Positions 1 through 64,000 of a stretch of 64,000 bases of DNA are shown in pieces (positions within the stretch are counted from its first letter, which is position 1; every line of letters begins with the position of its first letter). This DNA comes from Pontiellaceae bacterium B12227 (GTDB lineage Bacteria; Verrucomicrobiota; Kiritimatiellia; Kiritimatiellales; Pontiellaceae). The stretch covers positions 1 to 64,000 of the forward strand of contig JAROAZ010000014.1 of assembly GCA_029432775.1 (NCBI GenBank). Direction: 5' to 3'. The notes under the pieces are model-generated. The model was given only the letters and a program-made list of their open reading frames with translations. It searched no databases and was not told the DNA's origin. Position numbers and translations under genes: made by a program.

Positions 1-180
1 AAGCCGGCACCCAGGCTCCAACCGACGCCACCTGTTGAGCCGGTACCTGAGGTGAAGAAGCCGGAACCGGTGGTTGCCGTGGTAAAACCGAAGCCTGCAC
101 CCAGTCTCCAGCCGACCCCGCCTGTTGAACCGATACCTGAAGTGAAGAAGCCGGAACCGGTGGTTGCTGTGGTAAAACCG
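1..180 (+). repeat. 90-bp tandem repeat inside a coding region
   Basis: Bases 1-90 and 91-180 are two nearly identical 90-bp units, each encoding 30 residues in frame. The array probably continues upstream of the window. Confidence 0.85.
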
Positions 181-882
181 GAGCCGATTCCGGAGGTCGT
201 TAAGAATGATGATCATCTGGAGTCTCTTCTTGCCTCGATCGATAAGGTTGAAGAGCAGCCAGATGTTCCTGTCAAAGATCCTGATCCCATGAAAGAAGAT
301 AAGAATCTGATCGCTCTGATGGCGACTTCTGATCAAGGGGCCACCAGTCCGGAGTCTGAGCCTGTTGAGAAAGATGATCATCTGGAATCACTTCTGGCTT
401 CGATCGATAAGGTGGATGAAAAATCAAGTAAACCGGTTTCAGATCCTGAATCCATGAAGGAAAACAATATGAATGCGTTGTTGGCGGCAGCCGACAAGGC
501 GGAAGGCAGTTCCGGTGCTGCCACGGTCGAACCGGAAGTGAAGGCGGAGAGTGAGATGAGCATCTTGCTGGCATCACTGGGCTCTCATGGTTCGGAATCC
601 CCGGATCCTGTTCAGGAAGCTGCACCGGAGCAGGATGACCTGGCAGCCTATGTGCAGCAACTTACAGAGAATGCAATTTCCGAACCAGAGACTGAAGTGG
701 CTGACGTTCAGGCCATCACTCCGGCGGCGTCTTTCGAAGGCGATGAACCCATTCGATATGTGACCAGTAGCAAAAGTGCGAATATTCTTGTGGAGCTGCT
801 GACTAAAGACCAACCAAAAACAAGTGCATCGCTCGGGTCATTCCTCGATGGATTGGTGGAGGATATCAATGACAAACACTAG
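1..882 (+). CDS. Pro/Glu/Val-rich repeat protein of the pilus/secretion operon (5' truncated)
   Basis: The reading frame is already open at base 1, so the true start lies upstream; the GTG at 52 is only an internal codon. The first 60 residues are a 30-residue repeat (KPAPxLQPTPPVEP...), two copies in view. The rest holds a second, looser repeat around DDHLESLLASIDKV (near residues 70 and 123) followed by MKExxNxLLA-like segments. It is acidic and low in complexity, with no visible membrane segment or known domain. It overlaps the next gene by 14 bp and lies two genes upstream of a secretin, so a role as a linker or periplasm-spanning part of the pilus/type II secretion assembly is plausible. 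This is inferred from position only; I do not recognise the family. Confidence 0.75.
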   Translation, partial: KPAPRLQPTPPVEPVPEVKKPEPVVAVVKPKPAPSLQPTPPVEPIPEVKKPEPVVAVVKPEPIPEVVKNDDHLESLLASIDKVEEQPDVPVKDPDPMKEDKNLIALMATSDQGATSPESEPVEKDDHLESLLASIDKVDEKSSKPVSDPESMKENNMNALLAAADKAEGSSGAATVEPEVKAESEMSILLASLGSHGSESPDPVQEAAPEQDDLAAYVQQLTENAISEPETEVADVQAITPAASFEGDEPIRYVTSSKSANILVELLTKDQPKTSASLGSFLDGLVEDINDKH

Positions 883-1318
883 CAAATCCAAATTCTTTAA
901 ATCCGGAAAACTGACTTTCCTCCTGTTGGGAATCGGAATGCTGCTGGGTACAGATTGTTTTTCACAGACGAAGTCAGTCAGTGGCGCGAATAATGCTAAT
1001 AATGTGTCAGCCACAGTTAAACGCGACCCGTTCTGGCCGGTGGGGCATGTGCCGGAAGCAGTGCGGGCTGCCAATAAGAAAAAAGTGGTCGTTAAGAAAC
1101 AAGCCGAAAGCAACGATTGGAATGGAGCAATGAAAAAAGTCGTTATCAATGGAGTAAGCAGCCGGGCAAATAATGATTTTTTTGCAGTAATTAACGGTCA
1201 GGTAAAACGGGTGGATGACACCATTAGTGTAAGTCATGGCGGTGTCACCTACACCTGGGCAGTAGCCAATATCAAGCCACCGGGATCCGTTAAGCTTCGC
1301 AGGGTTTCAGCGTTGTAA
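869..1318 (+). CDS. PilP/GspC-like periplasmic protein upstream of the secretin
   Basis: 149 residues. The ATG at 869 is chosen because a hydrophobic N-terminal segment (LTFLLLGIGMLLG) then sits where a signal anchor or signal peptide belongs; an upstream in-frame ATG would only add an unrelated tail. Residues 46-52 read RDPFWPV, like the short DPF motif that precedes the folded domain of pilus PilP and type II GspC proteins. The C-terminal half (VVINGVSSRANNDFFAVINGQ...) looks like a small beta domain of that kind. It overlaps the preceding gene by 14 bp and lies 26 bp before the secretin gene, which is where a secretin partner belongs. The family call rests on motif and context; sequence identity to PilP was not tested. 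Confidence 0.6.
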   Translation: MTNTSKSKFFKSGKLTFLLLGIGMLLGTDCFSQTKSVSGANNANNVSATVKRDPFWPVGHVPEAVRAANKKKVVVKKQAESNDWNGAMKKVVINGVSSRANNDFFAVINGQVKRVDDTISVSHGGVTYTWAVANIKPPGSVKLRRVSAL

Positions 1319-1344
1319 TCATCTTAAACAGGAAGGTTAAGGAT

Positions 1345-3240
1345 ATGAAGAGTAGTAAGAGAATTGAAATGGGACGTATGTTGGCCGCGATTGTACTGGT
1401 AGGTTCGACAGTCTATGCTCAGCAGGTGAAGGTTGAGGATCAGGACTTACTGAATATGCTGGAATCAGTGAACAATGCGTCGAGTGATACGCAGGAAGTA
1501 ACTGTTGCAGATTCTCTCGATACGCTTGATGTTGCAACTTCAAACAGCCCGGGTGAGATTTCCGAAGCAAATACCAATGAAATGGTAGATGCGCTCAGTG
1601 TTGAGATTCTGGATGAGTCTGAAGCATCGACCATTGGAAATCTGATTACTGTGCGTTTGAATAAAGTCAGCCTTGAAGATGCGATTAATCTCTTTGCACA
1701 GCTTTCAGGAGCCAACATCATTGTGCCGGAGCTGACTGAAGCGTCGATGATTTCAGTGAACCTGAAGGATGTCGAATGGCGCCCGGCTCTGCAGTCGATT
1801 CTGGACACCTATAATTACGAACTCTATCAGCGCGTATCCGGATCCAATGTATATGCGGTCCGCCGTCGGCCGCCCGGAGCTCCTGAACCACAAGTGGTTG
1901 AAACGTTTAAGCTGGAGTATGCAACCGTACCTAATGCCGCTGCCCTGATTCGCGGTCTGCTTCCCGCCGATGCCAAAATTTCAGAATTTGCATCCCGCAA
2001 TATGATGGTTATTAAAAGCACCGAGTCCAGTCTCAGCGAAGTTCGTGCGGTACTGGAGACCATCGATCAGGTGCGCCAGCAGGTTTACATTGAATCCAAG
2101 TTTATGGAACTCACCGATGATGCGCAAAAAGATCTCGGCATCGACTGGTCCGTCCTGCAGGCCTACGGTCTGGGTGCGCAGAACCTTGGCTACAACCGTA
2201 CCCAAAATGACTCGGATTCCAGAAGTACTGCTAGATACTATGATAATGCGGGGAATCTGCTTGAATCGGCCGGAGCACCCCAGTTCGTTGAAGATGCATC
2301 AGGAGTATTTCCTACAGAACGATATCAGGAAATTACTCCTTCGCTCGAAAAACTCACTTCAAAATCTGTGACTGAAGTTTCGACCGCCGTTCTTTCCGCC
2401 GATGACTTCCGTGTAGTCATGAGTGCATTGGAACAGAATAAAGGGGTAAACATTGTTTCCAATCCGAAAATTATTGTGGCCAACGAAGAGCTGGCAAACA
2501 TTTCCATCATTCGTAAAGAGCCGAACCTGAAACAGGAACGGGAGCAACAGCTTAACGATCAGCCGTCCACCACCACCTACACGCTGGATACCGAGATGCC
2601 GTTCTTCGAATACGGGATCAAACTGGATGTGACCCCCTCGATTAACACCAGCAGCAACATTACCGTTCAGATTCAGCCTTCGCTGACCCGCAAGTATGCA
2701 GATAAGATTGCCGGAGATAACACCTACCCGATCATTGACGAGAAGAGTATCGATACGGTGTTCAACCTGGCTTCCGGTCAAACTGCGGCCATCGGTGGTC
2801 TGACAGAGATTACGGAAGGCGAAGAAGAGCGCAAAGTTCCATTGCTTGGAAGCATTCCCTTCATCGGGCGCCTTTTCTCCTGGAAACAGACCGTCACGGG
2901 GCAGGACGAAACGGTCATCTTTGTAACCGTCGGCCTGGCCAATACCGAGCAGCTCGAAGCCGGTAATATTGATATGCCGGGCGATGCCGAGCTGGCCCGC
3001 CGCCAGTTGATTCTGGATAACAACAAGCGCGTTTACCGAGATCATGGGCGTGGTTACTTTGAACTTCAGGAAGAAGAAAAGCTGGAAAGCATGATGAAAG
3101 TTCTGGACCAGAAAGAAGCCGAACGTCAGCTGCGTCGTCAGATGGAGCTCGAAAAGGAAGCCCAGCGCAAAGAACGTGCAGCACAGAAAGAAGCAGAGCG
3201 TAAAGAGCGCGAAGCAGAGACTGTGATAAGAAATAGATAA
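1345..3240 (+). CDS. Secretin (PilQ/GspD family) outer-membrane channel
   Basis: 631 residues. The ATG at 1345 follows an AGGAAGG-type ribosome site. Signal peptide near residues 1-26 (ends VYAQQ). An N0/STN-type domain spans about 93-165 (VSLEDAINLFAQLSGANIIVP), an N1-type domain about 185-250 (TFKLEYATVPNAAALIRGLLP), and the secretin core about 255-535, including VNIVSNPKIIVANEE, the gate region and the closing VPLLGSIPFIGRLFS motif typical of secretins. It forms the outer-membrane pore for a type IV pilus or type II secretion system. The last 60 residues are an unusual charged Lys/Glu/Arg helix (KEAQRKERAAQKEAERKERE), perhaps a coiled-coil contact. Last gene of the operon, followed by a hairpin terminator. 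Confidence 0.93.
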   Translation: MKSSKRIEMGRMLAAIVLVGSTVYAQQVKVEDQDLLNMLESVNNASSDTQEVTVADSLDTLDVATSNSPGEISEANTNEMVDALSVEILDESEASTIGNLITVRLNKVSLEDAINLFAQLSGANIIVPELTEASMISVNLKDVEWRPALQSILDTYNYELYQRVSGSNVYAVRRRPPGAPEPQVVETFKLEYATVPNAAALIRGLLPADAKISEFASRNMMVIKSTESSLSEVRAVLETIDQVRQQVYIESKFMELTDDAQKDLGIDWSVLQAYGLGAQNLGYNRTQNDSDSRSTARYYDNAGNLLESAGAPQFVEDASGVFPTERYQEITPSLEKLTSKSVTEVSTAVLSADDFRVVMSALEQNKGVNIVSNPKIIVANEELANISIIRKEPNLKQEREQQLNDQPSTTTYTLDTEMPFFEYGIKLDVTPSINTSSNITVQIQPSLTRKYADKIAGDNTYPIIDEKSIDTVFNLASGQTAAIGGLTEITEGEEERKVPLLGSIPFIGRLFSWKQTVTGQDETVIFVTVGLANTEQLEAGNIDMPGDAELARRQLILDNNKRVYRDHGRGYFELQEEEKLESMMKVLDQKEAERQLRRQMELEKEAQRKERAAQKEAERKEREAETVIRNR

Positions 3241-3314
3241 AATTTTGATCCGGCGGAGGGTAGAAAGGCCGGTTATTATTAAAGTTTGCGGAGACGCACA
3301 AGAATCTCCCTAAC

Positions 3315-3364
3315 ATCCAGCCATTGGAAAAAGGACTCCTCCCAGCCTTTTCCAATGGCTGGAA
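3315..3364. repeat. Inverted pair of TTCCA-N5-TGGAA palindromes forming a hairpin
   Basis: Copy 1 at 3315-3329 (one mismatch) and copy 2 at 3350-3364 (perfect) face each other. With their flanks they form about 18 bp of stem with one bulge, around an 11-14 nt loop. They lie 75 bp after the secretin stop and just before its terminator. Confidence 0.9.
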
Positions 3365-3374
3365 ATTCAGAAGG

Positions 3375-3398
3375 GCCCCGGTGAAAGCCGGGGCTTTT
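3375..3398 (+). terminator. Rho-independent terminator of the secretin operon
   Basis: A perfect 7-bp GC stem (GCCCCGG / CCGGGGC at 3375-3381 and 3388-3394) is followed by TTTT. It ends the pilus/secretin operon. Confidence 0.85.
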
Positions 3399-3456
3399 CC
3401 CTTTTTGAGAACGGTGGTATGGCAGCCGTCAGAAACGAAACGCGAGTCGTATAGAC

Positions 3457-3565
3457 AAAAAAAGACCCGGGGGGTTAGTCCGGGTGCTCTTAGGAGTAAC
3501 GGGCGGCGGTGAGTTTGGGTTCACTTGGGTTACCGCTGATGCCCGATTATGAAATTGTTGGGTTC
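3457..3565 (-). ncRNA. Structured small RNA candidate B (paralogue of 6552-6661)
   Basis: On the minus strand a conserved CTCGTATACA block (3571-3580) precedes a predicted 5' end GAACCCAACAA (3565 downward). A two-part stem follows: outer CGGGC/GCCCG, inner GCGGT/ACCGC, with an apical loop containing CAAGTGAACCCAAAC. Next come the linker TACTCC and a terminator hairpin (ACCCGG/CCGGGT at 3465-3470 and 3480-3485) with seven U. The candidate at 6552-6661 shares the 5' end, loop, linker and CTAACC terminator loop but has different, still paired stem bases. No open reading frame of note. It lies 100 bp downstream of the sigma-factor stop on the same strand. Function unknown. Confidence 0.7.
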
Positions 3566-3570
3566 ATTAA

Positions 3571-3580
3571 TGTATACGAG
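3571..3580 (-). promoter_or_regulatory. Conserved -10-like block of RNA candidate B
   Basis: Minus-strand CTCGTATACA, with TATACA six bases before the predicted RNA start. The same block precedes candidate A. No convincing -35 at 16-18 bp. Confidence 0.5.
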
Positions 3581-3666
3581 GGCTGAATCGGAAGCGTTAC
3601 TCTCAAAGCGTCTTTTTTTAACCTTTTTTTATGAGTGTTGGTAAAATGGGTTTTTTATTGATGTTT

Positions 3667-4275
3667 TCAGCCTAAATCGCGGTTCAGGCGAGTGATCTCC
3701 GTCCGCATTTTTTCGAAGACTTCGGCTTTGTAGACACGCACGCTGGCTTCGGAAATGCCCAGCCTGGCGGAAATTTCTTTAGTGGGAACCTCTGCAGAGA
3801 CCATTTTAAAGACCTCGCGTTTGGTTTCATAGATATCGTCTTTAATATTGTCCCAGGCCAGATTGGTTATGTGCAGCACCCATTCTTCCCGTGCCAGATT
3901 TTCAATATCCGGGAGGACCTGCTCCTCGATGGAAACATATTGCTCCTGATATTCCACTGAATCGCGGCCGGTGATGAAGTTTTTCTTGGTTCGGAAAAAA
4001 TCCTTCACCGTATTCCGGGTCATGGCAGCCAGCCAGTTATGGAACTTGCCTTTATTCTGGTTGTATTCGAAATCTTCAATTTTCTGCCAGACCTTGGTCA
4101 GCACCGCCTGGCTGATGTCCTCCGCATCCGCCTCGTTGATTCCCATGCGTAGGATCAGACTGAGGATAAAGGCGCGGTAAATATTCTCAAACTCGAGCCA
4201 TGCTTCATGGTTCTCCGTCTTTTTGAGTTTAGCCAGCAGGGTAAGCCGGGTTTGGTATTGATTTTCGTCAGCCAT
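3667..4275 (-). CDS. ECF-type RNA polymerase sigma factor
   Basis: 202 residues. Region 2 spans about 25-95, with the core-binding helix (GINEADAEDISQAVLTKVWQKI) and the -10 recognition part (GKFHNWLAAMTRNTVKDFFR). Region 4 is a C-terminal helix-turn-helix (VPTKEISARLGISEASVRVYKAEVFEKM). This matches the sigma factors that PVC bacteria encode next to membrane Ser/Thr kinases. Its ATG lies one base after the kinase stop codon, so the two are translationally linked and likely form a signal pair, with the kinase controlling the sigma factor or a partner. That link is inferred from gene order. Confidence 0.88.
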   Translation of the reverse strand: MADENQYQTRLTLLAKLKKTENHEAWLEFENIYRAFILSLILRMGINEADAEDISQAVLTKVWQKIEDFEYNQNKGKFHNWLAAMTRNTVKDFFRTKKNFITGRDSVEYQEQYVSIEEQVLPDIENLAREEWVLHITNLAWDNIKDDIYETKREVFKMVSAEVPTKEISARLGISEASVRVYKAEVFEKMRTEITRLNRDLG

Positions 4276-4276
4276 A

Positions 4277-6493
4277 TCAGTCGTCAGTGTAGATGATGAT
4301 TACGCCTCGCCGCGCAAGGGATCGAATGGTTTGATCAGTTCGGAAGGCCTCTGAAACCGTCAGCATCTTCAGATCCCGGTTCCAGATTAGTTGCGGGCTG
4401 ATGGTCAGCCCCTCGATGCCGCTGATATCCAGCGAACGGAGTTTGGAAAGCTTGATCATGCTGGTGATGTTGCGTATGCGGGTTTTGCTGATATCGAGCG
4501 ACTGCAGCCCATTCAGCTGATCCTGATCGAAAAGATGGTTGAGCGGGGTGCCGGCTAGGCGCAGCTCGACCATGCCTTCTTCGGTGAGCAGGTTCAGGTC
4601 GGGCTCCCCGATGTTACTGGCATTTAATATCCGAATCTTAAGGCCGCACAAGGGGGAAATGTCATCCAGTTCAGGATTATTTCCCATATCAATGATCCAG
4701 CCGCCGGAGCCGGTGGCCTGCCACTTAAAATAGAGTTCTTCAACTTCCGGGTTGAGAATCTTCAGGGCCTCAGCCAGGGCCGGGAGGCGGGTGTCCGGAT
4801 CAAAGGCCTGCTGGTTCAGGTGGTAGAATAATCGCGGAAGACCTTCCGGAACATTGTAGGCCACAAAATCTTTCACCAATTGCGGGAGGGCGGCATCGGT
4901 CAATTCGCCCAGTTCCATATATTTTTTTGCCAACCGCATGGCCGGTGGGTCTTTTTGCACTGCATGGCCATGGGCGCCTGATAGAATCTTCCAGGCATTG
5001 GAAAAGTCCAGCTGGCTCAGCAGCAGACGGCCTTTCTGCAGCCAGGCCGCTTCCAGTTCCGGATCAAAGGCCAGGCTGGTGTCGAGCGACTGTTCCGCTT
5101 CTGCAAACTGATAGTTCTTTTCCTGCTCTTCCATCAGGCTCAGATAATCGGGGGCCACCTTCTGCGCGGTACTGGCAATATAGGTGTTCTTTTCCTGAAG
5201 CGCTTCAAGTGCATTTAGAGCAACCCGTTCGCTCTGCTTGATCGAGTTGAAGCTCTGGACCAGCACAACGGCAATGACAGCAGCAGTGGCCGCAATCAGG
5301 CTGACAGCCAGTTTGTGGCGTTTCACCAGGAGCAGGGCGTGGGTAATAAAGGTCGGGTTCTCAGCCGTGGTTGCAAAACCATCCTGATATTTATGAATAT
5401 CAGTAATCAGCGAGGCCACATTGGGATAGCGGTCGGTAGGTTCGGTGGACATCGCTTTAAGGGCAATGGCCGAAAGCGGAGCGGGGATTTTAAGTTCCGG
5501 AGCCCGCATTCCGGGCGGGGAGAAATCGCCGCGGACGGTTTTCTGCAGAACCTCTTTAATTTTTGTGCCCTCAATGGGGCAGTGATAGGTCAGAATTTCG
5601 TAGAGCAGAGAGCCGAGCATGTAGACGTCGGTCTGAAAGTCGATATCCGAGGGCACGCCCTGCGCCTGTTCCGGCGACATATAGCCCGGGGTGCCGCCCA
5701 CCACATTCTTGTGTTCACGCCGTTTGGCCGACCCTTCCAGGTAGTGTGTAAGCGTTTGGCCGTTCTCCAGTTCCACATCATCCATACTCTGCCAGGATAC
5801 CGGTTCGCCATCGTACTCATTCAGGTGCGTGATCAGAGTCGACAGCCCCCAGTCGAGCACATGCACATCGCCAAAGTCGCCCACGCTGATGTTCGAGGGT
5901 TTCAGGTCCAGATGAATGACGCCTTTGGTATGAGCATAGTCAATGGCATTGCAGACTTTTAGAAAAATGGCCAGCAGGCGGGTTCGGGTATAGCGCCCGA
6001 TATATTCCGCATTTCCATTCCGGAGTTGCTTGATAATATCGCCGAGCGTTTCGCCCTTGAGAGCTTTCATGGTGAAATACGGATTCCCGTTCTCATCCAG
6101 CGCAATATCATAGATCGGGATAATGTTCGGATGCTGCAGGTTGGCAGTCAGCCGCGCTTCGTAAAGGAAGGAGTCGATATCATCTTCCGAAGCAATCTTC
6201 GAATCCTGAATCAGCGCCATGGCCACTTTTCGGGCCGTCCGGTGGTCATCCACCTCCCAGATGGCCTTCATGCCCCCCTGATTCAGTTTTTTGTTGGGCG
6301 AATACCGGTCTTTAGGGTTTCCATCCATCAGCCCATCGCGACTTGTGGTTGAATTTCGCTCCAGATCTTCTTCGAAAAGGATCTTTTCTGTGTTGGAAAA
6401 GATGATGTCATCAGCAAACAGGTTGGCATTGCCGATCTCCCTGGCAGGAGCTGGCTTGTCTGTCTTTTTCGGTTGATTTTCGCTGTCAGCCAT
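4277..6493 (-). CDS. Membrane Ser/Thr protein kinase with TPR and leucine-rich C-terminus; displaced catalytic lysine
   Basis: 738 residues from the ATG at 6493; an in-frame TTG at 6505 lies inside a palindrome and is less likely. Kinase domain at about 65-370: the alpha-C Glu (FLYEARLTANLQHPNIIPIYDI), the catalytic loop HLDLKPSN and metal-binding DWG are present. The beta-3 strand reads VAMAL where VAIK is expected, so the usual lysine is missing; a Lys instead sits in the glycine-rich loop (NQGGMKAIW), as in WNK kinases. A membrane segment follows at about 393-412 (LAVSLIAATAAVIAVVLV), then TPR-like helices and leucine-rich repeats (LRLAGTPLNHLF, LQSLDISKTRI). It is encoded just upstream of, and coupled to, the sigma factor. 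The N-terminal kinase should be cytoplasmic and the C-terminus periplasmic. Confidence 0.88.
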   Translation of the reverse strand: MADSENQPKKTDKPAPAREIGNANLFADDIIFSNTEKILFEEDLERNSTTSRDGLMDGNPKDRYSPNKKLNQGGMKAIWEVDDHRTARKVAMALIQDSKIASEDDIDSFLYEARLTANLQHPNIIPIYDIALDENGNPYFTMKALKGETLGDIIKQLRNGNAEYIGRYTRTRLLAIFLKVCNAIDYAHTKGVIHLDLKPSNISVGDFGDVHVLDWGLSTLITHLNEYDGEPVSWQSMDDVELENGQTLTHYLEGSAKRREHKNVVGGTPGYMSPEQAQGVPSDIDFQTDVYMLGSLLYEILTYHCPIEGTKIKEVLQKTVRGDFSPPGMRAPELKIPAPLSAIALKAMSTEPTDRYPNVASLITDIHKYQDGFATTAENPTFITHALLLVKRHKLAVSLIAATAAVIAVVLVQSFNSIKQSERVALNALEALQEKNTYIASTAQKVAPDYLSLMEEQEKNYQFAEAEQSLDTSLAFDPELEAAWLQKGRLLLSQLDFSNAWKILSGAHGHAVQKDPPAMRLAKKYMELGELTDAALPQLVKDFVAYNVPEGLPRLFYHLNQQAFDPDTRLPALAEALKILNPEVEELYFKWQATGSGGWIIDMGNNPELDDISPLCGLKIRILNASNIGEPDLNLLTEEGMVELRLAGTPLNHLFDQDQLNGLQSLDISKTRIRNITSMIKLSKLRSLDISGIEGLTISPQLIWNRDLKMLTVSEAFRTDQTIRSLARRGVIIIYTDD
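4989..5003. repeat. TTCCARNNNYTGGAA palindrome, in gene
   Basis: Perfect arms, centre GGCAT. Within the kinase gene, read as SNAWK on the minus strand. Confidence 0.95.
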
Positions 6494-6499
6494 AATTTT

Positions 6500-6514
6500 T
6501 TCCAATGGTTGGAA
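6500..6514. repeat. TTCCARNNNYTGGAA palindrome, at a translation start
   Basis: Perfect arms, centre ATGGT. It ends 7 bases before the kinase ATG, so its TTGGAA arm lies where a ribosome-binding site would be. Confidence 0.95.
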
Positions 6515-6551
6515 AAGTCAGAGAAAAGTAGCATGTGCGCCGGTTGCGGGC

Positions 6552-6661
6552 AAAAGAAAACCCCGCTGGTTAGGCGGGGCAGTCGGAGTAGTTTTCAAGA
6601 AGCTTGCAGCGGGTTTGGGTTCACTTGAGCCGCGTGCTTCATTTGGGTTGTTGTTGGGTTC
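6552..6661 (-). ncRNA. Structured small RNA candidate A (paralogue of 3457-3565)
   Basis: Same architecture as candidate B: CTCGTATACA block, 5' GAACCCAACAA, outer stem GAAGC/GCTTC, inner stem GCGG/CCGC, apical loop with CAAGTGAACCCAAAC, linker TACTCC, then a terminator hairpin (CCCCGC/GCGGGG at 6561-6566 and 6574-6579, loop CTAACC on the minus strand) with a U-rich tail. The stems differ from B in sequence yet still pair. It lies upstream of the kinase on the same strand, so a terminating leader (attenuator) for the kinase is an alternative. Candidate B cannot be such a leader, which favours free small RNAs. Confidence 0.7.
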
Positions 6662-6662
6662 G

Positions 6663-6676
6663 CTACTGTATACGAG
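6663..6676 (-). promoter_or_regulatory. Conserved -10-like block of RNA candidate A
   Basis: Minus-strand CCTCGTATACAGTA, with TATACA at 6667-6672, six bases from the predicted start. A TTGAAT lies 22 bp upstream, too far for a standard -35. Confidence 0.5.
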
Positions 6677-6781
6677 GAAACTTTTCAGAGTGTTATTCAA
6701 AAGGGGCACTTTTTTATTCGTTTTTTAAAAATGGCCGTAAACCCCAGTAAAATTCCCATTTTGTGTAATGAAAAAAAGGTC

Positions 6782-6817
6782 AAAAAAAACCAGAGATTGG
6801 AAATGTCCGATCTCTGG
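6782..6817 (-). terminator. Rho-independent terminator of the porin gene
   Basis: An 8-bp stem (CCAGAGAT at 6790-6797 with ATCTCTGG at 6810-6817) is followed on the minus strand by eight T. The left arm with its loop resembles a decayed copy of the dispersed palindrome. Confidence 0.88.
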
Positions 6818-6842
6818 AAGTTCTCAGGCGATATGAATTGAA

Positions 6843-8090
6843 TCAGAAGCGGAGGTTGCCGCGCAGCCAGAATACCGTTTCATCATTGGTGCCATTCGAG
6901 GCAGCATCATCGCCTTTGAAATAGAGTGCCAGCCCGGTGAGCGCATCAAAGTTATCGCAGATTTTATATTTCAGCATCGCATCAATTTCATTTCCGTAGG
7001 TGCCGGAAAAAGAAGAAGCAGGTGTGTCTGCCGCCGTATTGAAGTAGTGGTAAACTCCGATGAGTTCCATGGCTTCCATAGGAGAAATGGAGCCTTTGAC
7101 CCACAGGTCGATCAATCCGGCCGGCAGGCCTCCTCCCGTACCAAGGAACTGGTCAGCCCATCCGTTAAAGGCATGCGCCGTACCGTTCAGTGTCTGGAAA
7201 CGCTCGTTGGGATCGGTTCCTCCGGAGATATACTCCCCGCCAACTTCAACATCCACCGCATCAAAATCCAAATTGGCGGAAAGGTAACCATAATAGGCCT
7301 TTCGTTGAAGGGCTCCCATGGCATGATATCCTAATGTGTCGTTCTTCCCCCAGAAGCGTAAGCCATAAGTGTTGATGTCCGCCGCGTTTTCATTGCGTTG
7401 CAGGTAGGCAAAAGCAGAGGCTTTATTGTGATCTCCCAGTTTATATTCGCCATTAAAGAGGTGATACTGGCGCGTATCGTCATTTTCCCCATCAATGCCA
7501 TTGATGCTGTCTGCATAAGAATAAAGCAGGGTCAGGTTTTCGACCGACTGGTTTTTAACTAAACCGGCATTAAAAGACTGTGCGTTGAAGCGCCATCCGA
7601 CATTGCCGATGAATCGGGCATTATCGAGAATGATTTCCTGCGCGCCGATCCGGGCATGCGTGTCATATCCGGTCCAGCCAAGATACGCCTGGTGCATTCG
7701 GAATGCTTCAGGATCTGCGACGGTATCATAGTTTGGGTTTCTCGGATTATACGTGTCGCTGAGCGGACCGACATACTGAGCCTGTACGAATCCATCGAAG
7801 CCCGAATAATTGGCGGTCTGATAATTGACCCGTACACGGGTTAAAAATGCATTGGCTGCTTTGGTGCCGTTGCCGGAGACATTGGAGTGTTCGTAACCTA
7901 ACCGGATTTCCGCGGTCATTTTACCCTCTTTCATATCGGCCTTAGCCAGCTCATCCAGCGAGGGCCAGGTTTGATGTCCGCCGATCTCCTCTGCGGTTAT
8001 TGAATTCACTGCTATCGGTGTGTCCTGGGCGGATTCTTTGGCAGCAGCCGCCATGGAAATAAGCAGTGTTGCGAATAGTAGACGTTTCAT
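6843..8090 (-). CDS. Outer-membrane porin, alginate-export-like barrel
   Basis: 415 residues. The ATG at 8090 is preferred over the one at 8096 because AGAAGGGG sits 6 bases before it. Signal peptide MKRLLFATLLISMAAAA. The rest is alternating beta-strand sequence ending in the outer-membrane signature LRF. The segment HARIGAQEIILDNARFIGNVGWRFNAQSFNA resembles the conserved core of alginate_exp (AlgE-like) porins, which pass anionic polysaccharides or small solutes. It is a single gene with its own terminator, divergent from the YgbA-family gene. The substrate cannot be read from the sequence. Confidence 0.72.
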   Translation of the reverse strand: MKRLLFATLLISMAAAAKESAQDTPIAVNSITAEEIGGHQTWPSLDELAKADMKEGKMTAEIRLGYEHSNVSGNGTKAANAFLTRVRVNYQTANYSGFDGFVQAQYVGPLSDTYNPRNPNYDTVADPEAFRMHQAYLGWTGYDTHARIGAQEIILDNARFIGNVGWRFNAQSFNAGLVKNQSVENLTLLYSYADSINGIDGENDDTRQYHLFNGEYKLGDHNKASAFAYLQRNENAADINTYGLRFWGKNDTLGYHAMGALQRKAYYGYLSANLDFDAVDVEVGGEYISGGTDPNERFQTLNGTAHAFNGWADQFLGTGGGLPAGLIDLWVKGSISPMEAMELIGVYHYFNTAADTPASSFSGTYGNEIDAMLKYKICDNFDALTGLALYFKGDDAASNGTNDETVFWLRGNLRF

Positions 8091-8193
8091 GTGCATCCCC
8101 TTCTGTTAAGTTTCATGAATAGGTCCTAAAGTGATCCCACAGTAAGGTTATTCAGAAGAAGGTGCAAGCTTAGGAAAGGTGTCAATTGCGATC

Positions 8194-8508
8194 ATGAATT
8201 TGGAGATTAAGACAATTAAAGCCATGATCCGGCTTTTCTGCAAAAAGAACCACGTCGGGCAGTCCCACCCCTGTCGCGACTGCCTGGCGGTTGAAAAGTA
8301 TGCGCTGCAACGGATCGAAAATTGCCCGTTTGGCAACGAAAAGCCGGTGTGTAACCAATGCACGGTTCATTGCTACAAGCCGGAGATGCGGGAGCGAGTG
8401 AAAGAGGTCATGCGGTTTTCAGGGCCGCGAATGCTGCTGCGTCATCCGGTGCTGGCAGTGCGGCATTTGATCCGATCGCGGTTCTATTCCGGAAAGCGCT
8501 CGAAATAA
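8194..8508 (+). CDS. YgbA-family protein (nitrous-oxide-stimulated promoter family)
   Basis: 104 residues from the ATG at 8194; a GTG at 8179, closer to an AGGAAAG ribosome site, would add five residues. The cysteine pattern (HPCRDC, then ENCPFGNEKPVCNQCTVHC) followed by CYKPEMRERVKEVMRFSGPRMLLRHPVLAVRHLI is diagnostic of the YgbA family. In enterobacteria ygbA is induced by nitric oxide through NsrR and is linked to nitrosative-stress recovery. The cysteines suggest metal or Fe-S binding. No NsrR-like palindrome was seen upstream. Its last 25 bp overlap the convergent gene at 8484. hcp, another nitrosative-stress gene, lies elsewhere in the window. Confidence 0.87.
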   Translation: MNLEIKTIKAMIRLFCKKNHVGQSHPCRDCLAVEKYALQRIENCPFGNEKPVCNQCTVHCYKPEMRERVKEVMRFSGPRMLLRHPVLAVRHLIRSRFYSGKRSK

Positions 8509-9455
8509 ACCACGCTCTTTTTCGGACAGATGGTAATAATATAATTTTCCAGTAAACGGCGTCCAGCACGCGGGGGCGCATCATAGGTCGGCAGCAGCAG
8601 AGTGGGGACTTTGCGGAAAACCACATCTCCCAGGCTGATTTGCTTTGTTACATTAACTTTCACGTCGCCGCGCGAAAAATGATAGTCGCCGGCAAAATCC
8701 AGCACAATAGGTGCCGGCTCACCCAGCAGAGCTCCTTCAACCGCGAGGCCGTGGTCCTTCAGCGTCACGATTTTGGCTTCACTCATCAGTAGTTCCGCAT
8801 TCGGGGTGTAGGCATCGGTTGAAGAAAGTTCCAGCGTGCGGTCGTGTGAGTTGAATTGAATGTATTCAAATTCCTTCAGTACATCGTATCCAATCACCGC
8901 GCCGATGTCCGGCGAGGTAATGCCGCGCGCCAGCGGGCCCAGTGAGTGAAGCGCCATTCGGACATACACCGGCGTGTTTTCAATCCGAAGCGAGTCGATT
9001 CGCAGTGTGGAAATCACGGCGGCATAGGCCGACGCCTTGCCGATATTATATTTTCCATTGTATGGAAGCTTATAGGAGTCGGTTCCGAGAAAGGTGGCTG
9101 CAAATTTCTGCGATGTGCTGAACTCCATCCACGAAGTCGGCGAACTCGTATCCAGCAGCGCCATCGTCTTCATGCGTTGCGAGCGGCCGCGGAGAGTGAA
9201 CACAGGAATCTGTTTTTCACTGAGCTGCAGCTGAACGGTCTGGCCGCGATGCAATCGGGCGTTGGCATCCTGCAGAAGGGTGCCGTTTGCGGTTTGTGTT
9301 GTTCTAAAGCCGAACTGCGCCGGATCCTTTGCATGCGAAAGATAGGTGTTCTGCTGCATGCGCGGCATAATGAATTCCTCCTGCTTTTCAGCAGCAGAAG
9401 GAACTGCAATAGAGCAGGCGGCAGTTAACGTGAATAGATAGCGGATCTGAATCAT
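8484..9455 (-). CDS. Secreted retropepsin/pepsin-like protein, degenerate aspartyl protease, copy 2
   Basis: 323 residues with an N-terminal signal peptide (LFTLTAACSIAVPSAAE). Two half-sites resemble aspartyl-protease psi loops: MALLDTSSPTSWMEF (about residue 100) and APIVLDFAGDYHF (about 247). In both the usual D-T/S-G is altered (DTS, DFAG). It also has the IGYDVLKEFEYIQF element typical of this fold. It is a clear paralogue of the upstream gene at 9487, sharing LGDVVxRKVPTxLLP and the terminus VYFERFPE. Last gene of the pyrK-pyrD operon. Protease activity is doubtful without the glycine; a binding role is possible. Confidence 0.75.
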   Translation of the reverse strand: MIQIRYLFTLTAACSIAVPSAAEKQEEFIMPRMQQNTYLSHAKDPAQFGFRTTQTANGTLLQDANARLHRGQTVQLQLSEKQIPVFTLRGRSQRMKTMALLDTSSPTSWMEFSTSQKFAATFLGTDSYKLPYNGKYNIGKASAYAAVISTLRIDSLRIENTPVYVRMALHSLGPLARGITSPDIGAVIGYDVLKEFEYIQFNSHDRTLELSSTDAYTPNAELLMSEAKIVTLKDHGLAVEGALLGEPAPIVLDFAGDYHFSRGDVKVNVTKQISLGDVVFRKVPTLLLPTYDAPPRAGRRLLENYIITICPKKSVVYFERFPE

Positions 9456-9486
9456 AGTTTCAGCGGAACCCGGTTCGGGGAATCAG

Positions 9487-10452
9487 CTATTCCGGGAAAC
9501 GTTCGAAATAAACAAAACCCTGCGTCGGGCAGATCGTAATAATGTATTTTTCCAGCATCAGCCGGCCTGCACGCGGAAGGGGCAGCTCAGGCGGAAGCAG
9601 CATTGTGGGAACCTTGCGGTACACGACATCACCGAGGCTCACCTGTTTGGTCTGGCTCACCTTCTTGTCGCTGCGCGCAAAATGATATTCCCCGGCTACA
9701 TCCAGAACAATCGGGGTGGTTTGGCCGAAGATGGCGCCTTCAACACAAAGCCCGTATCCCTTCACGTTTTTGATCCGGGCTGAGGACATCAGCAGATCTT
9801 CGTTCGGAGTATAAGGATGACTGGTCGAAAAGATCACATGGCCGTCGCGCAGGTTCAGCTGGATGGTTTCATAGAGGCCGAGAATGTCATATCCGAAAAC
9901 GGTATCGATGGTCGGATCGAAAATGTTGCGGGAATACGGACCCAGACCGCCGACTGACATGCGGACAAACAGCGGCACATTTTCCATGAAAAGCTGGTCA
10001 ATACGGATCTGGCTCACCACAGCCGCATAGGCATTCACATCGCCGGAAAACTGACCGCGATAAGGAATTACATCTTCATTCATTCCCATAAAAACGGCGT
10101 CGAAATCACTGGCTTTGGAAAATTCCATCCATGACATAGCCGAGCTGAAGTCCAGCAGAGCCATACCGCTGAGACGGTTGGCGCGCCCGCGGATTTTAAT
10201 GACCGGTTTATTGTTCTCAAAATCCATCTCAGCCTGATGATTCGGGTGCAGGCGGGCATAACCGCGGTAGTCGATTCCGCCCTGGGCCGGAAATGCGGCA
10301 AATCCGAAATATTGGGGGGGCTTGGTTTTGGCCAGAGCCGCTTTCTGTTCCCGTTCAGTGAGAAACTTTTCTTCACCGTATTTATTTTTAGAGGCACAGC
10401 CAGCCAGCAGGAGCAGGGCAAAGGCGGCGTAGAAGGGAGTATGCTTTTTCAT
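9487..10452 (-). CDS. Lipoprotein with degenerate aspartyl-protease fold, copy 1
   Basis: 321 residues. A lipobox LLLLAGC near residue 19 predicts a lipid-anchored protein. The first half-site reads MALLDFSSAMSWMEF and the second TPIVLDVAGEYHF; the catalytic DTG is again changed. FGYDILGLYETIQLN matches the paralogue at 8484, and the final residues VYFERFPE are identical in the two. The gene starts 2 bp after the stop of the upstream membrane-protein gene, so they are cotranscribed. A tandem duplication with one lipid-anchored and one soluble copy is the simplest reading. Confidence 0.75.
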   Translation of the reverse strand: MKKHTPFYAAFALLLLAGCASKNKYGEEKFLTEREQKAALAKTKPPQYFGFAAFPAQGGIDYRGYARLHPNHQAEMDFENNKPVIKIRGRANRLSGMALLDFSSAMSWMEFSKASDFDAVFMGMNEDVIPYRGQFSGDVNAYAAVVSQIRIDQLFMENVPLFVRMSVGGLGPYSRNIFDPTIDTVFGYDILGLYETIQLNLRDGHVIFSTSHPYTPNEDLLMSSARIKNVKGYGLCVEGAIFGQTTPIVLDVAGEYHFARSDKKVSQTKQVSLGDVVYRKVPTMLLPPELPLPRAGRLMLEKYIITICPTQGFVYFERFPE

Positions 10453-10454
10453 AG

Positions 10455-11042
10455 TTATTTTCCTGTGCTGTAAGATGGAATCCGGTTGTCGTAAGCATCG
10501 AGTAACGGAATCATATCGGAAGGGCTTTCTGAAAGACAGGCAATGAGCAGATTATCGGTCAGGGCAAAGGTCAGGCTCATGCCGTTTGCGAGATCCGGTG
10601 AAGTGTATTCCCAGATCGGCCAGACCGAATGTTTTCCCAGAAATTCAAGATTTCCCCCCGTGGCTGCTTCCAGCTTCCAGCGGAGCCATGGACTGCGCCA
10701 GCCCACCCAGCTCGCCGCCACCCAGGTTTTCTGTGCCCCCGCGTTGCGGAAGGGAATGTCGGCAACAGCAATTTCAGAAGCCGCCGCCCATTTTTTCCAA
10801 TCATTGGAAGCGGCCAGCTCTGCAAGCGAGTTGCCCGCGCCCAATGCCTTGTCCAGTTGGCTGCAAACCGGGCTCTGCAGAAGTTCAGCCAGACTGTCAG
10901 CTTTAAAAACAAACGAAGCCTGTGCGGGGAACGCAGAGCAAACCGCACCTTCCTGAAAAGGCTGAACAAACGAATAGACGACGATGGCGCCTGTAAACAA
11001 GGCACCAAGCAGCAGTTTTAAACTGAGCTTGATTTTCCTCAT
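10455..11042 (-). CDS. Membrane-anchored protein of unknown function in the pyr operon
   Basis: 195 residues. One N-terminal membrane segment (LLLGALFTGAIVVYSFV), then a periplasmic domain with SFVFKADSLAELLQSP and a C-terminal SLTFALTDNLLIACLSESPSDMIPLLDAY. The latter resembles proteins that score a substrate through alternating strand-helix units (DUF3352-like), but I do not claim that family. Its ATG overlaps the pyrD stop by 4 bp (ATGA), so translation is coupled. A copy of the dispersed palindrome in the gene encodes SNDWK. No catalytic motif was seen. Confidence 0.7.
   Translation of the reverse strand: MRKIKLSLKLLLGALFTGAIVVYSFVQPFQEGAVCSAFPAQASFVFKADSLAELLQSPVCSQLDKALGAGNSLAELAASNDWKKWAAASEIAVADIPFRNAGAQKTWVAASWVGWRSPWLRWKLEAATGGNLEFLGKHSVWPIWEYTSPDLANGMSLTFALTDNLLIACLSESPSDMIPLLDAYDNRIPSYSTGK
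10795..10809. repeat. TTCCARNNNYTGGAA palindrome, in gene
   Basis: Perfect arms, centre ATCAT. In the membrane-protein gene, read as SNDWK. Confidence 0.95.
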
Positions 11043-11953
11043 ATCTTCACGGTGCCGACGATGTCGGCCACGGAGCTGTGCCCCTTATTAATCAGATACT
11101 GCTCAATGCCGTCAATTACACGGTCGATCGTCGTCGGATCAATAAAGTTGGCAGTGCCCACTGCAACCGCTGTTGCGCCGGCAATCAGGAACTCAATCGC
11201 ATCTTCCGGCTCAAAGATTCCGCCCATTCCAATGATTGGAATGTTGCAGGCCTGCGCGGCATCGAACACCAGTTTGATGGCAATCGGCTTAATCGGCGGG
11301 CCGCTGAGGCCACCGAACTTATTCGCCAGCTCCGGTTCGAGCGTCTCGATGTTGATCGCCATCGCCGGCATCGTGTTCATGATGGCAATCGCATCCGCAC
11401 CGCAATCCTCGGCCGCTTTGGCAAAACTTCCAATGTTTGGAACATTCGGTGCCAGCTTCGGGATGATCGGCTTTTGGGTTTTGGCGCGGACCAGATCGAT
11501 CACGCTGGAAAACGTATCCACATCCGTACCGAAAGCGGAACCGCCTTCTTTCACGTTCGGACAGGAGAGATTGATTTCGTAGGCCGTAACGGTTTCTTCG
11601 TTGTCGAGCATGTCCACCACGCGGCCGTAGTCGTCTTTGCCTTTGCCCCAGATGTTCACAATCACGGGGGTGTCGTATTGGCTGAGGAAGGGGACATATT
11701 TATCAATAAATCCCTGCGCGCCCGGTCCGGGCAGGCCGATGGCGTTCATCATGCCGCCGCGCGTTTCAAAGGTGCGCGGCGTGGAGTTGCCCACATGGGC
11801 CTCCGGGCAGATGCCCTTCACCGTAATCGCGCCGAGGCGGTTCAGATCCACCAGATCCGCGTATTCCGGGCCGTAGCCGAAGGTTCCCGAAGCCACCGTT
11901 ACCGGGTTCTTCATCTCCATCGAGCCAATTTTAATTTTCAGATCAACACTCAT
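11039..11953 (-). CDS. pyrD: Dihydroorotate dehydrogenase class 1B, catalytic subunit
   Basis: 304 residues, standard length. TIM-barrel flavoenzyme that oxidises dihydroorotate to orotate in pyrimidine synthesis. Visible signatures: VASGTFGYGPEY near the N-terminus, YEINLSCPNVKEGG with the class 1 catalytic Cys, and the FMN-phosphate region IIGMGGIFEPEDAIEFLIAGATAVAVGT. Class 1B enzymes pair with the PyrK electron-transfer subunit, whose gene lies 89 bp upstream on the same strand. A repeat of the TTAGTG type fills that gap. A dispersed palindrome at 11428 encodes PNIG in the strand PNVPNIGSF. Confidence 0.95.
   Translation of the reverse strand: MSVDLKIKIGSMEMKNPVTVASGTFGYGPEYADLVDLNRLGAITVKGICPEAHVGNSTPRTFETRGGMMNAIGLPGPGAQGFIDKYVPFLSQYDTPVIVNIWGKGKDDYGRVVDMLDNEETVTAYEINLSCPNVKEGGSAFGTDVDTFSSVIDLVRAKTQKPIIPKLAPNVPNIGSFAKAAEDCGADAIAIMNTMPAMAINIETLEPELANKFGGLSGPPIKPIAIKLVFDAAQACNIPIIGMGGIFEPEDAIEFLIAGATAVAVGTANFIDPTTIDRVIDGIEQYLINKGHSSVADIVGTVKI
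11428..11442. repeat. TTCCARNNNYTGGAA palindrome, in gene
   Basis: Perfect arms, centre ATGTT. In pyrD, read as PNIG. Confidence 0.95.
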
Positions 11954-11973
11954 ATTTAAAACCTGTATTTTCT

Positions 11974-12041
11974 AACCACTAATTTTCACTGATTGGCACT
12001 AATTATTTTCTATTAGTGAAGATTAGTGTGGATTAGTGGTT
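11974..12041. repeat. Intergenic inverted repeat of the AACCACTAAT type
   Basis: Imperfect arms of about 30 nt (AACCACTAAT...CACTAAT and its complement) fill most of the gap between pyrK and pyrD. This is a dispersed palindromic element, not a gene. Confidence 0.75.
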
Positions 12042-12042
12042 T

Positions 12043-12822
12043 CTAAACTTCCCAGAGAATTTCGCGGGATTCGAAGATGGGGCCATCTTTGCAACAGCGC
12101 GCCCATTCCCAGCCGTCGGCCGTTTTGCGTTTAATCACGCAGGTCAGGCAGGCGCCGACGCCGCAGGCCATGTTTTTATCGAGCGAGAGCCACGCGGTGA
12201 AATCTTTTTCAATCGCCCGGTCGCCGATGGCTTTGAGCATCGGGTTCGGTCCGCAGACAAAAACTTCCAATGATTGGAAGTCCTGCTCCGCCGCCCACGG
12301 GTCGAAGGCCGCCGTCACAAGACCTTTCGTGCCGAGCGAGCCGTCGTCGGTGGTGGGGCGTACGTCCCAGCCGAGGGCTTCAAACTCTTTCACCAGCAGA
12401 ATGTCAATGGCCGAGCGTCCGCCGAAAAAGGCAATACCCTTCTTTTCCATGCGCTGAGCCAGAATGTAGAGCGCGGCGTTACCGTAGCCGCCGGCCACCA
12501 GTACGGGCGTTTTGCTCGGGTCAGGCTCCGGATAGCCGTTCCCGAGCGATCCGATGATATTGACTTCATCGCCCACCTGCATGTTGGCCATGGCCTCGGT
12601 TCCGCGTCCGACCGTTTTATAAAGAACGGCCACGCCGGATTCATCGGCCTGGTAGATGCTGAAAGGGCGGCGCAGAATACGTTCGCCGATTCGTGGAACC
12701 TGAAGTTCCAGAAACTGGCCGGCTTTCACCAGCGGGCCCACAACGGGAGCCGCCAGGCGCAGAATGCGATATTCGCCCTGAAAATTGTCGTGTTCGAGTA
12801 CGGTTGCTTTTTCCTGTTTCAT
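12043..12822 (-). CDS. pyrK: Dihydroorotate dehydrogenase electron-transfer subunit
   Basis: 259 residues. FAD-binding ferredoxin-reductase fold with RPFSIYQ (FAD), GNGYPEP and VLVAGGYGNAALYILAQRM (nucleotide site). Near the C-terminus a [2Fe-2S] cluster motif reads MACGVGACLTCVIK ... WARCCKDGPIF, the PyrK pattern C-x4-C-x2-C plus a later Cys. It passes electrons from PyrD to NAD+. First gene of the minus-strand run pyrK-pyrD-unknown-two paralogues. A dispersed palindrome at 12265 encodes FQSLE just before the VFVCGPNPML motif. Confidence 0.93.
   Translation of the reverse strand: MKQEKATVLEHDNFQGEYRILRLAAPVVGPLVKAGQFLELQVPRIGERILRRPFSIYQADESGVAVLYKTVGRGTEAMANMQVGDEVNIIGSLGNGYPEPDPSKTPVLVAGGYGNAALYILAQRMEKKGIAFFGGRSAIDILLVKEFEALGWDVRPTTDDGSLGTKGLVTAAFDPWAAEQDFQSLEVFVCGPNPMLKAIGDRAIEKDFTAWLSLDKNMACGVGACLTCVIKRKTADGWEWARCCKDGPIFESREILWEV
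12265..12279. repeat. TTCCARNNNYTGGAA palindrome, in gene
   Basis: Perfect arms, centre ATGAT. In pyrK, read as FQSLE. Confidence 0.95.
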
Positions 12823-12866
12823 ATAGGCGCGGGATAATGGGGATTTCCGCCGAGCGGGTCAAACTT

Positions 12867-12881
12867 TTCCAAGGATTGGAA
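12867..12881. repeat. TTCCARNNNYTGGAA palindrome, intergenic
   Basis: Perfect arms, centre AGGAT. It lies 19 bp after the autotransporter stop and 45 bp upstream of the pyrK start. Confidence 0.95.
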
Positions 12882-12900
12882 CTTTAGAGATTTCCGAGAG

Positions 12901-15900
12901 CTAGAAATTATATTTCAGGCTGCCGCTGACGGTGGTGGATTTCCAACCATCGGAAAGCTGCTGGTTGAGGCGCAGGTCGAGTTCGAGCCGCTCTTTGAAT
13001 TCGGTTACAAGGCCGGCTCCAAGGATCAGTGTATCCTCTTCGGGCGACTGAATGGCGGAGCTGGAGCCGGTGCCGGTTCCTTCGGTGATGTAGCTGATGC
13101 GGTCTTCATCGGCATTAAAGTTGTGCTGCCAGTGGGCGCGCAATTCCGGTCGGAGCAAAAAGGAGTCGCCCGCCGGGAAGAGCAGGGCGGCGTTGAGGCC
13201 GAGTATCGACTTGATATACCAGGCATCGTAGGTTTTGTAGGTGTTGTTGATGATGCCGCTCTCGGTGAAGGATTCCTGATGGTAGTAGTTGATCTGACCG
13301 CCGAGCTCGGGCGTCAGCAGGAGGCGTTTTGTGGTTTTGTATTGCCGCCCGCCACCGATATAGAGCATGCCGTTGTGGGCGTTGTAGTCGGCGGAGGATG
13401 CAAACATGGAGCCGCGTTTGGCCTCCACGTTGTTGTGGCTGTAGGAGAGGGTGGCATCGAGAAACCAGGTTTCGGACCCGAATGAGCTGTAGAGCGAACC
13501 GAACCAGGTATCGACATCGCTGGAGCCCGGTTCGTCGGTATCCACATCGGTGCGGGAGGTGCCGCCGGCGATCCCGACGAGGGCTTGTGCAGTGGTTTTT
13601 TCCACGCCGAGCACGACGCCGGCGATGTTGGCATCATAGCCGACAAAGCTGGAGTCGGCATCTTTCTCGGCTTTGGTGCCATAGCCTTTCATCCAGCCGC
13701 TCCAGCCTTTGGGGCCTTCAACCGGGCCGGCCGCACCGGCCGGGGTGGATTTGGAGGAGGCCATTCCGCCCGACTGACGGAAGCCGTCCATATGGTTCAG
13801 CACCTGGTCCACCTGCGCCTGCTGCCCGGCCTGCAGGGCCTGCGCGGCCATCGCCGTGGTGGATCGGTTGAAGTAGCGTTCCATCTCCGGAGCGGCCCGT
13901 TTGCGGACCCATTCACTCGAGAGATAAGACATGATGTGTTCCAACGAGGAGTTGTAGGGACCCCCGGAATTACTTTGTTGTGCACGGTAGTTGTCCAGGT
14001 AGGCCGTCAGATGGGCCGGCAGGGGGTTGTCGGCTTTGTCGGCGAGGGCAATGCCGGTGCCGAATACGTTGATTTCTGAACCGGATGCCCCGGTGGTGAG
14101 GGTGAAATTATATTCAGATAGATAGGAATCCGTCAGGGTGAAAATGGATGCAAGGTCCGCTTCGGTCATTATATGCGTGTCGGATGAGCTGACAAAGTTG
14201 AGCTGGCCGGCGCGGATCGTAGCCGTTTCGTTGGTTACGCCGGGGAGTAATCTGCTGCCCCAGAAATTGTATTGAATACGCGAGCCTTCGTGGAAATCGG
14301 CCCGGCTGATATCAATCTCTGTGGGATCCTGATTATAATCATAGTAATAATACGAAGCTAAGGAGAGGGCGGCCTCGTTCTCCACGGTCAGCTGACCGAT
14401 TCCTGCTTTTCCTTCAAGACTGAGGTTGGCCCGGGAGCGAACGGTGATGTTTGTGGCCTGGAAGAGCCCGGCGCTGATGTAAAAGGATCCTTCCGGCTCC
14501 AGGATGAGCTCATCGTTCAGCTGAAGATTGTTGCCGCTGAAGCCTGCATTCTGGAAGGTGCCGGGATCGATGGTGTTGATCCGGATGTTTCCTCCCATAT
14601 TCAGACCGCCGTAGTTGACGGCATCTCTGGAAAGGTAGAGGTCGGCGAATTGATCGTCTTCATAGGTGCCCTGAATGTTGATGGAACTGAAACGCCCGCC
14701 CAGAATGTTGATTTCTTTTTCCACATTGGCGGAGAGGCCGCTTCCATAGGCGTAGAGGTCGCCTCCGCTGAACTCACCACTGTAAATATTGAGTCGGTCA
14801 CCGGTGAACAGCAGGCCGGTTCCGGTTCGCCGGTCGGATCCGCCCCCTTTGAAGATGCCCCCATGGATTTCGGCCTGTCCCGCAGCGATGTTCATCCCGT
14901 TGCCGGCATTGCCCAGGGAGTCGTAATACCAGTACGAGGAGGACTGCTCAGTGCTGTAACGAAGATTGATTTCTTCGCCTTCATCACCGCCGAGATAAGT
15001 GCCGCCCTGAATGACGACGTTGGAATAGTTCTGAATCACCGCACCATGACCGCCGTCAGCATACAGACTCCAGTTACCCGTCGCCATTCCGCCTTTTCCG
15101 CCCTGGGCGGTGACATTTCTCAGTTCGAGCGAGTTGGGAGCCGCTGTCGTATTTTCGCCATCAATCCAGAGCCCCGTGCCGCCGTTGGCCCGGGCTGATT
15201 CATTATAGGGCCATCCGGTCTCCGCAGGATTCATGACGGTGGCGCTTCCGCCGTTCCCTCCGAGATAGCTCCCCCCTTCCAGCATGGCATTGGTTGCGCC
15301 ATAGAGCTGGAAACCATTTCCGCCGTTGGCGGTGACATATGATTGCCCCATCGCATTGCCACCGTTTCCGCCCGTTGCAGAGCTGTTTATCAGCAGCACG
15401 CGCTGGTCGGTTTCGAGATGCAGGCCGGCGCCGCCGTGTGCCATGGCATATGTTGAGTCGCTGATCGCCTCGCCTGCATGGCCGCCCTCGAAGTCGGAAT
15501 CCATGAAGATGAAATCGTAGTCGATGGATTCCAACGGGGTGGTGCGCGGGTTGATTGTGAAGGAGGGGGAGGTTAATGAGGCGCCTCCGGAAATAATTAA
15601 ACTGCCATGGCTTATGGATGGACTTGACGGGTTGGTCCATACCGATCCGCCATTGCCGCCTGTAAACGTCCCGCCCCCGATGAAGGAAATATCATTTGTG
15701 AGCAGGAGGCCCTGTCCTCCCGATGCAAAGGAACTGCCGCTCCCGACGTTTACTGCGTTGCCTGCTGACCCTCCGGTGAAGGTGCCGCCCGAGGTTATAT
15801 TGGAAATGATGGAAGGGTAGGGCATGTAAAGTCCGCTTCCGCCTGTTCCAGGATCGACGAGGATCGGATACATAATCATAACGGAGCCCGAACCGCCGCT

Positions 15901-16308
15901 GGAGCCTGACCCACCGCTGGAGCCGCCTCCCGTTCCGGGGGTGGGGGGGATAGGAAAATAGATATTGGTATAGATTTGTGGCCATGCAAAATCGTAGGCG
16001 CCGTTTCGAGGGCCTTCAGTTGACGACAGAGAAGCTCCGTAGCCCCCGTTGGCATAGGCAATGTCGGAGGCGGTCTGCGCATCGGCTGCGTTTCCGCCGC
16101 TGAAGTTAAAGTTAGTTAAATGGACGATGGAGTCGGTTAGGTCGGAACCGTAAAAGGCCGGTTGGCTCTGGGCACCTTGAAGATGAATCGGGAGGCCGCA
16201 ACTGTGCATTTCGGCCGGACCTTCGATCTCCAGGCTGGAGTTTGTGGTTTGCGCATATGCTGCCAAGGACGACAGTGCCGCAATGATGATTATGTATTTG
16301 CCCCGCAT
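12901..16308 (-). CDS. Type V autotransporter with Gly-rich passenger
   Basis: 1135 residues; the ATG follows GGGGGATCT. Signal peptide about 1-19 (IIIIAALSSLAAYAQ). A low-complexity hinge of Gly/Ser/Pro (GTGGGSSGGSGSSGGSG) is at about 125. The passenger, about 150-800, is built of GGxGGxA/GGTYLGG repeats expected to form a beta-helix. The C-terminal 290 residues are an autotransporter barrel (WSGWMKGYGTKAEKDADSSFVGYD to the terminal SLKYNF). It is divergent from another autotransporter whose barrel is clearly related. Surface display is inferred; the ligand is unknown. No dispersed palindrome occurs in its 3.4 kb. Confidence 0.88.
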   Translation of the reverse strand: MRGKYIIIIAALSSLAAYAQTTNSSLEIEGPAEMHSCGLPIHLQGAQSQPAFYGSDLTDSIVHLTNFNFSGGNAADAQTASDIAYANGGYGASLSSTEGPRNGAYDFAWPQIYTNIYFPIPPTPGTGGGSSGGSGSSGGSGSVMIMYPILVDPGTGGSGLYMPYPSIISNITSGGTFTGGSAGNAVNVGSGSSFASGGQGLLLTNDISFIGGGTFTGGNGGSVWTNPSSPSISHGSLIISGGASLTSPSFTINPRTTPLESIDYDFIFMDSDFEGGHAGEAISDSTYAMAHGGAGLHLETDQRVLLINSSATGGNGGNAMGQSYVTANGGNGFQLYGATNAMLEGGSYLGGNGGSATVMNPAETGWPYNESARANGGTGLWIDGENTTAAPNSLELRNVTAQGGKGGMATGNWSLYADGGHGAVIQNYSNVVIQGGTYLGGDEGEEINLRYSTEQSSSYWYYDSLGNAGNGMNIAAGQAEIHGGIFKGGGSDRRTGTGLLFTGDRLNIYSGEFSGGDLYAYGSGLSANVEKEINILGGRFSSINIQGTYEDDQFADLYLSRDAVNYGGLNMGGNIRINTIDPGTFQNAGFSGNNLQLNDELILEPEGSFYISAGLFQATNITVRSRANLSLEGKAGIGQLTVENEAALSLASYYYYDYNQDPTEIDISRADFHEGSRIQYNFWGSRLLPGVTNETATIRAGQLNFVSSSDTHIMTEADLASIFTLTDSYLSEYNFTLTTGASGSEINVFGTGIALADKADNPLPAHLTAYLDNYRAQQSNSGGPYNSSLEHIMSYLSSEWVRKRAAPEMERYFNRSTTAMAAQALQAGQQAQVDQVLNHMDGFRQSGGMASSKSTPAGAAGPVEGPKGWSGWMKGYGTKAEKDADSSFVGYDANIAGVVLGVEKTTAQALVGIAGGTSRTDVDTDEPGSSDVDTWFGSLYSSFGSETWFLDATLSYSHNNVEAKRGSMFASSADYNAHNGMLYIGGGRQYKTTKRLLLTPELGGQINYYHQESFTESGIINNTYKTYDAWYIKSILGLNAALLFPAGDSFLLRPELRAHWQHNFNADEDRISYITEGTGTGSSSAIQSPEEDTLILGAGLVTEFKERLELDLRLNQQLSDGWKSTTVSGSLKYNF

Positions 16309-16455
16309 AGATCCCCCGAAATGAAAACACGCAATGTTATACCCTGATATTGGTAGATTGTAATATTTAAGAACAATTTATCTTCTAGATGATCGTTTGA
16401 GTACTTTGTTGGAAGTGTCTCGCGTCGGGAGGGCAACGTTGTTCAGGCGTTATGT

Positions 16456-16470
16456 TTCCAAACATTGGAA
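16456..16470. repeat. TTCCARNNNYTGGAA palindrome, intergenic
   Basis: Perfect arms, centre AACAT, in the divergent autotransporter promoter region. Confidence 0.95.
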
Positions 16471-16519
16471 AATAGAGAGCAAACTGGTGTGAGAATTGCA
16501 TGAAATAGTGAATTTAATT

Positions 16520-16534
16520 TTCCAGTGATTGGAA
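16520..16534. repeat. TTCCARNNNYTGGAA palindrome, intergenic
   Basis: Perfect arms, centre GTGAT, 59 bp before the start of the plus-strand autotransporter. Confidence 0.95.
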
Positions 16535-16592
16535 GTTTCTGGCAGGGTGTTTGGATTCGCGTGGCCCAATTCCGGGCAGACAGGGGTGTTTT

Positions 16593-19500
16593 ATGAAAAT
16601 TTTTAAATTTGTACTGGTGGGTTATACTGTTCTGGCTTCCTTAGGCATTCAGGCCCAGTCTCTGAATGTGGATGATGGGGTAACCAATGTGTTCAGTGCG
16701 GACTACAGCATCGGCGCCACCAACCTGTTGATTGGTGTTACCACAAATAACAATGTGCTTCAGGTTAACAACGGGGCAACGTTTACCGCAGGCCATGTTT
16801 TCACGGGCTACAGTTCCGCAGATAATCGACTGGAAGCGGTGAATGGCGCAACGATTGATGTGAGTGGCCTGATTGTTGGGGTTTTTGAAAATGCTTCGAA
16901 CAATACTGTGACGGTCTCCGGCGGAACGATCGATGTGGATGGGAACCTCGTGGTGGGTCAGGTCGGAGGAGATAATCGTTTGGAAGTGTCGGATCAAGGC
17001 TCTTTGAGCAGTGAAGAGGCCTGGGTCGGCTATACCAGTACTTCAGACGACAATGTGGTGCTGGTTTCCGGCACCGATTCCGAATGGATCAACTCGGGGG
17101 CGCTGACGATTGGGACCAACGGGAACAGTGGAAACTTTGTTACGGTTACGAACGGCGGGCATATTTCGGTGGGGTCTCTCGAGATTCTCGAGACGGATGA
17201 TAACGGGTTTGATCTGGATCGGGGCGGACAGCTGACTGTGACGGACGGTTTTGATGCGTCGATGGACGGATTTAATTATAATGAAGGCAGCGCGCTGTAT
17301 GTCGGCGGTCTGCTGACCGGCATGACGAACGGTATTGAAGGTGAACGCACGTTGGGCATTGTCGGCGAATGGGACCAGGCCGGCATGGATGTTTCTGTGG
17401 GCAGTGCCTCCGATGAAAACAGTCTGGTGGTTCAGGACGGTGGTCTTGTGACGGCAGACAATCTGACGGTGGGAGCCGGTTCCAATACGACTGACAACAC
17501 CGTGTCTGTATTAGGCAACAGTTCCGAGTTAAATGTGGCCGGAACGGTGACGGTTGGTTCGTTGATGAGCTCCAATAATGCGGTGGAGCTTTCTTCCAGC
17601 GGAAAAATGACGATTGGAACCGGCCTGACGATCAATAGCAATAATACATTTACGGTTCGAGACTACGGCCATCTGGTTGCAAAGTTTGATTTCAATGCTT
17701 CGCAAGCCGGTTTTGATTTAGGCACAACCGGCATTCTGGAAACGACCGGAACGCTGACCGGCATGACCAATGTTTTGGAGAATGGACGCTCCGTTCGTTT
17801 GAGCGGCGGTGGAACCTGGGCGGCCGGAGGTTTAGTGCTGGGCGAGAGTACTTCCGGTAACTCGGTTGAAGTTACCTCGGGGGGCGTGTTGGGCTCAACA
17901 GACGCCGTTCTCGGTGCTTCGGCCGGCTCGGATAGAAACAGCGTACTGGTGGATGGGGCCGGATCTGTCTGGACCGATGGCGGAGCAGTAACGATTGGTG
18001 ACGCGGGCAGTTACAATACTGTTACGGTGAGTGACAGTGCCAAAGTGACCAGTTCGGGATTGAGCCTGGGTGTGTCAGGGGATCATAACACCGCCACCAT
18101 TTCGGGTGCTGCTGAGTGGGAATCGGGAGATGTCTCTCTGGGAGTGGCCGGTTCGAACAACCGCATTGTTGTTGAAGACGGCGGTGAATTAGAGAGCGGA
18201 ACGGTTGAAATCGGTGGAACCGGAACCGAAAACCATGGTTGGGTAAGCGGCGCGGGGGCCCTTTGGACAACGACCGGAGATGTGGCGATCAGCGGGGCGG
18301 GGAATGCGCTTAACCTGACTGATGGCGGCAAGCTTGATGCCGGAGGGCAGCTGGCTGTGACAAGCGGGGCGGATTTGAAGTTTGAAACTGGTGCGCAGGC
18401 GACTGCGGCCAGTTATTATCAGGATGGTTCTTCGGTGATGCAGTTTGACAACATGACCAATAATCCAGCAACTCCATTGGTTATTGTTTCAGGGGCGGCC
18501 ACGATTGAAGATGGAGCCATTTTCGAATATACAGGCTCAATCAGTAATGTGGGGGTTGGTGTTACCTACAGTAATCGCTTGATTGAATCGACCTCATTGG
18601 TGGCCGATCTGGATGCTCTGATCGGTATTTCATCAAACAATCTGCTGGGAGTCGAATTTCTGGCCCAGGATGATGATCTTTATTTTGAGATCCTGCGTCA
18701 GAGTCTGGCAGAAGCGGCCGGGTTTGACCCCGGCACCCAGATGCATGAGATCTCCGACGAGATTGATTCAATTTCCACCAATACCAGTGTGGCGAATCAG
18801 CAGACGGCGGTGAATCAGCTGGGGCTGCTCGGGCAGGTGGACGGATCCACAAAAAACGCCCAACTCACGCAGCTTTACGAGCGTGGCGCGCCGACATATA
18901 TGCACATGGAAGGCATGCTGGAAGGGATGCGTCAGGTTAAGCGCAGCGGCGTGATGCCCGATTCCATGTGGCCGGTCGGGGCGGGCGGTCCGCATCTTTA
19001 TGGCGATCAGGTGAAGGGCTGGATGAAAGGATATGGAAGCTGGGCCTCGCAGGATGGTGCCGATTCATATGCTTCCTACGATCAGGACCTGTTTGGTGTG
19101 GTGCTCGGTTTCGATAAAGCATTCGGCGATTTGCTGGCCGGTCTGGCCGGTGGTTATACTTCATCTGATATCAGCCAGGACGATGGCGACAGCAGCGAAT
19201 CGAGTATTGGGTACGGCATGCTGTATGGTTCCTGGGGATCGTCTGCCTGGTTTGCGGATGCGAGCCTCGCTTTTGGTATGGGGTCGGTGAAAAACCAAAC
19301 CGGCACGATGTTCGATAATTCCGCCGAATTCGATTCCAGCCAGCTGGCTTTCTATCTGGGCGGCGGAAAAGAGCTCCTCTTCAGCGACGACCGGTTGATT
19401 GTGACCCCCTCGGCCGGCGTGCTCGGCAGCTTTTATATGCAGGATGGCTATACCGAAAAGGCTGTCAATGCGGTTGCCCGGAAGGTAGACGATTATGACC

Positions 19501-19832
19501 GTTTCAGTTTCCGTTCTGAATTCGGCGTTCAGGCTGTTTTTCATAAGGAACTGAAGAAAAATGTGCTGATGCCGGAAGCCCATGTGAATTGGCTGCATGA
19601 ATTTAATGACGATGAAGATGTGGTCGGTTATTCGCTGGTGGGCGGAACGGGCAGTTACAGTTTCGGTATGCAGGCGCCTGTCGCCGACATCTTCGAAGTG
19701 GGTGTCGGGCTCTCTTTGTGGGCCGAGAGCCAAAGCGATGTTACCTATGAATGGTCTATCGGTTTTGACAGCCGTTTCGGCAGTGGCTACAGCGCCAGTA
19801 CACTCGGCGCCCGTTTGGTGGCTGAATTCTAA
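16593..19832 (+). CDS. Type V autotransporter with T5SS/PEP-CTERM-type repeats
   Basis: 1079 residues from the ATG at 16593, chosen because CAGGGGTG precedes it and it yields a clean signal peptide (FVLVGYTVLASLGIQAQ). The passenger, about 20-780, repeats units like VLVSGTDSEWINSGALTIGTNG...VTVTNGG, the pattern of the T5SS/PEP-CTERM-associated repeat (TIGR04393), folding as a beta-helix. The C-terminal barrel, about 800-1079 (VKGWMKGYGSWASQDGADSYASYDQDLFGVVLG to GARLVAEF), is paralogous to that of the divergent gene at 12901. Probably a surface adhesin or scaffold. It is followed 3 bp after the stop by a dispersed palindrome. Confidence 0.88.
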   Translation: MKIFKFVLVGYTVLASLGIQAQSLNVDDGVTNVFSADYSIGATNLLIGVTTNNNVLQVNNGATFTAGHVFTGYSSADNRLEAVNGATIDVSGLIVGVFENASNNTVTVSGGTIDVDGNLVVGQVGGDNRLEVSDQGSLSSEEAWVGYTSTSDDNVVLVSGTDSEWINSGALTIGTNGNSGNFVTVTNGGHISVGSLEILETDDNGFDLDRGGQLTVTDGFDASMDGFNYNEGSALYVGGLLTGMTNGIEGERTLGIVGEWDQAGMDVSVGSASDENSLVVQDGGLVTADNLTVGAGSNTTDNTVSVLGNSSELNVAGTVTVGSLMSSNNAVELSSSGKMTIGTGLTINSNNTFTVRDYGHLVAKFDFNASQAGFDLGTTGILETTGTLTGMTNVLENGRSVRLSGGGTWAAGGLVLGESTSGNSVEVTSGGVLGSTDAVLGASAGSDRNSVLVDGAGSVWTDGGAVTIGDAGSYNTVTVSDSAKVTSSGLSLGVSGDHNTATISGAAEWESGDVSLGVAGSNNRIVVEDGGELESGTVEIGGTGTENHGWVSGAGALWTTTGDVAISGAGNALNLTDGGKLDAGGQLAVTSGADLKFETGAQATAASYYQDGSSVMQFDNMTNNPATPLVIVSGAATIEDGAIFEYTGSISNVGVGVTYSNRLIESTSLVADLDALIGISSNNLLGVEFLAQDDDLYFEILRQSLAEAAGFDPGTQMHEISDEIDSISTNTSVANQQTAVNQLGLLGQVDGSTKNAQLTQLYERGAPTYMHMEGMLEGMRQVKRSGVMPDSMWPVGAGGPHLYGDQVKGWMKGYGSWASQDGADSYASYDQDLFGVVLGFDKAFGDLLAGLAGGYTSSDISQDDGDSSESSIGYGMLYGSWGSSAWFADASLAFGMGSVKNQTGTMFDNSAEFDSSQLAFYLGGGKELLFSDDRLIVTPSAGVLGSFYMQDGYTEKAVNAVARKVDDYDRFSFRSEFGVQAVFHKELKKNVLMPEAHVNWLHEFNDDEDVVGYSLVGGTGSYSFGMQAPVADIFEVGVGLSLWAESQSDVTYEWSIGFDSRFGSGYSASTLGARLVAEF

Positions 19833-19835
19833 TTT

Positions 19836-19850
19836 TTCCAATGCCTGGAA
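19836..19850. repeat. TTCCARNNNYTGGAA palindrome, after a stop codon
   Basis: Perfect arms, centre ATGCC, beginning 3 bp after the autotransporter stop. Confidence 0.95.
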
Positions 19851-19925
19851 CTGTGGAGGGCCGGGGCGACAGTGATCAGTGCTGCGATGCCCGGCGAGGC
19901 CGCCGCCCCTCGGGTTGCCCTGTGC

Positions 19926-19954
19926 TTGACCTGCGGGGGTTGCTCGGGTAGCTT
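19926..19954 (+). promoter_or_regulatory. Sigma-70-type promoter of lepA
   Basis: TTGACC at 19926-19931, a 17-bp spacer, and TAGCTT at 19949-19954. The start codon is at 20008. Confidence 0.6.
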
Positions 19955-20007
19955 GTGCGCTCGTTTTTTGTGGGTGGATTTTACCCGGAACCCTTTTTTG
20001 TAACTTT

Positions 20008-21813
20008 ATGAACGATCTTAGTTTAGTCCGAAATTTTTCAATCATTGCGCATATCGATCACGGAAAGTCGACACTGGCCGACCGCATGATGGAGCTCACT
20101 CACACGGTTGAAGACCGCAAGATGAAGGAGCAGTTGCTCGATTCAATGGATCTCGAGCGTGAGCGCGGCATCACCATCAAAGCGCATCCGGTAACGATGA
20201 AATACAAGGCGAAGGATGGAAAGATCTATACCTTCAACCTGATCGATACGCCCGGCCACGTAGACTTTTCCTACGAAGTGTCCCGCAGTCTGCAGGCCTG
20301 CGAAGGAGCCATTCTGGTGGTCGATGCTTCGCAGGGCGTGGAAGCGCAGACGGTTTCGAATACCTATCTGGCGACCGAAAACGGCCTTGAGATTCTGCCG
20401 GTGCTGAACAAAATCGAAATGCCTAACGCGGATATCGATGAGGTTTGCCAGCAGATCGAGGATATTCTGGCCATCGAGGCCACTGACGCGCTCCAGGTGA
20501 GCGCCAAAAAAGGGGTCGGCATTGAGGCCGTACTCGAAGCGGTGGTTGAGCGGTTTCCGCCGCCGTCGCCGGCACCGGATAAGTATGCGCGTGCCTTGGT
20601 TTTTGATTCGAAATACGATGCGTTCCGCGGCGTTGTGGTTTATATGCGTCTCTTTTCCGGCGCGCTGAAGGCCGGCGATAAAGTGCAGGTGATGAGCACG
20701 GGCGAAAACTACGAAATTAAAGAAGTCGGCATTTTTACTCCGGAAATGGAGAAGTGCAAGGTGCTGGAAGAGGGCTCGGTTGGCTATGTGATTGCCAATA
20801 TTAAAGATGCGTCCGAAATCCAGATCGGCGATACGCTGACCAATTCAAAAATGCCGGCTCCTGATGCGCTCCCCGGATTCAAGGAAATTCATCCGATGGT
20901 GTTCTCCGGCATTTATCCGGTGGAAACCTCCGATTATGAAAAGCTCGGCACGAGTATGGATAAGCTGCGCCTGAATGATGCGTCGTTCAGTTTTCAGGCG
21001 GAATCCTCCATCGCACTGGGCTTCGGTTTCCGCTGCGGCTTCCTCGGCTTGCTGCACATGGAAATCATTATGGAGCGCCTGCGCCGCGAATATAATCTCG
21101 ATATTATTTCTTCGTATCCAAACGTGGTGTATCGCGTGATCATGAGCAACGGCGAGGTGCGGGAGATTGATAATCCGATGTATCTGCCTGATATGAGTAA
21201 TGTTCAGCATATTGAAGAACCGATGATCAACACGACCATCATTTGCCCGACCGATTATCTGGGTGAAATGATGAAGCTGATCATGGATCGGCGCGGGGAC
21301 ATTACGAAAACGGACTCGATTGACGGGCACCGGGTCATGCTGACCTGCTATATGCCGTTGAACGAAGTCCTGATTGATTTTTACGACAAGCTCAAGACGA
21401 TCAGCCGCGGTTATGCCTCGATGGATTATGAATATGCCGACTATCAGGAATCTGAGCTGGTGCGGATGGATATCATGATTCACGGCGAAGTGGTGGACGC
21501 GTTCTCCAGTATTCTGCACCGGTCCAAGGCCGAGTTCCGGGGCCGGCAGATGTGCAAATCGCTGCTCGATGTCATTCCGCGGCAGGCTTTTGCGGTGGCG
21601 CTTCAGGCGGCGGTGAACGGCAAGGTGATTGCCCGGGAAACGATCCGGGCCTACCGGAAAGATGTGACGGCCAAGTGTTACGGCGGCGATATTTCCCGTA
21701 AGCGCAAGTTGCTCGAGCGCCAGAAGGAAGGTAAGAAAAAGCTGAAGGCGATCGGTAAGGTGAACATTCCGCAGGAAGCCTTCATTGCCGTCCTGAAGAC
21801 GAATAATAAGTGA
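20008..21813 (+). CDS. lepA: Elongation factor 4 (ribosome back-translocase)
   Basis: 601 residues, standard length. GTPase motifs: G1 HIDHGKST, G2 RERGITIKA, G3 DTPGHVDF, G4 NKIEMPNAD (NKxD-like). The LepA-specific C-terminal domain is seen in YRKDVTAKCYGGDISRKRKLLERQKEGKKKLK. It acts on stalled ribosomes in the cytoplasm. It is followed by lepB 77 bp downstream, the common bacterial lepA-lepB order. No dispersed palindrome in the gene. Confidence 0.97.
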   Translation: MNDLSLVRNFSIIAHIDHGKSTLADRMMELTHTVEDRKMKEQLLDSMDLERERGITIKAHPVTMKYKAKDGKIYTFNLIDTPGHVDFSYEVSRSLQACEGAILVVDASQGVEAQTVSNTYLATENGLEILPVLNKIEMPNADIDEVCQQIEDILAIEATDALQVSAKKGVGIEAVLEAVVERFPPPSPAPDKYARALVFDSKYDAFRGVVVYMRLFSGALKAGDKVQVMSTGENYEIKEVGIFTPEMEKCKVLEEGSVGYVIANIKDASEIQIGDTLTNSKMPAPDALPGFKEIHPMVFSGIYPVETSDYEKLGTSMDKLRLNDASFSFQAESSIALGFGFRCGFLGLLHMEIIMERLRREYNLDIISSYPNVVYRVIMSNGEVREIDNPMYLPDMSNVQHIEEPMINTTIICPTDYLGEMMKLIMDRRGDITKTDSIDGHRVMLTCYMPLNEVLIDFYDKLKTISRGYASMDYEYADYQESELVRMDIMIHGEVVDAFSSILHRSKAEFRGRQMCKSLLDVIPRQAFAVALQAAVNGKVIARETIRAYRKDVTAKCYGGDISRKRKLLERQKEGKKKLKAIGKVNIPQEAFIAVLKTNNK

Positions 21814-21890
21814 GACAGGCACTAGGTTTTAGGCGCTAGGGACTATGTTGCTCATGCCTAATGCCTGCAGCCTTTCCCGAAGGGAAGAAT

Positions 21891-22976
21891 ATGATTAATT
21901 TGCTGAAGAAACGAAAACTGAAAAAGCAGCTGAAGGAATATCTTCATATGGCGCGTCACGCGCGCCACATGCGCGAGGATATTGCGGACCCGGCCGATTT
22001 GGCCGCGTTGATTGCCGCAGAAGCGGTGGTGCAGGAGATTCGGCGCACGGGCGAGGGCGATGTTGAAAAATCGGTTGAAGCCCTGGAGGAAGCTGCAAAT
22101 AAAGTTTATCCTTTTGCACGGAAAACCGGCGCTATGGAGTGGACGGAAACCATTATTGTGGCGCTTGGTGCTGCGATGGCAATTCGGGCCTTTTTCTTTC
22201 AGCCGTTTAAAATCCCGACCGGCTCTATGCAGCCGACCTTGAACGGGATTACGATTGAGGAGCAGGCGGAACCCGGTATTTTTGACAACCCACTCACAAA
22301 ATTTCCAAAGTGGTTGATCACGGGGACCTCTTATAAGGAGATTCGGGCAAAGGCTTCCGGTCCGCTGAATCGTCAGAACAGCTTCGTGGATCGCGACAAG
22401 CTGGTGCTGGATATCGGCGGGGTGGAGCACAAGATTCCGAGCTACATGAATGGAATGCTGCAGGCCAAGTCTTTTTACGAGAAGGGCGATGTGATCGTTT
22501 CCGCCCGGGTCATTGCCGGCGACCATATTCTGGTCAATAAAATGAAGTATAATTTCATGAAACCCGAGCGCGGCGATATTTCGGTGTTCGATACCCGTCA
22601 CATCGACCATGCGCAAGTGCGGGCGGATACGTTCTATATTAAGCGTATGGTGGGGCTTCCGGATGAAAAGATTCAGATTCAGAACCGCCGCCTGGTGGCC
22701 GACGGGAAAATTGTTTCCGAACCGCCCATGTTCGAAACCATTGCCACCGATCCGATATACAGCGGCGGGCATGCCACCACGCCGGGATCGCGCCTGGTGG
22801 ATCAGGACGATTTTATTCAACTCGGGGACGATGAATATCTGATGATGGGGGATAATACGAAGCCGAACATGAGCCTCGATGGCCGGTTTTTCGGCGGGGT
22901 GCCGCGTGAAGATTTTCAGGGACCGGCCATTTTTGTTTACTGGCCGTTCCGTAATCATTGGGGCATTGTTCGTTAG
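21891..22976 (+). CDS. lepB: Signal peptidase I
   Basis: 361 residues from the ATG at 21891, which follows AAGGGAAG; an in-frame ATG at 21861 has no such site. A charged helical extension at 1-75 precedes one membrane segment (WTETIIVALGAAMAIRAFFF). The catalytic Ser lies in IPTGSMQPTL and the general-base Lys in YIKRMVGLPDEKIQI, the S26 pair. The C-terminal signature is YLMMGDNTKPNMSLDGRFFGGV, with Asn/Ser replacing part of the usual GDNRxxSxDSR. It cleaves signal peptides of the many exported proteins seen here. Confidence 0.94.
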   Translation: MINLLKKRKLKKQLKEYLHMARHARHMREDIADPADLAALIAAEAVVQEIRRTGEGDVEKSVEALEEAANKVYPFARKTGAMEWTETIIVALGAAMAIRAFFFQPFKIPTGSMQPTLNGITIEEQAEPGIFDNPLTKFPKWLITGTSYKEIRAKASGPLNRQNSFVDRDKLVLDIGGVEHKIPSYMNGMLQAKSFYEKGDVIVSARVIAGDHILVNKMKYNFMKPERGDISVFDTRHIDHAQVRADTFYIKRMVGLPDEKIQIQNRRLVADGKIVSEPPMFETIATDPIYSGGHATTPGSRLVDQDDFIQLGDDEYLMMGDNTKPNMSLDGRFFGGVPREDFQGPAIFVYWPFRNHWGIVR

Positions 22977-23001
22977 CCACGAAAAATGAACCATTTGCGG
23001 G

Positions 23002-23029
23002 TTGACTTCAAAATCGGCTCCGCTACTAT
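23002..23029 (+). promoter_or_regulatory. Sigma-70-type promoter of rpsT
   Basis: TTGACT at 23002-23007, a 16-bp spacer, and TACTAT at 23024-23029. A variant of the dispersed palindrome with a 6-base centre (23040-23055) lies near the expected start of transcription. Confidence 0.65.
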
Positions 23030-23082
23030 CCGATCTCTTTTCCAGAAATCTGGAACGAATTTTTTAAAACGGAGTATCTAAA

Positions 23083-23346
23083 ATGCCGAATCTTAAAAGT
23101 GCAAAGAAAAGAATGCGTCAGAACGTTGTGTGTCACGACCGTAATATCCAGGTCCGTACCCGCATCAAATCTGCGCGTCGCAGCATGATGGAAGCACTGG
23201 AAGCCAAGGACGCTGAAGCGGGTCAGACTGCATTGAGCACCTACAGTTCCGTGCTCGATAAAGCTGCTAAAGCCGGTGTGATCAAGAAGAACACCGCAAT
23301 TCGCCGCAAGACGAATGCTGCGAACGGCCTGCGCAAGATTGCTTAA
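23083..23346 (+). CDS. rpsT: 30S ribosomal protein bS20
   Basis: 87 residues, normal length. N-terminal MPNLKSAKKRMRQNVV and the helical MMEALEAKDAEAGQTALSTYSSVLDKAAKAGVIKKNTAIRRK are typical of S20, which binds 16S rRNA in the small subunit. It has its own promoter and a strong terminator. Confidence 0.96.
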   Translation: MPNLKSAKKRMRQNVVCHDRNIQVRTRIKSARRSMMEALEAKDAEAGQTALSTYSSVLDKAAKAGVIKKNTAIRRKTNAANGLRKIA

Positions 23347-23353
23347 GTAATCT

Positions 23354-23368
23354 TTCCAGCGCTTGGAA
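23354..23368. repeat. TTCCARNNNYTGGAA palindrome, after a stop codon
   Basis: Perfect arms, centre GCGCT, between the rpsT stop (7 bp) and its terminator stem. Confidence 0.95.
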
Positions 23369-23393
23369 AACCCGCTGTGGAGCGGGTTTTTTT
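23367..23393 (+). terminator. Rho-independent terminator of rpsT
   Basis: AACCCGCT / AGCGGGTT stem with a 4-base loop and a run of seven T. Confidence 0.9.
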
Positions 23394-23709
23394 GTGCCTG
23401 TAGAGTTTAGCTCATAAAGCGATTAGGCCCATTTGCAGAGTATAAATGCGATTATACCAGATTAACCTGAGTTGTATTTGTTGGCCACAAAAGGCATGAA
23501 AACTCTGCTGTTCGGGTCTTTGTGTTAAATTGGGCGCTAATCGCTTTCAATTATGTGCTTTTTTGTGGCCATCCATTTGCCCGCAGGCAGAGAAATCAAT
23601 TCTATTCAGTTTAATTTCGTATTACTCCCGGGGCTGTTGCGTCGTGCGGAAATTTCTAACGCATGTTGCACAAAGCGAATTTCAGGTTCCATGATGTGGA
23701 AAGGCGCTG
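23394..23709. other. Gene-free stretch with a decayed palindromic repeat
   Basis: No supportable gene. Bases 23482-23570 look like a worn member of the GGCCACAA...TTGTGGCC repeat seen at 37609 and 42699. An open frame at 23553-23879 has no coding character and runs over the terminator and end of the minus-strand gene. Confidence 0.5.
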
Positions 23710-23744
23710 AAAAAAGAAAAGCCCCGTCCAATATATGGCGGAGC
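23710..23744 (-). terminator. Terminator of the small Cys-rich protein gene
   Basis: GCTCCG / CGGGGC stem (23739-23744 with 23721-23726, one wobble pair), followed on the minus strand by TTTTCTTTTTT. Confidence 0.65.
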
Positions 23745-23773
23745 ATTTGTTTGCAGGCTTTCAGCGATTGGAA

Positions 23774-24085
23774 CTATTTCTTTGAGGTTCGGCAGAATTC
23801 CCGTCCCAGTCCGCAGGTTGCAAAATGGGTGCATTTCCGGGCGCAGTATTCTTTTCGCCACTTCGGGGCACAGCCATAGTAGCCGTTGTGCAGGAAATCC
23901 TCTTCGGCTTCTTCCCACTCGACATACCGGCCCAGGCGCTCGCCCATGTACCACTTATTTTCATCAACGGCTATCCGATACTGGTCAACCTGCCAGTCCT
24001 TCAGTTTCTTGAAAGCCTGACAACCCGTTTTCTTCGTCGTACCTGTGCATGCCGCTGATGCTTGTAACTCAGCTTCTTTAATCAT
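23774..24085 (-). CDS. Small Cys-rich conserved protein of unknown function
   Basis: 103 residues from the ATG at 24085; a longer frame to 24145 would add a tail with no ribosome site. The core DQYRIAVDENKWYMGERLGRYVEWEEAEEDFLHNGY is strongly patterned (Trp, Tyr, acidic). It is followed by C-terminal cysteines in YGCAPKWRKEYCARKCTHFATCGLGREFC, spaced as in a small metal or Fe-S site. I recall similar short proteins in other PVC genomes but no assigned function. It stands alone with its own terminator. Confidence 0.7.
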   Translation of the reverse strand: MIKEAELQASAACTGTTKKTGCQAFKKLKDWQVDQYRIAVDENKWYMGERLGRYVEWEEAEEDFLHNGYYGCAPKWRKEYCARKCTHFATCGLGREFCRTSKK

Positions 24086-24457
24086 AACCCAAACAACTCC
24101 AACAACTGACGACACACTAGGGTCACGGTATGAGACGGGCAACAAAAAATATGACCTTTATTGGAATAAGTGAGATATGCTCGATAAAACGCGGAATATA
24201 TCCTGTTTAAATTATCCAACGGAGCGGAGGTTAGTTGGCTTGGAGCATCTAAGGTGCCGCTGGTGGATTGTGTAATACCTGCTGAAAACGCTCGAACTTT
24301 CTTAACGAGATGCAATGCTGAAAACAAAAGACTGTTTGCTCAGGGGTAAGTAGGATAAACTGGTTCTGAACAATTGTTATAAAGTTTAACTTGAGAGCGG
24401 GAAGTGCAGGCTGTGGGGTGCGTCATTCGGCTCAGGGGCTTGCAAAAAGGAATAGGC
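24086..24457. other. Upstream region of the ovothiol operon, no gene seen
   Basis: 372 bp without a supportable gene. AT-rich around 24330-24400. The ribosome site of ovoA (AAAAAGGAA) is at its end. No clear promoter hexamers or operator palindrome. Confidence 0.4.
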
Positions 24458-26560
24458 ATGGACTACATCACAAAAAATATCGATCTCCGCGTTGGATCAG
24501 CTGAAGCCAAGCGCCGGGAAATCCGCGACTATTTTACCCGGACGTGGGCACTGTATGAAAAGCTGTTCGAAACACTGGTTTCCGATGAGGTTTTCTACGA
24601 GCGGCCCCAGCCGCTGCGTCATCCCCTGATTTTCTATTTTGGTCATACCGCCACCTTTTTCATTAATAAGCTGGTGTTGGCGAAGCTCATGACGGAGCGG
24701 ATCAATCCGCGATTCGAATCTCTGTTTGCCATCGGGGTCGATGAAATGAGCTGGGACGACCTGGATGATACGCACTACGACTGGCCTCCGGTTCAGGAAG
24801 TACGGGAGTATCGAAATCAGGTTGCAGCAGCGGTCTGCGCTTTGATAGATGAACTCGATTTTTCGCTGCCGGTTGATTGGGAGAGTCCCATGTGGCCGAT
24901 TATGATGGGGATTGAGCATGAGCGGATTCATCTGGAAACCAGCTCCGTACTGATCCGACAGCTTAAGCTGGAATATGTGCAGCCCCATCCGCTGTTTCCA
25001 AGGTGTGGAAAAAGCGGAGAGGCTCCCGAGAATAACCTCATTCCGGTCGAGGGCGGCAAGGTTTCCCTTGGAAAAGAGAAGAGCCACCCGCTCTATGGCT
25101 GGGATAACGAATATGGAACAGCAGCGCAGGAGGTGCCATCGTTTCAGGCATCCCGGTTTCTTGTGTCGAACCGCGAATATCTCACTTTTGTGGAAGACGG
25201 TGGTTATGCCGATGACCGTTGGTGGGATGAAGAGGGGCTGGCCTGGCGAAATTATCACAAGGCGGTCATGCCTGAGTTCTGGTGCGGTGAACCCGGAGCC
25301 TATCGGCTGCGGCTGATGACGGAAGAAATCCCGCTCCCGATGAACTGGCCGGCGGAAGTGTGCTATCTGGAGGCCAAGGCCTTCTGCAACTGCAAAAGCG
25401 CGAGCACCGGGCAGCACGTGCGCATGCCGGATGAAGCTGAATACCGTCGCCTGCTGGAAGTTTCCGGGCTGGATGTTGAACATCATGAAGTTCCCGTTGC
25501 GGCAAACTGGAATCTGGAGCAGTTCGCCTCGTCCGTGCCGGTTGACACCTTTGCTCATGGGGATTTCTTCGACCTTGTCGGAAACGTCTGGCAATGGAAT
25601 GAAACGCCGATCTATGCCTTTGACGGATTTGAAGTTCATCCGCTCTACGACGATTTTACCGTTCCGACTTACGACAACCGGCATAACCTGATTAAAGGCG
25701 GTTCGTGGATCTCGACCGGTAACGAAACGGCTCTGCACAGCCGCTATGCCTTTCGTCGACATTTCTATCAGCACTCCGGATTCCGCTATGTGGTTTCCGA
25801 TAAACCCGTAAAGAAGGAGTTCGACGTGTACGAAACCAACGAACTGGTATCTCAATATTGTGAGTTCCACTATGGCGATGAAAATTTCGGGGTTGCGAAT
25901 TTCCCCAAAGCCATTGCTCAGCACGCACTCCGGGCGGTAGGCGAGGGGGCCCGGGGCAAGGCACTGGATATCGGCTGCTCCGTCGGCCGCACAGCCTTTG
26001 AGCTTGCACATGTCTTTGAGTCGGTCGATGCACTCGATTTTTCCGCGCGCTTTGTGCAGGTGGGTGTGCGCATGCAGGAGAAGGGGCGCATTCGGTATGA
26101 ACGAACGGAAGAAGGTGAGCTGGTCACCTTCCGGGAGCGGACACTTGAAGAGCTCGGTTTAAGCGGAGACTACTCGAATATCAATTTCCTCCAACAGGAT
26201 GCCACCAATATGAAGCCGCTCTTTGCGGGCTATGATCTGGTGGTGGCCGCCAACCTGATTGATCGGCTGAATGATCCCGCCCGTTTCCTGAAGGATCTGC
26301 CCGGGCGTATGAATGCCGGAGGAATTCTACTCATTGCTTCGCCCTATACCTGGCTGGAGGAGTTCACGCCCAGGGATAACTGGCTCGGCGGGTTTAAGCG
26401 CGATGGCGAGCCTGTCACCACGCTCGACGGATTACACGCCGGGCTTGATGCATCCTTCGAATTGCAGGGCGAGCCGGTTAAGATTCCTTTCGTGATTCGG
26501 GAAACCCAGCACAAGCATCAGCACACTCTTTCGGAAGTGACGGTATGGAAGAAAAAATAG
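24458..26560 (+). CDS. ovoA: 5-histidylcysteine sulfoxide synthase with C-terminal methyltransferase (ovothiol synthesis)
   Basis: 700 residues from the ATG at 24458. The N-terminal DinB-like domain carries the iron-binding H-x3-H-x-E motif in MGIEHERIHLETSS. A central FGE-sulfatase fold spans about 200-460 (VEGGKVSLGKEKSHPLYGWDNEYG, NVWQWNETPI, RYAFRRHFYQHSGFRYV). The C-terminal Rossmann methyltransferase spans about 495-700 (GKALDIGCSVGRTAFELAH, VVAANLIDRLNDPARFL). This three-domain order is that of OvoA, which joins Cys to His oxidatively and, through the fused domain, methylates the product to ovothiol A. ovoB overlaps its end. A dispersed palindrome at 24996 lies at the linker between the first two domains (FPRCGK). 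Confidence 0.93.
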   Translation: MDYITKNIDLRVGSAEAKRREIRDYFTRTWALYEKLFETLVSDEVFYERPQPLRHPLIFYFGHTATFFINKLVLAKLMTERINPRFESLFAIGVDEMSWDDLDDTHYDWPPVQEVREYRNQVAAAVCALIDELDFSLPVDWESPMWPIMMGIEHERIHLETSSVLIRQLKLEYVQPHPLFPRCGKSGEAPENNLIPVEGGKVSLGKEKSHPLYGWDNEYGTAAQEVPSFQASRFLVSNREYLTFVEDGGYADDRWWDEEGLAWRNYHKAVMPEFWCGEPGAYRLRLMTEEIPLPMNWPAEVCYLEAKAFCNCKSASTGQHVRMPDEAEYRRLLEVSGLDVEHHEVPVAANWNLEQFASSVPVDTFAHGDFFDLVGNVWQWNETPIYAFDGFEVHPLYDDFTVPTYDNRHNLIKGGSWISTGNETALHSRYAFRRHFYQHSGFRYVVSDKPVKKEFDVYETNELVSQYCEFHYGDENFGVANFPKAIAQHALRAVGEGARGKALDIGCSVGRTAFELAHVFESVDALDFSARFVQVGVRMQEKGRIRYERTEEGELVTFRERTLEELGLSGDYSNINFLQQDATNMKPLFAGYDLVVAANLIDRLNDPARFLKDLPGRMNAGGILLIASPYTWLEEFTPRDNWLGGFKRDGEPVTTLDGLHAGLDASFELQGEPVKIPFVIRETQHKHQHTLSEVTVWKKK
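24996..25010. repeat. TTCCARNNNYTGGAA palindrome, in gene
   Basis: Perfect arms, centre AGGTG (last centre base is not a pyrimidine). In ovoA, read as PRCG, at a domain linker. Confidence 0.95.
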
Positions 26561-27717
26561 TGTATGACTTTGATACGGCAATTTCCCGTTCCGGAACCAA
26601 TGCCGAAAAATACGAGGCCCGGCAGCGGTTTTTCGGGAAGGCCGATGTGGAGCCCTTCTGGGTGGCCGATATGGATTTGCCCTCGCCGGAATTTTTAGTC
26701 GATGCACTGCATGCGCGTATTGTGCATCCGATGTTCGGGTACACCGAACAGTATGCAGATGTTTTCGAATCGATCCAATGGTGGATGCAGCACGAGCATC
26801 AGGCGGCTGTTGAGTTCAAGCAGCTCTCCCTTTCGCCATCGGTGGTCACCAGCATTTCGATGGCCATTCAGGCCTTTTCAGAACCGGGGGACACCGTGGC
26901 ACTTTTGTCTCCGGTCTACGGCCCTTTCTACAGTTGCACCAAACTGAACCACAGAAAGGTGGCGGACTGTCCCCTGCGGGTGGAGCAGGGAAAGTTTGAA
27001 ATCGATTTTCTGACGTTGGAGCAACAATTGGCGCGGCCGGAAGTGAAACTGCTGCTTTTTTGTAATCCGCAGAATCCCGGCGGGCGGGCCTGGAGTTTCC
27101 AGTGCCTGGAACTCGTCGTTGAAATGTGTGCAAAGCATGGTGTGATTCTGTTCAGCGATGAAATTCACTGCGACATTGTTTTTCCGCCACACAGGCATCA
27201 CTCCGTATTGAATATTCCGGCGGCCGACGATATGGCGGTGGTTGCACACTCGATTGGAAAAACATTTAATACCAGCGGGTTGCAATCCTCGTTTACGATC
27301 ATAAAAAATGCGGAGCTTCGGTCGCGGTTCCGAACGGCTCAGGAGCGGTCGCACGCCGGCGACATCAACCTGCTGGGTAAAGTGGCGCTGGAACATGCTT
27401 TATCGCCCAAGGGCGCGGAATATAAAAAACAGCTGGTGGCCTATATTCACGAAAACACGCGGCAGGTCTGCGAGCGGCTGCAGCAGATCGACGGACTGCT
27501 GGTAATGCCGCCCGAAGCGACCTTCCTCGTTTGGAGCGATTTCCGGGCCTTCGGTGACTGGCAGACGGTTTTCAGAAAACTGATTCAAGAAGCCAATGTG
27601 GCACTTTCCGGCGGAACTTTCTTCGGCCCGGCCGGCGAGGGGTGGTTCCGTATCAACTGCGCGCATCCCCGGGCATTGCTGCTGCCGGCGGTGGAGCGGA
27701 TTGCGGCTTCATTTTAA
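26545..27717 (+). CDS. ovoB: PLP-dependent C-S lyase, MalY/PatB family (ovothiol step 2)
   Basis: 390 residues, full length. Fold-type I PLP enzyme: FWVADMDLPSP near the N-terminus, the YGPFYSC substrate loop, CNPQNPGGRAW, SDEIHCDIVF and the PLP lysine in AHSIGKTFNTSGLQSSF match MalY/PatB cystathionine beta-lyases. In ovothiol synthesis OvoB cleaves the sulfoxide made by OvoA to give the mercaptohistidine. The start overlaps ovoA by 16 bp, which supports this role over general cystathionine lyase. A dispersed palindrome at 27097 encodes FQCLE right after the GGRAWS motif. Confidence 0.9.
   Translation: MEEKIVYDFDTAISRSGTNAEKYEARQRFFGKADVEPFWVADMDLPSPEFLVDALHARIVHPMFGYTEQYADVFESIQWWMQHEHQAAVEFKQLSLSPSVVTSISMAIQAFSEPGDTVALLSPVYGPFYSCTKLNHRKVADCPLRVEQGKFEIDFLTLEQQLARPEVKLLLFCNPQNPGGRAWSFQCLELVVEMCAKHGVILFSDEIHCDIVFPPHRHHSVLNIPAADDMAVVAHSIGKTFNTSGLQSSFTIIKNAELRSRFRTAQERSHAGDINLLGKVALEHALSPKGAEYKKQLVAYIHENTRQVCERLQQIDGLLVMPPEATFLVWSDFRAFGDWQTVFRKLIQEANVALSGGTFFGPAGEGWFRINCAHPRALLLPAVERIAASF
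27097..27111. repeat. TTCCARNNNYTGGAA palindrome, in gene
   Basis: Perfect arms, centre GTGCC. In ovoB, read as FQCLE. Confidence 0.95.
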
Positions 27718-27839
27718 GCCTGCTCAATACGTTGCCGGAAAGCTGAGAAAGTGTTGCGTGAACCAGAACATTTATATTGGGCGTAAGGATTCTGACCGCC
27801 CTGCGAACCATTTCTATTCAACAAGGGAACGTATTTAAA

Positions 27840-29252
27840 ATGGTTATACATTGGTTCAGGAACGATTTGAGACGGGCGGATAATCCCGCATTGGAAGATG
27901 CCGCTGAAAATGGAAATGTGCTGGCGGTTTACATTCTGGATCCGGCCGAAACCGGCGGGTCTGCACCGGGCGCCGCTTCGAAGTGGTGGTTGCATCATTC
28001 GCTCGTGAGCCTGAATGAATCGTTGGGGGGAAATCTTAATATATTCAAAGGGGAGCCGGGCGCAATCCTGTCAAAACTTGTAAAAGAGTACGGAGTCAGC
28101 AAGGTCTGTTGGAATCACAGCTATGAACCTCTGGTGATGAGTCGCGACGAAGCCGTTATCACCATGCTCAAAGAGCTCGGCGTTGAGGTGGAGACCTTTA
28201 ACGGATCGCTCTTGTGGGATCCGGAAGAGGTGCTCAAGGCCGACGGGACACCCTATAAAGTATTTACACCTTTCTTTAAAAAAGGGTGTTTGAATGCAAT
28301 GGCTCCAAGAAAACCGCTGAAACCGGTCAATGCTCAGTTTAAACGGGATGAGTCGGCCCGCTCGATTGACGAGCTGGGATTGCTCCCGGAGATTCCGTGG
28401 GATGCGGAATTTTCCAACCATTGGAACGTGGGCGAATCCGAGGCGCACCGCACTCTAAAGCGGTTTATAAAACATGGTTTGGCTCACTATGATGAGGGGC
28501 GGAACCTGCCTGCAAAAAAATATACCTCCCGATTGTCGCCGCATTTGCACTGGGGGGAAATTTCGCCGAACCAAATCTGGTATGCAGTACGTGAAAACGT
28601 ATCGGCCGAAGAGGCCTATGTTTTCTGCAGCGAACTGGGTTGGAGGGAGTTTTCCAACAGCCTCCTGTTCCATTGGCCGGATCTTCCGCAGGAAAACCTG
28701 AATCGGAAATTTGATGCATTCCCCTGGCAGGATGATGCTTCGGATCTCGCCGCCTGGCAGCAGGGCCGGACGGGTATTCCGCTGGTCGATGCGGGCATGC
28801 GAGAACTTTGGCGCACCGGCTTCATGCACAATCGGGTCCGTATGGTTGCGGCATCGTTTCTGGTTAAGAACCTGTTGATTCACTGGCGGCATGGCGCAGA
28901 CTGGTTCTGGGATACCCTGGTGGATGCTGATCTTCCCAATAACGCTGCCAGTTGGCAGTGGGTGGCGGGCTGCGGTGCCGATGCCGCACCCTATTTCCGG
29001 ATTTTCAACCCCGTCACGCAGGGCAAAAAATTTGATCCGGACGGGGATTATATTAGGACGTATCTACCCGAGCTTGGGAAGCTGCCGAATAAATATCTTT
29101 TCAGCCCCTGGGAGGCGCCGGAGGCCGTGCTGGCTGAAGCGGGAATTGCGTTGGGAAAAACCTACCCGAAACCGATCGTCGATTTAAAGGAATCGCGCCA
29201 GCGGGCGCTGGATGCACTGGCTACTTCGAAAGATCGAATTCCACTCAATTAG
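27840..29252 (+). CDS. phr: Deoxyribodipyrimidine photolyase / cryptochrome family protein
   Basis: 470 residues from the ATG at 27840, preceded by AAGGGAAC. N-terminal Rossmann domain (VIHWFRNDLRRADNPALEDA), then the helical FAD domain with SRLSPHLHWGEISPNQIW, ELGWREFSNSLLFHW, GMRELWRTGFMHNRVRMVAASFLVKNLL and WVAGCGADAAPYFRIFNPVTQ. These are class I cyclobutane-dimer photolyase motifs; repair of UV lesions with blue light is the likely function. The gene stands 122 bp after ovoB and 10 bp before a renalase-like flavoenzyme. A dispersed palindrome at 28412 encodes SNHWN between the two domains. Confidence 0.93.
   Translation: MVIHWFRNDLRRADNPALEDAAENGNVLAVYILDPAETGGSAPGAASKWWLHHSLVSLNESLGGNLNIFKGEPGAILSKLVKEYGVSKVCWNHSYEPLVMSRDEAVITMLKELGVEVETFNGSLLWDPEEVLKADGTPYKVFTPFFKKGCLNAMAPRKPLKPVNAQFKRDESARSIDELGLLPEIPWDAEFSNHWNVGESEAHRTLKRFIKHGLAHYDEGRNLPAKKYTSRLSPHLHWGEISPNQIWYAVRENVSAEEAYVFCSELGWREFSNSLLFHWPDLPQENLNRKFDAFPWQDDASDLAAWQQGRTGIPLVDAGMRELWRTGFMHNRVRMVAASFLVKNLLIHWRHGADWFWDTLVDADLPNNAASWQWVAGCGADAAPYFRIFNPVTQGKKFDPDGDYIRTYLPELGKLPNKYLFSPWEAPEAVLAEAGIALGKTYPKPIVDLKESRQRALDALATSKDRIPLN
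28412..28426. repeat. TTCCARNNNYTGGAA palindrome, in gene
   Basis: Perfect arms, centre ACCAT. In the photolyase gene, read as SNHWN in the interdomain region. Confidence 0.95.
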
Positions 29253-29262
29253 GAGATGAACC

Positions 29263-30264
29263 ATGACGCATGCAGAGCCAACAGATGTACTGATTGTCGG
29301 AGCGGGAATTTCCGGACTCCTTTGTGCCACGGAGCTTCAGCGGGCAGGATTGTCGGTGCAGCTTGTGGACAAAGGCCGCGGCGTCGGCGGTCGAATGTCG
29401 CGCCGCCGAAAAGAGGGAGCTGTTTTCGATCATGGGGCTCAGTTCTTCACGTGCCGCAGCAACCATTTCCAGTCATATGTGGATGAGTGGCTGGACAAGG
29501 GTGTGATTCGCGAATGGTTCAGAAAGATGCCCGGAGATACAAATCCTGAGGGATATCCCAGATATTGCGGTATAAACGGGATGAACGATGTACCTAAATT
29601 GCTTGCGGGTGAACTGGTGGTTCATGCTGCAGAGCAAATTATGCAAATCGAATATGTTGATGAGGTCTGGATTGCTGAATCAGCGGCAGGAAACCGTTTT
29701 TCCGGAAAAGAACTCATCATGACTGCCCCGCTGCCGCAGTCGATGGCGCTCATTGACCAGGGAGGTATTCAGTTCGAGGAACGGACGCATCATGCGCTAC
29801 AAAGCGTCCAGTATGAAAAGGGACTTGCCACCATGGCGATACTTTCCGGGCCAAGTGGCCTGCCGGAACCGGGCGGGCTGAAACTTGAATCGGATGTGCT
29901 CTGCTGGATGGCCGATAATCGAATGAAAGGCATCTCTCCAAATCATTCGGCGATCACGTTGCATGCGACTCCGGCATTTGCCGAAGCGCATTGGGATTCG
30001 GATGATGCGATGCGTGGACAACTGATGATGGATGCAGCGGGAGCGCTATTGAAATCGGAGGTAGTGGAATTCAACTGTCACCGATGGGGTTTCACCACGG
30101 CTTCCAATCCCTGGAAGGAACTGTTTTTTCATGATGCAGGGCAGCACATCCTGCTGGCCGGCGATGCCTTTGGCGGGAACCGGGTTGAAGGCGCGGCGCT
30201 TTCCGGGCTGGCGGCGGCGGAAGTTCTGCTTAAAGCCAACGATACATCCAGCGAACTGTGCTGA
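29263..30264 (+). CDS. Renalase-like FAD/NAD(P)-dependent oxidoreductase
   Basis: 333 residues; ribosome site AGGAGATG before the ATG. FAD-binding motif VLIVGAGISGLLCATELQRAGLSVQLVDKGRGVGGRMS, then GAVFDHGAQFFTCRS, characteristic of renalase-type proteins. A second FAD signature near the end reads ILLAGDAFGGNRVEGAALSGLAAAEVLL. Such proteins often sit beside photolyase genes; the substrate here is unknown (renalase oxidises isomeric NAD(P)H). It starts 10 bp after the photolyase stop, so cotranscribed. Its end overlaps the convergent HEAT-protein gene by 35 bp. Confidence 0.85.
   Translation: MTHAEPTDVLIVGAGISGLLCATELQRAGLSVQLVDKGRGVGGRMSRRRKEGAVFDHGAQFFTCRSNHFQSYVDEWLDKGVIREWFRKMPGDTNPEGYPRYCGINGMNDVPKLLAGELVVHAAEQIMQIEYVDEVWIAESAAGNRFSGKELIMTAPLPQSMALIDQGGIQFEERTHHALQSVQYEKGLATMAILSGPSGLPEPGGLKLESDVLCWMADNRMKGISPNHSAITLHATPAFAEAHWDSDDAMRGQLMMDAAGALLKSEVVEFNCHRWGFTTASNPWKELFFHDAGQHILLAGDAFGGNRVEGAALSGLAAAEVLLKANDTSSELC
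30102..30116. repeat. TTCCARNNNYTGGAA palindrome, in gene
   Basis: Perfect arms, centre ATCCC. In the renalase-like gene, read as SNPWK. Confidence 0.95.
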
Positions 30265-30619
30265 AGCCGTTAATCTGTTTGATCGCTTTTTCAACACTGT
30301 ACTGAACGATATAAGACGTGGAATCGTAGGGCGCTTCCTGTTGCTCATTGGTATCCAGTTTTGTCAGGATCGGCAGTGCGCGGTCGCTTCCAAGCTGGCC
30401 TAGCGCCCAGATAGCACTGTTACGACTTTCAAAGGACGCATTTTCGTCTTCAACCAACGCGACCAAAGCACCAACGGCATCGCCGCCGTATGTCGCCTGT
30501 GCTTCAGTTGCATATTGTTGAACGCCTTTGAAAATAAGCCGCGCCCCGAAGCCATAGAGCACCAATACGGTAATGCAGGTGATGACAATGGCGATCTCAA
30601 GTTTTGGTTTACTGATCAT
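30230..30619 (-). CDS. Membrane-anchored HEAT-repeat protein
   Basis: 129 residues. One N-terminal membrane helix (IAIVITCITVLVLYGFGARLIF), then a HEAT/PBS-lyase-type repeat (GDAVGALVALVEDENASFESRNSAIWALGQLGSDRALPILTKL) and a second half repeat. HEAT repeats bind proteins; the partner is unknown. The C-terminus overlaps the convergent renalase-like gene by 35 bp. A dispersed palindrome lies 23 bp upstream of its start. Confidence 0.75.
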   Translation of the reverse strand: MISKPKLEIAIVITCITVLVLYGFGARLIFKGVQQYATEAQATYGGDAVGALVALVEDENASFESRNSAIWALGQLGSDRALPILTKLDTNEQQEAPYDSTSYIVQYSVEKAIKQINGFSTVRWMYRWL

Positions 30620-30641
30620 AATTTCGGGAACCTATCACGAT

Positions 30642-30656
30642 TTCCAATCATTGGAA
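30642..30656. repeat. TTCCARNNNYTGGAA palindrome, intergenic
   Basis: Perfect arms, centre ATCAT, 16 bp after the PDZ-protein stop (minus strand). Confidence 0.95.
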
Positions 30657-30672
30657 CGGCAAATTAAAAGAT

Positions 30673-31491
30673 TCAGTATTCCGTAGGACGTTGCATGACG
30701 ATAAGCGAGCGTTCCAATGGCACTTCGAAAGGAATGGGCTGCGTGCTTCCGTACTCCGGCGAGCGTTCCATTTTCAGCTGAATCTGCGTGCCGGGCTGCC
30801 CGCGCAGATGGTTAACGATCTGCTGCATCGTCATCCCTCTAAACGAAACGGAAGCGCCATCGGCCGTGACCATTCCGGCGATATAGTCGCCGGACTGGAT
30901 CTGGCCGGTCGATTCGGCCGCACTCAGGATGGTGGTGTTTTTAATTTTCGGCAGTCCGTAATCATCCATTTCAATCCGGGCGCCGATTCCGGTGAGCGCA
31001 TTTTTGTTGATGGCTTCCAGGGCGGCCCGTTGCTCTTCCCGATCCTCCAGACCGGTGGCCCATTCGAGCGCTTCAAGGGTGTCAATCCGAACATAACGGC
31101 CCAGTGTTTCAATCAGTTTTGCACGTCGTACCGGATCTGTTTCTTTATCCAGCTGCTTCAGCTGGCGGGAAAAATTGCGTTCCATCTGGTCGTAGTATCG
31201 GTCGATCGCGACGCGGCGTTGTTCCTCGGAAGAGCGCGCTGCCGGAGCCGCCTTGACGACCGGTTGCGGCTGTGCGGTTCGGATAACAGCAATGGCTTCG
31301 GGCGCACTCTTGTGGGTGAGGGGCCGGTTCATGGGATTCAACCGCTGCAATACGGGTTCCGGAGCGGTCGTTGTGGAGATAAATGACGGATGGTCAAGGG
31401 GCTTCTTCCGGGTCAGCTGATGCTGCAAAAGCCATAGCCCCCCGATCCCAAGGACGGAAAGTATTATTCTGAATGTATAGGAAACCTTCAT
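30673..31491 (-). CDS. Membrane-anchored PDZ-like protein of unknown function
   Basis: 272 residues from the ATG at 31491; an in-frame ATG at 31521 is possible, and neither has a good ribosome site. N-terminal membrane helix (TFRIILSVLGIGGLWLLQ), a Pro/Ala-rich stretch, a charged helical region (LKQLDKETDPVRRAKLIETL), then a degenerate PDZ-type domain (AAESTGQIQSGDYIAGMVTADGASVSFRGMTMQQIVNHLRGQPGTQIQLKM). No protease domain is attached. It is 53 bp upstream of the HEAT-protein gene, so the two likely form one unit. Confidence 0.68.
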   Translation of the reverse strand: MKVSYTFRIILSVLGIGGLWLLQHQLTRKKPLDHPSFISTTTAPEPVLQRLNPMNRPLTHKSAPEAIAVIRTAQPQPVVKAAPAARSSEEQRRVAIDRYYDQMERNFSRQLKQLDKETDPVRRAKLIETLGRYVRIDTLEALEWATGLEDREEQRAALEAINKNALTGIGARIEMDDYGLPKIKNTTILSAAESTGQIQSGDYIAGMVTADGASVSFRGMTMQQIVNHLRGQPGTQIQLKMERSPEYGSTQPIPFEVPLERSLIVMQRPTEY

Positions 31492-31533
31492 CGCAATGCT
31501 CGTCGAAAACAACGAATGCAAGCTAGCATACCT

Positions 31534-31548
31534 TTCCAGGTATTGGAA
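31534..31548. repeat. TTCCARNNNYTGGAA palindrome, intergenic
   Basis: Perfect arms, centre GGTAT, in the divergent gap 31492-31658. Confidence 0.95.
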
Positions 31549-31574
31549 GTTTCCGGATGGGCTGAAATGGATGT

Positions 31575-31589
31575 TTCCAGTGGCTGGAC
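31575..31589. repeat. TTCCA-N5-TGGAC, near-perfect palindrome
   Basis: One arm mismatch, centre GTGGC, 41 bp from the copy at 31534. Confidence 0.85.
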
Positions 31590-31658
31590 ATCAGCCTTTT
31601 CAAGGCGTGCCATTTTGATTAAACTGCATGCTTATGAACGGGAGTGCGGGAGGAGCGT

Positions 31659-32207
31659 ATGAAAATCAAAACCATTGAGGATGCGGCCGCATTTGTGAAG
31701 TCCGTAAAGATCTGTACCATTTTCCCTTCCGACAAAATAGAGCACACGTCGCTTTATGAACATGTGGATCTGCCGGAGAAGCAACCCGGTGAATCGGGGT
31801 GGGGCGAGCGAATGGAGGCGGTCTGGCCCTGGAAGAATCAGTTGCCCGCCAACTATCCGAACGAAATCTATTACGGAAAAATTAAAGGGGGTTTTGCGGT
31901 GCTGATGGAAATGGATTATCTGAAAAACACCCATTTTGAATCAGCCTATAAACCGGTGGCGTCGTTGAATCAACTGGCGCAGACGATTTATGAAAAAATC
32001 CGGATTGAACCGTGGACCACAACCGCGCTTCGCAAAGAGGTGGTGCAGGAAACCGGTTGTTCTAAAAGTCAGTTCGATACCGCGCTTAAAAACCTTCAGA
32101 TCTCCATGAATATTGTGCGCGACTGTGAGGCAGAGCAGGACACCTGGCTCACCTTTCGCGAGGTGTATGCGGAGATCTGGAACCAGCACGTTCCCGACGA
32201 GCACTAG
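31659..32207 (+). CDS. Conserved protein, possibly AlkZ-related winged-helix type
   Basis: 182 residues from the ATG at 31659 after GGGAGGAGCG. N-terminal MKIKTIEDAAAFVKSVKICTIFPSDK, a middle WPWKNQLPANYPNEIYYGKIKGGFAVLMEM, and a C-terminal half resembling a winged helix (TTALRKEVVQETGCSKSQFDTALKNLQISMNIVRD). The layout recalls short proteins labelled AlkZ-related, but no glycosylase catalytic motif is visible, so a DNA-repair role is only a guess. A single gene, divergent from the PDZ-protein gene. Confidence 0.65.
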   Translation: MKIKTIEDAAAFVKSVKICTIFPSDKIEHTSLYEHVDLPEKQPGESGWGERMEAVWPWKNQLPANYPNEIYYGKIKGGFAVLMEMDYLKNTHFESAYKPVASLNQLAQTIYEKIRIEPWTTTALRKEVVQETGCSKSQFDTALKNLQISMNIVRDCEAEQDTWLTFREVYAEIWNQHVPDEH

Positions 32208-32234
32208 GCGCTGTCCCCGTTTCTTCGATCTTCT

Positions 32235-32603
32235 TTAGTGAAGTACGTGGGAATCAATTCCGCTTTGGCAGGTGGCGGCTTCATTCAATCCGTTATAATA
32301 GCAGTTAGCCCCTGTGGGGCATGCCGGCCGTTCGCCACCTTTGATATAAGAGGAGCAGGTGTTTCGGTAGCCGGGATTGCCGATAGAGTTTGGGCCGTCT
32401 TTCTCTTTCCAAAGATGTTCCATCGCGGCCTGTTGCTTGGCCGCTTCCATCTGTCGCAGATTGTTGCGACAGGCCTGCGCCAACGATTGGGTTCGCGTTT
32501 TCTGGAAAGCTGGAACCGCAATTACAGTCAGTAGACCGATAATCGCTACAACGACCATGATCTCAACCAACGTAAATGCACATTTCCTCTTTCGTTGTGC
32601 CAT
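32235..32603 (-). CDS. Type IV prepilin-like protein / pseudopilin
   Basis: 122 residues. The short basic leader MAQRKRKCA is followed by FTLVEIMVVVAIIGLLTVIAVPAF, the class III signal and N-terminal helix of prepilins. Position -1 is Ala instead of the usual Gly; +1 Phe and +5 Glu are present. The mature part is short and carries cysteines (CPTGANCYYNG) in a pattern common in PVC pseudopilins. It may be a minor pilin or a type II pseudopilin; the secretin at 1345 suggests such a machine exists. Not next to other pilus genes. Confidence 0.88.
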   Translation of the reverse strand: MAQRKRKCAFTLVEIMVVVAIIGLLTVIAVPAFQKTRTQSLAQACRNNLRQMEAAKQQAAMEHLWKEKDGPNSIGNPGYRNTCSSYIKGGERPACPTGANCYYNGLNEAATCQSGIDSHVLH

Positions 32604-32735
32604 AGGGATATATGAAGCATAACGCGCGCCAAAAGGTTGGTTATCTTGTATTTATCCCAAATAAGACGCAGGCTCTCATCGCCACTCAGGTAGGGCTCGC
32701 CGTGGTTATTGACGGAGTTTATCAGAGAGTACGGT

Positions 32736-33704
32736 TTAAAGAACCGCGCCTTTTTGCAGGCGTTCGTTTGTGGGCGGTAAAGAATGGAGGCTCCAGTTCA
32801 TCGCCCGCAGCCGGTTGAGGCCATAAAACGGGGCGAGCGGCACAAAGAGTAGGGCCTTGTAGGCGCGCACCACGTTGTGTCGAAAACCTTGCGGCTTTTT
32901 GCCTCTCCATTTTTCCAGAGGATAAATCAAGTGTCTATGCCACCAGCACATGGGGATCCAGTCCTGGCTGTATGTCCGGTAGAGCCGCTCAGCTTCGATA
33001 ATGATTCTCTCTCCCCCCACCTGCGATTTGTTTAGTCCGCTGATGACCTGTACACTGAGCACTTGATCGATCATTCGCCAAACATACTTTTTCTGTACAA
33101 AATAGGCCCAGAGTTCCATGTCCATTAGAAAGTGATAGCTTTCGTTGATGGGGCCTTCCCGGTCGAGTGTCCGCCGGCGGTAAAACGTGCTCGGCTGCGC
33201 CACCGGACAACCTGCGGGTAGAAGCTTCAGGCTTTTAGCCGTCGGAGAAACAAAACGCTCGCCTATTTCCCGGCCCTCGAGGTCGAGATGCACATTGCGC
33301 GCCCATCCAGAAAGCACATCGAGTGCAGGGTCTTGCTTAAACTCCTCGCCGACCCGCTGGAGAGCTCCTTCGGGGAGAAGATCATCGCTGCAAAGCCAAT
33401 TGATAATCTCGCCTGTGGCCCGCGCAAATCCCTGGTTGATGGCATCGCTCTGGCCGCTGTCGTTTTCACTCTGCCAGTAGGTTAAATGCTTCTCATACTG
33501 TTTGATCACCTCGATGCTGTGATCCGTCGATCCGCCATCCATCACAATGATCTCAAGATGCGGATAGGCTTGATTGATCAAACTTTCCAGTGTGGCTCCA
33601 AGGGTGTCTCCTCCATTGTAGTTCGGCACCACAATTGAAATTTTCGGTAATACAAGCGGTGCTGTGCACTCAGCCTGCAGACCATCCTGGAGGAAGGAAC
33701 TCAT
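32736..33704 (-). CDS. Family 2 glycosyltransferase
   Basis: 322 residues. GT-A fold: ISIVVPNYNGGDTLGATLESLINQAYPHLEIIVMDGGSTDHSIE, SENDSGQSDAINQGFARATGEIINWLCSDDLLPEGAL (DxD-type SDD) and later AQPSTFYRRRTLDREGPINESYHFLMDMELW. Such enzymes add sugars to cell-surface polysaccharides. Its ATG abuts the fumarase stop (adjacent bases), yet no glycan genes are nearby, so the target is unknown. The ribosome site is weak; a later start before ISIVVPNYNGG is possible. Confidence 0.87.
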   Translation of the reverse strand: MSSFLQDGLQAECTAPLVLPKISIVVPNYNGGDTLGATLESLINQAYPHLEIIVMDGGSTDHSIEVIKQYEKHLTYWQSENDSGQSDAINQGFARATGEIINWLCSDDLLPEGALQRVGEEFKQDPALDVLSGWARNVHLDLEGREIGERFVSPTAKSLKLLPAGCPVAQPSTFYRRRTLDREGPINESYHFLMDMELWAYFVQKKYVWRMIDQVLSVQVISGLNKSQVGGERIIIEAERLYRTYSQDWIPMCWWHRHLIYPLEKWRGKKPQGFRHNVVRAYKALLFVPLAPFYGLNRLRAMNWSLHSLPPTNERLQKGAVL

Positions 33705-35327
33705 CTACGAGTTGCCTCGCAGAATGTCGGCAAAGAAGTCGTTTCCTTTGTCATCGACGAGGATGACGGCGGGGAAGTCGACGACTTCAATTTTGCGGAC
33801 GGCTTCCATGCCGAGCTCTTCCATATCGACGATTTCGACGGACTTAATGTTTTTCTCGGCGAGCAGGGCGGCGGGGCCGCCGACGGAACCGAGGTAGAAC
33901 CCGCCGTTGGCTTTGCAGGAGTCGGTGACGGCCTGGGTGCGGTTCCCTTTCGCGAGCATAATCATGGAGCCGCGCTCTTTTTGGAACGGTGCAACGTAGG
34001 GATCCATCCGCTGCGCGGTGGTGGGCCCGAAGGAGCCGGAGGGTTTACCTTTCGGGCACTTTGCCGGTCCGGCATAGTAGACCGGATGGTTTTTAAAGTA
34101 GTCGGGCATCGGCTCGCCGCGGTCGAGCTTTTCCTGAATTTTCATGTGGGCAATATCGCGCGCCACGATCAGCGTGCCGTTGAGCCGCAGTCGGGTGCAG
34201 ACGGGATATTGCGAAAGGTCCGCGAGCACCTCGTCCATCGGGCGGTTGAGGTCGATGACGGGTGCGTCGTCTTCCAGTTTCCCGAGATTGGAAGGGGCAT
34301 ATTTTGCCGGATCGTGTTCAAGCTGTTCGAGGAAGATACCTTCGCGGGTGATCCTCGCTTTAATGTTCCGGTCGGCGGAGCAGGAAACCCCGAGGCCGAC
34401 GGGGCAGGAGGCGGCATGGCGCGGCATACGGATCACGCGGACATCGTGGCAGAAATATTTTCCACCGAACTGCGCGCCGATTTTCGAGTCCTGCGCCATT
34501 TTAAGAATCTTTTCTTCCCATTCCAGGTCGCGGAACGCGCGGCCGGTTTCATTTCCAGAGATTGGAAGATCGTCGAGCTCTCCAATGGAGGCGAGTTTCA
34601 CATATTTCATCGTGGCTTCGGCGGAGGTTCCGCCAATGACGACGGCAAAGTGATAGGGCGGACAGGCGGCCGTGCCGATGTTGAAGAGCTCGGCTTTGAG
34701 GAATTCGGTTAGGTTGTCTTCGGTGAGCAGTGATTTGGTTTTCTGAAAGAGATAGGATTTGTTGGCGGATCCGCCGCCTTTGGCCACAAAGGTGAGGTGC
34801 ATCTCGTCACCTTTTCCTGCATAGAGGTCGATCTGCGCCGGGAGGTTGTTGGCGGTGTTCTTTTCGCCGAACATATCGAGCGGGGCGATCTGGGAATAGC
34901 GCAGGTTAAAATCCTGAAAGGCGCGGAAGACGCCGCGGGAGAAGGCTTCCTTTTCATCGAAGTCCGTCCACACCTGAGCGCCTTTGGTTCCGGTGACGAT
35001 GGCGGTGCCGGTGTCCTGGCAGGTGGGCAGTTCTCCGTAGGCGGCGATGATGGAATTTTCCAGAAAGGCGCGGGCAACAAACAAATCATTTTCGCTGGCC
35101 TGGGGGTCGTCGAGAATGGCGGCCACCTGTTTCATGTGAGCAGGGCGCAGAAAAAAGGAAACATCGTGAAAGGCTTCATAGGCCAGACGCTCCAGTGCTT
35201 CCGGTTGTACCACCAGCACATCTTTTCCGTTGAACTGTTCCACGCTGACACCTTCGGTGGTCAGCAGTCGATAGGTGGTTGTGTCGCCGCTGTGCTGGAT
35301 GGTGGGAGTGTACGTATAATCAGCCAT
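33705..35327 (-). CDS. fumA: Fumarate hydratase, class I (Fe-S dependent)
   Basis: 540 residues from the ATG at 35327, preceded by GGAG. One-piece class I fumarase: the alpha part has [19 protein letters not shown] and [19 protein letters not shown], with Cys ligands for a [4Fe-4S] cluster; the beta part has [40 protein letters not shown] and [13 protein letters not shown]. It interconverts fumarate and malate. Class I enzymes are oxygen-sensitive, fitting a low-oxygen organism. The glycosyltransferase follows directly. A dispersed palindrome at 34553 encodes LPISGNE. Confidence 0.95.
34553..34567. repeat. TTCCARNNNYTGGAA palindrome, in gene
   Basis: Perfect arms, centre GAGAT. In the fumarase gene, read as PISG. 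Confidence 0.95.
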
Positions 35328-35507
35328 AATAGTTCTCCGTATTTTGAAGGTTTCTACCATAGAAAAAGACCCGGGTCATAGATCAAACCTGGAGTGATCT
35401 TTTGAATGGTACGAATATAGTATTATTAGTTGCGATTAAGGGTTGCGAGGCAAAAATGAATCCCTTATGTTTTTCCCGTAATTAATCACCATCAAGGAGA
35501 GATCAAT

Positions 35508-36272
35508 ATGAAGTTTGTAAATGGAGTAGTTTTGGGAGCGCTGTTGGCAGCACCGATGTTCGCTATGGCACAGGATGAGGCGGCCGCGGTTGAAGATCCT
35601 GCCGTGAAGTGGGAAAAGAATCTGTCTGTCGGGGCAACCTATAAATCAGGAAATACGGAGAAATCCCTTTATACCCTGAATCTGAAGGGTGACCGCTATA
35701 GTGACGAATATGATATCCTCAACTCGTTATATGCTGAGTACGGCCAAAGCGGAACGCCGACTGCCGCCAAAGAGCAGACCGAAGGTCAGGTTCGCGGGCA
35801 GAGTGAATACCGCCACAAGTTCGGCGAGTCCAAGTTCTTCGCCGGTGTGTTCGGTGAACTGTACAACGATGCGATCAAACGGATCCGGTTCCGTGGTAAA
35901 ATCGGTCCTAATATCGGTTATTATTTCATCGATCAGGAAAATATGAAGCTGGATGCGTCTTTCGGTGTGAACTATGTATATGAGCGTACGGCTAATTCTG
36001 AAGGCGACTACGGTGAATATCGCGCTGCCTTGAATTACCTGTGGAACTTCTCTGAAACTTCTTCCTATTATCTGAACATTGAATATTCAGCCAACATGGA
36101 AAACGTGGATACCGACAACAACGGTTTGCTGGTAACGGGTGTTCGGAGTCAGGTGTACGAAGCGCTTTCGCTCTTTGCAGAGTTACGCGACGAGTATGAC
36201 AACCTGCCGGATACTGCAGGTCTTGAGCGCAATGATTTGACCATCACCGCCGGTCTGTCGTACGACTTCTAA
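35508..36272 (+). CDS. DUF481-type outer-membrane beta-barrel protein
   Basis: 254 residues; AAGGAGAG ribosome site. Signal peptide MKFVNGVVLGALLAAPMFAMAQ. The mature part starts KWEKNLSVGATYKSGNTEKSLYTLNLKGDRYS, the DUF481 signature (a strand followed by SGNTE). It continues as amphipathic strands (FFAGVFGELYNDAIKRIRFRGKIGPNIGYYFI) and ends in the barrel terminus GLSYDF. A salt-induced outer-membrane protein family of unknown function. Single gene with a terminator. Confidence 0.88.
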   Translation: MKFVNGVVLGALLAAPMFAMAQDEAAAVEDPAVKWEKNLSVGATYKSGNTEKSLYTLNLKGDRYSDEYDILNSLYAEYGQSGTPTAAKEQTEGQVRGQSEYRHKFGESKFFAGVFGELYNDAIKRIRFRGKIGPNIGYYFIDQENMKLDASFGVNYVYERTANSEGDYGEYRAALNYLWNFSETSSYYLNIEYSANMENVDTDNNGLLVTGVRSQVYEALSLFAELRDEYDNLPDTAGLERNDLTITAGLSYDF

Positions 36273-36274
36273 TT

Positions 36275-36289
36275 TTCCAGTCATTGGAA
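36275..36289. repeat. TTCCARNNNYTGGAA palindrome, after a stop codon
   Basis: Perfect arms, centre GTCAT, 2 bp after the DUF481 stop and just before its terminator. Confidence 0.95.
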
Positions 36290-36295
36290 AAGAAT

Positions 36296-36321
36296 AAGCC
36301 GTCCATCCGGGCGGCTTTTTT
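36296..36321 (+). terminator. Rho-independent terminator of the DUF481 gene
   Basis: A stem of AAGCCGTCC against GGGCGGCTT (one bulge/wobble) with a run of six T. Confidence 0.8.
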
Positions 36322-36340
36322 CATATTAAGGAGAGTTTCA

Positions 36341-36853
36341 ATGTCTGAAAGAACTGATTTTCCGCTCGCGCTGGATCCGCCTGGGTCCCTGGTGACCGAG
36401 CTGGATGAGAAATTGCTGAGTCGGGCAGTTGCTGCTTCCCGTAAGAGTCCGCGCAAGCGGATGATTCTGCCGCTGCACAAGCAGGCGGGTGCATTGCTGC
36501 AGCGCATGCTCAACGCCATTCAGCCGGGAAGCTACATCCGGCCACATCGGCATGGCGAGGAGCGGGGTGAGAGTATTATCGTGCTGAAAGGGCAACTGCT
36601 CTACCATGAGTTTCATGAAGGGGGCGCATTGAAAAAATCGTATAAACTGTCCGCGGGAACCGGGATTGATATCGATGGCGGCGTCTGGCATAGCTTCCAG
36701 GCATTGGAAGCCGATACGGTGCTTTTTGAAGTCAAGCCCGGACCCTATCAGGCAGAAACCGATAAGGAGTTTGCTGCCTGGGCTCCGGAGGAATTCTCGG
36801 AAGAAGCGGAGGCTTACAGGGTGGATTTACAAAACGCCACAACGTCTTCGTAG
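36341..36853 (+). CDS. WbuC-family cupin-fold metalloprotein
   Basis: 170 residues from the ATG at 36341 after AAGGAGAG; a longer frame from 36284 runs through the terminator and is rejected. Cupin motif 1 PGSYIRPHRHGEERGESIIVLKG carries the His/His/Glu metal ligands; motif 2 lies in GVWHSFQALEADTVLFEVKPGPY. The leader MILPLHKQAGALLQRML and the end match WbuC, a cupin of O-antigen loci with unknown activity. It overlaps hisA tail to tail by 40 bp. A dispersed palindrome encodes FQALE within motif 2. Confidence 0.86.
   Translation: MSERTDFPLALDPPGSLVTELDEKLLSRAVAASRKSPRKRMILPLHKQAGALLQRMLNAIQPGSYIRPHRHGEERGESIIVLKGQLLYHEFHEGGALKKSYKLSAGTGIDIDGGVWHSFQALEADTVLFEVKPGPYQAETDKEFAAWAPEEFSEEAEAYRVDLQNATTSS
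36695..36709. repeat. TTCCARNNNYTGGAA palindrome, in gene
   Basis: Perfect arms, centre GGCAT. In the cupin gene, read as FQALE. Confidence 0.95.
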
Positions 36854-37572
36854 GCCATGGTTCCTCCGAAAATATCGAGGGCGGAGCCCACCGTTACATC
36901 AATTTTTCCCTGGCCGGCCTGGGCCAGTTTTTCCAGATCCTGGAAGTTTCGAACGCCGCCGGCATAGACACAGGGAATGGGGGAGTATTCGGCGAGCAGT
37001 TCAATCAGCTCTTCATCCATGCCCTGCTGCTTGCCTTCCACATCCACACCGTGCACCAGAAACTCGCAGCAGCAATCAGCCAGTTGTTTAAGGGCCGATT
37101 CATTCACGACGGTTTCGGTGAAGGTCTGCCAACGGTCCGTCACCACGTGATACTTCCCGTTTTTCTTGCGGCAGCTCAGGTCCAGCACCAACCGGTCGCG
37201 GCCGGCGGCGAGCACCAGTTTATTCAGCCGTTCGGCATCAATCTGTCCGTCTTTAAAGATGTAGGAGGTCACAATTACCTGGGCCGCTCCGGCTTCCAAC
37301 CATTGGAACGCATTCTCGGCGGTAATCCCGCCGCCCACCTGCAACCCCTTCGGCCAGGCGCCCAGCGCTTCACGCGCGGCATCGTCGTTCCCGGTTCCGA
37401 GCTTGATCACATGTCCGCCGGTCAGCCAGTCCGCTTTATAGCGTTTGGCATACCACGCCGGCGGCTTTTCGGAGACAAAGTTGGTTTCCGGCTCAGCGCC
37501 TTCGGCCAGCGAGCCGCCGACGATCTGTTTCACTTTGCCGTTATGCAGGTCTATGCAGGGTCTGAATTTCAT
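36814..37572 (-). CDS. hisA: Phosphoribosylformimino-AICAR ribotide isomerase, eukaryote-like HisA
   Basis: 252 residues. MKFRPCIDLHNGKVKQIVGGSL carries the catalytic Asp of HisA, in the form seen in fungal and plant enzymes (RPCIDLHxGxVKQIVGGTL). It also has GLQVGGGITAENAFQWLEAGA, KYHVVTDRWQTFT and CVYAGGVRNFQDLEKL. It catalyses the fourth step of histidine synthesis. No other his gene is in view. Two dispersed palindromes in the gene give FQDLE (36931) and FQWLE (37294), both in turns just after GG phosphate-binding loops. Overlaps the cupin gene by 40 bp at its end. Confidence 0.92.
   Translation of the reverse strand: MKFRPCIDLHNGKVKQIVGGSLAEGAEPETNFVSEKPPAWYAKRYKADWLTGGHVIKLGTGNDDAAREALGAWPKGLQVGGGITAENAFQWLEAGAAQVIVTSYIFKDGQIDAERLNKLVLAAGRDRLVLDLSCRKKNGKYHVVTDRWQTFTETVVNESALKQLADCCCEFLVHGVDVEGKQQGMDEELIELLAEYSPIPCVYAGGVRNFQDLEKLAQAGQGKIDVTVGSALDIFGGTMAYEDVVAFCKSTL
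36931..36945. repeat. TTCCARNNNYTGGAA palindrome, in gene
   Basis: Perfect arms, centre GATCC. In hisA, read as FQDLE. Confidence 0.95.
37294..37308. repeat. TTCCARNNNYTGGAA palindrome, in gene
   Basis: Perfect arms, centre ACCAT. In hisA, read as FQWLE. Confidence 0.95.
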
Positions 37573-37608
37573 AATATTTTACCACGGAATACACGGGAGA
37601 TCATGATG

Positions 37609-37680
37609 GCCACAAAGAGGCGCAAGATGCACGAAAACTTCCTCGTTCAGGTCTTTGTGTCTTTTGTGTCTCTTCGTGGC
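37609..37680. repeat. Intergenic inverted repeat, GCCACAAAGAGG type
   Basis: Arms GCCACAAAGAGGCGCAAGA and its near complement ending CTCTTCGTGGC frame a 72-bp element between hisA and metG. Same family as 42699-42771. Confidence 0.85.
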
Positions 37681-37737
37681 AAACCAATCCTTTAGAAAAA
37701 TGCGGCGTGAATACGCCGAAGGTGGTTAATTCAACGC

Positions 37738-37765
37738 TTGTATCTTGCGGCGTTCTCCCTATCAT
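37738..37765 (+). promoter_or_regulatory. Possible promoter of metG
   Basis: TTGTAT at 37738-37743, a 16-bp spacer, TATCAT at 37760-37765; start codon at 37804. Confidence 0.45.
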
Positions 37766-37803
37766 CGCCCGTTCGATTTTAAAACAAGAAGAAGAGACGT
37801 ACC

Positions 37804-39768
37804 ATGAGCGAAAAACCATCTAAATATTATGTAACTACGCCGATCTACTATGTGAACGATAAACCGCATATCGGCCATTCATATACCACGATTCTGGCCG
37901 ACGTGCTGGCGAGTTACCATCGTCTGCTCGGTATTCCGACCCATTTTCTGACCGGTACCGACGAACACGGGCAGAAGGTTCAGCAGGCGGCCGATGCGAA
38001 TGGGATCACGCCGCAGGAGCAATGCGACCAGACGGTGGTTCGTTTCCAGGAGCTGTGGAAACGTCTCGAAATTCAGAACGACGATTTTATCCGCACCACC
38101 GAGGATCGTCATAAAACCGTGGTACAGCAGACGCTGCAGGAATTATTCGATCGCGACGAAATTTATAAGGCCGAATACGAAGGCTGGTATTGCGTCGGCT
38201 GCGAACGCTTCTTCACCGAAAAAGATCTGGTTGAGGGCAACTGCCCGGAGTGCAACCGACCGGTCGATAAGATCATCGAATCCAACTATTTCTTCCGTAT
38301 GAGCAAATATCAGGATTGGCTCATCGACTATATTGAAAGCAACCCGGGCTTCATTCAGCCGTCCTTTCGCGCCAACGAAACCCTCGGTTTCCTGAAAAAC
38401 AAGGAATTGCAGGATCTCTGTATTTCCCGCCCGAAATCCCGTCTGGCCTGGGGCATCGAGTTGCCGTTCGATACCGAATTTGTGACCTATGTCTGGTTCG
38501 ACGCACTCATCAATTACATTTCCGCCGTTGGCTATAAATCCGACGAAGAGCAATTTAAAAAATGGTGGCCGTGCTCCACGCACCTGATCGGAAAAGATAT
38601 TCTGACCACACACACGGTTTATTGGCCGACGATGCTGAAAGCCATGAATGTGGCGATGCCGGAATCCATTTTTGCGCATGGCTGGTGGCTGACCGGCCGC
38701 ACCAAAATGAGTAAATCGCTTGGTAATGTGGTGAATCCGATGGATATGATCGATTCCTACGGCGTCGATGCTTTCCGCTATTTCCTCGTGGCCGAAATGA
38801 CGCTGGGACAGGATGCTTCCTTTACCGAAGAAGCTTTTGTGAAACGCTATAATTCCGATTTGGCCAACGATCTTGGCAATGTGACCAATCGCGTGCTTAA
38901 CATGATTTCGCGTTACTGTGATGGCCAAATGCCATCCGTCTCGAAAGGTGACTTTGATACAGAACTGGAAGAGGCACTCTGGAAGGAGACTGTTGCGGCG
39001 GCCGACGAAATGGGTCCAATGATTGGAAATATGAAGCTGGACGCTTCGATCGGTCTGGTGATGACGGCGGTCCGTAAAATCAATGTTTATCTGCAGGAAC
39101 GCGCTCCCTGGAGTCTGGCCAAGCAAGAGGGTACAGAAGACCAGATTGCCTACAGTCTCTATACGGCGGCGGAATGCCTGCGCGTTTGTGCGGCGCTGCT
39201 TTATCCGGTGATGCCGGAAAAGATGCTGGCATTGCGTACGGCGCTCGGTATGGCCGATGCGAAGCCGCAGCTCGATAAGCTGACCCAGTTTGGCGTATTG
39301 GCTTCCGGTACTGAGATTTCCCAGCCCGGAGCACTGTTCCCGCGGATTGAAGTGGAGAAGAAGGACGAGAAGCCCGCCGATAAACCGAAAAAACAGAAAC
39401 AAAAGCAACAACAGCCTCAAAAGAAGGAGGAGCCGTCCAAAGATGGTCTGATCACGTTCGATCAGGTGATGGCGGTGAATCTGAAGACGGCGGTTGTGCT
39501 CGAGGCGGAAAAAATTGAAGGGGCGGATAAACTGCTCAAGCTGCAGATCAACCTCGGCGAAGAAAAACGCCAGCTGGTGGCCGGAATTGCACTGCACTAC
39601 ACACCGGAAGAGCTCGTGGGAAAAACCATCGTGGTGGTGGCCAATTTGAAGCCGGCTAAATTGAGGGGGGTCAAGTCGGAGGGGATGCTGCTGGCGGCCT
39701 CGATCGGTGATAACCTCAAACTGGTTACGGTCGAAGGCGAAATGGGGCCGGGTGCTTCAGTAAAATAA
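37804..39768 (+). CDS. metG: Methionyl-tRNA synthetase
   Basis: 654 residues. Class I signatures: YYVTTPIYYVNDKPHIGHSYTTILADVLA (HIGH as HIGH) and MSKSLGNVVNPMD (KMSKS as KMSKS in RTKMSKSLGN). A zinc knuckle CVGCERFFTEKDLVEGNCPEC lies in the connective domain. The C-terminal EMAP-type tRNA-binding domain (FDQVMAVNLKTAVVLEAEKIEGADKLLKLQINLG) follows a Lys/Gln-rich linker at about 525-545 and promotes dimer formation. Charges tRNA-Met. One palindrome copy with a single mismatch (39014) encodes MIGN. Confidence 0.97.
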   Translation: MSEKPSKYYVTTPIYYVNDKPHIGHSYTTILADVLASYHRLLGIPTHFLTGTDEHGQKVQQAADANGITPQEQCDQTVVRFQELWKRLEIQNDDFIRTTEDRHKTVVQQTLQELFDRDEIYKAEYEGWYCVGCERFFTEKDLVEGNCPECNRPVDKIIESNYFFRMSKYQDWLIDYIESNPGFIQPSFRANETLGFLKNKELQDLCISRPKSRLAWGIELPFDTEFVTYVWFDALINYISAVGYKSDEEQFKKWWPCSTHLIGKDILTTHTVYWPTMLKAMNVAMPESIFAHGWWLTGRTKMSKSLGNVVNPMDMIDSYGVDAFRYFLVAEMTLGQDASFTEEAFVKRYNSDLANDLGNVTNRVLNMISRYCDGQMPSVSKGDFDTELEEALWKETVAAADEMGPMIGNMKLDASIGLVMTAVRKINVYLQERAPWSLAKQEGTEDQIAYSLYTAAECLRVCAALLYPVMPEKMLALRTALGMADAKPQLDKLTQFGVLASGTEISQPGALFPRIEVEKKDEKPADKPKKQKQKQQQPQKKEEPSKDGLITFDQVMAVNLKTAVVLEAEKIEGADKLLKLQINLGEEKRQLVAGIALHYTPEELVGKTIVVVANLKPAKLRGVKSEGMLLAASIGDNLKLVTVEGEMGPGASVK

Positions 39769-39772
39769 TTCT

Positions 39773-39787
39773 TTCCAAGGATTGGAA
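39773..39787. repeat. TTCCARNNNYTGGAA palindrome, after a stop codon
   Basis: Perfect arms, centre AGGAT, 4 bp after the metG stop. Confidence 0.95.
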
Positions 39788-39958
39788 AAGAGCCCGCAAA
39801 TATTGGTTAGGAACGTTTTCGGGTTGTTAATAACATTGGCCTAAAAATGGGTTGCAACGCCGTGGGGCAAGTGCAATCTTAGGCACAAGTTTTCGCAAAA
39901 TATCGCGATGGGCGTGGTATGGATGTTTTTGATGGCGGATTAACTGGAGGTATGCTTC

Positions 39959-40768
39959 GTGAATAAATTTATGACTGTTGGTTTGGCGGCCGTTTTTGCT
40001 GCTGGTTTTGTTAGCGCTCAGGATGGCGTTGTAATGGTTGGTCAGGCTCCGTCTGGCTCAGAAGTTGAAGCTACCGCAGAGCTTGCTCTTGTTTCCGCTC
40101 ACGTTTGGCGTGGTCAGGTTCAGAACGAAGATTTCGTTCTCCAGCCGCAGTTCACCATTGCTCAGAATGGCATCAGCTTCAACATCTGGGGAAACTATAA
40201 CTTCAGCGACAACTATGTGGGTGTTGATAACGATCTGAACGAAATTGATCTGTCCTTGGCCTACACCCTTCCGCTGGACCTCAACGATATCTCTTTTGAT
40301 ATTGGTGTGATCAGCTACCAGTTCCCTGCGAATGGATCGGGCGGAACAAACGCCAAATCCACCATGGAACTCTTCGCTGCCGCGCACGTGTTGACATTTC
40401 AGGATTATGTGATTCCTTCCGTTACTTTCTTCGGTGACATCAAAGAAATTGATGGTACGTACGTTTTGTTTGACATCGTTGCTCCATATCAGGTCAGCGA
40501 ATATCTGTCTGTTGAAGGCGGCATTTCCACCGGTTGGGGTAGCGGAAGCTACAACAAATCATACTGGAATATCAATGGGGGCCACAAAGGATTCAACGAC
40601 TACAACATCTACGGAACAGCCAGCTATGAAGTGCTCGATGGCCTGACCGCATCGCTCAACCTGACCTACACCGGCGTTTACGGCGGTGCAATCAAAGACG
40701 GCGCGAAAGCCACCTATGAAGCCTCAGAGAAGTTCTGGGGCGGCGTCAACCTGGCTTACGATTTTTAA
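39959..40768 (+). CDS. Outer-membrane beta-barrel protein, unknown substrate
   Basis: 269 residues from a GTG start at 39959, placed 8 bp after CTGGAGG; the ATG at 39952 is out of frame. Signal peptide FMTVGLAAVFAAGFVSAQ. The mature chain begins VEATAELALVSAHVWRGQVQNEDFVLQPQFTIAQNGISFNIWGNYNF, alternating strands with the WRG motif seen in TorF-like/TIGR02001-type barrels, and ends FWGGVNLAYDF. Followed by a strong terminator; monocistronic and probably highly expressed. Confidence 0.78.
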   Translation: MNKFMTVGLAAVFAAGFVSAQDGVVMVGQAPSGSEVEATAELALVSAHVWRGQVQNEDFVLQPQFTIAQNGISFNIWGNYNFSDNYVGVDNDLNEIDLSLAYTLPLDLNDISFDIGVISYQFPANGSGGTNAKSTMELFAAAHVLTFQDYVIPSVTFFGDIKEIDGTYVLFDIVAPYQVSEYLSVEGGISTGWGSGSYNKSYWNINGGHKGFNDYNIYGTASYEVLDGLTASLNLTYTGVYGGAIKDGAKATYEASEKFWGGVNLAYDF

Positions 40769-40790
40769 TCGAATCGGCCTGATTGTTGTA

Positions 40791-40820
40791 AACGCCCCGC
40801 ACTCCGGGGCGTTTTTTTTG
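40791..40820 (+). terminator. Rho-independent terminator of the barrel gene
   Basis: AACGCCCCG / CGGGGCGTT stem with a 5-base loop and eight T. Confidence 0.92.
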
Positions 40821-40881
40821 GTTTGGTCGCAAGAGGCCAAACCGTTAATATCTTGCAAAATTTAATCCAGGAACCGGAAAT

Positions 40882-41004
40882 GAACCACAGATAAACACGA
40901 ATGAACACTGATCCTGTATGGCTGTCGGCAAAGAAGGCGGCCGGTGTATGGGGGGAGTGTCCTGTTGTGAAAATCCGTGTACATCTGTGTTAATCCGTGG
41001 TTCC
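40882..41004. repeat. Intergenic inverted repeat, GAACCACAGAT type
   Basis: Left arm GAACCACAGATAAACACGAA... and right arm ...TGTTAATCCGTGGTTCC are near complements of about 34 nt. This element type is widespread in bacterial intergenic DNA. It occupies the gap upstream of the Lrp-family gene. Confidence 0.8.
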
Positions 41005-41046
41005 ATTTATTCCAGTACGGTAAATCAATCCAACGAGGAGCAAGCC

Positions 41047-41526
41047 ATGAACGAACTGCTGAACCTGCTCAAACAGAACGCACTCGAATCGCCCGAAAAC
41101 CTGGCTAAAATGCTGGGCACGTCTGCAGAAGATGTAAAAAAGCAAATTGCTGAATTTGAAAAAGAAGGGGTCATTCGTGCCTATCAGGCCGTTGTGAACG
41201 AGGAAAAACTGGACTCCTCGCTGGTCACCACGGTTATTGAAGTAAAAGTGACGCCGGAGAGCGAAGGCGGATTCGACCGCATTGCCGATCGCATCAGCCG
41301 CTTCCCGGAAGTGGATTCGGTGTTTCTCATGTCCGGCGGATTCGACCTGCTGCTCTTTATTAAGGGCCGCACCATGCAGGAATCCTTCCGCTTCGTCAGC
41401 GAAAAGCTCTCCATTATGCCGGGGGTCACATCCACCGCAACGCACTTCATGATGAAGACCTACAAACAAAACGGCATTGTAATGCACACGGGGGAAGACG
41501 ATGAGCGACTCAAAGTTTCTCCATAG
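41047..41526 (+). CDS. Lrp/AsnC-family transcriptional regulator
   Basis: 159 residues from the ATG at 41047 after GAGGAGCAAG; the longer frame from 40918 reads through a repeat element. N-terminal helix-turn-helix (NALESPENLAKMLGTSAEDVKKQIAEFEKEGVIRAYQAV), then the ligand-binding RAM/ALD domain (VTTVIEVKVTPESEGGFDRIADRISRFPEVDSVFLMSGGFDLLLFIKG). It overlaps the aminotransferase gene by 26 bp, so it likely controls that operon in response to an amino acid. Confidence 0.9.
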   Translation: MNELLNLLKQNALESPENLAKMLGTSAEDVKKQIAEFEKEGVIRAYQAVVNEEKLDSSLVTTVIEVKVTPESEGGFDRIADRISRFPEVDSVFLMSGGFDLLLFIKGRTMQESFRFVSEKLSIMPGVTSTATHFMMKTYKQNGIVMHTGEDDERLKVSP

Positions 41527-42676
41527 CCGCATTTCCAAAGTTGTTCAGGATATTCCTCGCTCCGGAATTCGCGATTTTTTTGAAATTGTAAGTTCACGCG
41601 AAGATGTAATTTCCCTCGGTATCGGCGAGCCGGACTTTGTTACGCCCTGGCACATCCGCGAAGCGGCTTCGCAGGCGCTGGATCGCGGCATGACGAGCTA
41701 TACGTCCAATATGGGACTGCTCTCGCTCCGCCGCGGCATTTCTCAATATGTGGGAAAGAAAACGGGAATCGACTATAACCCGGCAGACGAAGTGCTGGTC
41801 ACCGTTGGTGTTTCCGAAGGATTGGATCTGGCCATTCGCGCGCTGGTCGAGCCCGGCGACGAAGTGCTCTACCACGAGCCGAGCTATGTTTCCTACAACC
41901 CGCTCATCCAGTTTGCCTACGGCGTTCCGGTGGCCATCCAGACCAAAAAAGAAAACGGCTTCCGCCTGACCCGTCAGGATCTGGAGGAAAATATTTCCGA
42001 CAAAACCAAGGTGCTGCTGCTCAACTATCCGAACAATCCCACTGGCGCCGCGCTCTCGAAAGAGGACGTGGAAGACGTTGCCGCTTTCGCCATCGAACAC
42101 GACCTGATTGTTCTGACCGACGAGATCTACGACGAGCTGACCTACGATCGTGAGCATTTCAGCATTATCTCCGTTCCGGGCATGCGCGAGCGTACCATTT
42201 ATCTGCACGGCTTTTCCAAGGCCTGGGCCATGACCGGTTGGCGCATGGGATTCACCTGTGCTCCGCCCGAGCTCACCGAAGCCATGATGAAGATTCATCA
42301 ATACACCATGCTCTGTGCGCCGATCCTCAGTCAGGAAGCCTCGGTGGAAGCCTTGAAGAATGCCGACGAAGACATTTCCTACATGAAGGCCGAGTACAAA
42401 AAGCGCCGGAACTATATTCACTCTTCCTTTGAGGAGATGGGCATTCCGTGCATCCGGCCCGACGGGGCGTTCTACGCTTTTGCCGATGTCTCCCGCTTCG
42501 GCATGACCTCGCAGGAATTTGCGCTCAAGCTGCTCGACGAGCAGAATGTGGCCTGCGTTCCGGGCACGGCATTCGGAGCCTGCGGCGAAGGATTCATCCG
42601 TTGTTCCTACGCCACCTCGTTCGATGACATTAAAGAAGCCATGGTCCGCATCGCCCGCTTCATCGAAAAACTCTAA
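41501..42676 (+). CDS. Class I/II PLP aminotransferase
   Basis: 391 residues. Fold-type I aminotransferase: SLGIGEPDFVTPWHI, TVGVSEGLDLAIRALVEPGDEVLYHEPSY, LNYPNNPTGAALS, DEIYDELTYD, HGFSKAWAMTGWRMG (PLP lysine in GFSKAWAMTG) and FIRCSYA (substrate Arg). Most like aspartate/aromatic/alanine aminotransferases of the MalY-independent group; exact substrate unknown. Coupled to an Lrp regulator by overlap, an arrangement common in many phyla. Confidence 0.9.
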   Translation: MSDSKFLHSRISKVVQDIPRSGIRDFFEIVSSREDVISLGIGEPDFVTPWHIREAASQALDRGMTSYTSNMGLLSLRRGISQYVGKKTGIDYNPADEVLVTVGVSEGLDLAIRALVEPGDEVLYHEPSYVSYNPLIQFAYGVPVAIQTKKENGFRLTRQDLEENISDKTKVLLLNYPNNPTGAALSKEDVEDVAAFAIEHDLIVLTDEIYDELTYDREHFSIISVPGMRERTIYLHGFSKAWAMTGWRMGFTCAPPELTEAMMKIHQYTMLCAPILSQEASVEALKNADEDISYMKAEYKKRRNYIHSSFEEMGIPCIRPDGAFYAFADVSRFGMTSQEFALKLLDEQNVACVPGTAFGACGEGFIRCSYATSFDDIKEAMVRIARFIEKL

Positions 42677-42698
42677 CTCCGCTCGGTAGATATGAATT

Positions 42699-42771
42699 GC
42701 CACGAAGAGGCACAAGATACACAAAGGCAAAGGCCGGTCAGGTCTTCGTGCTTCTTGTGCCTCTTTGTGGC
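42699..42771. repeat. Intergenic inverted repeat, GCCACGAAGAGG type
   Basis: Arms GCCACGAAGAGGCACAAGA and TTCTTGTGCCTCTTTGTGGC frame a 73-bp element. Close relative of 37609-37680. Confidence 0.85.
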
Positions 42772-42797
42772 TGAATCTTCCTGAAGGGAGACGGTTT

Positions 42798-45700
42798 ATG
42801 AACAATGAGCTGATAGTTTTCCCGACCGAGCTGGCGCTCCGGCGCTTTCAACAGGAAGAGGCGCTGAAGAACGGCTGGGTGGATGCATCCGGCCATACCA
42901 CCTTTTCCAGGGTTCGGAAACTTTGTCTGACGCATGCGGTTGTGAAAGGGCAGCGAATGGATGCCGCCCGTCAGCTCCTGGTCCGCCGCGAGGTGATCGA
43001 AGTGGCTTCGGGGCATTTCCATGGGCAGGGCGCTCTGGGCGAGCTTTCGGAAAATGCGCTGCGGGATGTGCTCGACCAGCTGATCAAAGAGCTGGCTTCG
43101 CTGCCCCGCGATACCTCCCGGGTAATGGATTGGCTGCTCGATCATCATCCACACCACAAACTCTACCAGCTGGGTATGCTCGTCAGCGTCTGGCGCGCCA
43201 CGATCAAGCAGGAAGGCGTTGCCGACTCCATCGACGAGAATCTGGCCATTCTGAAACTGCTTTCCGGGCCGCGCGAAAAATGGCCGCCGCTCTTGCGCGA
43301 CTGCAAACAGATCACCTTCCGCTCCGTCCGCTGGTTTAATCCCTTTGAAGAATTATGCGTGTCGGCGCTCAATAAAAAACTGAAGGTCCGCGTGGAATCG
43401 GCGCTACCGCAGGCCCATGCCGAGGCCGCCGCCGACCGGATGGGCCAGCGGATCCGCTCCGAAATAATGGCCGCGCCCTGGGCCGTCTGGGCCGAGGATC
43501 TGGGCGATGCCATGGCGGTCGACAGCGCCGATGTGCTGCAGCTTTCCGATGCATCCCGCATCAACTTTTCCCGCTCCGCCGGAACCTATGGCGAGATCGA
43601 GGATCTGGCGCGGCGCATCTGCTGGAATCTCCAAACATTGGAAGTTCCGGCCAACCGCATTGCGCTGGTGGTTCCAAACATTGGAAATGTGCAGGACATT
43701 ATTCCGCACGTCTTTTCCCGGTTCCGAATTCCCTATTTTTTCCGTCGCGGCCGCCCGGTGCTCTCTTCGGCCTGTGTGAAGGCCTTCTTTGCCTGGCTCG
43801 CCTTCCCACTGCGGCCGGAGCGCGATGTCCGGATTGATCTGGTGCGGAATCCCTCCATCCGGATCAGCAACCGGGAGCTGGAGATTCAACGCCTGCTGAA
43901 GCTTCCGCCTTTAATCGAAGCCGATGCATCGGCTCTATCCGGTTTCCAGGCATTGGACATACTGAACGAAACAATCCTTGAACCGGAAGACCATTTTAAT
44001 GCAACCGCGCTGAAGGTGGTACAGACCGTATTGGAACGGGTGGGCGATGATGTGCTGCCATTGAACGAAATGGTGGATCTGCTGGAGGAACTGCTCGAGA
44101 ACGAAACGGTTCGCCCGCGCGACAGCCACGAGCAGGGCGTCTGGATATTGAATCCGCACGATGCGGTTGGAATTGATTTTGATGTCGTCCTCTTTGCCGG
44201 ATTGAATGCCGGGGAATTTCCCGGTGTGCCGCAGCAGGATGCCTTGCTGAGCGATCAGGAGCGTTATTGGCTTCGGCAATATCTGGAGGAGCAGGGGCGA
44301 AGCCTGCCGAAGATGGCATTGCCGGAAGCGGATGTGCTGTTTGAACAGCAGTCGGTGCTGTTCCTTACGGCGCTTGGTATGGCGCGTGAGCAGCTGGTCT
44401 TTTCGTATCAGTCGGTGGATCAGGCGGGCGGTGAAAAGGGCGAGGGCGAATATTTCCGGAAGCTCTGGAACCTGGCGGGCTGGTGTGCGCAGGAGGAGAT
44501 CCAGCTCAGCCCCTATGATCAGTGGCGCATCCAAACTCTGGAAACGGATTCTGTTTTTTCCAATCATTGGAACACGCAGCAAAGCACGCCTTCCGAAGAT
44601 CGGGAACCCATGCCCGGCGAATCATTTCTTCCGATTATTCCGCTGCCGCTCTGCCGGGCAAAGGATGAGGCGTTGCAGTCGGCCGTTCAGCAGGGCAGGC
44701 GGGACGCCTGCGGTACGGAAAATGTATCGCAGGCGTCCCGCCTGCTCCCTGTAGAGCACGTTGTTGATATGCTGAAGATTGAGGCGGAGCGTGAAGCGTT
44801 TCTGGAGGCACCGATCAATGAGCGCGACCCTTCGGCCTACTGCGGTCATGTTCCTGCGCTGAAAGATCAAATTGCCGCCTGGTTCAAGCAGAAGGATGAA
44901 ATGAGTCCGACGGCTTTGGAAGCGCTGGCGCAGAACCGGTACATTTTTCTGATCGAGCGGGTGTTCGGAATTCGCGATCCGAGGATTATGGACGATACGC
45001 CGGATCCGATGGCGCGCGGAACGCTGATTCATAATATGCTCAAGGAGATTTATTCCGCGATTGCGGAGGGGCGCTCGGGCATCGATGCGCCTCGTTACTG
45101 GGCCGTAAAAAGTTCCAGGGGTTGGATGCTGCGCACAGAGGATGGGGTGGATGCCATCCCGCTGGTTTCATTCGCTCCGGAGCTGACAGCGGAGTATGAA
45201 GCATTTGCCCGGAAGACGGCGGAGCGGATGATGGACCGATCGGTGCTGGGCCATCCGGGGGTCTGGGCGGCGGAGCGCACAAAGGTGCTGGAAATGGTGC
45301 TGAATTTTGTGCGGTATGATGCCGAAACCTGTGCCGCCGAAAAGCGATGCCCGGCCTTTTTCGAGATGCCCTTCGGTGGAGCGTCGGCAGTGGATCTCGG
45401 TCTGGTGAAGCTGGGCGGCAAGGTGGACCGGGTGGACCTGGTTTTTGAAGAAACGGGTGCGTTGCAGAAGTTGCGTGTGCTGGACTATAAGGGGCCGTCG
45501 AGGTCGCGCAGTAAAACGGAAGAGTATGTGGACGAAATCGTGCGCAACCTCGATTGTCAGCTACCGGTTTATGCCTTTGCGGCGCAGCAGTTTTTCTTCG
45601 GAGCCTTCAATGAGGAAGAACTCAATGCGATGACCGAGACGGGGTATCTGTTCTATGAACGGGAACTTTCGAAGATCGGCCGGTCGGTGAAAAAAAGTCT

Positions 45701-45866
45701 GATTCCCATGAATCAGGCCGGGATGGTAGAGGGTTTTCTGGAGACGCTTACGCGAAATATCCAATGTTTGGAAAACGGCGATTTTGCAGTCGACCCGCTG
45801 TTGGAATCCTTTAACGACTATCAGTCCATTTGCCGAACCGAGGCGGTTGCGGCAGATGACCTGTAG
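42798..45866 (+). CDS. AddB-like PD-(D/E)XK nuclease / inactive helicase
   Basis: 1022 residues from the ATG at 42798 after GAAGGGAG. The N-terminal two thirds resemble the degenerate UvrD-type helicase of AddB (ELIVFPTELALRRFQQEEAL; AGLNAGEFPGVPQQDALLSDQERYWLR). The C-terminal 250 residues are a PD-(D/E)XK nuclease: RGTLIHNMLKEIY, GGKVDRVDLVFEETGALQKLRVLDYKGPSRS and DCQLPVYAFAA. AddB partners with AddA for double-strand-break end processing, but no addA is in the window. An in-frame palindromic insert (44695-44745) and several dispersed-palindrome copies interrupt the middle of the gene. Confidence 0.82.
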   Translation: MNNELIVFPTELALRRFQQEEALKNGWVDASGHTTFSRVRKLCLTHAVVKGQRMDAARQLLVRREVIEVASGHFHGQGALGELSENALRDVLDQLIKELASLPRDTSRVMDWLLDHHPHHKLYQLGMLVSVWRATIKQEGVADSIDENLAILKLLSGPREKWPPLLRDCKQITFRSVRWFNPFEELCVSALNKKLKVRVESALPQAHAEAAADRMGQRIRSEIMAAPWAVWAEDLGDAMAVDSADVLQLSDASRINFSRSAGTYGEIEDLARRICWNLQTLEVPANRIALVVPNIGNVQDIIPHVFSRFRIPYFFRRGRPVLSSACVKAFFAWLAFPLRPERDVRIDLVRNPSIRISNRELEIQRLLKLPPLIEADASALSGFQALDILNETILEPEDHFNATALKVVQTVLERVGDDVLPLNEMVDLLEELLENETVRPRDSHEQGVWILNPHDAVGIDFDVVLFAGLNAGEFPGVPQQDALLSDQERYWLRQYLEEQGRSLPKMALPEADVLFEQQSVLFLTALGMAREQLVFSYQSVDQAGGEKGEGEYFRKLWNLAGWCAQEEIQLSPYDQWRIQTLETDSVFSNHWNTQQSTPSEDREPMPGESFLPIIPLPLCRAKDEALQSAVQQGRRDACGTENVSQASRLLPVEHVVDMLKIEAEREAFLEAPINERDPSAYCGHVPALKDQIAAWFKQKDEMSPTALEALAQNRYIFLIERVFGIRDPRIMDDTPDPMARGTLIHNMLKEIYSAIAEGRSGIDAPRYWAVKSSRGWMLRTEDGVDAIPLVSFAPELTAEYEAFARKTAERMMDRSVLGHPGVWAAERTKVLEMVLNFVRYDAETCAAEKRCPAFFEMPFGGASAVDLGLVKLGGKVDRVDLVFEETGALQKLRVLDYKGPSRSRSKTEEYVDEIVRNLDCQLPVYAFAAQQFFFGAFNEEELNAMTETGYLFYERELSKIGRSVKKSLIPMNQAGMVEGFLETLTRNIQCLENGDFAVDPLLESFNDYQSICRTEAVAADDL
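43672..43686. repeat. TTCCARNNNYTGGAA palindrome, in gene
   Basis: Perfect arms, centre AACAT. In the AddB-like gene, read as PNIGN. A one-mismatch copy lies at 43629-43643. Confidence 0.95.
44558..44572. repeat. TTCCARNNNYTGGAA palindrome, in gene
   Basis: Perfect arms, centre ATCAT. In the AddB-like gene, read as SNHWN. A one-mismatch copy lies at 44529-44543. Confidence 0.95.
44695..44745. repeat. Perfect 18-nt inverted repeat inside the AddB-like gene
   Basis: GCAGGCGGGACGCCTGCG at 44695-44712 is the exact complement of 44728-44745, with a 15-base loop. The 51-bp element is 17 codons long and keeps the frame (RRDACGTENVSQASRL). It looks like a REP-type mobile palindrome tolerated in coding DNA. 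Confidence 0.9.
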
Positions 45867-45952
45867 GGGTAATCGCCCTTACGTTTCTGCCTGTTTACCT
45901 ACCTGTTTACTATTTCAGTTAAAGATTGGAATTTGCGCCGGTTGCAGATTAA

Positions 45953-45965
45953 ACTGAAGTTCAGT
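45953..45965. promoter_or_regulatory. Perfect 13-nt palindrome upstream of the beta-CASP nuclease gene
   Basis: ACTGAAGTTCAGT, 61 bp before the start codon. It may be an operator; it could also be chance. Confidence 0.3.
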
Positions 45966-46026
45966 CCGCATACTGCGCGGAAGCAGGGCGGGGTAGGTAC
46001 CTAAACGGAAAACATAGGAGCAGGGA

Positions 46027-47433
46027 ATGCAGATTAAACTTAACTTTTTCGGCGCAGCAAAAAACGTAACGGGGTCCTGCTATTTTCTGGAGGCGAACGG
46101 CATTCGACTGCTCGTTGATTGCGGCCTGTATCAGGAACGGGATCTGAAACCGCGCAACTGGGCTGATTTCCCGGTGCCGGCTGATACGATTGATGCCGTG
46201 CTGCTCACCCACGCCCATCTGGACCATTGCGGTCGCCTGCCTAAATTGGTGAAAGAGGGATTCAACGGGAAAATTTATGCAACTTCGGCTACGGCGGAAA
46301 TTGCCAATATCATTATGCTGGATTCAGCCCACATTCAGGAAGAAGACATCAAACACAAGCAGCGCCGTCATGAAAAAGCCGGCAAGAAGAGTCCGTTCCC
46401 TTATGAACCGCTCTATGTGAAGGAGGATGCAGAGAAGGCTAATTCTCTGTTTGAGAAAACAAGATATGCTTCCGAAGTGGAAATTGGAACCGGGATTACC
46501 GCCGAGTTCCGCGAAGCCGGTCACGTGTTCGGCTCTTCTTCGATTCGTATTTCGGTGACGCAGGGCGACGAAACCCGCACCATTCTTTTCTCCGGTGATG
46601 TAGGCCGTTGGGACCTGCCGATTATGCGCGACCCGCACCAATATGAGCAGGCCGACTATGTCCTGATTGAATCCACCTACGGCGACCGGGTGCATGGCGA
46701 AGTGGCCGATATCCCCGGTGAGCTCGAGCGAATTATTAATGAAACGGTCGAGGCCGGTGGAAATATAATTATTCCCAGTTTTGCGCTCGAACGGACGCAG
46801 GAGCTGCTCTATCACCTGAGCGGGCTGCTTAGCGAAGGCCGCATCCCGATGTTGAAAGCCTTTGTCGACAGCCCCATGGCGATCAAAGTGACCGAGGTCT
46901 TCAAAAAGCACCCCGAATTGTTCGACGACGAAACCATGGAGCAGATCCATGCAGGCGACAAACCGTGCGACTTTCCCGGGCTGAGCATGTCGCGCTCGGT
47001 CGATGAATCGAAGGCGATTGCGAAAGCGCATGGAACATCGATCATCATTGCCGGATCAGGCATGTGCACCGGCGGCCGCGTGAAGCATCACTTGAAAGCG
47101 AATATCGACCGTCCTGAAAGCACCATTCTGTTTGTCGGCTATCAGGCCTTCGGCACGCTCGGCCGCCGGATTCTGGAAAAGCCCGAAACCGTACGGATCT
47201 TCGGCGAAGAATATCCGGTTCGGGCCCGCATCGAACGCATTTCCGGCTTCTCGGCACATGCAGACAAGAACGAACTCTTCAAATGGATATCCTCCATCAA
47301 GCAACCGCCGCGCCGGGTGTTCGTGACACACGGAGAAGAAGATCAGGCCAATGCCTTTGGGGAATTCCTGCACGAAAAAACCGGATGGCACTGTGTGGTT
47401 CCAGACTATGAGCAGGAAGTGATTCTGGATTAG
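46027..47433 (+). CDS. Metallo-beta-lactamase / beta-CASP RNase-type exonuclease
   Basis: 468 residues; the ribosome site AGGAGCAGGGA precedes the ATG. The metal-binding motif THAHLDHCGRLP (HxHxDH) lies in the beta-lactamase domain, with further ligands in FREAGHVFGSSS and LFSGDVGR. The beta-CASP cap (IPSFALERTQELLYHL, VDSPMAIKVTEVFKKHPELF, IIAGSGMCTGGRVKHHL) and the C-terminal ARIERISGFSAHADKNEL are those of the YSH1/RNase J-like family that processes RNA 3' ends. Substrate unproven in bacteria. Single gene. Confidence 0.92.
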   Translation: MQIKLNFFGAAKNVTGSCYFLEANGIRLLVDCGLYQERDLKPRNWADFPVPADTIDAVLLTHAHLDHCGRLPKLVKEGFNGKIYATSATAEIANIIMLDSAHIQEEDIKHKQRRHEKAGKKSPFPYEPLYVKEDAEKANSLFEKTRYASEVEIGTGITAEFREAGHVFGSSSIRISVTQGDETRTILFSGDVGRWDLPIMRDPHQYEQADYVLIESTYGDRVHGEVADIPGELERIINETVEAGGNIIIPSFALERTQELLYHLSGLLSEGRIPMLKAFVDSPMAIKVTEVFKKHPELFDDETMEQIHAGDKPCDFPGLSMSRSVDESKAIAKAHGTSIIIAGSGMCTGGRVKHHLKANIDRPESTILFVGYQAFGTLGRRILEKPETVRIFGEEYPVRARIERISGFSAHADKNELFKWISSIKQPPRRVFVTHGEEDQANAFGEFLHEKTGWHCVVPDYEQEVILD

Positions 47434-47449
47434 TATTCGGAGATCGAGA

Positions 47450-48187
47450 TCAGCCGAAGATGATTCGGCGGAGCGTGCGTGCCCCTTTGATCAGGGGCAG
47501 GTGGCCGGTTCGTTTCAGTTCATGAACGGGCGCATCCGGCCATTGCGCCTGAATCTGTCTTACTGATTTTTTAACAGCCCCGAAGGTTTTTTCGCCCAGG
47601 GCGATTTCAACATCGATCCCGAAGCCGGAGAAAACCTGCCTGCCGTCCAGCGATGCAAACAGTCTAAGGTAATTCTGGATCAATTCGTGATCCGCTTCCA
47701 CGAAAGCCCCGGTAAAGTCGGCATCCGAAGTCTGCATTGAAGATAGGATTTTTTCGGTAATTTTCCGTCCGGCGGGGCTCATGAAGGTGGAGGCATAGGC
47801 ACGTCTGCCGAATTCCCCGAGTGTGAAGATTTTGAAGTACCACGGAAGGAATGCGAAAGGATCTATCATGACTATACGTTTAATCGAATCCTGATGTTTT
47901 CTGGCCAGCTCGAGACCGAGGACGACACCGCTGCAAAATCCCACCAGTGTGATGTCATCATATGCACCCAGCAGCTCGGAGAGCTCGGTGCCCAGCTGCT
48001 CCGTGATCGCATCCATATTCCAACTGGATGGAGAGGGGGAGTCGCCATAGCCCGGCAGGTCCACACTGACCCAGCATGCATCATCGGGAAGTCGTCCCGC
48101 AATGGCGGAAAATTCCCGGTGATCACCAGCCCAGCCATGGAAGGCCAGATAGAGTCGATGTCCATTTCCGTAGGTTTTACAAAACAT
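47450..48187 (-). CDS. Alpha/beta hydrolase in the carotenoid gene run
   Basis: 245 residues. AFHGWAGDHREFSAIAGRLP (oxyanion loop HGW), WVSVDLPGYGDSPSP, nucleophile elbow LVGFCSGVVLGLELARKHQ with Cys/Ser around the usual GxSxG (G-F-C-S-G), and a late HLPLIKG His. The elbow GFCSG shifts the serine by one position, so Cys may be the nucleophile. It overlaps the desaturase upstream by 11 bp, so it is the last gene of crtB-desaturase-hydrolase. A role in trimming or esterifying a carotenoid end group is inferred from position only. Confidence 0.75.
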   Translation of the reverse strand: MFCKTYGNGHRLYLAFHGWAGDHREFSAIAGRLPDDACWVSVDLPGYGDSPSPSSWNMDAITEQLGTELSELLGAYDDITLVGFCSGVVLGLELARKHQDSIKRIVMIDPFAFLPWYFKIFTLGEFGRRAYASTFMSPAGRKITEKILSSMQTSDADFTGAFVEADHELIQNYLRLFASLDGRQVFSGFGIDVEIALGEKTFGAVKKSVRQIQAQWPDAPVHELKRTGHLPLIKGARTLRRIIFG

Positions 48188-49664
48188 GGGAACAAATTCT
48201 TTCAGCCACCATTTTACCGCCTAGGATCACCATCGGCATGCCGGTTCCCGGTGTCGTGCTGGCGCCCACATAATAGAGTCCGCTGATTTGCGTGTCATAG
48301 TTTTTGGATCGGAAGGGGCCTACTTCGAACAGGTGGTGTGCGGCACCAAAAGCCGAACCATCAAAAAGCCCGAACTGATCCCTCCATTCGACCGGCGTCC
48401 AGACTCTTTCAACAAGAATGTCTTCCGGGGTGAGAGTGATTTCGTGATGCTTCAGGCGCTCGAAGACGCGCTCTTTGATCACCTGAACGGCCTGCTCCCA
48501 ATCCTCTCCCCATTTGGAAATGAGCGGCACGGGTGCCAGAACGAAAGCGCTGGTTTGTCCTTCGGGCGCCATGGCCGGCTCGGTTTCGGAGGCGAGGCAG
48601 ATGTAAAAGGGTAATTCATCGGGGATGGTTTCATCGTCCATCAGCTGTGCAAAGCTGGTCCGGCTGTCGCTGGGAAGAAAGATGGAGTGATGCGGCAGTC
48701 CTGTATTTTTGTGCCGCAGGCCCCAATAGAGTGTAACCACTCCGCAGGTCATGCGTGGAGTTTTGGGTTTCGCGTATTTGGGTGCATCAAGAAGCGATGC
48801 CTGTGTCTGCGGAACGTCGACATTGGATACAACGATCGGGCAGTCGATTGATGTGCCGTCCTCCAGCACGACGCCTGCTACCTTTTTCCCGCTGGTCGTA
48901 ATCGATTGAACCGCGCACTGGGTTCGTATTTGCACGCCCACTTCGGTGGCCAGCTTTTGCAGGGCTTCGACCATGCCGTATATGCCGCCTTTAGGAAGCC
49001 ATAGTCCGTAGGCGAGTTCTCCGTATGGCAGAATGGAGAAAAGACCGGGGAGCGCCCATGGCGAACCGCCCAGGTACATGGCATACGAGCCTAAGGCTTC
49101 ACGCAGGTAGGAGCTTTTGAAAAAGCGTCCCAGCTCTTTGTGGAGGGAATGCCAAACCCCCATTTTCACGAGTTCGCCGGGTTTCAGACTCAGGACCCAT
49201 TTCAGCGGATTATCTTCGTTCGTCAATACCAGCTTGTCGAAGGAGAAGCGGTATTTGCACTCCGCATCGCGCAGAAAGGCAAAGAGGTTGGGGGCCACAC
49301 CCGGTTCGAGCCGTTCGCATTCCTCGCGCAGGCGGGTTATTTGCGAGGAGAGGGTAAATGTCTGATGATCCGGCCACATAAACGTGATCGATGGATCGAC
49401 CGGAATCAACTGCATGTAGTCGGCCATCTCTTTCCCGGCGGCTTTAAACAGTTCCTCGAACACCCAGGGATAATTCAGCAGTGAGGGACCCGTATCAAAC
49501 TGGAATCCATCGGCTTCAATCCGATTGGCTCTGCCTCCCACGGTTTTGTTTTTCTCCAGCAAGGTCACATGGAAACCCTTGAGCTGCAGGTGTATGGCGG
49601 CGCTGAGCCCTCCGAGCCCTCCGCCGACAACCAGTGCCTTGTGATCGTTCTTTACATTTTTCAT
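48177..49664 (-). CDS. Phytoene-desaturase-family FAD enzyme (CrtI/CrtN/CrtP-like), copy 1
   Basis: 495 residues. FAD motif ALVVGGGLGGLSAAIHLQLKGFHVTLLEKNKTVGGRANRIEADGFQFDTGPSLL, then the CrtI-type C-terminal signature YYVGASTTPGTGMPMVILGGKMVAERI. This family either desaturates phytoene/diapophytoene or oxidises the product; two copies here suggest a desaturase and a later-acting desaturase or oxidase, as with CrtN and CrtP. It begins 3 bp after the phytoene synthase stop. Confidence 0.9.
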   Translation of the reverse strand: MKNVKNDHKALVVGGGLGGLSAAIHLQLKGFHVTLLEKNKTVGGRANRIEADGFQFDTGPSLLNYPWVFEELFKAAGKEMADYMQLIPVDPSITFMWPDHQTFTLSSQITRLREECERLEPGVAPNLFAFLRDAECKYRFSFDKLVLTNEDNPLKWVLSLKPGELVKMGVWHSLHKELGRFFKSSYLREALGSYAMYLGGSPWALPGLFSILPYGELAYGLWLPKGGIYGMVEALQKLATEVGVQIRTQCAVQSITTSGKKVAGVVLEDGTSIDCPIVVSNVDVPQTQASLLDAPKYAKPKTPRMTCGVVTLYWGLRHKNTGLPHHSIFLPSDSRTSFAQLMDDETIPDELPFYICLASETEPAMAPEGQTSAFVLAPVPLISKWGEDWEQAVQVIKERVFERLKHHEITLTPEDILVERVWTPVEWRDQFGLFDGSAFGAAHHLFEVGPFRSKNYDTQISGLYYVGASTTPGTGMPMVILGGKMVAERICSHVL

Positions 49665-49666
49665 AG

Positions 49667-50659
49667 TCAGGGCAGTAGATAGGCCAATGGGATCCGCCAG
49701 AATTTGCTGGCAGGAAGTGGTTTGAGTTTTTCCAGCAAGGGTACGCTTTCGCGATGATGAATGCCCAGATCGCTGTCGGCAATGCGGGTGTTCAGCATGC
49801 GGTAAACGTCGATGCAGGCTTTGATCGCGATACGGCTGTCGGGGTGGAATGCATTAAGGGTTTGAAATGATTTTTCGTAGAAGTCATCAGCCAGCTGGGT
49901 CATTTCCTTAACTACAGGCCGGAGCTGCTCCTGCTGTTGCTCATCGGACGGGTTGAATTGGGTAATTCCATGTGCTTCCAGAATGTTGGTCGGAAGGTAG
50001 ACCCTTCCTCTCCCTGCATCATCCTGGATGTCCCGTAAGAAATTAGTCAGCTGAAGACCGATCCCTAAATTTTTGGCACTTTGCATGGCGTCGTCGAATG
50101 CATCGGGTGAGGAAGCTCCGTATACATGTGTTAGAAAGTAGCCCACAACAATGGCGCTGCCATAGATATACCCGTCGATCAGGTCGTCCATTGTTTCAAA
50201 AGGGCGGGGGGATATGTCAAACTGCATCGCATCCAGAAAGGATTCATAGTATACAACAGGAATGTCATGCCGTTGGACCAGATCGGCGAAAGCCGCAACA
50301 AACGGAGGTGTGTTTCCTTTCAGTGTGGGGAGAAGATTCCCGGATTGAAGGGCGTCTTTGTAGCCGTTGCGCCATTCGGCTATAAGTTCCCTCTTTTCGT
50401 CATCACGAATATCAAATGTATCGACCACTTCATCCGGATAGCGAACGGCTGCATAGATTAGTTCAACATCATCCCGTTTAACTTTGGGCAGAAAGCGGCT
50501 GACGATAAAGAAACCCGTTGTGTAATGCCGCATAACGTGCCGGGCATGACGATTGATTGTTTGTCTTGCCAGATGATCAGAAGAGCACTTAGCGGCATCT
50601 CTCGACACTGTTTTTTCCAGCATCTTCCACTCATCTAGCGTCCATTCTTGTTCTGCCAT
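49667..50659 (-). CDS. Phytoene/squalene synthase family (carotenoid backbone)
   Basis: 330 residues from the ATG at 50659, chosen because GGGAG lies 5 bp before it; an ATG at 50671 would put that site inside the gene. Both Asp-rich motifs are present: YPDEVVDTFD (DxxxD) and NFLRDIQDDAGRGRVYLP. It joins two prenyl diphosphates head to head into phytoene or a C30 analogue. The C40 versus C30 choice cannot be read reliably. First gene of the crtB-desaturase-hydrolase run. Confidence 0.92.
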   Translation of the reverse strand: MAEQEWTLDEWKMLEKTVSRDAAKCSSDHLARQTINRHARHVMRHYTTGFFIVSRFLPKVKRDDVELIYAAVRYPDEVVDTFDIRDDEKRELIAEWRNGYKDALQSGNLLPTLKGNTPPFVAAFADLVQRHDIPVVYYESFLDAMQFDISPRPFETMDDLIDGYIYGSAIVVGYFLTHVYGASSPDAFDDAMQSAKNLGIGLQLTNFLRDIQDDAGRGRVYLPTNILEAHGITQFNPSDEQQQEQLRPVVKEMTQLADDFYEKSFQTLNAFHPDSRIAIKACIDVYRMLNTRIADSDLGIHHRESVPLLEKLKPLPASKFWRIPLAYLLP

Positions 50660-50749
50660 TACAGCTCCCATCTGTATTCACGACTTGAAAATCTGGAAAT
50701 CAAGTATAGGTTATATGATTATGTTCAGGAAAGAAGGTAAAACCTTACG

Positions 50750-51367
50750 ATGATGACCCGGTTTTTTTTGCTTACAATCTTTTCACTTTTTTTCATGCAG
50801 ACTGCACTGGGTGAGGAGCAGGATGCAGGGGGTTCGACCAACCGCCTCTCTGTACAGAACTTTGAATTAAGTGACCAATACAAGAAGAAGCTGCCCCAGT
50901 CGTTTCCCAAGGATAAAGTCAGCATCTTTGCTTTAGCGGACCGCAAGGGGTCGGATCAGTTGGAGAATTGGATCACGCCTTTCTACAAACGCTATCAGGC
51001 ACGAGTGGATATTTGCGGGGTGGCCAATATGAAAGGATTGCCGAAGATGATGCGCCCGATGCTCAGGAGTATCTTCAGAAAATCGATCGAATATCCTGTC
51101 ATGATGGATTGGACGGGCGCTGTTTGTGAATCCTTGACCTACCAGAAGGGGGTGGCCGATATTTTTGTGGTCAACAGGAACGGGCTGGTTGTTCATAGAA
51201 TCAATGGAGAGGCGAACGAAGAAAAACTGCAGGCCTGCTATGCCGTTATCGACCGGCTCATAGAGGAGAAAGATGCCGGAGCCGCTGGAGAAGCAAATGC
51301 CAAGCTGCAAAGCAAAGGCCGGCAACTGTTGGAATCCACATCTGATGCACCCCTGCGAGAATCGTAA
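50750..51367 (+). CDS. Secreted thioredoxin-like protein inside the carotenoid region
   Basis: 205 residues. Signal peptide MTRFFLLTIFSLFFMQTALG. A thioredoxin-fold-like core (KVSIFALADRKGSDQLENWITPFYKRY; DIFVVNRNGLVVHRINGEANEEKLQACYAVIDRL) lacks a CxxC active site; the only nearby cysteines are single (DICGVAN, AVCESL). It is the only plus-strand gene in the cluster. Its last 110 bp overlap the carotenoid hydratase gene tail to tail. Function unknown. Confidence 0.68.
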   Translation: MMTRFFLLTIFSLFFMQTALGEEQDAGGSTNRLSVQNFELSDQYKKKLPQSFPKDKVSIFALADRKGSDQLENWITPFYKRYQARVDICGVANMKGLPKMMRPMLRSIFRKSIEYPVMMDWTGAVCESLTYQKGVADIFVVNRNGLVVHRINGEANEEKLQACYAVIDRLIEEKDAGAAGEANAKLQSKGRQLLESTSDAPLRES

Positions 51368-51992
51368 AGAACAGCACCGTGCTCAGTCCAACCCGCAATA
51401 CCGGCGGGGCTTGTTTTTCCGGCGCGGGATATAGGGCGAGCAGCACAAAGGCCGTGATCCACCACCCGCCGAAATTGCTCCACGGAACACCGTAGTATCC
51501 GTGTGGATGCTCCCACGTCCAATAAGCCAAAGGTCCAGCAGCCAGCGGATCGATGACCAGATCGATGACCACCATTGAGGTGGCTCCAACGGCCGCTGCA
51601 GCAATGCGGTTCAGGGGGAGCGCCGAGTTTAGATGCCGGCAGTAGGCCAGCAGGATCACCCAGGCGGCCCCCATGACGATCGGAGTGCCCGCAACGAGTG
51701 GATAAAGTACGTCCGTATAGGAATAGCCCCCGAATGGAAAACCGGTGTGTACTCCGGACACTTCAACCAGGAAGCCGCCCAAGGCGCATCCGGCGAGTAC
51801 AAACCGCTCCTTTACGGGAACCGCCATCAATGCCAGAAGAGCGGCCAGCCACAGGAAGGTCGGTGCCGTCCAGGTCACATTTTCCGGGGGAGCTCCCCAG
51901 AGCACATAGCTGATCACGCCTCCCACCCAAAGCAGGGCATAGAACAAGGCGGGAAAGCGTCGAATCCAAATGACAGGTTTTTTATTTTTCAT
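51258..51992 (-). CDS. CruF/DUF422-type carotenoid biosynthesis membrane protein
   Basis: 244 residues, about seven membrane helices. Motifs GVISYVLWG, GFLVEVSGVHTGFPFGGYSYTDVLYPLVAGTPIVMGAAW and VIDLVIDPLAAGPLAYWTWEHPHGYYGVPWSNFGGWW match the DUF422/CruF family, which adds water across the psi-end double bond of acyclic or monocyclic carotenoids. It overlaps the upstream desaturase by 11 bp. The convergent redoxin gene covers its last 110 bp. Confidence 0.88.
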   Translation of the reverse strand: MKNKKPVIWIRRFPALFYALLWVGGVISYVLWGAPPENVTWTAPTFLWLAALLALMAVPVKERFVLAGCALGGFLVEVSGVHTGFPFGGYSYTDVLYPLVAGTPIVMGAAWVILLAYCRHLNSALPLNRIAAAAVGATSMVVIDLVIDPLAAGPLAYWTWEHPHGYYGVPWSNFGGWWITAFVLLALYPAPEKQAPPVLRVGLSTVLFFTILAGVHQMWIPTVAGLCFAAWHLLLQRLRHLSPL

Positions 51993-53451
51993 ATTTCTGG
52001 ATCAGGTTGGTGGTGATGCGGGCTGACATCAGCACGGTTGGCGTTCCGCCGCCGGGGTGAGTGCTGCCTCCCACATAATAAAGCCCCTTGATTTTCATAT
52101 CCTTGTTGAGCGGGCGCATGAAGGCATTCTTTTTTCCGTGGGAATTCCTGCCATAGATGGCTCCTCCCGGCATGGCATAGGTTTGGGCCATTCTTTCAGG
52201 TGTCCAGACATCCGAAGCAACGATTTCGTCGGCAAAGTCCGGAAAGCCGGAGACCTTCAGGCGGTTCAGCACACGCTGGCGTGCGGCCTCCGTGTGCGCC
52301 GCATCCCAGCTGATTCTGTCGTTCGCCGGAGCATTGGCCATAACAAACATCACTTCACCGTCGCCCGGTGTCATGCTTCGGTCGGTGATGCTCGGCATAT
52401 TAACATAGACTGTGGGATCATCGGGGAAGCAGCGTTCATCAAACAATTGCCGGAACTCGTGGTCGTAGTCTCTGGAAAAGCAGACCTGGTGGTGGCTCCA
52501 GTCCGGATGCCTGTTTTTGAGGGCAAAAAGAAAAACCAGACCGGAAAGGGAACGTTCATCCGGCGGGCATTCCCGGTGTTTGTCAATGCCGAGCATCGGA
52601 CCGGTCATCGAGACATCCCCGTTCATGATCACCACATCCGCATCCAGGCGTTCGCCGGCCGCCAACCGGACGCCTTCGACTTTCTTTGCGGTATGGGCAA
52701 TTCGGTCAACTTCCGCGTTCAGCCGCAACTCGACGCCATGTTTATCCATAAGGGTTTCCAGAGATTGGATGATGTTGTACAGCCCTCCGCGGATATGCCA
52801 GCCACCCTGAGCATATTCCACATAAGGAACCACGCACAGCGTTCCGGGGGACTGATGAGGAGACGAGCCGACATAGGTCATATAGCGGTCGTATATTCTG
52901 CGCAGGTATGGGCTTTTAATGTAGTGACTCATTTCCTTGTGGTAATGGCCCCACCCACGCCGCAGCGGCATATTGGCAAGCACATGCACGGTCTCTTTAC
53001 CCGGCGGCTCCATGGGGCTGCGGGCGAAGAAGGTGGATTTCGAAACCTCGTGCAGACGAGCGCCCAGTTCCATGTAGGCCATGAAGCCCTCGGTCGTGCC
53101 TTCAAACCTCCTTACAGTATTCAACCACTCGGGCAGCGATGCTGACTGGCTGCATGTGGTGCCATCGTCAAATGTGTAGTTCACCTGGTGTGTCAGCTGC
53201 ATTAATTCCACATATTCGCGCATGTCGGTGCCGAGGGCCTGGTAGAGTTCCTCGAATACATCCGGCATGGTAATGAGTGAAGGCCCGGTATCGAAGGTGT
53301 AGCCCTGGGTGCTCCAGCGGTTCATCTTGCCGCCTGGCGTTGCGCCTCGTTCACATATCGTCACGGCCCAGCCTTGGGCCGACAGCCGCAGTGCAGTTGC
53401 CATGCCTCCAAGACCCGCACCGATTACAATGGCTTTTTTCCGATTCTTCAT
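51982..53451 (-). CDS. Phytoene-desaturase-family FAD enzyme (CrtI/CrtN-like), copy 2
   Basis: 489 residues from the ATG at 53451, where the FAD motif AIVIGAGLGGMATALRLSAQGWAVTICERGATPGGKMNRW begins; the longer frame to 53673 overlaps the upstream gene and is rejected. It also has FDTGPSLITMPDVFEELY and the C-terminal LYYVGGSTHPGGGTPTVLMSARITTNLI. Typical desaturase layout. It is coupled to the upstream glycosyltransferase by a 4-bp ATGA overlap and to cruF downstream by 11 bp. One near-copy of the dispersed palindrome (52756) encodes IQSLE. Confidence 0.92.
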   Translation of the reverse strand: MKNRKKAIVIGAGLGGMATALRLSAQGWAVTICERGATPGGKMNRWSTQGYTFDTGPSLITMPDVFEELYQALGTDMREYVELMQLTHQVNYTFDDGTTCSQSASLPEWLNTVRRFEGTTEGFMAYMELGARLHEVSKSTFFARSPMEPPGKETVHVLANMPLRRGWGHYHKEMSHYIKSPYLRRIYDRYMTYVGSSPHQSPGTLCVVPYVEYAQGGWHIRGGLYNIIQSLETLMDKHGVELRLNAEVDRIAHTAKKVEGVRLAAGERLDADVVIMNGDVSMTGPMLGIDKHRECPPDERSLSGLVFLFALKNRHPDWSHHQVCFSRDYDHEFRQLFDERCFPDDPTVYVNMPSITDRSMTPGDGEVMFVMANAPANDRISWDAAHTEAARQRVLNRLKVSGFPDFADEIVASDVWTPERMAQTYAMPGGAIYGRNSHGKKNAFMRPLNKDMKIKGLYYVGGSTHPGGGTPTVLMSARITTNLIQKYEK

Positions 53452-54566
53452 GATACGCCCGATCGATTGTAGGTTCTGCCTTTCCAGCGAACCCCTTGTT
53501 TGTTCCGGAAGATGTGCCGCGCATAAAATCCCAGACCAATGAGGCCGGCCTCCGCGACAGGATGAAACAGCACAGACCAGAACGGATAGCCGAACTGCGC
53601 GCACTGCACCGCCCTGGCCAGCAGGATTGCACCGGCGGCCCATGAGATGCCAACCGGCTCGAATGGCAACCACCAGGCCAGCGGCAGCAGCAGGACCGGC
53701 AGTAGCAGGAAAAACAGATGCAAAACCATGAAAAGCCAGAACGAAGCCTCGTGTTTGAATGCGGGATAGGCGATTTTTGAAAATCCCTCAACAATCTCGC
53801 GCAACGTGCTGTACATGCGAACCGAAACAAAGCCGCGTCCGTTCAGGCATGTACCCTTCAGTCCGCCCGTCCTCCATTCACGAGCCAGCACCGTGTCCTC
53901 GAACAATTCATGTTTCACCTTTTCGTGTCCGCCCATGCTCTTATATTCCTCGTGCCGTATGAAAAGGCTGGCGCCATGGGCGAGTCCGAAAGAAGGGGTG
54001 GAATAGCGCTCCTGAAGCGGTGCTGGAAAAAGGCTGAACACAACAAAGTTCAGCATGGGCATGAAGACCTTTTCCCAGAAGGAGATGGCGAGTATTTCCG
54101 GCCAGCACGATAGAAAGGTGACCTTTCGGGCCATGGATTCTCCCAGCATTCTGGAAACAGCCCCCGGATGCAGACGGGTGTCAGCATCAAGAAAAAACAA
54201 CCACTCGCCCGATGCATTGGCCGCCAGCTGCCAGCAGGCAAACGGTTTCCCGAGCCATCCTGCGGGAAGAGGTTGCGGCTGAATCAAACCAATGATCGGC
54301 GACCGGGTCTGCATGGCCCGCACCAGATCCGCCGTATCATCGTCGGAGTGATCATCATACACGAGGATTTCTTTTACGAGGGCACCTTGTTGCTGGGCCG
54401 ATTCGATGGCGGCTTCAATATGGTGCGCCTCGTTCCGCGCGGGAATCAAAATGGAAACAACCGGGGCATCTGATTCAGCCTCCCGGGTGAGTCGAGGCCA
54501 TTTCAATGCGTTGGAAAGCACCATCCATAGTAGCATGAAATTTACAATGACAATGGCTGTTAGCAC
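53448..54566 (-). CDS. Carotenoid-type family 2 glycosyltransferase (CrtQ/CruC-like)
   Basis: 372 residues from a GTG start with GGAGG 10 bp upstream. An N-terminal membrane helix, the GT-A core VVSILIPARNEAHHIEAAIESAQQQGALVKEILVYDDHSDDDTADLV, WLFFLDADTRLHPGAV (DxD) and SFGLAHGASLFIRHEEYKSMGGHEKVKHELFEDTVLAREW, then two or three C-terminal membrane helices (FWLFMVLHLFFLLLPVLLLPLAWW). This is the layout of glycosyltransferases that put a sugar on a hydroxylated carotenoid. First gene of glycosyltransferase-desaturase-cruF. Confidence 0.87.
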   Translation of the reverse strand: MLTAIVIVNFMLLWMVLSNALKWPRLTREAESDAPVVSILIPARNEAHHIEAAIESAQQQGALVKEILVYDDHSDDDTADLVRAMQTRSPIIGLIQPQPLPAGWLGKPFACWQLAANASGEWLFFLDADTRLHPGAVSRMLGESMARKVTFLSCWPEILAISFWEKVFMPMLNFVVFSLFPAPLQERYSTPSFGLAHGASLFIRHEEYKSMGGHEKVKHELFEDTVLAREWRTGGLKGTCLNGRGFVSVRMYSTLREIVEGFSKIAYPAFKHEASFWLFMVLHLFFLLLPVLLLPLAWWLPFEPVGISWAAGAILLARAVQCAQFGYPFWSVLFHPVAEAGLIGLGFYARHIFRNKQGVRWKGRTYNRSGVS

Positions 54567-54698
54567 GAACCAATGGCCTCCGGTTGCCGGTGTTGTTGAG
54601 CCTAGAATGAAAAAATAAAATGCCTCCTAATTTTTAAAGGGTATCTGGTGCCAAGTCAATCACGGCATTCCACAGTCGATTATGGTTAGAGATGCAAA

Positions 54699-54723
54699 AA
54701 AGGCGCCCCACGAGGAGCGCCTT
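54699..54723 (-). terminator. Rho-independent terminator of hcp
   Basis: AAGGCGC / GCGCCTT stem with a 10-base loop; on the minus strand it is followed by six T. It lies 28 bp after the hcp stop. Confidence 0.85.
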
Positions 54724-54730
54724 TCATCAT

Positions 54731-54745
54731 TTCCAATGATTGGAA
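54731..54745. repeat. TTCCARNNNYTGGAA palindrome, after a stop codon
   Basis: Perfect arms, centre ATGAT, 5 bp after the hcp stop and just before its terminator. Confidence 0.95.
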
Positions 54746-54750
54746 ACTAA

Positions 54751-56349
54751 TTATGCACCAAGGCACTGCTTCATGTCGTCCTCAACGGTGGTTACAGGAG
54801 CAATGTTGAAGTTATCAACGAGCACCTGAAGAACGGTCGGGGTGATGAAGGCCGGCAGGGTCGGGCCCACTTTGATGTCTTTGATGCCGAGGTGCAGCAG
54901 CGAAAGCAGGATGCAGATCGCTTTCTGTTCGTACCAGGACAGCACCATGGAGAGCGGCAGATCATTGACGTCGCATTCGAAGGCACCGGCAAGGGCCACG
55001 GCCACCTGGATGGCGGAGTAGGCATCGTTGCACTGACCCATGTCGAGCAGACGCGGGATGCCGCCGATATCACCGAACTCAAGTTTGTTGAAACGGAACT
55101 TGCCGCAGGCGAGCGTCAGGATCGCGCAATCGTCCGGCACGGCTTCAGCAAAGTCGGTGTAGTAGTTACGGCCCGGCTTGGCACCGTCGCAACCGCCGAT
55201 GAGGAAGAAGTGCTTGAGGGCACCGCTCTTAACCGCTTCAACCACCTGCGGAGCAACGCCGAGTACGGCATTGTGGCCGAAGCCGGTCAGGATGGTTTTT
55301 TCTTCTTCAGTGTCCGGGAAACCTTCAGCCGCGAGGGCCGCTTCGATAACCGGCGTAAAGTCGCCGTTGTCGATGTGTTCAACACCCGGCCACTGAACGA
55401 GGCCGCAGGTGAAGATACGGGCTTTGTAGTTTTCTTTCGGCTTCTGGATGCAGTTGGTCGTCATCAGAATGGAGCCCGGGAACGCTTCGAACTCGGAACG
55501 CTGGTCCTGCCAGGCACCGCCGTAGTTACCGACGAGGTGGGAGTATTTCTTCAGTTCCGGATAACCGTGGCAAGGAAGCATTTCACCATGCGTGTAAATG
55601 TTGATGCCTTTACCTTCGGTCTGCTTGAGCAGGATTTCGAGGTCTTTCAGGTCGTGGCCGGAAACGAGGATCGCTTTGCCTTTAACGGCGTTGATGTTTA
55701 CAGGGGTCGGAACCGGATGCCCGTAGGTGCCGGTGTTGGCCGCGTCGAGCAATGCCATAACAGTCAGGTTGACTTCACCGGTCTTCAGTGCATAACCAAC
55801 GAGCTCGTCTACGGTCGGTGCCGGGTTGAGCAGGAAGGCCATCGCTTCGTGGAAGAAGGCAAATACAGAGTCGTCTTCTTTTTCGAGAACATAGGCGTGG
55901 TCGGCGTAGGCTGCAGTACCTTTCAGACCGTAAATGATGAGTTCCTGCAGACCGGTCACATCTTCGCCGAGGGTATTGATGCGGCTTTCGATGCCGATCT
56001 TCTCGCCAAGAGAAATCATTTCATCGATGTCTTTCGGCATTTCGCCGTCGCATTCAACGCCCATTTCGGTTCCAAGCTGGAAGCCGCGGGAAATGATGCC
56101 TGCGAGGTCCTGGGGATCAAAGTTTACGTTGGTAACGGTGGTGAAGAGGCCTTCCATCACATAGAGGTCAGCTTCGCGGGTGGTTTCGCCTGCCTGACGC
56201 ATGGCGTGCGCTTTTTTGGAAATCTTTTTGCAGACTTCGACCAGAAGGTCCTGGAGTGCTGCCGTTTCCGGGTCTTTACCGCAAACGCCGAAAGCGGTGC
56301 ATCCGGTGGACTGGCTGGTTTGTTCACACTGATAACAGAACATACTCAT
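54751..56349 (-). CDS. hcp: Hybrid cluster protein (hydroxylamine/NO reductase)
   Basis: 532 residues from the ATG at 56349 after AAGGAG. The N-terminal cluster motif C-x2-C-x8-C-x5-C reads MFCYQCEQTSQSTGCTAFGVCGK, the class with a [4Fe-4S] cluster. Hybrid-cluster ligands are recognisable in GHDLKDLEILLKQTEGKGINIYTHGEMLPCHGYPEL, IMTTNCIQKP, FTCGLVQWPGVEHI, FFLIGGCDGAKPGRNYYTDFAE and LACGKFRFNK. Hcp reduces nitric oxide and hydroxylamine in low oxygen. The promoter carries an FNR/HcpR-type site, so NO or anaerobic induction is expected. No hcr gene is adjacent. Confidence 0.96.
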   Translation of the reverse strand: MSMFCYQCEQTSQSTGCTAFGVCGKDPETAALQDLLVEVCKKISKKAHAMRQAGETTREADLYVMEGLFTTVTNVNFDPQDLAGIISRGFQLGTEMGVECDGEMPKDIDEMISLGEKIGIESRINTLGEDVTGLQELIIYGLKGTAAYADHAYVLEKEDDSVFAFFHEAMAFLLNPAPTVDELVGYALKTGEVNLTVMALLDAANTGTYGHPVPTPVNINAVKGKAILVSGHDLKDLEILLKQTEGKGINIYTHGEMLPCHGYPELKKYSHLVGNYGGAWQDQRSEFEAFPGSILMTTNCIQKPKENYKARIFTCGLVQWPGVEHIDNGDFTPVIEAALAAEGFPDTEEEKTILTGFGHNAVLGVAPQVVEAVKSGALKHFFLIGGCDGAKPGRNYYTDFAEAVPDDCAILTLACGKFRFNKLEFGDIGGIPRLLDMGQCNDAYSAIQVAVALAGAFECDVNDLPLSMVLSWYEQKAICILLSLLHLGIKDIKVGPTLPAFITPTVLQVLVDNFNIAPVTTVEDDMKQCLGA

Positions 56350-56386
56350 GATTACTTCTCCTTGGTTAATTAACTGATAAATCTGA

Positions 56387-56401
56387 TCACAATTGTTGTG
56401 A
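56387..56401. promoter_or_regulatory. 15-nt inverted repeat just downstream of the hcp transcription start
   Basis: TCACAATTGTTGTGA: TCACAA and TTGTGA arms around three bases, about 6-20 bp after the predicted start. Well placed for a repressor. Confidence 0.5.
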
Positions 56402-56413
56402 ATGATGCGAGCT

Positions 56414-56419
56414 ATTATG
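56414..56419 (-). promoter_or_regulatory. -10 element of hcp
   Basis: Minus-strand CATAAT, 21 bp downstream of the FNR/HcpR-like site. It sets the predicted start near 56407. Confidence 0.55.
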
Positions 56420-56440
56420 CATGAGGTTTGGGTTCGTTCC

Positions 56441-56454
56441 TTGATGTAGGTCAA
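56441..56454 (-). promoter_or_regulatory. FNR/HcpR-like operator of hcp
   Basis: Minus-strand TTGACCTACATCAA fits TTGAC/T-N4-A/GTCAA of CRP/FNR-family regulators. It is centred about 41 bp before the predicted start, the class II activator position, and no separate -35 is needed. Confidence 0.65.
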
Positions 56455-56569
56455 GAAGACATATTTTTCTGCATTCATTCTGCGAAGAACAGGTCAACTT
56501 GACGTTTTACTTATTTATTCCGTTGACGGCTTAGACTGGTTCCGTATACTCCGCGATCTTGTTTTTTAC

Positions 56570-56645
56570 GGCGAGTTAGCTCAGTCGGTAGAGCAGCGGA
56601 TTGAAAATCCGCGTGTCCCCAGTTCAATTCTGGGACTCGCCACCA
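56570..56645 (+). tRNA. tRNA-Phe (GAA)
   Basis: 76 nt including encoded CCA. Acceptor GGCGAGT/ACTCGCC, D arm GCTC...GAGC, anticodon stem GCGGA/TCCGC with loop TTGAAAA (anticodon GAA), T arm CCCAG TTCAATT CTGGG, discriminator A. Followed by a terminator. Confidence 0.97.
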
Positions 56646-56650
56646 ACTTA

Positions 56651-56684
56651 AACCTCCATTCCTTAACGGGTTGGAGGTTTTTTT
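56651..56684 (+). terminator. Terminator of tRNA-Phe
   Basis: AACCTCCA / TGGAGGTT stem, with seven T at the end. Confidence 0.85.
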
Positions 56685-56847
56685 GTGCCTACATTGTTTT
56701 GTGGTGAATTTTGTATTAACCGCCCAAGGCACGATATGAAAGAATGCGAACGCAAGGGAAGAAAGCATGTGCGAGGTGCTTAAGTAAACACCATTCGCCC
56801 TCGCCCCCGTATTTGGTGGAGAGCCGAGGGGCGTCATATGTCGAGAT

Positions 56848-56880
56848 TTCTGCACCACTTCTGCACCACTTCTGCACCAA
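56848..56880. repeat. Three-copy 11-bp tandem repeat
   Basis: TTCTGCACCAC repeated three times (last copy ends in A). Its TGCACCA core is like a tRNA 3' end. Confidence 0.85.
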
Positions 56881-56961
56881 AACCTCTGGAAATAGCTCTA
56901 GTCGTCTGGAGTCCTCAATCGGGGGAAGTTTTTTGTTAATATCTGCAAGTAGCTATAAAAA

Positions 56962-56987
56962 AAGGACTTACATTGCTGTAAGTCCTT
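56962..56987 (-). terminator. Terminator of tRNA-Ala
   Basis: Perfect 11-bp stem AAGGACTTACA / TGTAAGTCCTT, 4-base loop, followed on the minus strand by seven T. Confidence 0.93.
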
Positions 56988-56993
56988 GTAATT

Positions 56994-57069
56994 TGGTGGA
57001 GGATAACGGGATCGAACCGATGACCTGTTGCATGCCATGCAACCGCTCTCCCAGCTGAGCTAATCCCCC
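56994..57069 (-). tRNA. tRNA-Ala (GGC)
   Basis: 76 nt including encoded CCA. Acceptor GGGGGAT/ATCCTCC (one G-T), D arm GCTC...GAGC, anticodon stem GTTGC/GCAAC with loop ATGGCAT (anticodon GGC), T loop TTCGATC, discriminator A. Confidence 0.96.
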
Positions 57070-57129
57070 GGAAAAGACGAGCTTTATACGCGCGGACCTT
57101 GGGTGAGTCAATCCGGTTTGTGATTATTT

Positions 57130-57144
57130 TTCCAATGTCTGGAG
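57130..57144. repeat. TTCCA-N5-TGGAG, near-perfect palindrome after a stop codon
   Basis: One arm mismatch, centre ATGTC, 1 bp after the thioredoxin-lipoprotein stop. Confidence 0.85.
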
Positions 57145-57145
57145 G

Positions 57146-57910
57146 TCAGGGGGTGAGCTTGTAGCGATTTCCTTCGTAGGATATTTCCACATAGGTGTCG
57201 GTGATTGTTTCGATTAGGACGCCTTTGTCGAGCCGGTCTCCGGCCACGACCAGTTTGCCGTTGATGAAGGCCATGTTCTGATTTTTGCTTTTGCCGAAGC
57301 CGTCGACTTTATATTTTGCAGCGAGTTTATGCGGAGTCGGTAGATCTTTTCCCGTGGCTTCGGAAAGGCCGGCGGGATCTACTTCCCGGTTTTTAAGGCG
57401 CTTTTCCAGGCGTGTATCGAGCTCATTGAGCACATGCTGCGGGCCGAGGTATTTCTTTCCTTTAAAGGAGTCGGCCAGAACGGCGCCTTTTTTGTCGAGC
57501 AAGACGAGTTGGGGGATGCCGTTGCCGCCATATTGCAGTTTCAGCATCTTGCGCGCCTCGGAATGGTAGAGTACCACCGGCCAGGGCATCCGGGTTTCTT
57601 TCATATAGTTTCGCATTTCTGCGTCGCTGTGATCGCTGCTGATAAAAAGGACCTGAAAAAGATGGCCTCCCTGATGTTCGTTATAAAACTTCACCAGCTG
57701 CGGGGTGAAGCTGCGGCAGGGGCCGCACCAGTGGGCCGAAAAATAAAGCAGGGTATAATCGGTATTCAGTACATAGCCCGGATCTACAGACAGTCCTCTG
57801 TGGTCTATAACGGTGTCGGTAAGCGTTTGGTCGAGCGATGAGGCCACTTTAACATCACAACCGCTAATCAGAAGAGCAGCGCAACTCAGGATTGTAATTC
57901 TCAATTTCAT
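57146..57910 (-). CDS. Thioredoxin/nucleoredoxin-like lipoprotein
   Basis: 254 residues. Lipobox ALLISGC near residue 18. The thioredoxin-like domain spans about 40-165 with active site FSAHWCGPCRSFTPQLVKFYNEHQ and the cis-Pro loop NGIPQLVLLDKKG, most like tryparedoxin/nucleoredoxin. The C-terminal 60 residues (NQNMAFINGKLVVAGDRLDKGVLIETITDTYVEISYEGNRYKLTP) look like the small beta domain found in secretion-pilot proteins, and its NGVLV-type phrasing recalls the protein at 869. Probably reduces or isomerises disulfides in the periplasm. Confidence 0.83.
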   Translation of the reverse strand: MKLRITILSCAALLISGCDVKVASSLDQTLTDTVIDHRGLSVDPGYVLNTDYTLLYFSAHWCGPCRSFTPQLVKFYNEHQGGHLFQVLFISSDHSDAEMRNYMKETRMPWPVVLYHSEARKMLKLQYGGNGIPQLVLLDKKGAVLADSFKGKKYLGPQHVLNELDTRLEKRLKNREVDPAGLSEATGKDLPTPHKLAAKYKVDGFGKSKNQNMAFINGKLVVAGDRLDKGVLIETITDTYVEISYEGNRYKLTP

Positions 57911-58053
57911 TGGTAGGATCCTTCCTCTTGTTTAAATAATTGGAAGCAAGCTATGTACCAGATCGGGCGCTTTTTATGACCGGATCGGCAGGCCCGGAAA
58001 TTGACCGAATCTGTTCACTTGAAATAAGGCTGAAATTACCGCTTTGTTTGGGG

Positions 58054-58082
58054 TTGACAGTTGCGGGGCGATTCCGTAGTTT
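58054..58082 (+). promoter_or_regulatory. Sigma-70-type promoter of rplU-rpmA
   Basis: TTGACA at 58054-58059, a 17-bp spacer, TAGTTT at 58077-58082. Confidence 0.7.
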
Positions 58083-58136
58083 CCGCCCCTTGATTTTTTA
58101 GGAAGAAAGCCCCCGTTGGGGTATTTGAGGTAATTT

Positions 58137-58451
58137 ATGGAAGCATATGCAGTAATTGAAACCGGCGGAAAACAGTACCGCGTACAGCAGGGCGATGTTT
58201 TTGACGTCGAACTGCTTGCAACAGATGAAGGAGCGAGCGTTGAGTTCGATGCCCTGGCTGTTTCAAACGGAACCGAACTCTCTATCGGTACACCGGTTGT
58301 AGATGGAGCCAAAGTAACGGTTTCCGTTGTTGAAAACCTGCGCGGCAAAAAGATTTATTCTTTTAAGAAGAAACGCCGTAAGGGATATCGTCGTAAGATT
58401 GGTCACCGTCAGGAATTGACCAAAATTAAAGTGGAAGCAATCAGCGCATAA
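58137..58451 (+). CDS. rplU: 50S ribosomal protein bL21
   Basis: 104 residues, standard length. MEAYAVIETGGKQYRVQQGDVFDVELL and the C-terminal KIYSFKKKRRKGYRRKIGHRQELTKIKVEAI are diagnostic. Cotranscribed with rpmA 18 bp downstream. Confidence 0.97.
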   Translation: MEAYAVIETGGKQYRVQQGDVFDVELLATDEGASVEFDALAVSNGTELSIGTPVVDGAKVTVSVVENLRGKKIYSFKKKRRKGYRRKIGHRQELTKIKVEAISA

Positions 58452-58469
58452 TTTTGCGGGAGGTTCGTC

Positions 58470-58724
58470 ATGGCTCATAAAAAAGGACAAGGTTCATCCA
58501 GCAACGGTCGCGATTCTAATGCACAGCGTCGCGGTGTTAAGCGTTTCGGTGGACAGAAAGTAACTTCAGGCACAATTCTCGTGCGTCAGCTCGGAACCAA
58601 GTTTCACCCCGGTGATAACGTAGGTTGCGGCAAGGACTACACGCTCTTCGCGCTGAAAGACGGCATTGTTGAATTCAACAAGCGTCAGCGCAAAGTTCAC
58701 ATTCGTGAAGAAGTGACTGCTTAG
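58470..58724 (+). CDS. rpmA: 50S ribosomal protein bL27
   Basis: 84 residues. [29 protein letters not shown] starts with the peptidyl-transferase-reaching tail (no N-terminal extension as in Firmicutes), then [35 protein letters not shown]. Terminator follows. Confidence 0.97.
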
Positions 58725-58745
58725 TTTTTTCTAAGTCAGCTTGCA

Positions 58746-58777
58746 AAGGCGTCCTCGCACAGCGGGACGCCTTTTCT
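58746..58777 (+). terminator. Terminator of rplU-rpmA
   Basis: AAGGCGTCC / GGACGCCTT stem with a 10-base loop, then T-rich tail. Confidence 0.88.
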
Positions 58778-58831
58778 TTTGCCTATACGGCATGCTTGAA
58801 ACTTAAAACTTAAAACTCAACACTCTCTCTC

Positions 58832-59893
58832 ATGAAACACGTCGTATTTAAAGACCGCGTTAAACTCTACGCCCGCGCCGGAAACGGTGGAAGAGGTAGT
58901 GTATCCTTCCGTCGTGAAAAGGGCATTCCCAAGGGCGGCCCCGATGGTGGTGACGGCGGGCATGGCGGATCAGTCATCCTGCGGTGCGATGTGAATGAAG
59001 ATTCGCTGCTGCCGATTTACTATCAGCCGCATGTGAAAGCGCGGCATGCTGAAGGCGGGGCCGGGCAGAACAAGCATGGAGCCAATTCGGCGGACTGCAT
59101 CGTGAAGGTGGCCCCCGGTACGGTGGTCATTGATGCGGAGACCGAAGAGGTGGTTGGCGAGCTGACCAAAGACGGCGAAGAGCTGAAGATTTGCCAGGGC
59201 GGCCACGGCGGTCTGGGCAATGTACGCTTTAAAAGTTCCACCAATCAGGCGCCGCGGCAGTATTCCCCCGGCGTCGAGGGCGAAGAAAAGGTCTTCTGGC
59301 TCGAACTCAAGCTGATGGCCGATGTCGGTCTGGTGGGCTATCCCAATGCCGGTAAATCGACCCTGCTGAGCCGTCTTACGAATGCGCATCCTAAAATTGC
59401 CCCGTATCCCTTTACAACCATTAATCCGATTGTCGGAACCATGGAGTATCCCAATTTCAGTCGCCTGAAGTTTGCTGACATTCCCGGGCTGATTGAAGGC
59501 GCTCATGACGGCGTTGGGCTGGGGCACCAGTTCCTGCGGCACATCGAACGCTCGCGCTTTATTATTTTTGTGCTCGATATGGCCGGAACCGACGACCGGA
59601 ATCCGACCGACGACTTTATGCATCTGAAAGAAGAGCTTCGCCTCCATCTGGATGACCTGCAGTACACGCCCTATCTCGTGGTGGCCAATAAAATGGATTC
59701 ACCCGGAGCGGATGAAAAGCTCGCGGAATTCAAAACCCGCACCGACGAGAATATTCTGGAAATCTCGGCAGAACTCGGCGAAGGGCTCGAGCCGATCAAG
59801 GACTATCTCTACAAGCATTTCTTTGAAACCCGCAAAATCATTCAGGAAACGGCGGAGCTCGAAGCGGAGCTGGAGAATGCAGACGAGGATTGA
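58832..59893 (+). CDS. obgE: Obg family GTPase (ribosome assembly, stress)
   Basis: 353 residues. Glycine-rich Obg fold (KLYARAGNGGRGSVSFRREKGIPKGGPDGGDGGHGGSVILRC), then the GTPase domain: G1 LVGYPNAGKSTLLSRLTNA, G3 DIPGLIEGAHDGVGLGHQFLRHIER, G4 VVANKMDSP, G5 ISAELGEGL. Acts in large-subunit assembly. The rplU-rpmA-obgE order is widely conserved; here a terminator intervenes, so obgE may have its own promoter. Overlaps the next gene by 17 bp. Confidence 0.96.
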   Translation: MKHVVFKDRVKLYARAGNGGRGSVSFRREKGIPKGGPDGGDGGHGGSVILRCDVNEDSLLPIYYQPHVKARHAEGGAGQNKHGANSADCIVKVAPGTVVIDAETEEVVGELTKDGEELKICQGGHGGLGNVRFKSSTNQAPRQYSPGVEGEEKVFWLELKLMADVGLVGYPNAGKSTLLSRLTNAHPKIAPYPFTTINPIVGTMEYPNFSRLKFADIPGLIEGAHDGVGLGHQFLRHIERSRFIIFVLDMAGTDDRNPTDDFMHLKEELRLHLDDLQYTPYLVVANKMDSPGADEKLAEFKTRTDENILEISAELGEGLEPIKDYLYKHFFETRKIIQETAELEAELENADED

Positions 59894-61256
59894 TCTGAAT
59901 GCGGATCTTGGCGAGCTGGACGATGGCTTGCTCGATGCCGCGATCATGCCCTTTATTTCTTCCTGCAACATTGCCTGCGGCGCGCATGCCGGCAGTTTTG
60001 AAACCATGCGCCGGACGGTCTGTCTGGCGAAAGTGCATCGGGTGGCCATTGGCGCGCATCCCGGATATCCAGACCCTGAAAACTTCGGGCGCATCTCCAT
60101 GGAGTTCCAAACCGTGGAACTGTGCAGGCTGATCCGGAATCAGATCCTGCTGCTCAAGCAGATTGCAGAAGCCGAGGGCGTATCTCTTGCTCACGTCAAA
60201 CTCCATGGTGCGCTCTACAACGATCTGGCCTTCGACTACAACCGCTCGCTCGCCGTTGCCGAAACCATCGCCGCGATTAATCCCGAGCTTCGGTTTATCG
60301 TCTTCTCCGGTTCTGAAACCGCCCGTGCGGCCGAAGATGCCGGACTGGTTGCGGTTCATGAGGTCTTTGCCGACCGGGCATACACGGAAGACGGCAAGCT
60401 GAGGCCGCGCTCCGAGCCCGGCGCGGTGCTGCACCACGACGCCGACTGTCTGCAGCAGGCCGCACGTTTTCTGAGCGGAGCTTCGGGGTTCATCGCCGAT
60501 TCCATCTGTGTGCACGGCGATAATCCCTCGGCCATTGAATTTGTTTCCAAGCTTCGGAACTTTTTTGCCGATCGGAAAATCGAGGTGGAGCCCGCGGGCG
60601 ATTTAGTCCCTTCCTTCGAGCAGCTTGGCGAGAGTTCGTTGCTGGCTCAGCTCCCGCAGCGGATCTCAAAATCCACCCACCGGAAAATCCGGGCGCTGCA
60701 GCTTGCGCTCGAGGGCGCGGAAGGCATTACGGAAATGGTACCGTGTTACGCGGAGCTGAAGATTGATTTTGATCCGTCGGTGATTTCATTCAGCGATCTT
60801 AAGAATCGTATCCAAAGCGTGGAAATCAGTCTGGCTGATTTCCCGGAGCCAAGGGTGGTGGAAGTGCCGGTTCTATACGACGGAGAAGATCTGTCGCAGG
60901 TAGCAGAACACAATGGGCTCACGAAGGATGAGGTTATCGGACAGCACTGCGAACCGACCTATCTCATCTACATGCTCGGCTTTTCACCGGGCTTTGCCTA
61001 CATGGGCGGCTTGAATTCCAACCTGTCGACGCCCCGGCTGGAGACGCCGCGCACATCCGTTCCGGCCGGCGCCGTCGGTATTGCCGGCAATCAGACGGGG
61101 ATCTATCCGGTTGAATCGCCCGGCGGCTGGAACATCATCGGCCGCACGCCGCTGAAACTTTTTTACCCAACCTCCGAAGCCCCGTTCCTGTTTGAGCCCG
61201 GCGACGAGGTTCGGTTTTTTCCCATATCGGAGGAGGAATTCCATGCGCACGGTTGA
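59877..61256 (+). CDS. pxpAB: 5-oxoprolinase subunit A-B fusion (PxpA-PxpB)
   Basis: 459 residues from the ATG at 59877, the first Met before the PxpA signature TRIDLNADLGE. N-terminal PxpA (LamB/YcsF) domain, about 1-245: ISSCNIACGAHAGS, IGAHPGYPDPENFGR, LAHVKLHGALYNDLA, EVFADRAYTEDGKLRPRSEPGAVLHH. C-terminal PxpB (KipI-like) domain, about 262-459: MVPCYAELKIDFDP, TYLIYMLGFSPGFAYMGGL, TPRTSVPAGAVGIAGNQTGIYPVESPGGWNIIGRTPL. These are separate proteins in E. coli. With PxpC they cleave 5-oxoproline to glutamate with ATP. Overlaps obgE by 17 bp and pxpC by 14 bp. Confidence 0.93.
   Translation: MQTRIDLNADLGELDDGLLDAAIMPFISSCNIACGAHAGSFETMRRTVCLAKVHRVAIGAHPGYPDPENFGRISMEFQTVELCRLIRNQILLLKQIAEAEGVSLAHVKLHGALYNDLAFDYNRSLAVAETIAAINPELRFIVFSGSETARAAEDAGLVAVHEVFADRAYTEDGKLRPRSEPGAVLHHDADCLQQAARFLSGASGFIADSICVHGDNPSAIEFVSKLRNFFADRKIEVEPAGDLVPSFEQLGESSLLAQLPQRISKSTHRKIRALQLALEGAEGITEMVPCYAELKIDFDPSVISFSDLKNRIQSVEISLADFPEPRVVEVPVLYDGEDLSQVAEHNGLTKDEVIGQHCEPTYLIYMLGFSPGFAYMGGLNSNLSTPRLETPRTSVPAGAVGIAGNQTGIYPVESPGGWNIIGRTPLKLFYPTSEAPFLFEPGDEVRFFPISEEEFHAHG
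60105..60119. repeat. TTCCARNNNYTGGAA palindrome, in gene
   Basis: Perfect arms, centre AACCG (last centre base not a pyrimidine). In the pxpA part, read as FQTVE. A one-mismatch copy lies at 60810-60824 (IQSVE). Confidence 0.95.
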
Positions 61257-62094
61257 GGTCATTGAACCGGGCATGTACACCACGGTGCAGGATGCCGGCC
61301 GGGCCGGCTATCTGCGCTATGGCCTGCCGCCATCCGGGGCGATGGACCGGCGGGCGTTTGAAATCGCAAATGCATTGGTCGGCAACAGCCCGGAAGCGGC
61401 TGTGCTGGAATGCACCGGCACGATGCCGGTGCTGGAGTTCAGTCGCGCGGTCAGTGGAGCGGTGGTTTATGCCGACCATTTCCAGTTCCTGGAAGTTTCA
61501 GCAGGTGAGCGCAAAAAGTTCCAAACTCTGGAAACCGGCTATCGGGCCTACATTGCGGTTGCTGGTGGCTTTGATACTCCGCCGGTGATGGGCAGTCGCT
61601 CGACCTATGTGCCCGGCAAACTCGGCGGTTTTGAAGGGCGGCCCCTGAGGGCAGGGGATGTGCTTTCGCTCGCGAATGTAGACGGAGCTTCCAGCTCCGT
61701 TGAGAATGAGGGGGCAGCGTTTATCTCTTTGGCAAACGGAGCTGGAAGCTCCGTCTACGCTAGGGTCATCCCCGGGCCGGAGGCGGATTGGTTTGACTGC
61801 GGCGGGTTGAATACTTTTTTAACGGAAGCGTTTTATGTTTCTTCAAAGTCCGACCGCACCGGCATTCGGTTGGAAGGGGCACCGCTGTCGTTCCGCCATG
61901 AAGCGCAGCTGGTTTCGTCGGGCATCGCCATGGGCACCATTCAGGTTCCGCCGTCTGGCCAGCCGATAGTCATGATGGCTGACCATCCCACCACCGGCGG
62001 ATATCCAAGGATTGGAAACGTGGTGCGGGATGATCTGCCCATACTCGCCCAGCTCAGGCCGGGCGATGATGTGCGGTTTGTTGAGGCGGGGTAG
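61243..62094 (+). CDS. pxpC: 5-oxoprolinase subunit C (biotin-dependent carboxyltransferase family)
   Basis: 283 residues from the ATG at 61243 after GGAGGA. VEVIEPGMYTTVQDAGRAGYLRYGLPPSGAMDRRAFEIANALVGN, ARVIPGPEADWF, SSKSDRTGIRLEG and GIAMGTIQVPPSGQPIVMMADHPTTGGYPRIGNVVRDDLP are PxpC/AHS2 motifs. It works with the upstream fused subunit. An 81-bp palindromic element inside the gene adds 27 residues (about 146-172) just before the PGPE motif. Two perfect dispersed palindromes (61480, 61519) and one near-copy (62003) also lie in it. Confidence 0.93.
   Translation: MRTVEVIEPGMYTTVQDAGRAGYLRYGLPPSGAMDRRAFEIANALVGNSPEAAVLECTGTMPVLEFSRAVSGAVVYADHFQFLEVSAGERKKFQTLETGYRAYIAVAGGFDTPPVMGSRSTYVPGKLGGFEGRPLRAGDVLSLANVDGASSSVENEGAAFISLANGAGSSVYARVIPGPEADWFDCGGLNTFLTEAFYVSSKSDRTGIRLEGAPLSFRHEAQLVSSGIAMGTIQVPPSGQPIVMMADHPTTGGYPRIGNVVRDDLPILAQLRPGDDVRFVEAG
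61480..61494. repeat. TTCCARNNNYTGGAA palindrome, in gene
   Basis: Perfect arms, centre GTTCC. In pxpC, read as FQFLE. Confidence 0.95.
61519..61533. repeat. TTCCARNNNYTGGAA palindrome, in gene
   Basis: Perfect arms, centre AACTC. In pxpC, read as FQTLE, 39 bp after the previous copy. Confidence 0.95.
61678..61758. repeat. Perfect 24-nt inverted repeat inserted in pxpC
   Basis: Arms 61678-61701 and 61735-61758 are exact complements around a 33-bp loop. Each arm is itself palindromic (ACGGAGCT-TCC-AGCTCCGT). Total 81 bp = 27 codons, frame kept, giving a Gly/Ala/Ser-rich insert. REP-like mobile element. Confidence 0.92.
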
Positions 62095-62104
62095 GGGTTT
62101 TAAC

Positions 62105-63463
62105 CTACCGGTTCCGCCTTTGGCGCTGCGGCGCTGCGGCTGGATCGTACTCCTTATTTTCTTCCGGCAGCTGGGCGCCGGTTTCTTCGAGCCGTTGCTC
62201 CAGCTGTGCGACCATCTTTTTGAAGCGGCCGGCTTCTTCTGTTGAAAGATCCTTCGATTCGCCGATGCCGGTTTTCAGGTTGAAGAGCTGATCGGTGCCG
62301 GTGTCCCAGTTGCGAAGCAGTTTCCAGTCGTTGGAAATGAGGGCAGACTGCGGGACCTGCGGGCCCTGTCCGTAGTGGGGATAGTGGAAGAGGAGATCGT
62401 TGCGGCGTTTGAAGTCGCTTTCTTTACCGGTCAGCAGGGGGGCAAGATTTTCACCTTCGCCCGGTTTAATCTCTGTTCCGGCCCATGCAGCAAAGGTCGG
62501 GAGCAGGTCGGTTCCGGAAACCGCTTCGGTGCAGTAGCCGGTTTTGATGCCGGGGCCGGAGACGATGAAGGGAATGCGGATGCCGCCTTCAAAGAGCGTG
62601 CCTTTGCCGGCCTGAAGCGGAAGGTTGTTCGGCTTGCGGCGGTTGCCCTGTGCGCCGTTGTCGGACATGTAGACCACATAGGTGTTCCCGGCAATGTCCA
62701 GTTTTTCCAGGGCCTGGAAAATTTCATTCAGGCTTTCGTCGAGGTCCCAGGTCATTCCGGCATAGTCCGTTTCAACATGGATGCCGCCCGAGGGGAGCTT
62801 CTTGAATTTTTCCAGGCTTTCGGGGCGCGTCTGGATGGGGGTGTGGACAGCATAGTGCGAGAGCTGGAGATAGAACGGTTTTCCGGCCTTTACGCTTTTC
62901 TCCATGAACGCAATGCCGCGCTCGGTCAGGCTGAAGATTTCTTTCGGATCTTCGTCGGTTCCATTGTCGCGGTTTTCTGTTGAGCCGTCATGAAGATCAA
63001 AGCCATGATTGCCGGCGTGGTCGTCGCGGCCGATGTGCCATTTGCCGAGCAGGGCCGTGGCATAACCCTCGGCTTTCAGCAGTGTTCCAATGGTTGGAAG
63101 TTCGTCCGAGAGGCGGGTGGATGAACGGGGGGTGATTACCTGCCGAGAGCTGTCGGGCCGCCCGCCGCCGGGCGTCGTGATGTGTGTTTCCGCAGGGGTT
63201 TTCCCGGACAGTACCGCGGCGCGGCTGGGGGTGCACATCGGTCCCGGCGAATAGGCCTGTGAAAAGACCATGCCGTTGGCGGCCAGTTTTTCGAGGTTGG
63301 GCGTTTGGTGAAAGTCGCTTTTGGTTTCGGGATCGCCCTTGATCATTTCCACCGATGAGCCGGTCCACCCCATGTCGTCGGCGTAGATGAATACGATGTT
63401 GGGTTTGTCGGCGAATACGCATGACGCTGCCAGCAGGAGAGGGAGGGTCAGTTTATTAATCAT
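62105..63463 (-). CDS. Secreted arylsulfatase-type sulfatase
   Basis: 452 residues from the ATG at 63463; signal peptide MINKLTLPLLLAASCVFA. The sulfatase core starts KPNIVFIYADDMGW (metal Asp pair) and has the formylglycine site GPMCTPSRAAVLSGK (C-T-P-S-R, Cys type), then GYATALLGKWHIG and VVYMSDNGAQGN (metal DN). Removes sulfate esters, likely from polysaccharides, and needs a formylglycine-generating enzyme elsewhere. It contains three perfect dispersed palindromes, one in each reading frame (SNDWK, FQALE, PTIG). Convergent with pxpC. Confidence 0.93.
   Translation of the reverse strand: MINKLTLPLLLAASCVFADKPNIVFIYADDMGWTGSSVEMIKGDPETKSDFHQTPNLEKLAANGMVFSQAYSPGPMCTPSRAAVLSGKTPAETHITTPGGGRPDSSRQVITPRSSTRLSDELPTIGTLLKAEGYATALLGKWHIGRDDHAGNHGFDLHDGSTENRDNGTDEDPKEIFSLTERGIAFMEKSVKAGKPFYLQLSHYAVHTPIQTRPESLEKFKKLPSGGIHVETDYAGMTWDLDESLNEIFQALEKLDIAGNTYVVYMSDNGAQGNRRKPNNLPLQAGKGTLFEGGIRIPFIVSGPGIKTGYCTEAVSGTDLLPTFAAWAGTEIKPGEGENLAPLLTGKESDFKRRNDLLFHYPHYGQGPQVPQSALISNDWKLLRNWDTGTDQLFNLKTGIGESKDLSTEEAGRFKKMVAQLEQRLEETGAQLPEENKEYDPAAAPQRQRRNR
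62323..62337. repeat. TTCCARNNNYTGGAA palindrome, in gene
   Basis: Perfect arms, centre GTCGT. In the sulfatase gene, read as SNDWK. Confidence 0.95.
62705..62719. repeat. TTCCARNNNYTGGAA palindrome, in gene
   Basis: Perfect arms, centre GGGCC. In the sulfatase gene, read as FQALE. Confidence 0.95.
63085..63099. repeat. TTCCARNNNYTGGAA palindrome, in gene
   Basis: Perfect arms, centre ATGGT. In the sulfatase gene, read as PTIG. Confidence 0.95.
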
Positions 63464-63479
63464 GATTAGATCCGGTTGG

Positions 63480-64000
63480 TTAGTTGTTCGATATGCAATA
63501 GAGAGATTCGTTGGAGCGGAAAAACAGTTTCCCGCCGCTGATGGCTGCACTGGCGTTAAAGTCGCTTTGGTCGCCGCTGAACTGATTGTGTGCGAGCAGT
63601 TTAAATTCGGGGTTGGCAGCGATCACAAAGATGCCGTCTTTGCGACTTGGAACATACAGTTTTCCGTCTGCATAGGTGGCCGAAGCATACACCGGATTTC
63701 CGCCCCCGCTGACATCCAGCTTTTCTTTGTAGACGAGCTCACCGCTATTCGCCTTCTGACAATAGGCCACCCCTTTGTGGTCTACCCAGTAGAGGTATTC
63801 ATCGTGTTTGACCACGGAGGGAACATAGGAGGAGTCTCGGCTGGTCCAGAGGATGTGCGAGGCTGTGACATCGCCTTCGCCACCGGTACGGATGGCAACG
63901 GTCGTGATGCGGGGGTAGCCGCCCTGAACATAGACGATGTCATCAATGGCCAGCAGGCTGGGGGAGATGTTGCCCTTCTGTTCGGTTTGTACCCACCAGA
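63480..64000 (-). CDS. PQQ/BamB-like beta-propeller protein (truncated at the window edge)
   Basis: The frame is open from the stop at 63480 to the end of the window, so only the C-terminal 173 residues or so are seen. Repeats such as LLAIDDIVYVQGG, VVKHDEYLYWVDHKGVAYCQKANSGELVYKEKL and ATYADGKLYVPSRKDGIFVIAAN are PQQ-type propeller blades (WD-like, with GxLY/DGxVY). Such proteins often stand next to sulfatases in PVC genomes. It starts upstream of the sulfatase on the same strand, 16 bp apart, so the two are probably one operon. Confidence 0.8.
   Translation of the reverse strand, partial: WWVQTEQKGNISPSLLAIDDIVYVQGGYPRITTVAIRTGGEGDVTASHILWTSRDSSYVPSVVKHDEYLYWVDHKGVAYCQKANSGELVYKEKLDVSGGGNPVYASATYADGKLYVPSRKDGIFVIAANPEFKLLAHNQFSGDQSDFNASAAISGGKLFFRSNESLYCISNN

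Follow-up and report, generated by a model that had tools for sequence, protein, structure and literature searches.

Introduction

The DUS of Neisseria and the USS of Haemophilus occur at a density comparable to that of the word described here, prefer gene ends and exist as lineage-specific dialects, and REP and BIME elements are extragenic palindromes found in arrays. HIP1 of cyanobacteria, in the part of its description available to us, is a highly iterated palindrome that is patchy between relatives (PMC4390886). Sites of the Lrp type are spaced two or three helical turns apart, on a single face of the DNA, and DNA is wrapped around their proteins (PMC2995911). One of these, Ss-LrpB, binds as a dimer to a 15-bp palindrome, TTGCAAAATTTGCAA, and in Lrp/AsnC arrays binding is cooperative, and three dimers wrap about 100 bp of DNA (PMC2995911; PMC4046817; both as excerpted).

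Abundance and form of the word

The window is the whole 64-kb stretch of DNA analyzed here, from an organism close to Pontiella (Kiritimatiellia). It holds 36 exact copies of TTCCAN5TGGAA (Table 1), against a mean of 0.08 and a maximum of 2 in 100 dinucleotide shuffles. The observation made in a preliminary description of this DNA is confirmed as real: the excess is strong, although the 32 perfect copies reported there are in fact 36, the first at 2837 and not after a start at 3315, and the 12 one-mismatch copies that it listed all exist, among a total of 19. The genome-wide count that it proposed also lies far above the null. The 6.29-Mb window genome carries 2297 copies, about 0.37 per kb, versus 6 for a reversed-pattern control, and in 704 kb of that genome 243 copies were seen where a fourth-order Markov model, trained on the same 704 kb, predicted 5.6. 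Copies are unevenly spaced (CV 1.27), and the evenness that might suit uptake signals was not seen.

The spacer length is strict: 245 matches in 704 kb have N5, whereas N4 gives 1 and N6 gives 4. Mismatches are tolerated symmetrically and according to position, with A5 changed to G in 34 cases and T11 to C in 29, and C4 and G12 are almost invariant. In the window, 33 of 36 copies begin the centre with a purine (all, according to the preliminary description), 32 end it with a pyrimidine, and 31 do both. The three middle bases had been said to vary freely, but 225 of the 243 copies in the 704-kb sample have C or G as the central one. Wing sequences differ by lineage, amounting to dialects.

Table 1. 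Perfect and one-mismatch copies of the word in the 64-kb window, with gene context and state in aligned relatives
Positions	Site	Context
2837..2851	perfect	
3350..3364	perfect	intergenic
4989..5003	perfect	
6500..6514	perfect	intergenic by gene caller
9053..9067	perfect	
10795..10809	perfect	intergenic by gene caller
11227..11241	perfect	
11428..11442	perfect	
12265..12279	perfect	
12867..12881	perfect	intergenic
16456..16470	perfect	intergenic; next site 64 bp away
16520..16534	perfect	intergenic
19836..19850	perfect	intergenic, directly 3' of stop codon
23354..23368	perfect	intergenic
23687..23701	perfect	intergenic by gene caller
24996..25010	perfect	
27097..27111	perfect	in aminotransferase gene; G001, G009, G027 keep arms
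28412..28426	perfect	in photolyase gene; G001 keeps site
30102..30116	perfect	
30642..30656	perfect	G001 and G027 keep arms, centre differs
31534..31548	perfect	intergenic by gene caller
34553..34567	perfect	in fumarase gene; absent from six aligned relatives, without indel there
36275..36289	perfect	intergenic, directly 3' of stop codon
36695..36709	perfect	G009 keeps site
36931..36945	perfect	G001 and G021 keep site
37294..37308	perfect	G001 and G009 keep site
39773..39787	perfect	directly 3' of metG stop codon; G001 and G027 keep site
43672..43686	perfect	G001 keeps site
44558..44572	perfect	G001, G009, G027 keep site
54731..54745	perfect	directly 3' of prismane gene stop codon; G001 keeps site
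60105..60119	perfect	
61480..61494	perfect	
61519..61533	perfect	39 bp after site at 61480 (out of phase)
62322..62336	perfect	
62705..62719	perfect	
63085..63099	perfect	
3315..3329	one mismatch	
12941..12955	one mismatch	
23759..23773	one mismatch	
31575..31589	one mismatch	
34279..34293	one mismatch	
34521..34535	one mismatch	32 bp from perfect site 34553
39014..39028	one mismatch	
42905..42919	one mismatch	
43629..43643	one mismatch	43 bp from perfect site 43672
43944..43958	one mismatch	
44529..44543	one mismatch	29 bp from perfect site 44558
45113..45127	one mismatch	
45759..45773	one mismatch	
52756..52770	one mismatch	
54502..54516	one mismatch	
57130..57144	one mismatch	
60545..60559	one mismatch	
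60810..60824	one mismatch	
62003..62017	one mismatch	

Placement relative to genes

Gene positions come from a simple, home-made gene caller, so counts per gene class are approximate. By this caller, 14 of the 36 perfect window copies are intergenic, within about 9.9 kb of non-coding DNA. In the 704-kb sample, 170 of 243 copies fall within genes, where the three frames are used with little bias (66/60/44), and the palindrome is over-represented both within genes and between them. Intergenic copies peak directly downstream of stop codons, with 34 of 71 distances below 30 bp, and density is highest between convergent genes, at 1.44 per kb versus 0.28 in genes. Clusters in the array genomes, treated below, are mainly intergenic: 31/31 in G048, 22/22 in G077, 19/20 in G057 and 11/14 in G071.

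Distribution and turnover

The word is patchy but class-wide in Kiritimatiellia. At least 50 copies were found in 44 of the 131 genomes of the class that were searched, spanning 13 of 40 families, and in none of 256 genomes elsewhere in the phylum. Among cultured strains, Pontiella sulfatireligans F21 carries 829 copies. Of the 12 window sites that can be aligned, 10 are perfect in G001, a motif-rich relative (79% identity); a control for identity at the same ten positions gave 0.124. Perfect counterparts number 5 of 12 in G009 and 4 of 11 in G027, and 0 or 1 in each of three motif-poorer relatives. None of the 12 sites aligned with G001 has an indel, and 1 to 3 sites are gapped versus each more distant relative. 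Copies at alignable sites thus arise by substitution and not by insertion, with no sign of the shared transposon origin that the preliminary description had proposed looking for.

A small functional set of sites was sought in the motif-poor relatives G004, G018 and G014, which have only 11, 10 and 14 scattered copies of a stricter word. A genus tree drawn without supports from two partial proteins, only one of which is contributed by several of the genomes, suggests no more than wide differences in density among closely related species.

Helical phasing, arrays and phages

In G028, a member of the same family, all 50 of the close pairs listed (of 434 in the range of 20–50 bp) are spaced at 21, 22, 30, 31 or 32 bp, where 21–22 bp corresponds to two helical turns and 30–32 bp to three. 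In the window genome itself the phasing is weak: among the 25 pairs listed of 122, 14 are in phase versus 8.1 expected (binomial P ~0.01), and the same 25 include spacings of 28, 29, 34, 38, 39 and 48–50 bp. For 97 relaxed-site pairs from a genus sample, a 10.5-bp phase has p ~0.0025 with a mean phase near 0, the best-fitting period being 11.35 and not 10.5.

Arrays with a 31/32-bp spacing occur in G048, G071, G057, G049, G052 and G077 (reversed control, 0), and at least five families other than that of G028 carry such arrays; G050 has 89 copies, yet a single array pair. In G057, many arrays lie at contig ends and related spacers recur between arrays, so arrays there appear to have spread partly by duplication, a process that could by itself propagate a period. 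Inspected by eye, the spacers of G071, G077 and G048 seem unrelated, and the period is kept.

Viral contigs carry the word in the same arrangement: a 31/32-bp spacing was seen in 12 stretches and a 21-bp spacing in 2, versus none for the reversed pattern and none at 26/27 bp; the 36/37-bp class has three stretches, each with a pair at 36 bp, out of phase. Thirteen contigs have such pairs, and phage genes were present on all 8 of those checked. The array-bearing contigs include those of tailed phages.

A putative dimeric DNA-binding protein

What reads the word? In our view, TTCCARNSNYTGGAA is probably the site at which a self-associating protein of the Kiritimatiellia binds DNA as a homodimer. 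Each arm would sit in the major groove, with the two arms about one helical turn apart, and dimers on adjacent sites would touch at two (21 bp) or three (31.5 bp) turns, on the same face of the DNA. A single protein would presumably do the binding, and it may bend or wrap the DNA. Such a protein is consistent with the strict palindrome and N5 spacing, the symmetric mismatch tolerance, the gain of sites by substitution and their conservation in motif-rich relatives where sites can be aligned, the helical phasing (very strong in G028 and the array genomes, weak in the window genome) and the presence of the word on phage contigs. The strict spacing, the mismatch tolerance and above all the phasing favor the two half-sites of a dimeric protein suggested in the preliminary description, whose interpretation as a whole is supported in part.

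The role of the protein would be genome-wide, in nucleoid organization or global regulation, and not tied to one pathway, because up to thousands of copies lie in genes and beside unrelated genes, favoring gene ends. A bolder version, conceivable but rather doubtful, is that an undescribed chromatin-like protein coats or wraps the Kiritimatiellia chromosome at up to thousands of phased sites, which turn over rapidly, and that tailed phages have acquired arrays, possibly to exploit or placate this protein.

The binder was not found among the candidates checked, namely Lrp, Fur and ComEC. Lrp (PF01037 match) is present in 52 of 58 genomes, as a single match in 48, including motif-poor G004 and G018; no match was obtained in six, among them G003, G007 and G010 (168–241 copies), all 59–89% complete. 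Its helix-turn-helix is similar in motif-rich and motif-poor relatives (13 readable rows of 30), and there is no perfect or one-mismatch site between 39788 and 42904, hence none upstream of the Lrp gene. Lrp was rejected because its presence does not track the word: motif-rich and motif-poor genomes both have it. The window genome does encode Fur, and TTCCAATSATTGGAA resembles a Fur-type 7-1-7 box. Unlike what Fur boxes would imply, however, motif-rich G048 (1808 copies, 96% complete), G040 and G036 gave no Fur match, and its absence from G048, among the richest genomes, spoke against Fur as the binder. ComEC was set aside, since it does not tell motif-rich from motif-poor genomes. A regulon was also dismissed, the genes flanking arrays in G057, G071, G077 and G048 sharing few families and no common pathway being seen.

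Judged by eye from its sequence, the strongest cross-genome match among the array-flanking genes resembles pheS.

Alternative explanations

The word could also be read by a methyltransferase or restriction-modification enzyme and be enriched by linked mutation, repair or selection, as a HIP1-like iterated palindrome of the kind that the preliminary description had considered. The excess in and outside genes, the origin by substitution and the patchiness between relatives fit this, as does the core CCAN5TGG, which is what Type II enzymes such as PflMI recognize. It is nevertheless unlikely: TTCC..GGAA (348 versus 5 in the control) is more strongly enriched than CCAN5TGG alone (546 versus 162), and, as far as we know, neither lineage-specific wings nor two- and three-turn phasing and arrays are predicted; helical phasing and arrays are not known to us from HIP1. 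Quite unlikely, too, is a DNA uptake signal, preferred by a competence receptor and enriched by uptake and recombination. Here the density, in-gene copies, gene-end preference, substitution origin and dialects all recall DUS and USS, and ComEC is present in 54 of 58 relatives, the window genome included. However, ComEC is also found in motif-poor G004, G018 and G014, phage contigs carry arrays, and phased arrays are, to our knowledge, no feature of DUS or USS; as far as we know, this earlier suggestion does not predict the two- and three-turn spacing. Both explanations are less likely than a dimer-binding site.

A selfish or REP-like extragenic palindrome that spreads by making copies of itself, whether or not it has been domesticated, would account for the mainly intergenic clusters of G048, G077, G057 and G071 and for the recurring spacers and contig-end arrays of G057, where arrays look partly duplicated. 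For the window genome, with copies that arise by substitution at alignable places and lie mostly in genes, this reading, and with it the self-spreading element proposed earlier, is largely refuted; the unrelated-looking spacers of G071, G077 and G048 also count against it, and overall we consider it very unlikely. Least credible, and indeed extremely improbable, is an RNA-level element, whose hairpins would end or stabilize transcripts. The peak after stop codons and the density between convergent genes might suggest as much, but 78 copies of the window genome lack a T-run after the palindrome, changes that keep a G-U pair on one strand enjoy no general tolerance (C4 to T, 1; C3 to T, 8), and both A5 to G and T11 to C occur often. 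Nor would RNA pairing predict DNA helical phasing, and most copies in the window genome are in genes.

Significance and comparison with known systems

No description of the word, six of its instances or the system was found in the open-access literature, covered for broader topics by titles and the beginnings of abstracts. A dedicated site with up to thousands of copies per genome, phased in several lineages and found in 13 families and on phage contigs, may point to a DNA-organizing or global regulatory system that has been missed. The word itself could be used as bait for its binder, with the motif-poor sister species as natural controls, and it would allow the turnover of thousands of binding sites among closely related species to be studied.

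Like HIP1, as portrayed in the available part of its description, the Kiritimatiellia word is a highly iterated palindrome, patchy among relatives; HIP1, however, is 8 bp rather than 15 bp and is linked to methyltransferases. Unlike DUS and USS, which are not known to do so, the Kiritimatiellia word forms palindromic arrays with helical spacing. With REP and BIME elements it shares, in some families, arrays of palindromes chiefly between genes, whereas the copies of the window genome are made by substitution and are mostly in genes. It departs from Lrp/AsnC arrays in that the Lrp gene does not follow the motif and, to go by the excerpted sources, in having near-exact sites with a central C or G (known sites are degenerate, with AT-rich centres) and up to thousands of copies per genome (37 ChIP peaks for Ss-LrpB). 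Like the Lrp/AsnC site, on the other hand, which is a palindrome of 13–17 bp with two half-sites, the word is a 15-bp palindrome, and its copies, too, lie two or three helical turns apart, if weakly so in the window genome.

Abundance and distribution of the palindrome

The window holds 36 perfect copies of TTCCAN5TGGAA, against a mean of 0.08 in shuffles, and 19 near-copies with one mismatch, among which are all 12 that the preliminary description had picked out. The bacterium's own genome (6.29 Mb, 206 contigs) contains 2297 copies against 6 of the reversed pattern, AAGGTN5ACCTT, and the fetched pieces of a 704-kb sample contain 243, where a fourth-order Markov model that already includes words of the motif itself gives 5.6. 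The spacer is strict: counted on the joined pieces of this sample, there are 245 matches with N5, 1 with N4 and 4 with N6. Mismatches are tolerated chiefly at A5/T11 (to G/C) and at the outermost bases, C4 and G12 being nearly fixed. Among the 243 sampled copies, the centre is flanked by a purine in 231 and a pyrimidine in 229, and 225 have C or G as their central base. The wings vary with lineage, with TT 5' of TTCCA in G048 and G071, AAAAC in G057, AAAAG in G077 and, weakly, T in the own genome.

The window's LepA is 94% identical to those of Pontiella sulfatireligans F21 and a Pontiella desulfatans MAG, from which the window most probably belongs to the Pontiellaceae and, by the same inference, to the class Kiritimatiellia. 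P. sulfatireligans has 829 copies in a count over 43 named genomes. Counts run from 3 to 2297 across 58 genomes (the own genome and its relatives) and from 5 to 2297 within the 28 genomes of the genus. In a rough tree, three genomes that cluster together carry 260 (G027), 88 (G024) and 5 (G004) copies per Mb, which suggests that word density differs sharply between close species. In an evenly drawn scan of 387 genomes of the phylum Verrucomicrobiota, at least 50 copies were found in 44 of 131 genomes of the class Kiritimatiellia, in 13 of its 40 families, and in none of the 256 genomes outside it, where the maximum was 30. (One 2.4-Mb genome outside the class, G151, has the control word AAGGTN5ACCTT 55 times, against at most 15 in any other genome of the scan; this is perhaps another dispersed palindrome.)

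Where do the copies lie? In the 704-kb sample, 170 are inside genes, spread over the reading frames as 66, 60 and 44, and 73 are between genes; the density is 0.28 per kb in genes, 0.69 in intergenic DNA and 1.44 between convergent genes, and 34 of the 71 measured distances to a neighbouring stop codon are shorter than 30 bp. In other families the word forms arrays, mostly intergenic: 31 of 31 clusters in G048, whose contigs were chosen blind, and 22 of 22 in G077, 19 of 20 in G057 and 11 of 14 in G071, whose contigs were fetched because they bear arrays. The genes adjoining arrays are mostly unrelated to one another. Beside several G057 arrays (L276, L277, L286, L293) there is, by eye, an apparent second hairpin with G+C-rich arms of the CCCGCC...GGCGGG type, which seem to change together from copy to copy.

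Coordinates of individual features
Sequence	Positions	Feature
Window	12901-19832	Pair of large autotransporter genes, divergently oriented, on either side of an intergenic region with two sites 64 bp apart
Window	34553	Site in the fumarase gene
Window	41047-41526	Lrp/AsnC-type gene, overlapping an aminotransferase gene
Window	41047-42676	Lrp/AsnC-type and aminotransferase gene pair
G053, C1	1409676-1410500	ComEC frame with three in-frame TAG codons
L324 (stretch of a viral contig)	about 650-840	Four-copy phage array with an apparently ordinary intrinsic terminator directly after it

Helical spacing of neighbouring copies

The arrangement of the sites is well supported. Adjacent copies are spaced 31/32 bp in G048 and G071, and two-copy units at this spacing number 78 in G057, 61 in G049, 40 in G052, 1 in G050, 66 in G077 and 72 in G071 (which has its places in common with G445, family f19), while the reversed pattern forms none in any of these six genomes. 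The spacing is 32 in all 50 listed of the 66 units in G077, and 31 in 22 and 32 in 3 among the 25 listed of the 40 in G052. In G028, a member of the window's family, there are 434 pairs at 20 to 50 bp, and all 50 of those listed, some being neighbours within one run, lie at 21, 22, 30, 31 or 32 bp. Among the 25 listed of 122 pairs in the own genome, 14 are in phase (near whole helical turns) against 8.1 expected (P about 0.01), and the mean phase falls 0.9 bp below a full turn. In a genus sample of 97 pairs of relaxed sites, the 10.5-bp phase has p about 0.0025; since a period of 11.35 fits best there, the test is soft on its own.

Some phage contigs share the arrangement. Pairs occur at 31/32 bp on 12 stretches of viral contigs and at 21 bp on 2, against 0 for the reversed 31/32 pattern, 0 at 26/27 bp and 3 at the out-of-phase 36/37 bp. 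At least three phased copies are present on four stretches: L316, L317, and the pair L320 and L324, which belong to a single contig. All nine proteins tested, from 8 of the 14 stretches, gave PHROGs matches (terminase, portal, head, tape measure or DnaB-like helicase). Some phage arrays are intergenic, others inside genes.

Origin and possible role

How did the copies arise? Ten of the 12 alignable window sites (out of 36) are perfect in G001, a word-rich relative, at an overall identity of 0.786; identity is 0.958 in the arms, 0.817 in the centre and 0.752 in the flanks, and for random places the fraction with all ten corresponding positions identical is 0.124. Indels are absent at all 12 sites. 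Among other relatives, 5 of 12 are perfect in G009, 4 of 11 in G027, 0 of 11 in both G024 and G005, and 1 of 7 in G021, with alignment gaps at 1 to 3 sites in each comparison. At the fumarase site, for example, relatives differ by substitutions with length unchanged. Judging from these alignments, the aligned window copies originated by point mutation, not insertion, and were then retained.

Palindromes whose arms are spaced by one turn are classically bound by helix-turn-helix dimers. Dimers on neighbouring sites would touch, as is suggested by their placement two or three turns apart on the same face. Lrp-type proteins are described with such spacing, about 100 bp being wrapped around three dimers (PMC2995911; PMC4046817). 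The putative sites of the word arrays resemble Lrp-type operators in their two- or three-turn same-face spacing. Lrp itself was rejected as the binder: it is matched in 52 of 58 genomes, with or without the word, and the window's Lrp gene has no site upstream. (Exactly one PF01037 match was obtained in 48 genomes of the 58.) Fur was not found in the word-bearing G048. ComEC was uninformative among the genomes compared; the in-frame TAG codons in G053 hint that TAG is reassigned there or that the gene has decayed. For the putative binding sites, a role in genome-wide architecture or in global regulation seems the most likely, given how numerous they are, that their neighbours are unrelated, that they also lie inside genes and that phages carry them too.

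No description of the word or of six of its instances was found in the open-access papers searched, nor did broader searches of them list any. The nearest kinds are HIP1, uptake sequences and REP elements; to our knowledge, these lack the two- or three-turn helical grammar. The word is classed here with the dispersed protein-site systems.
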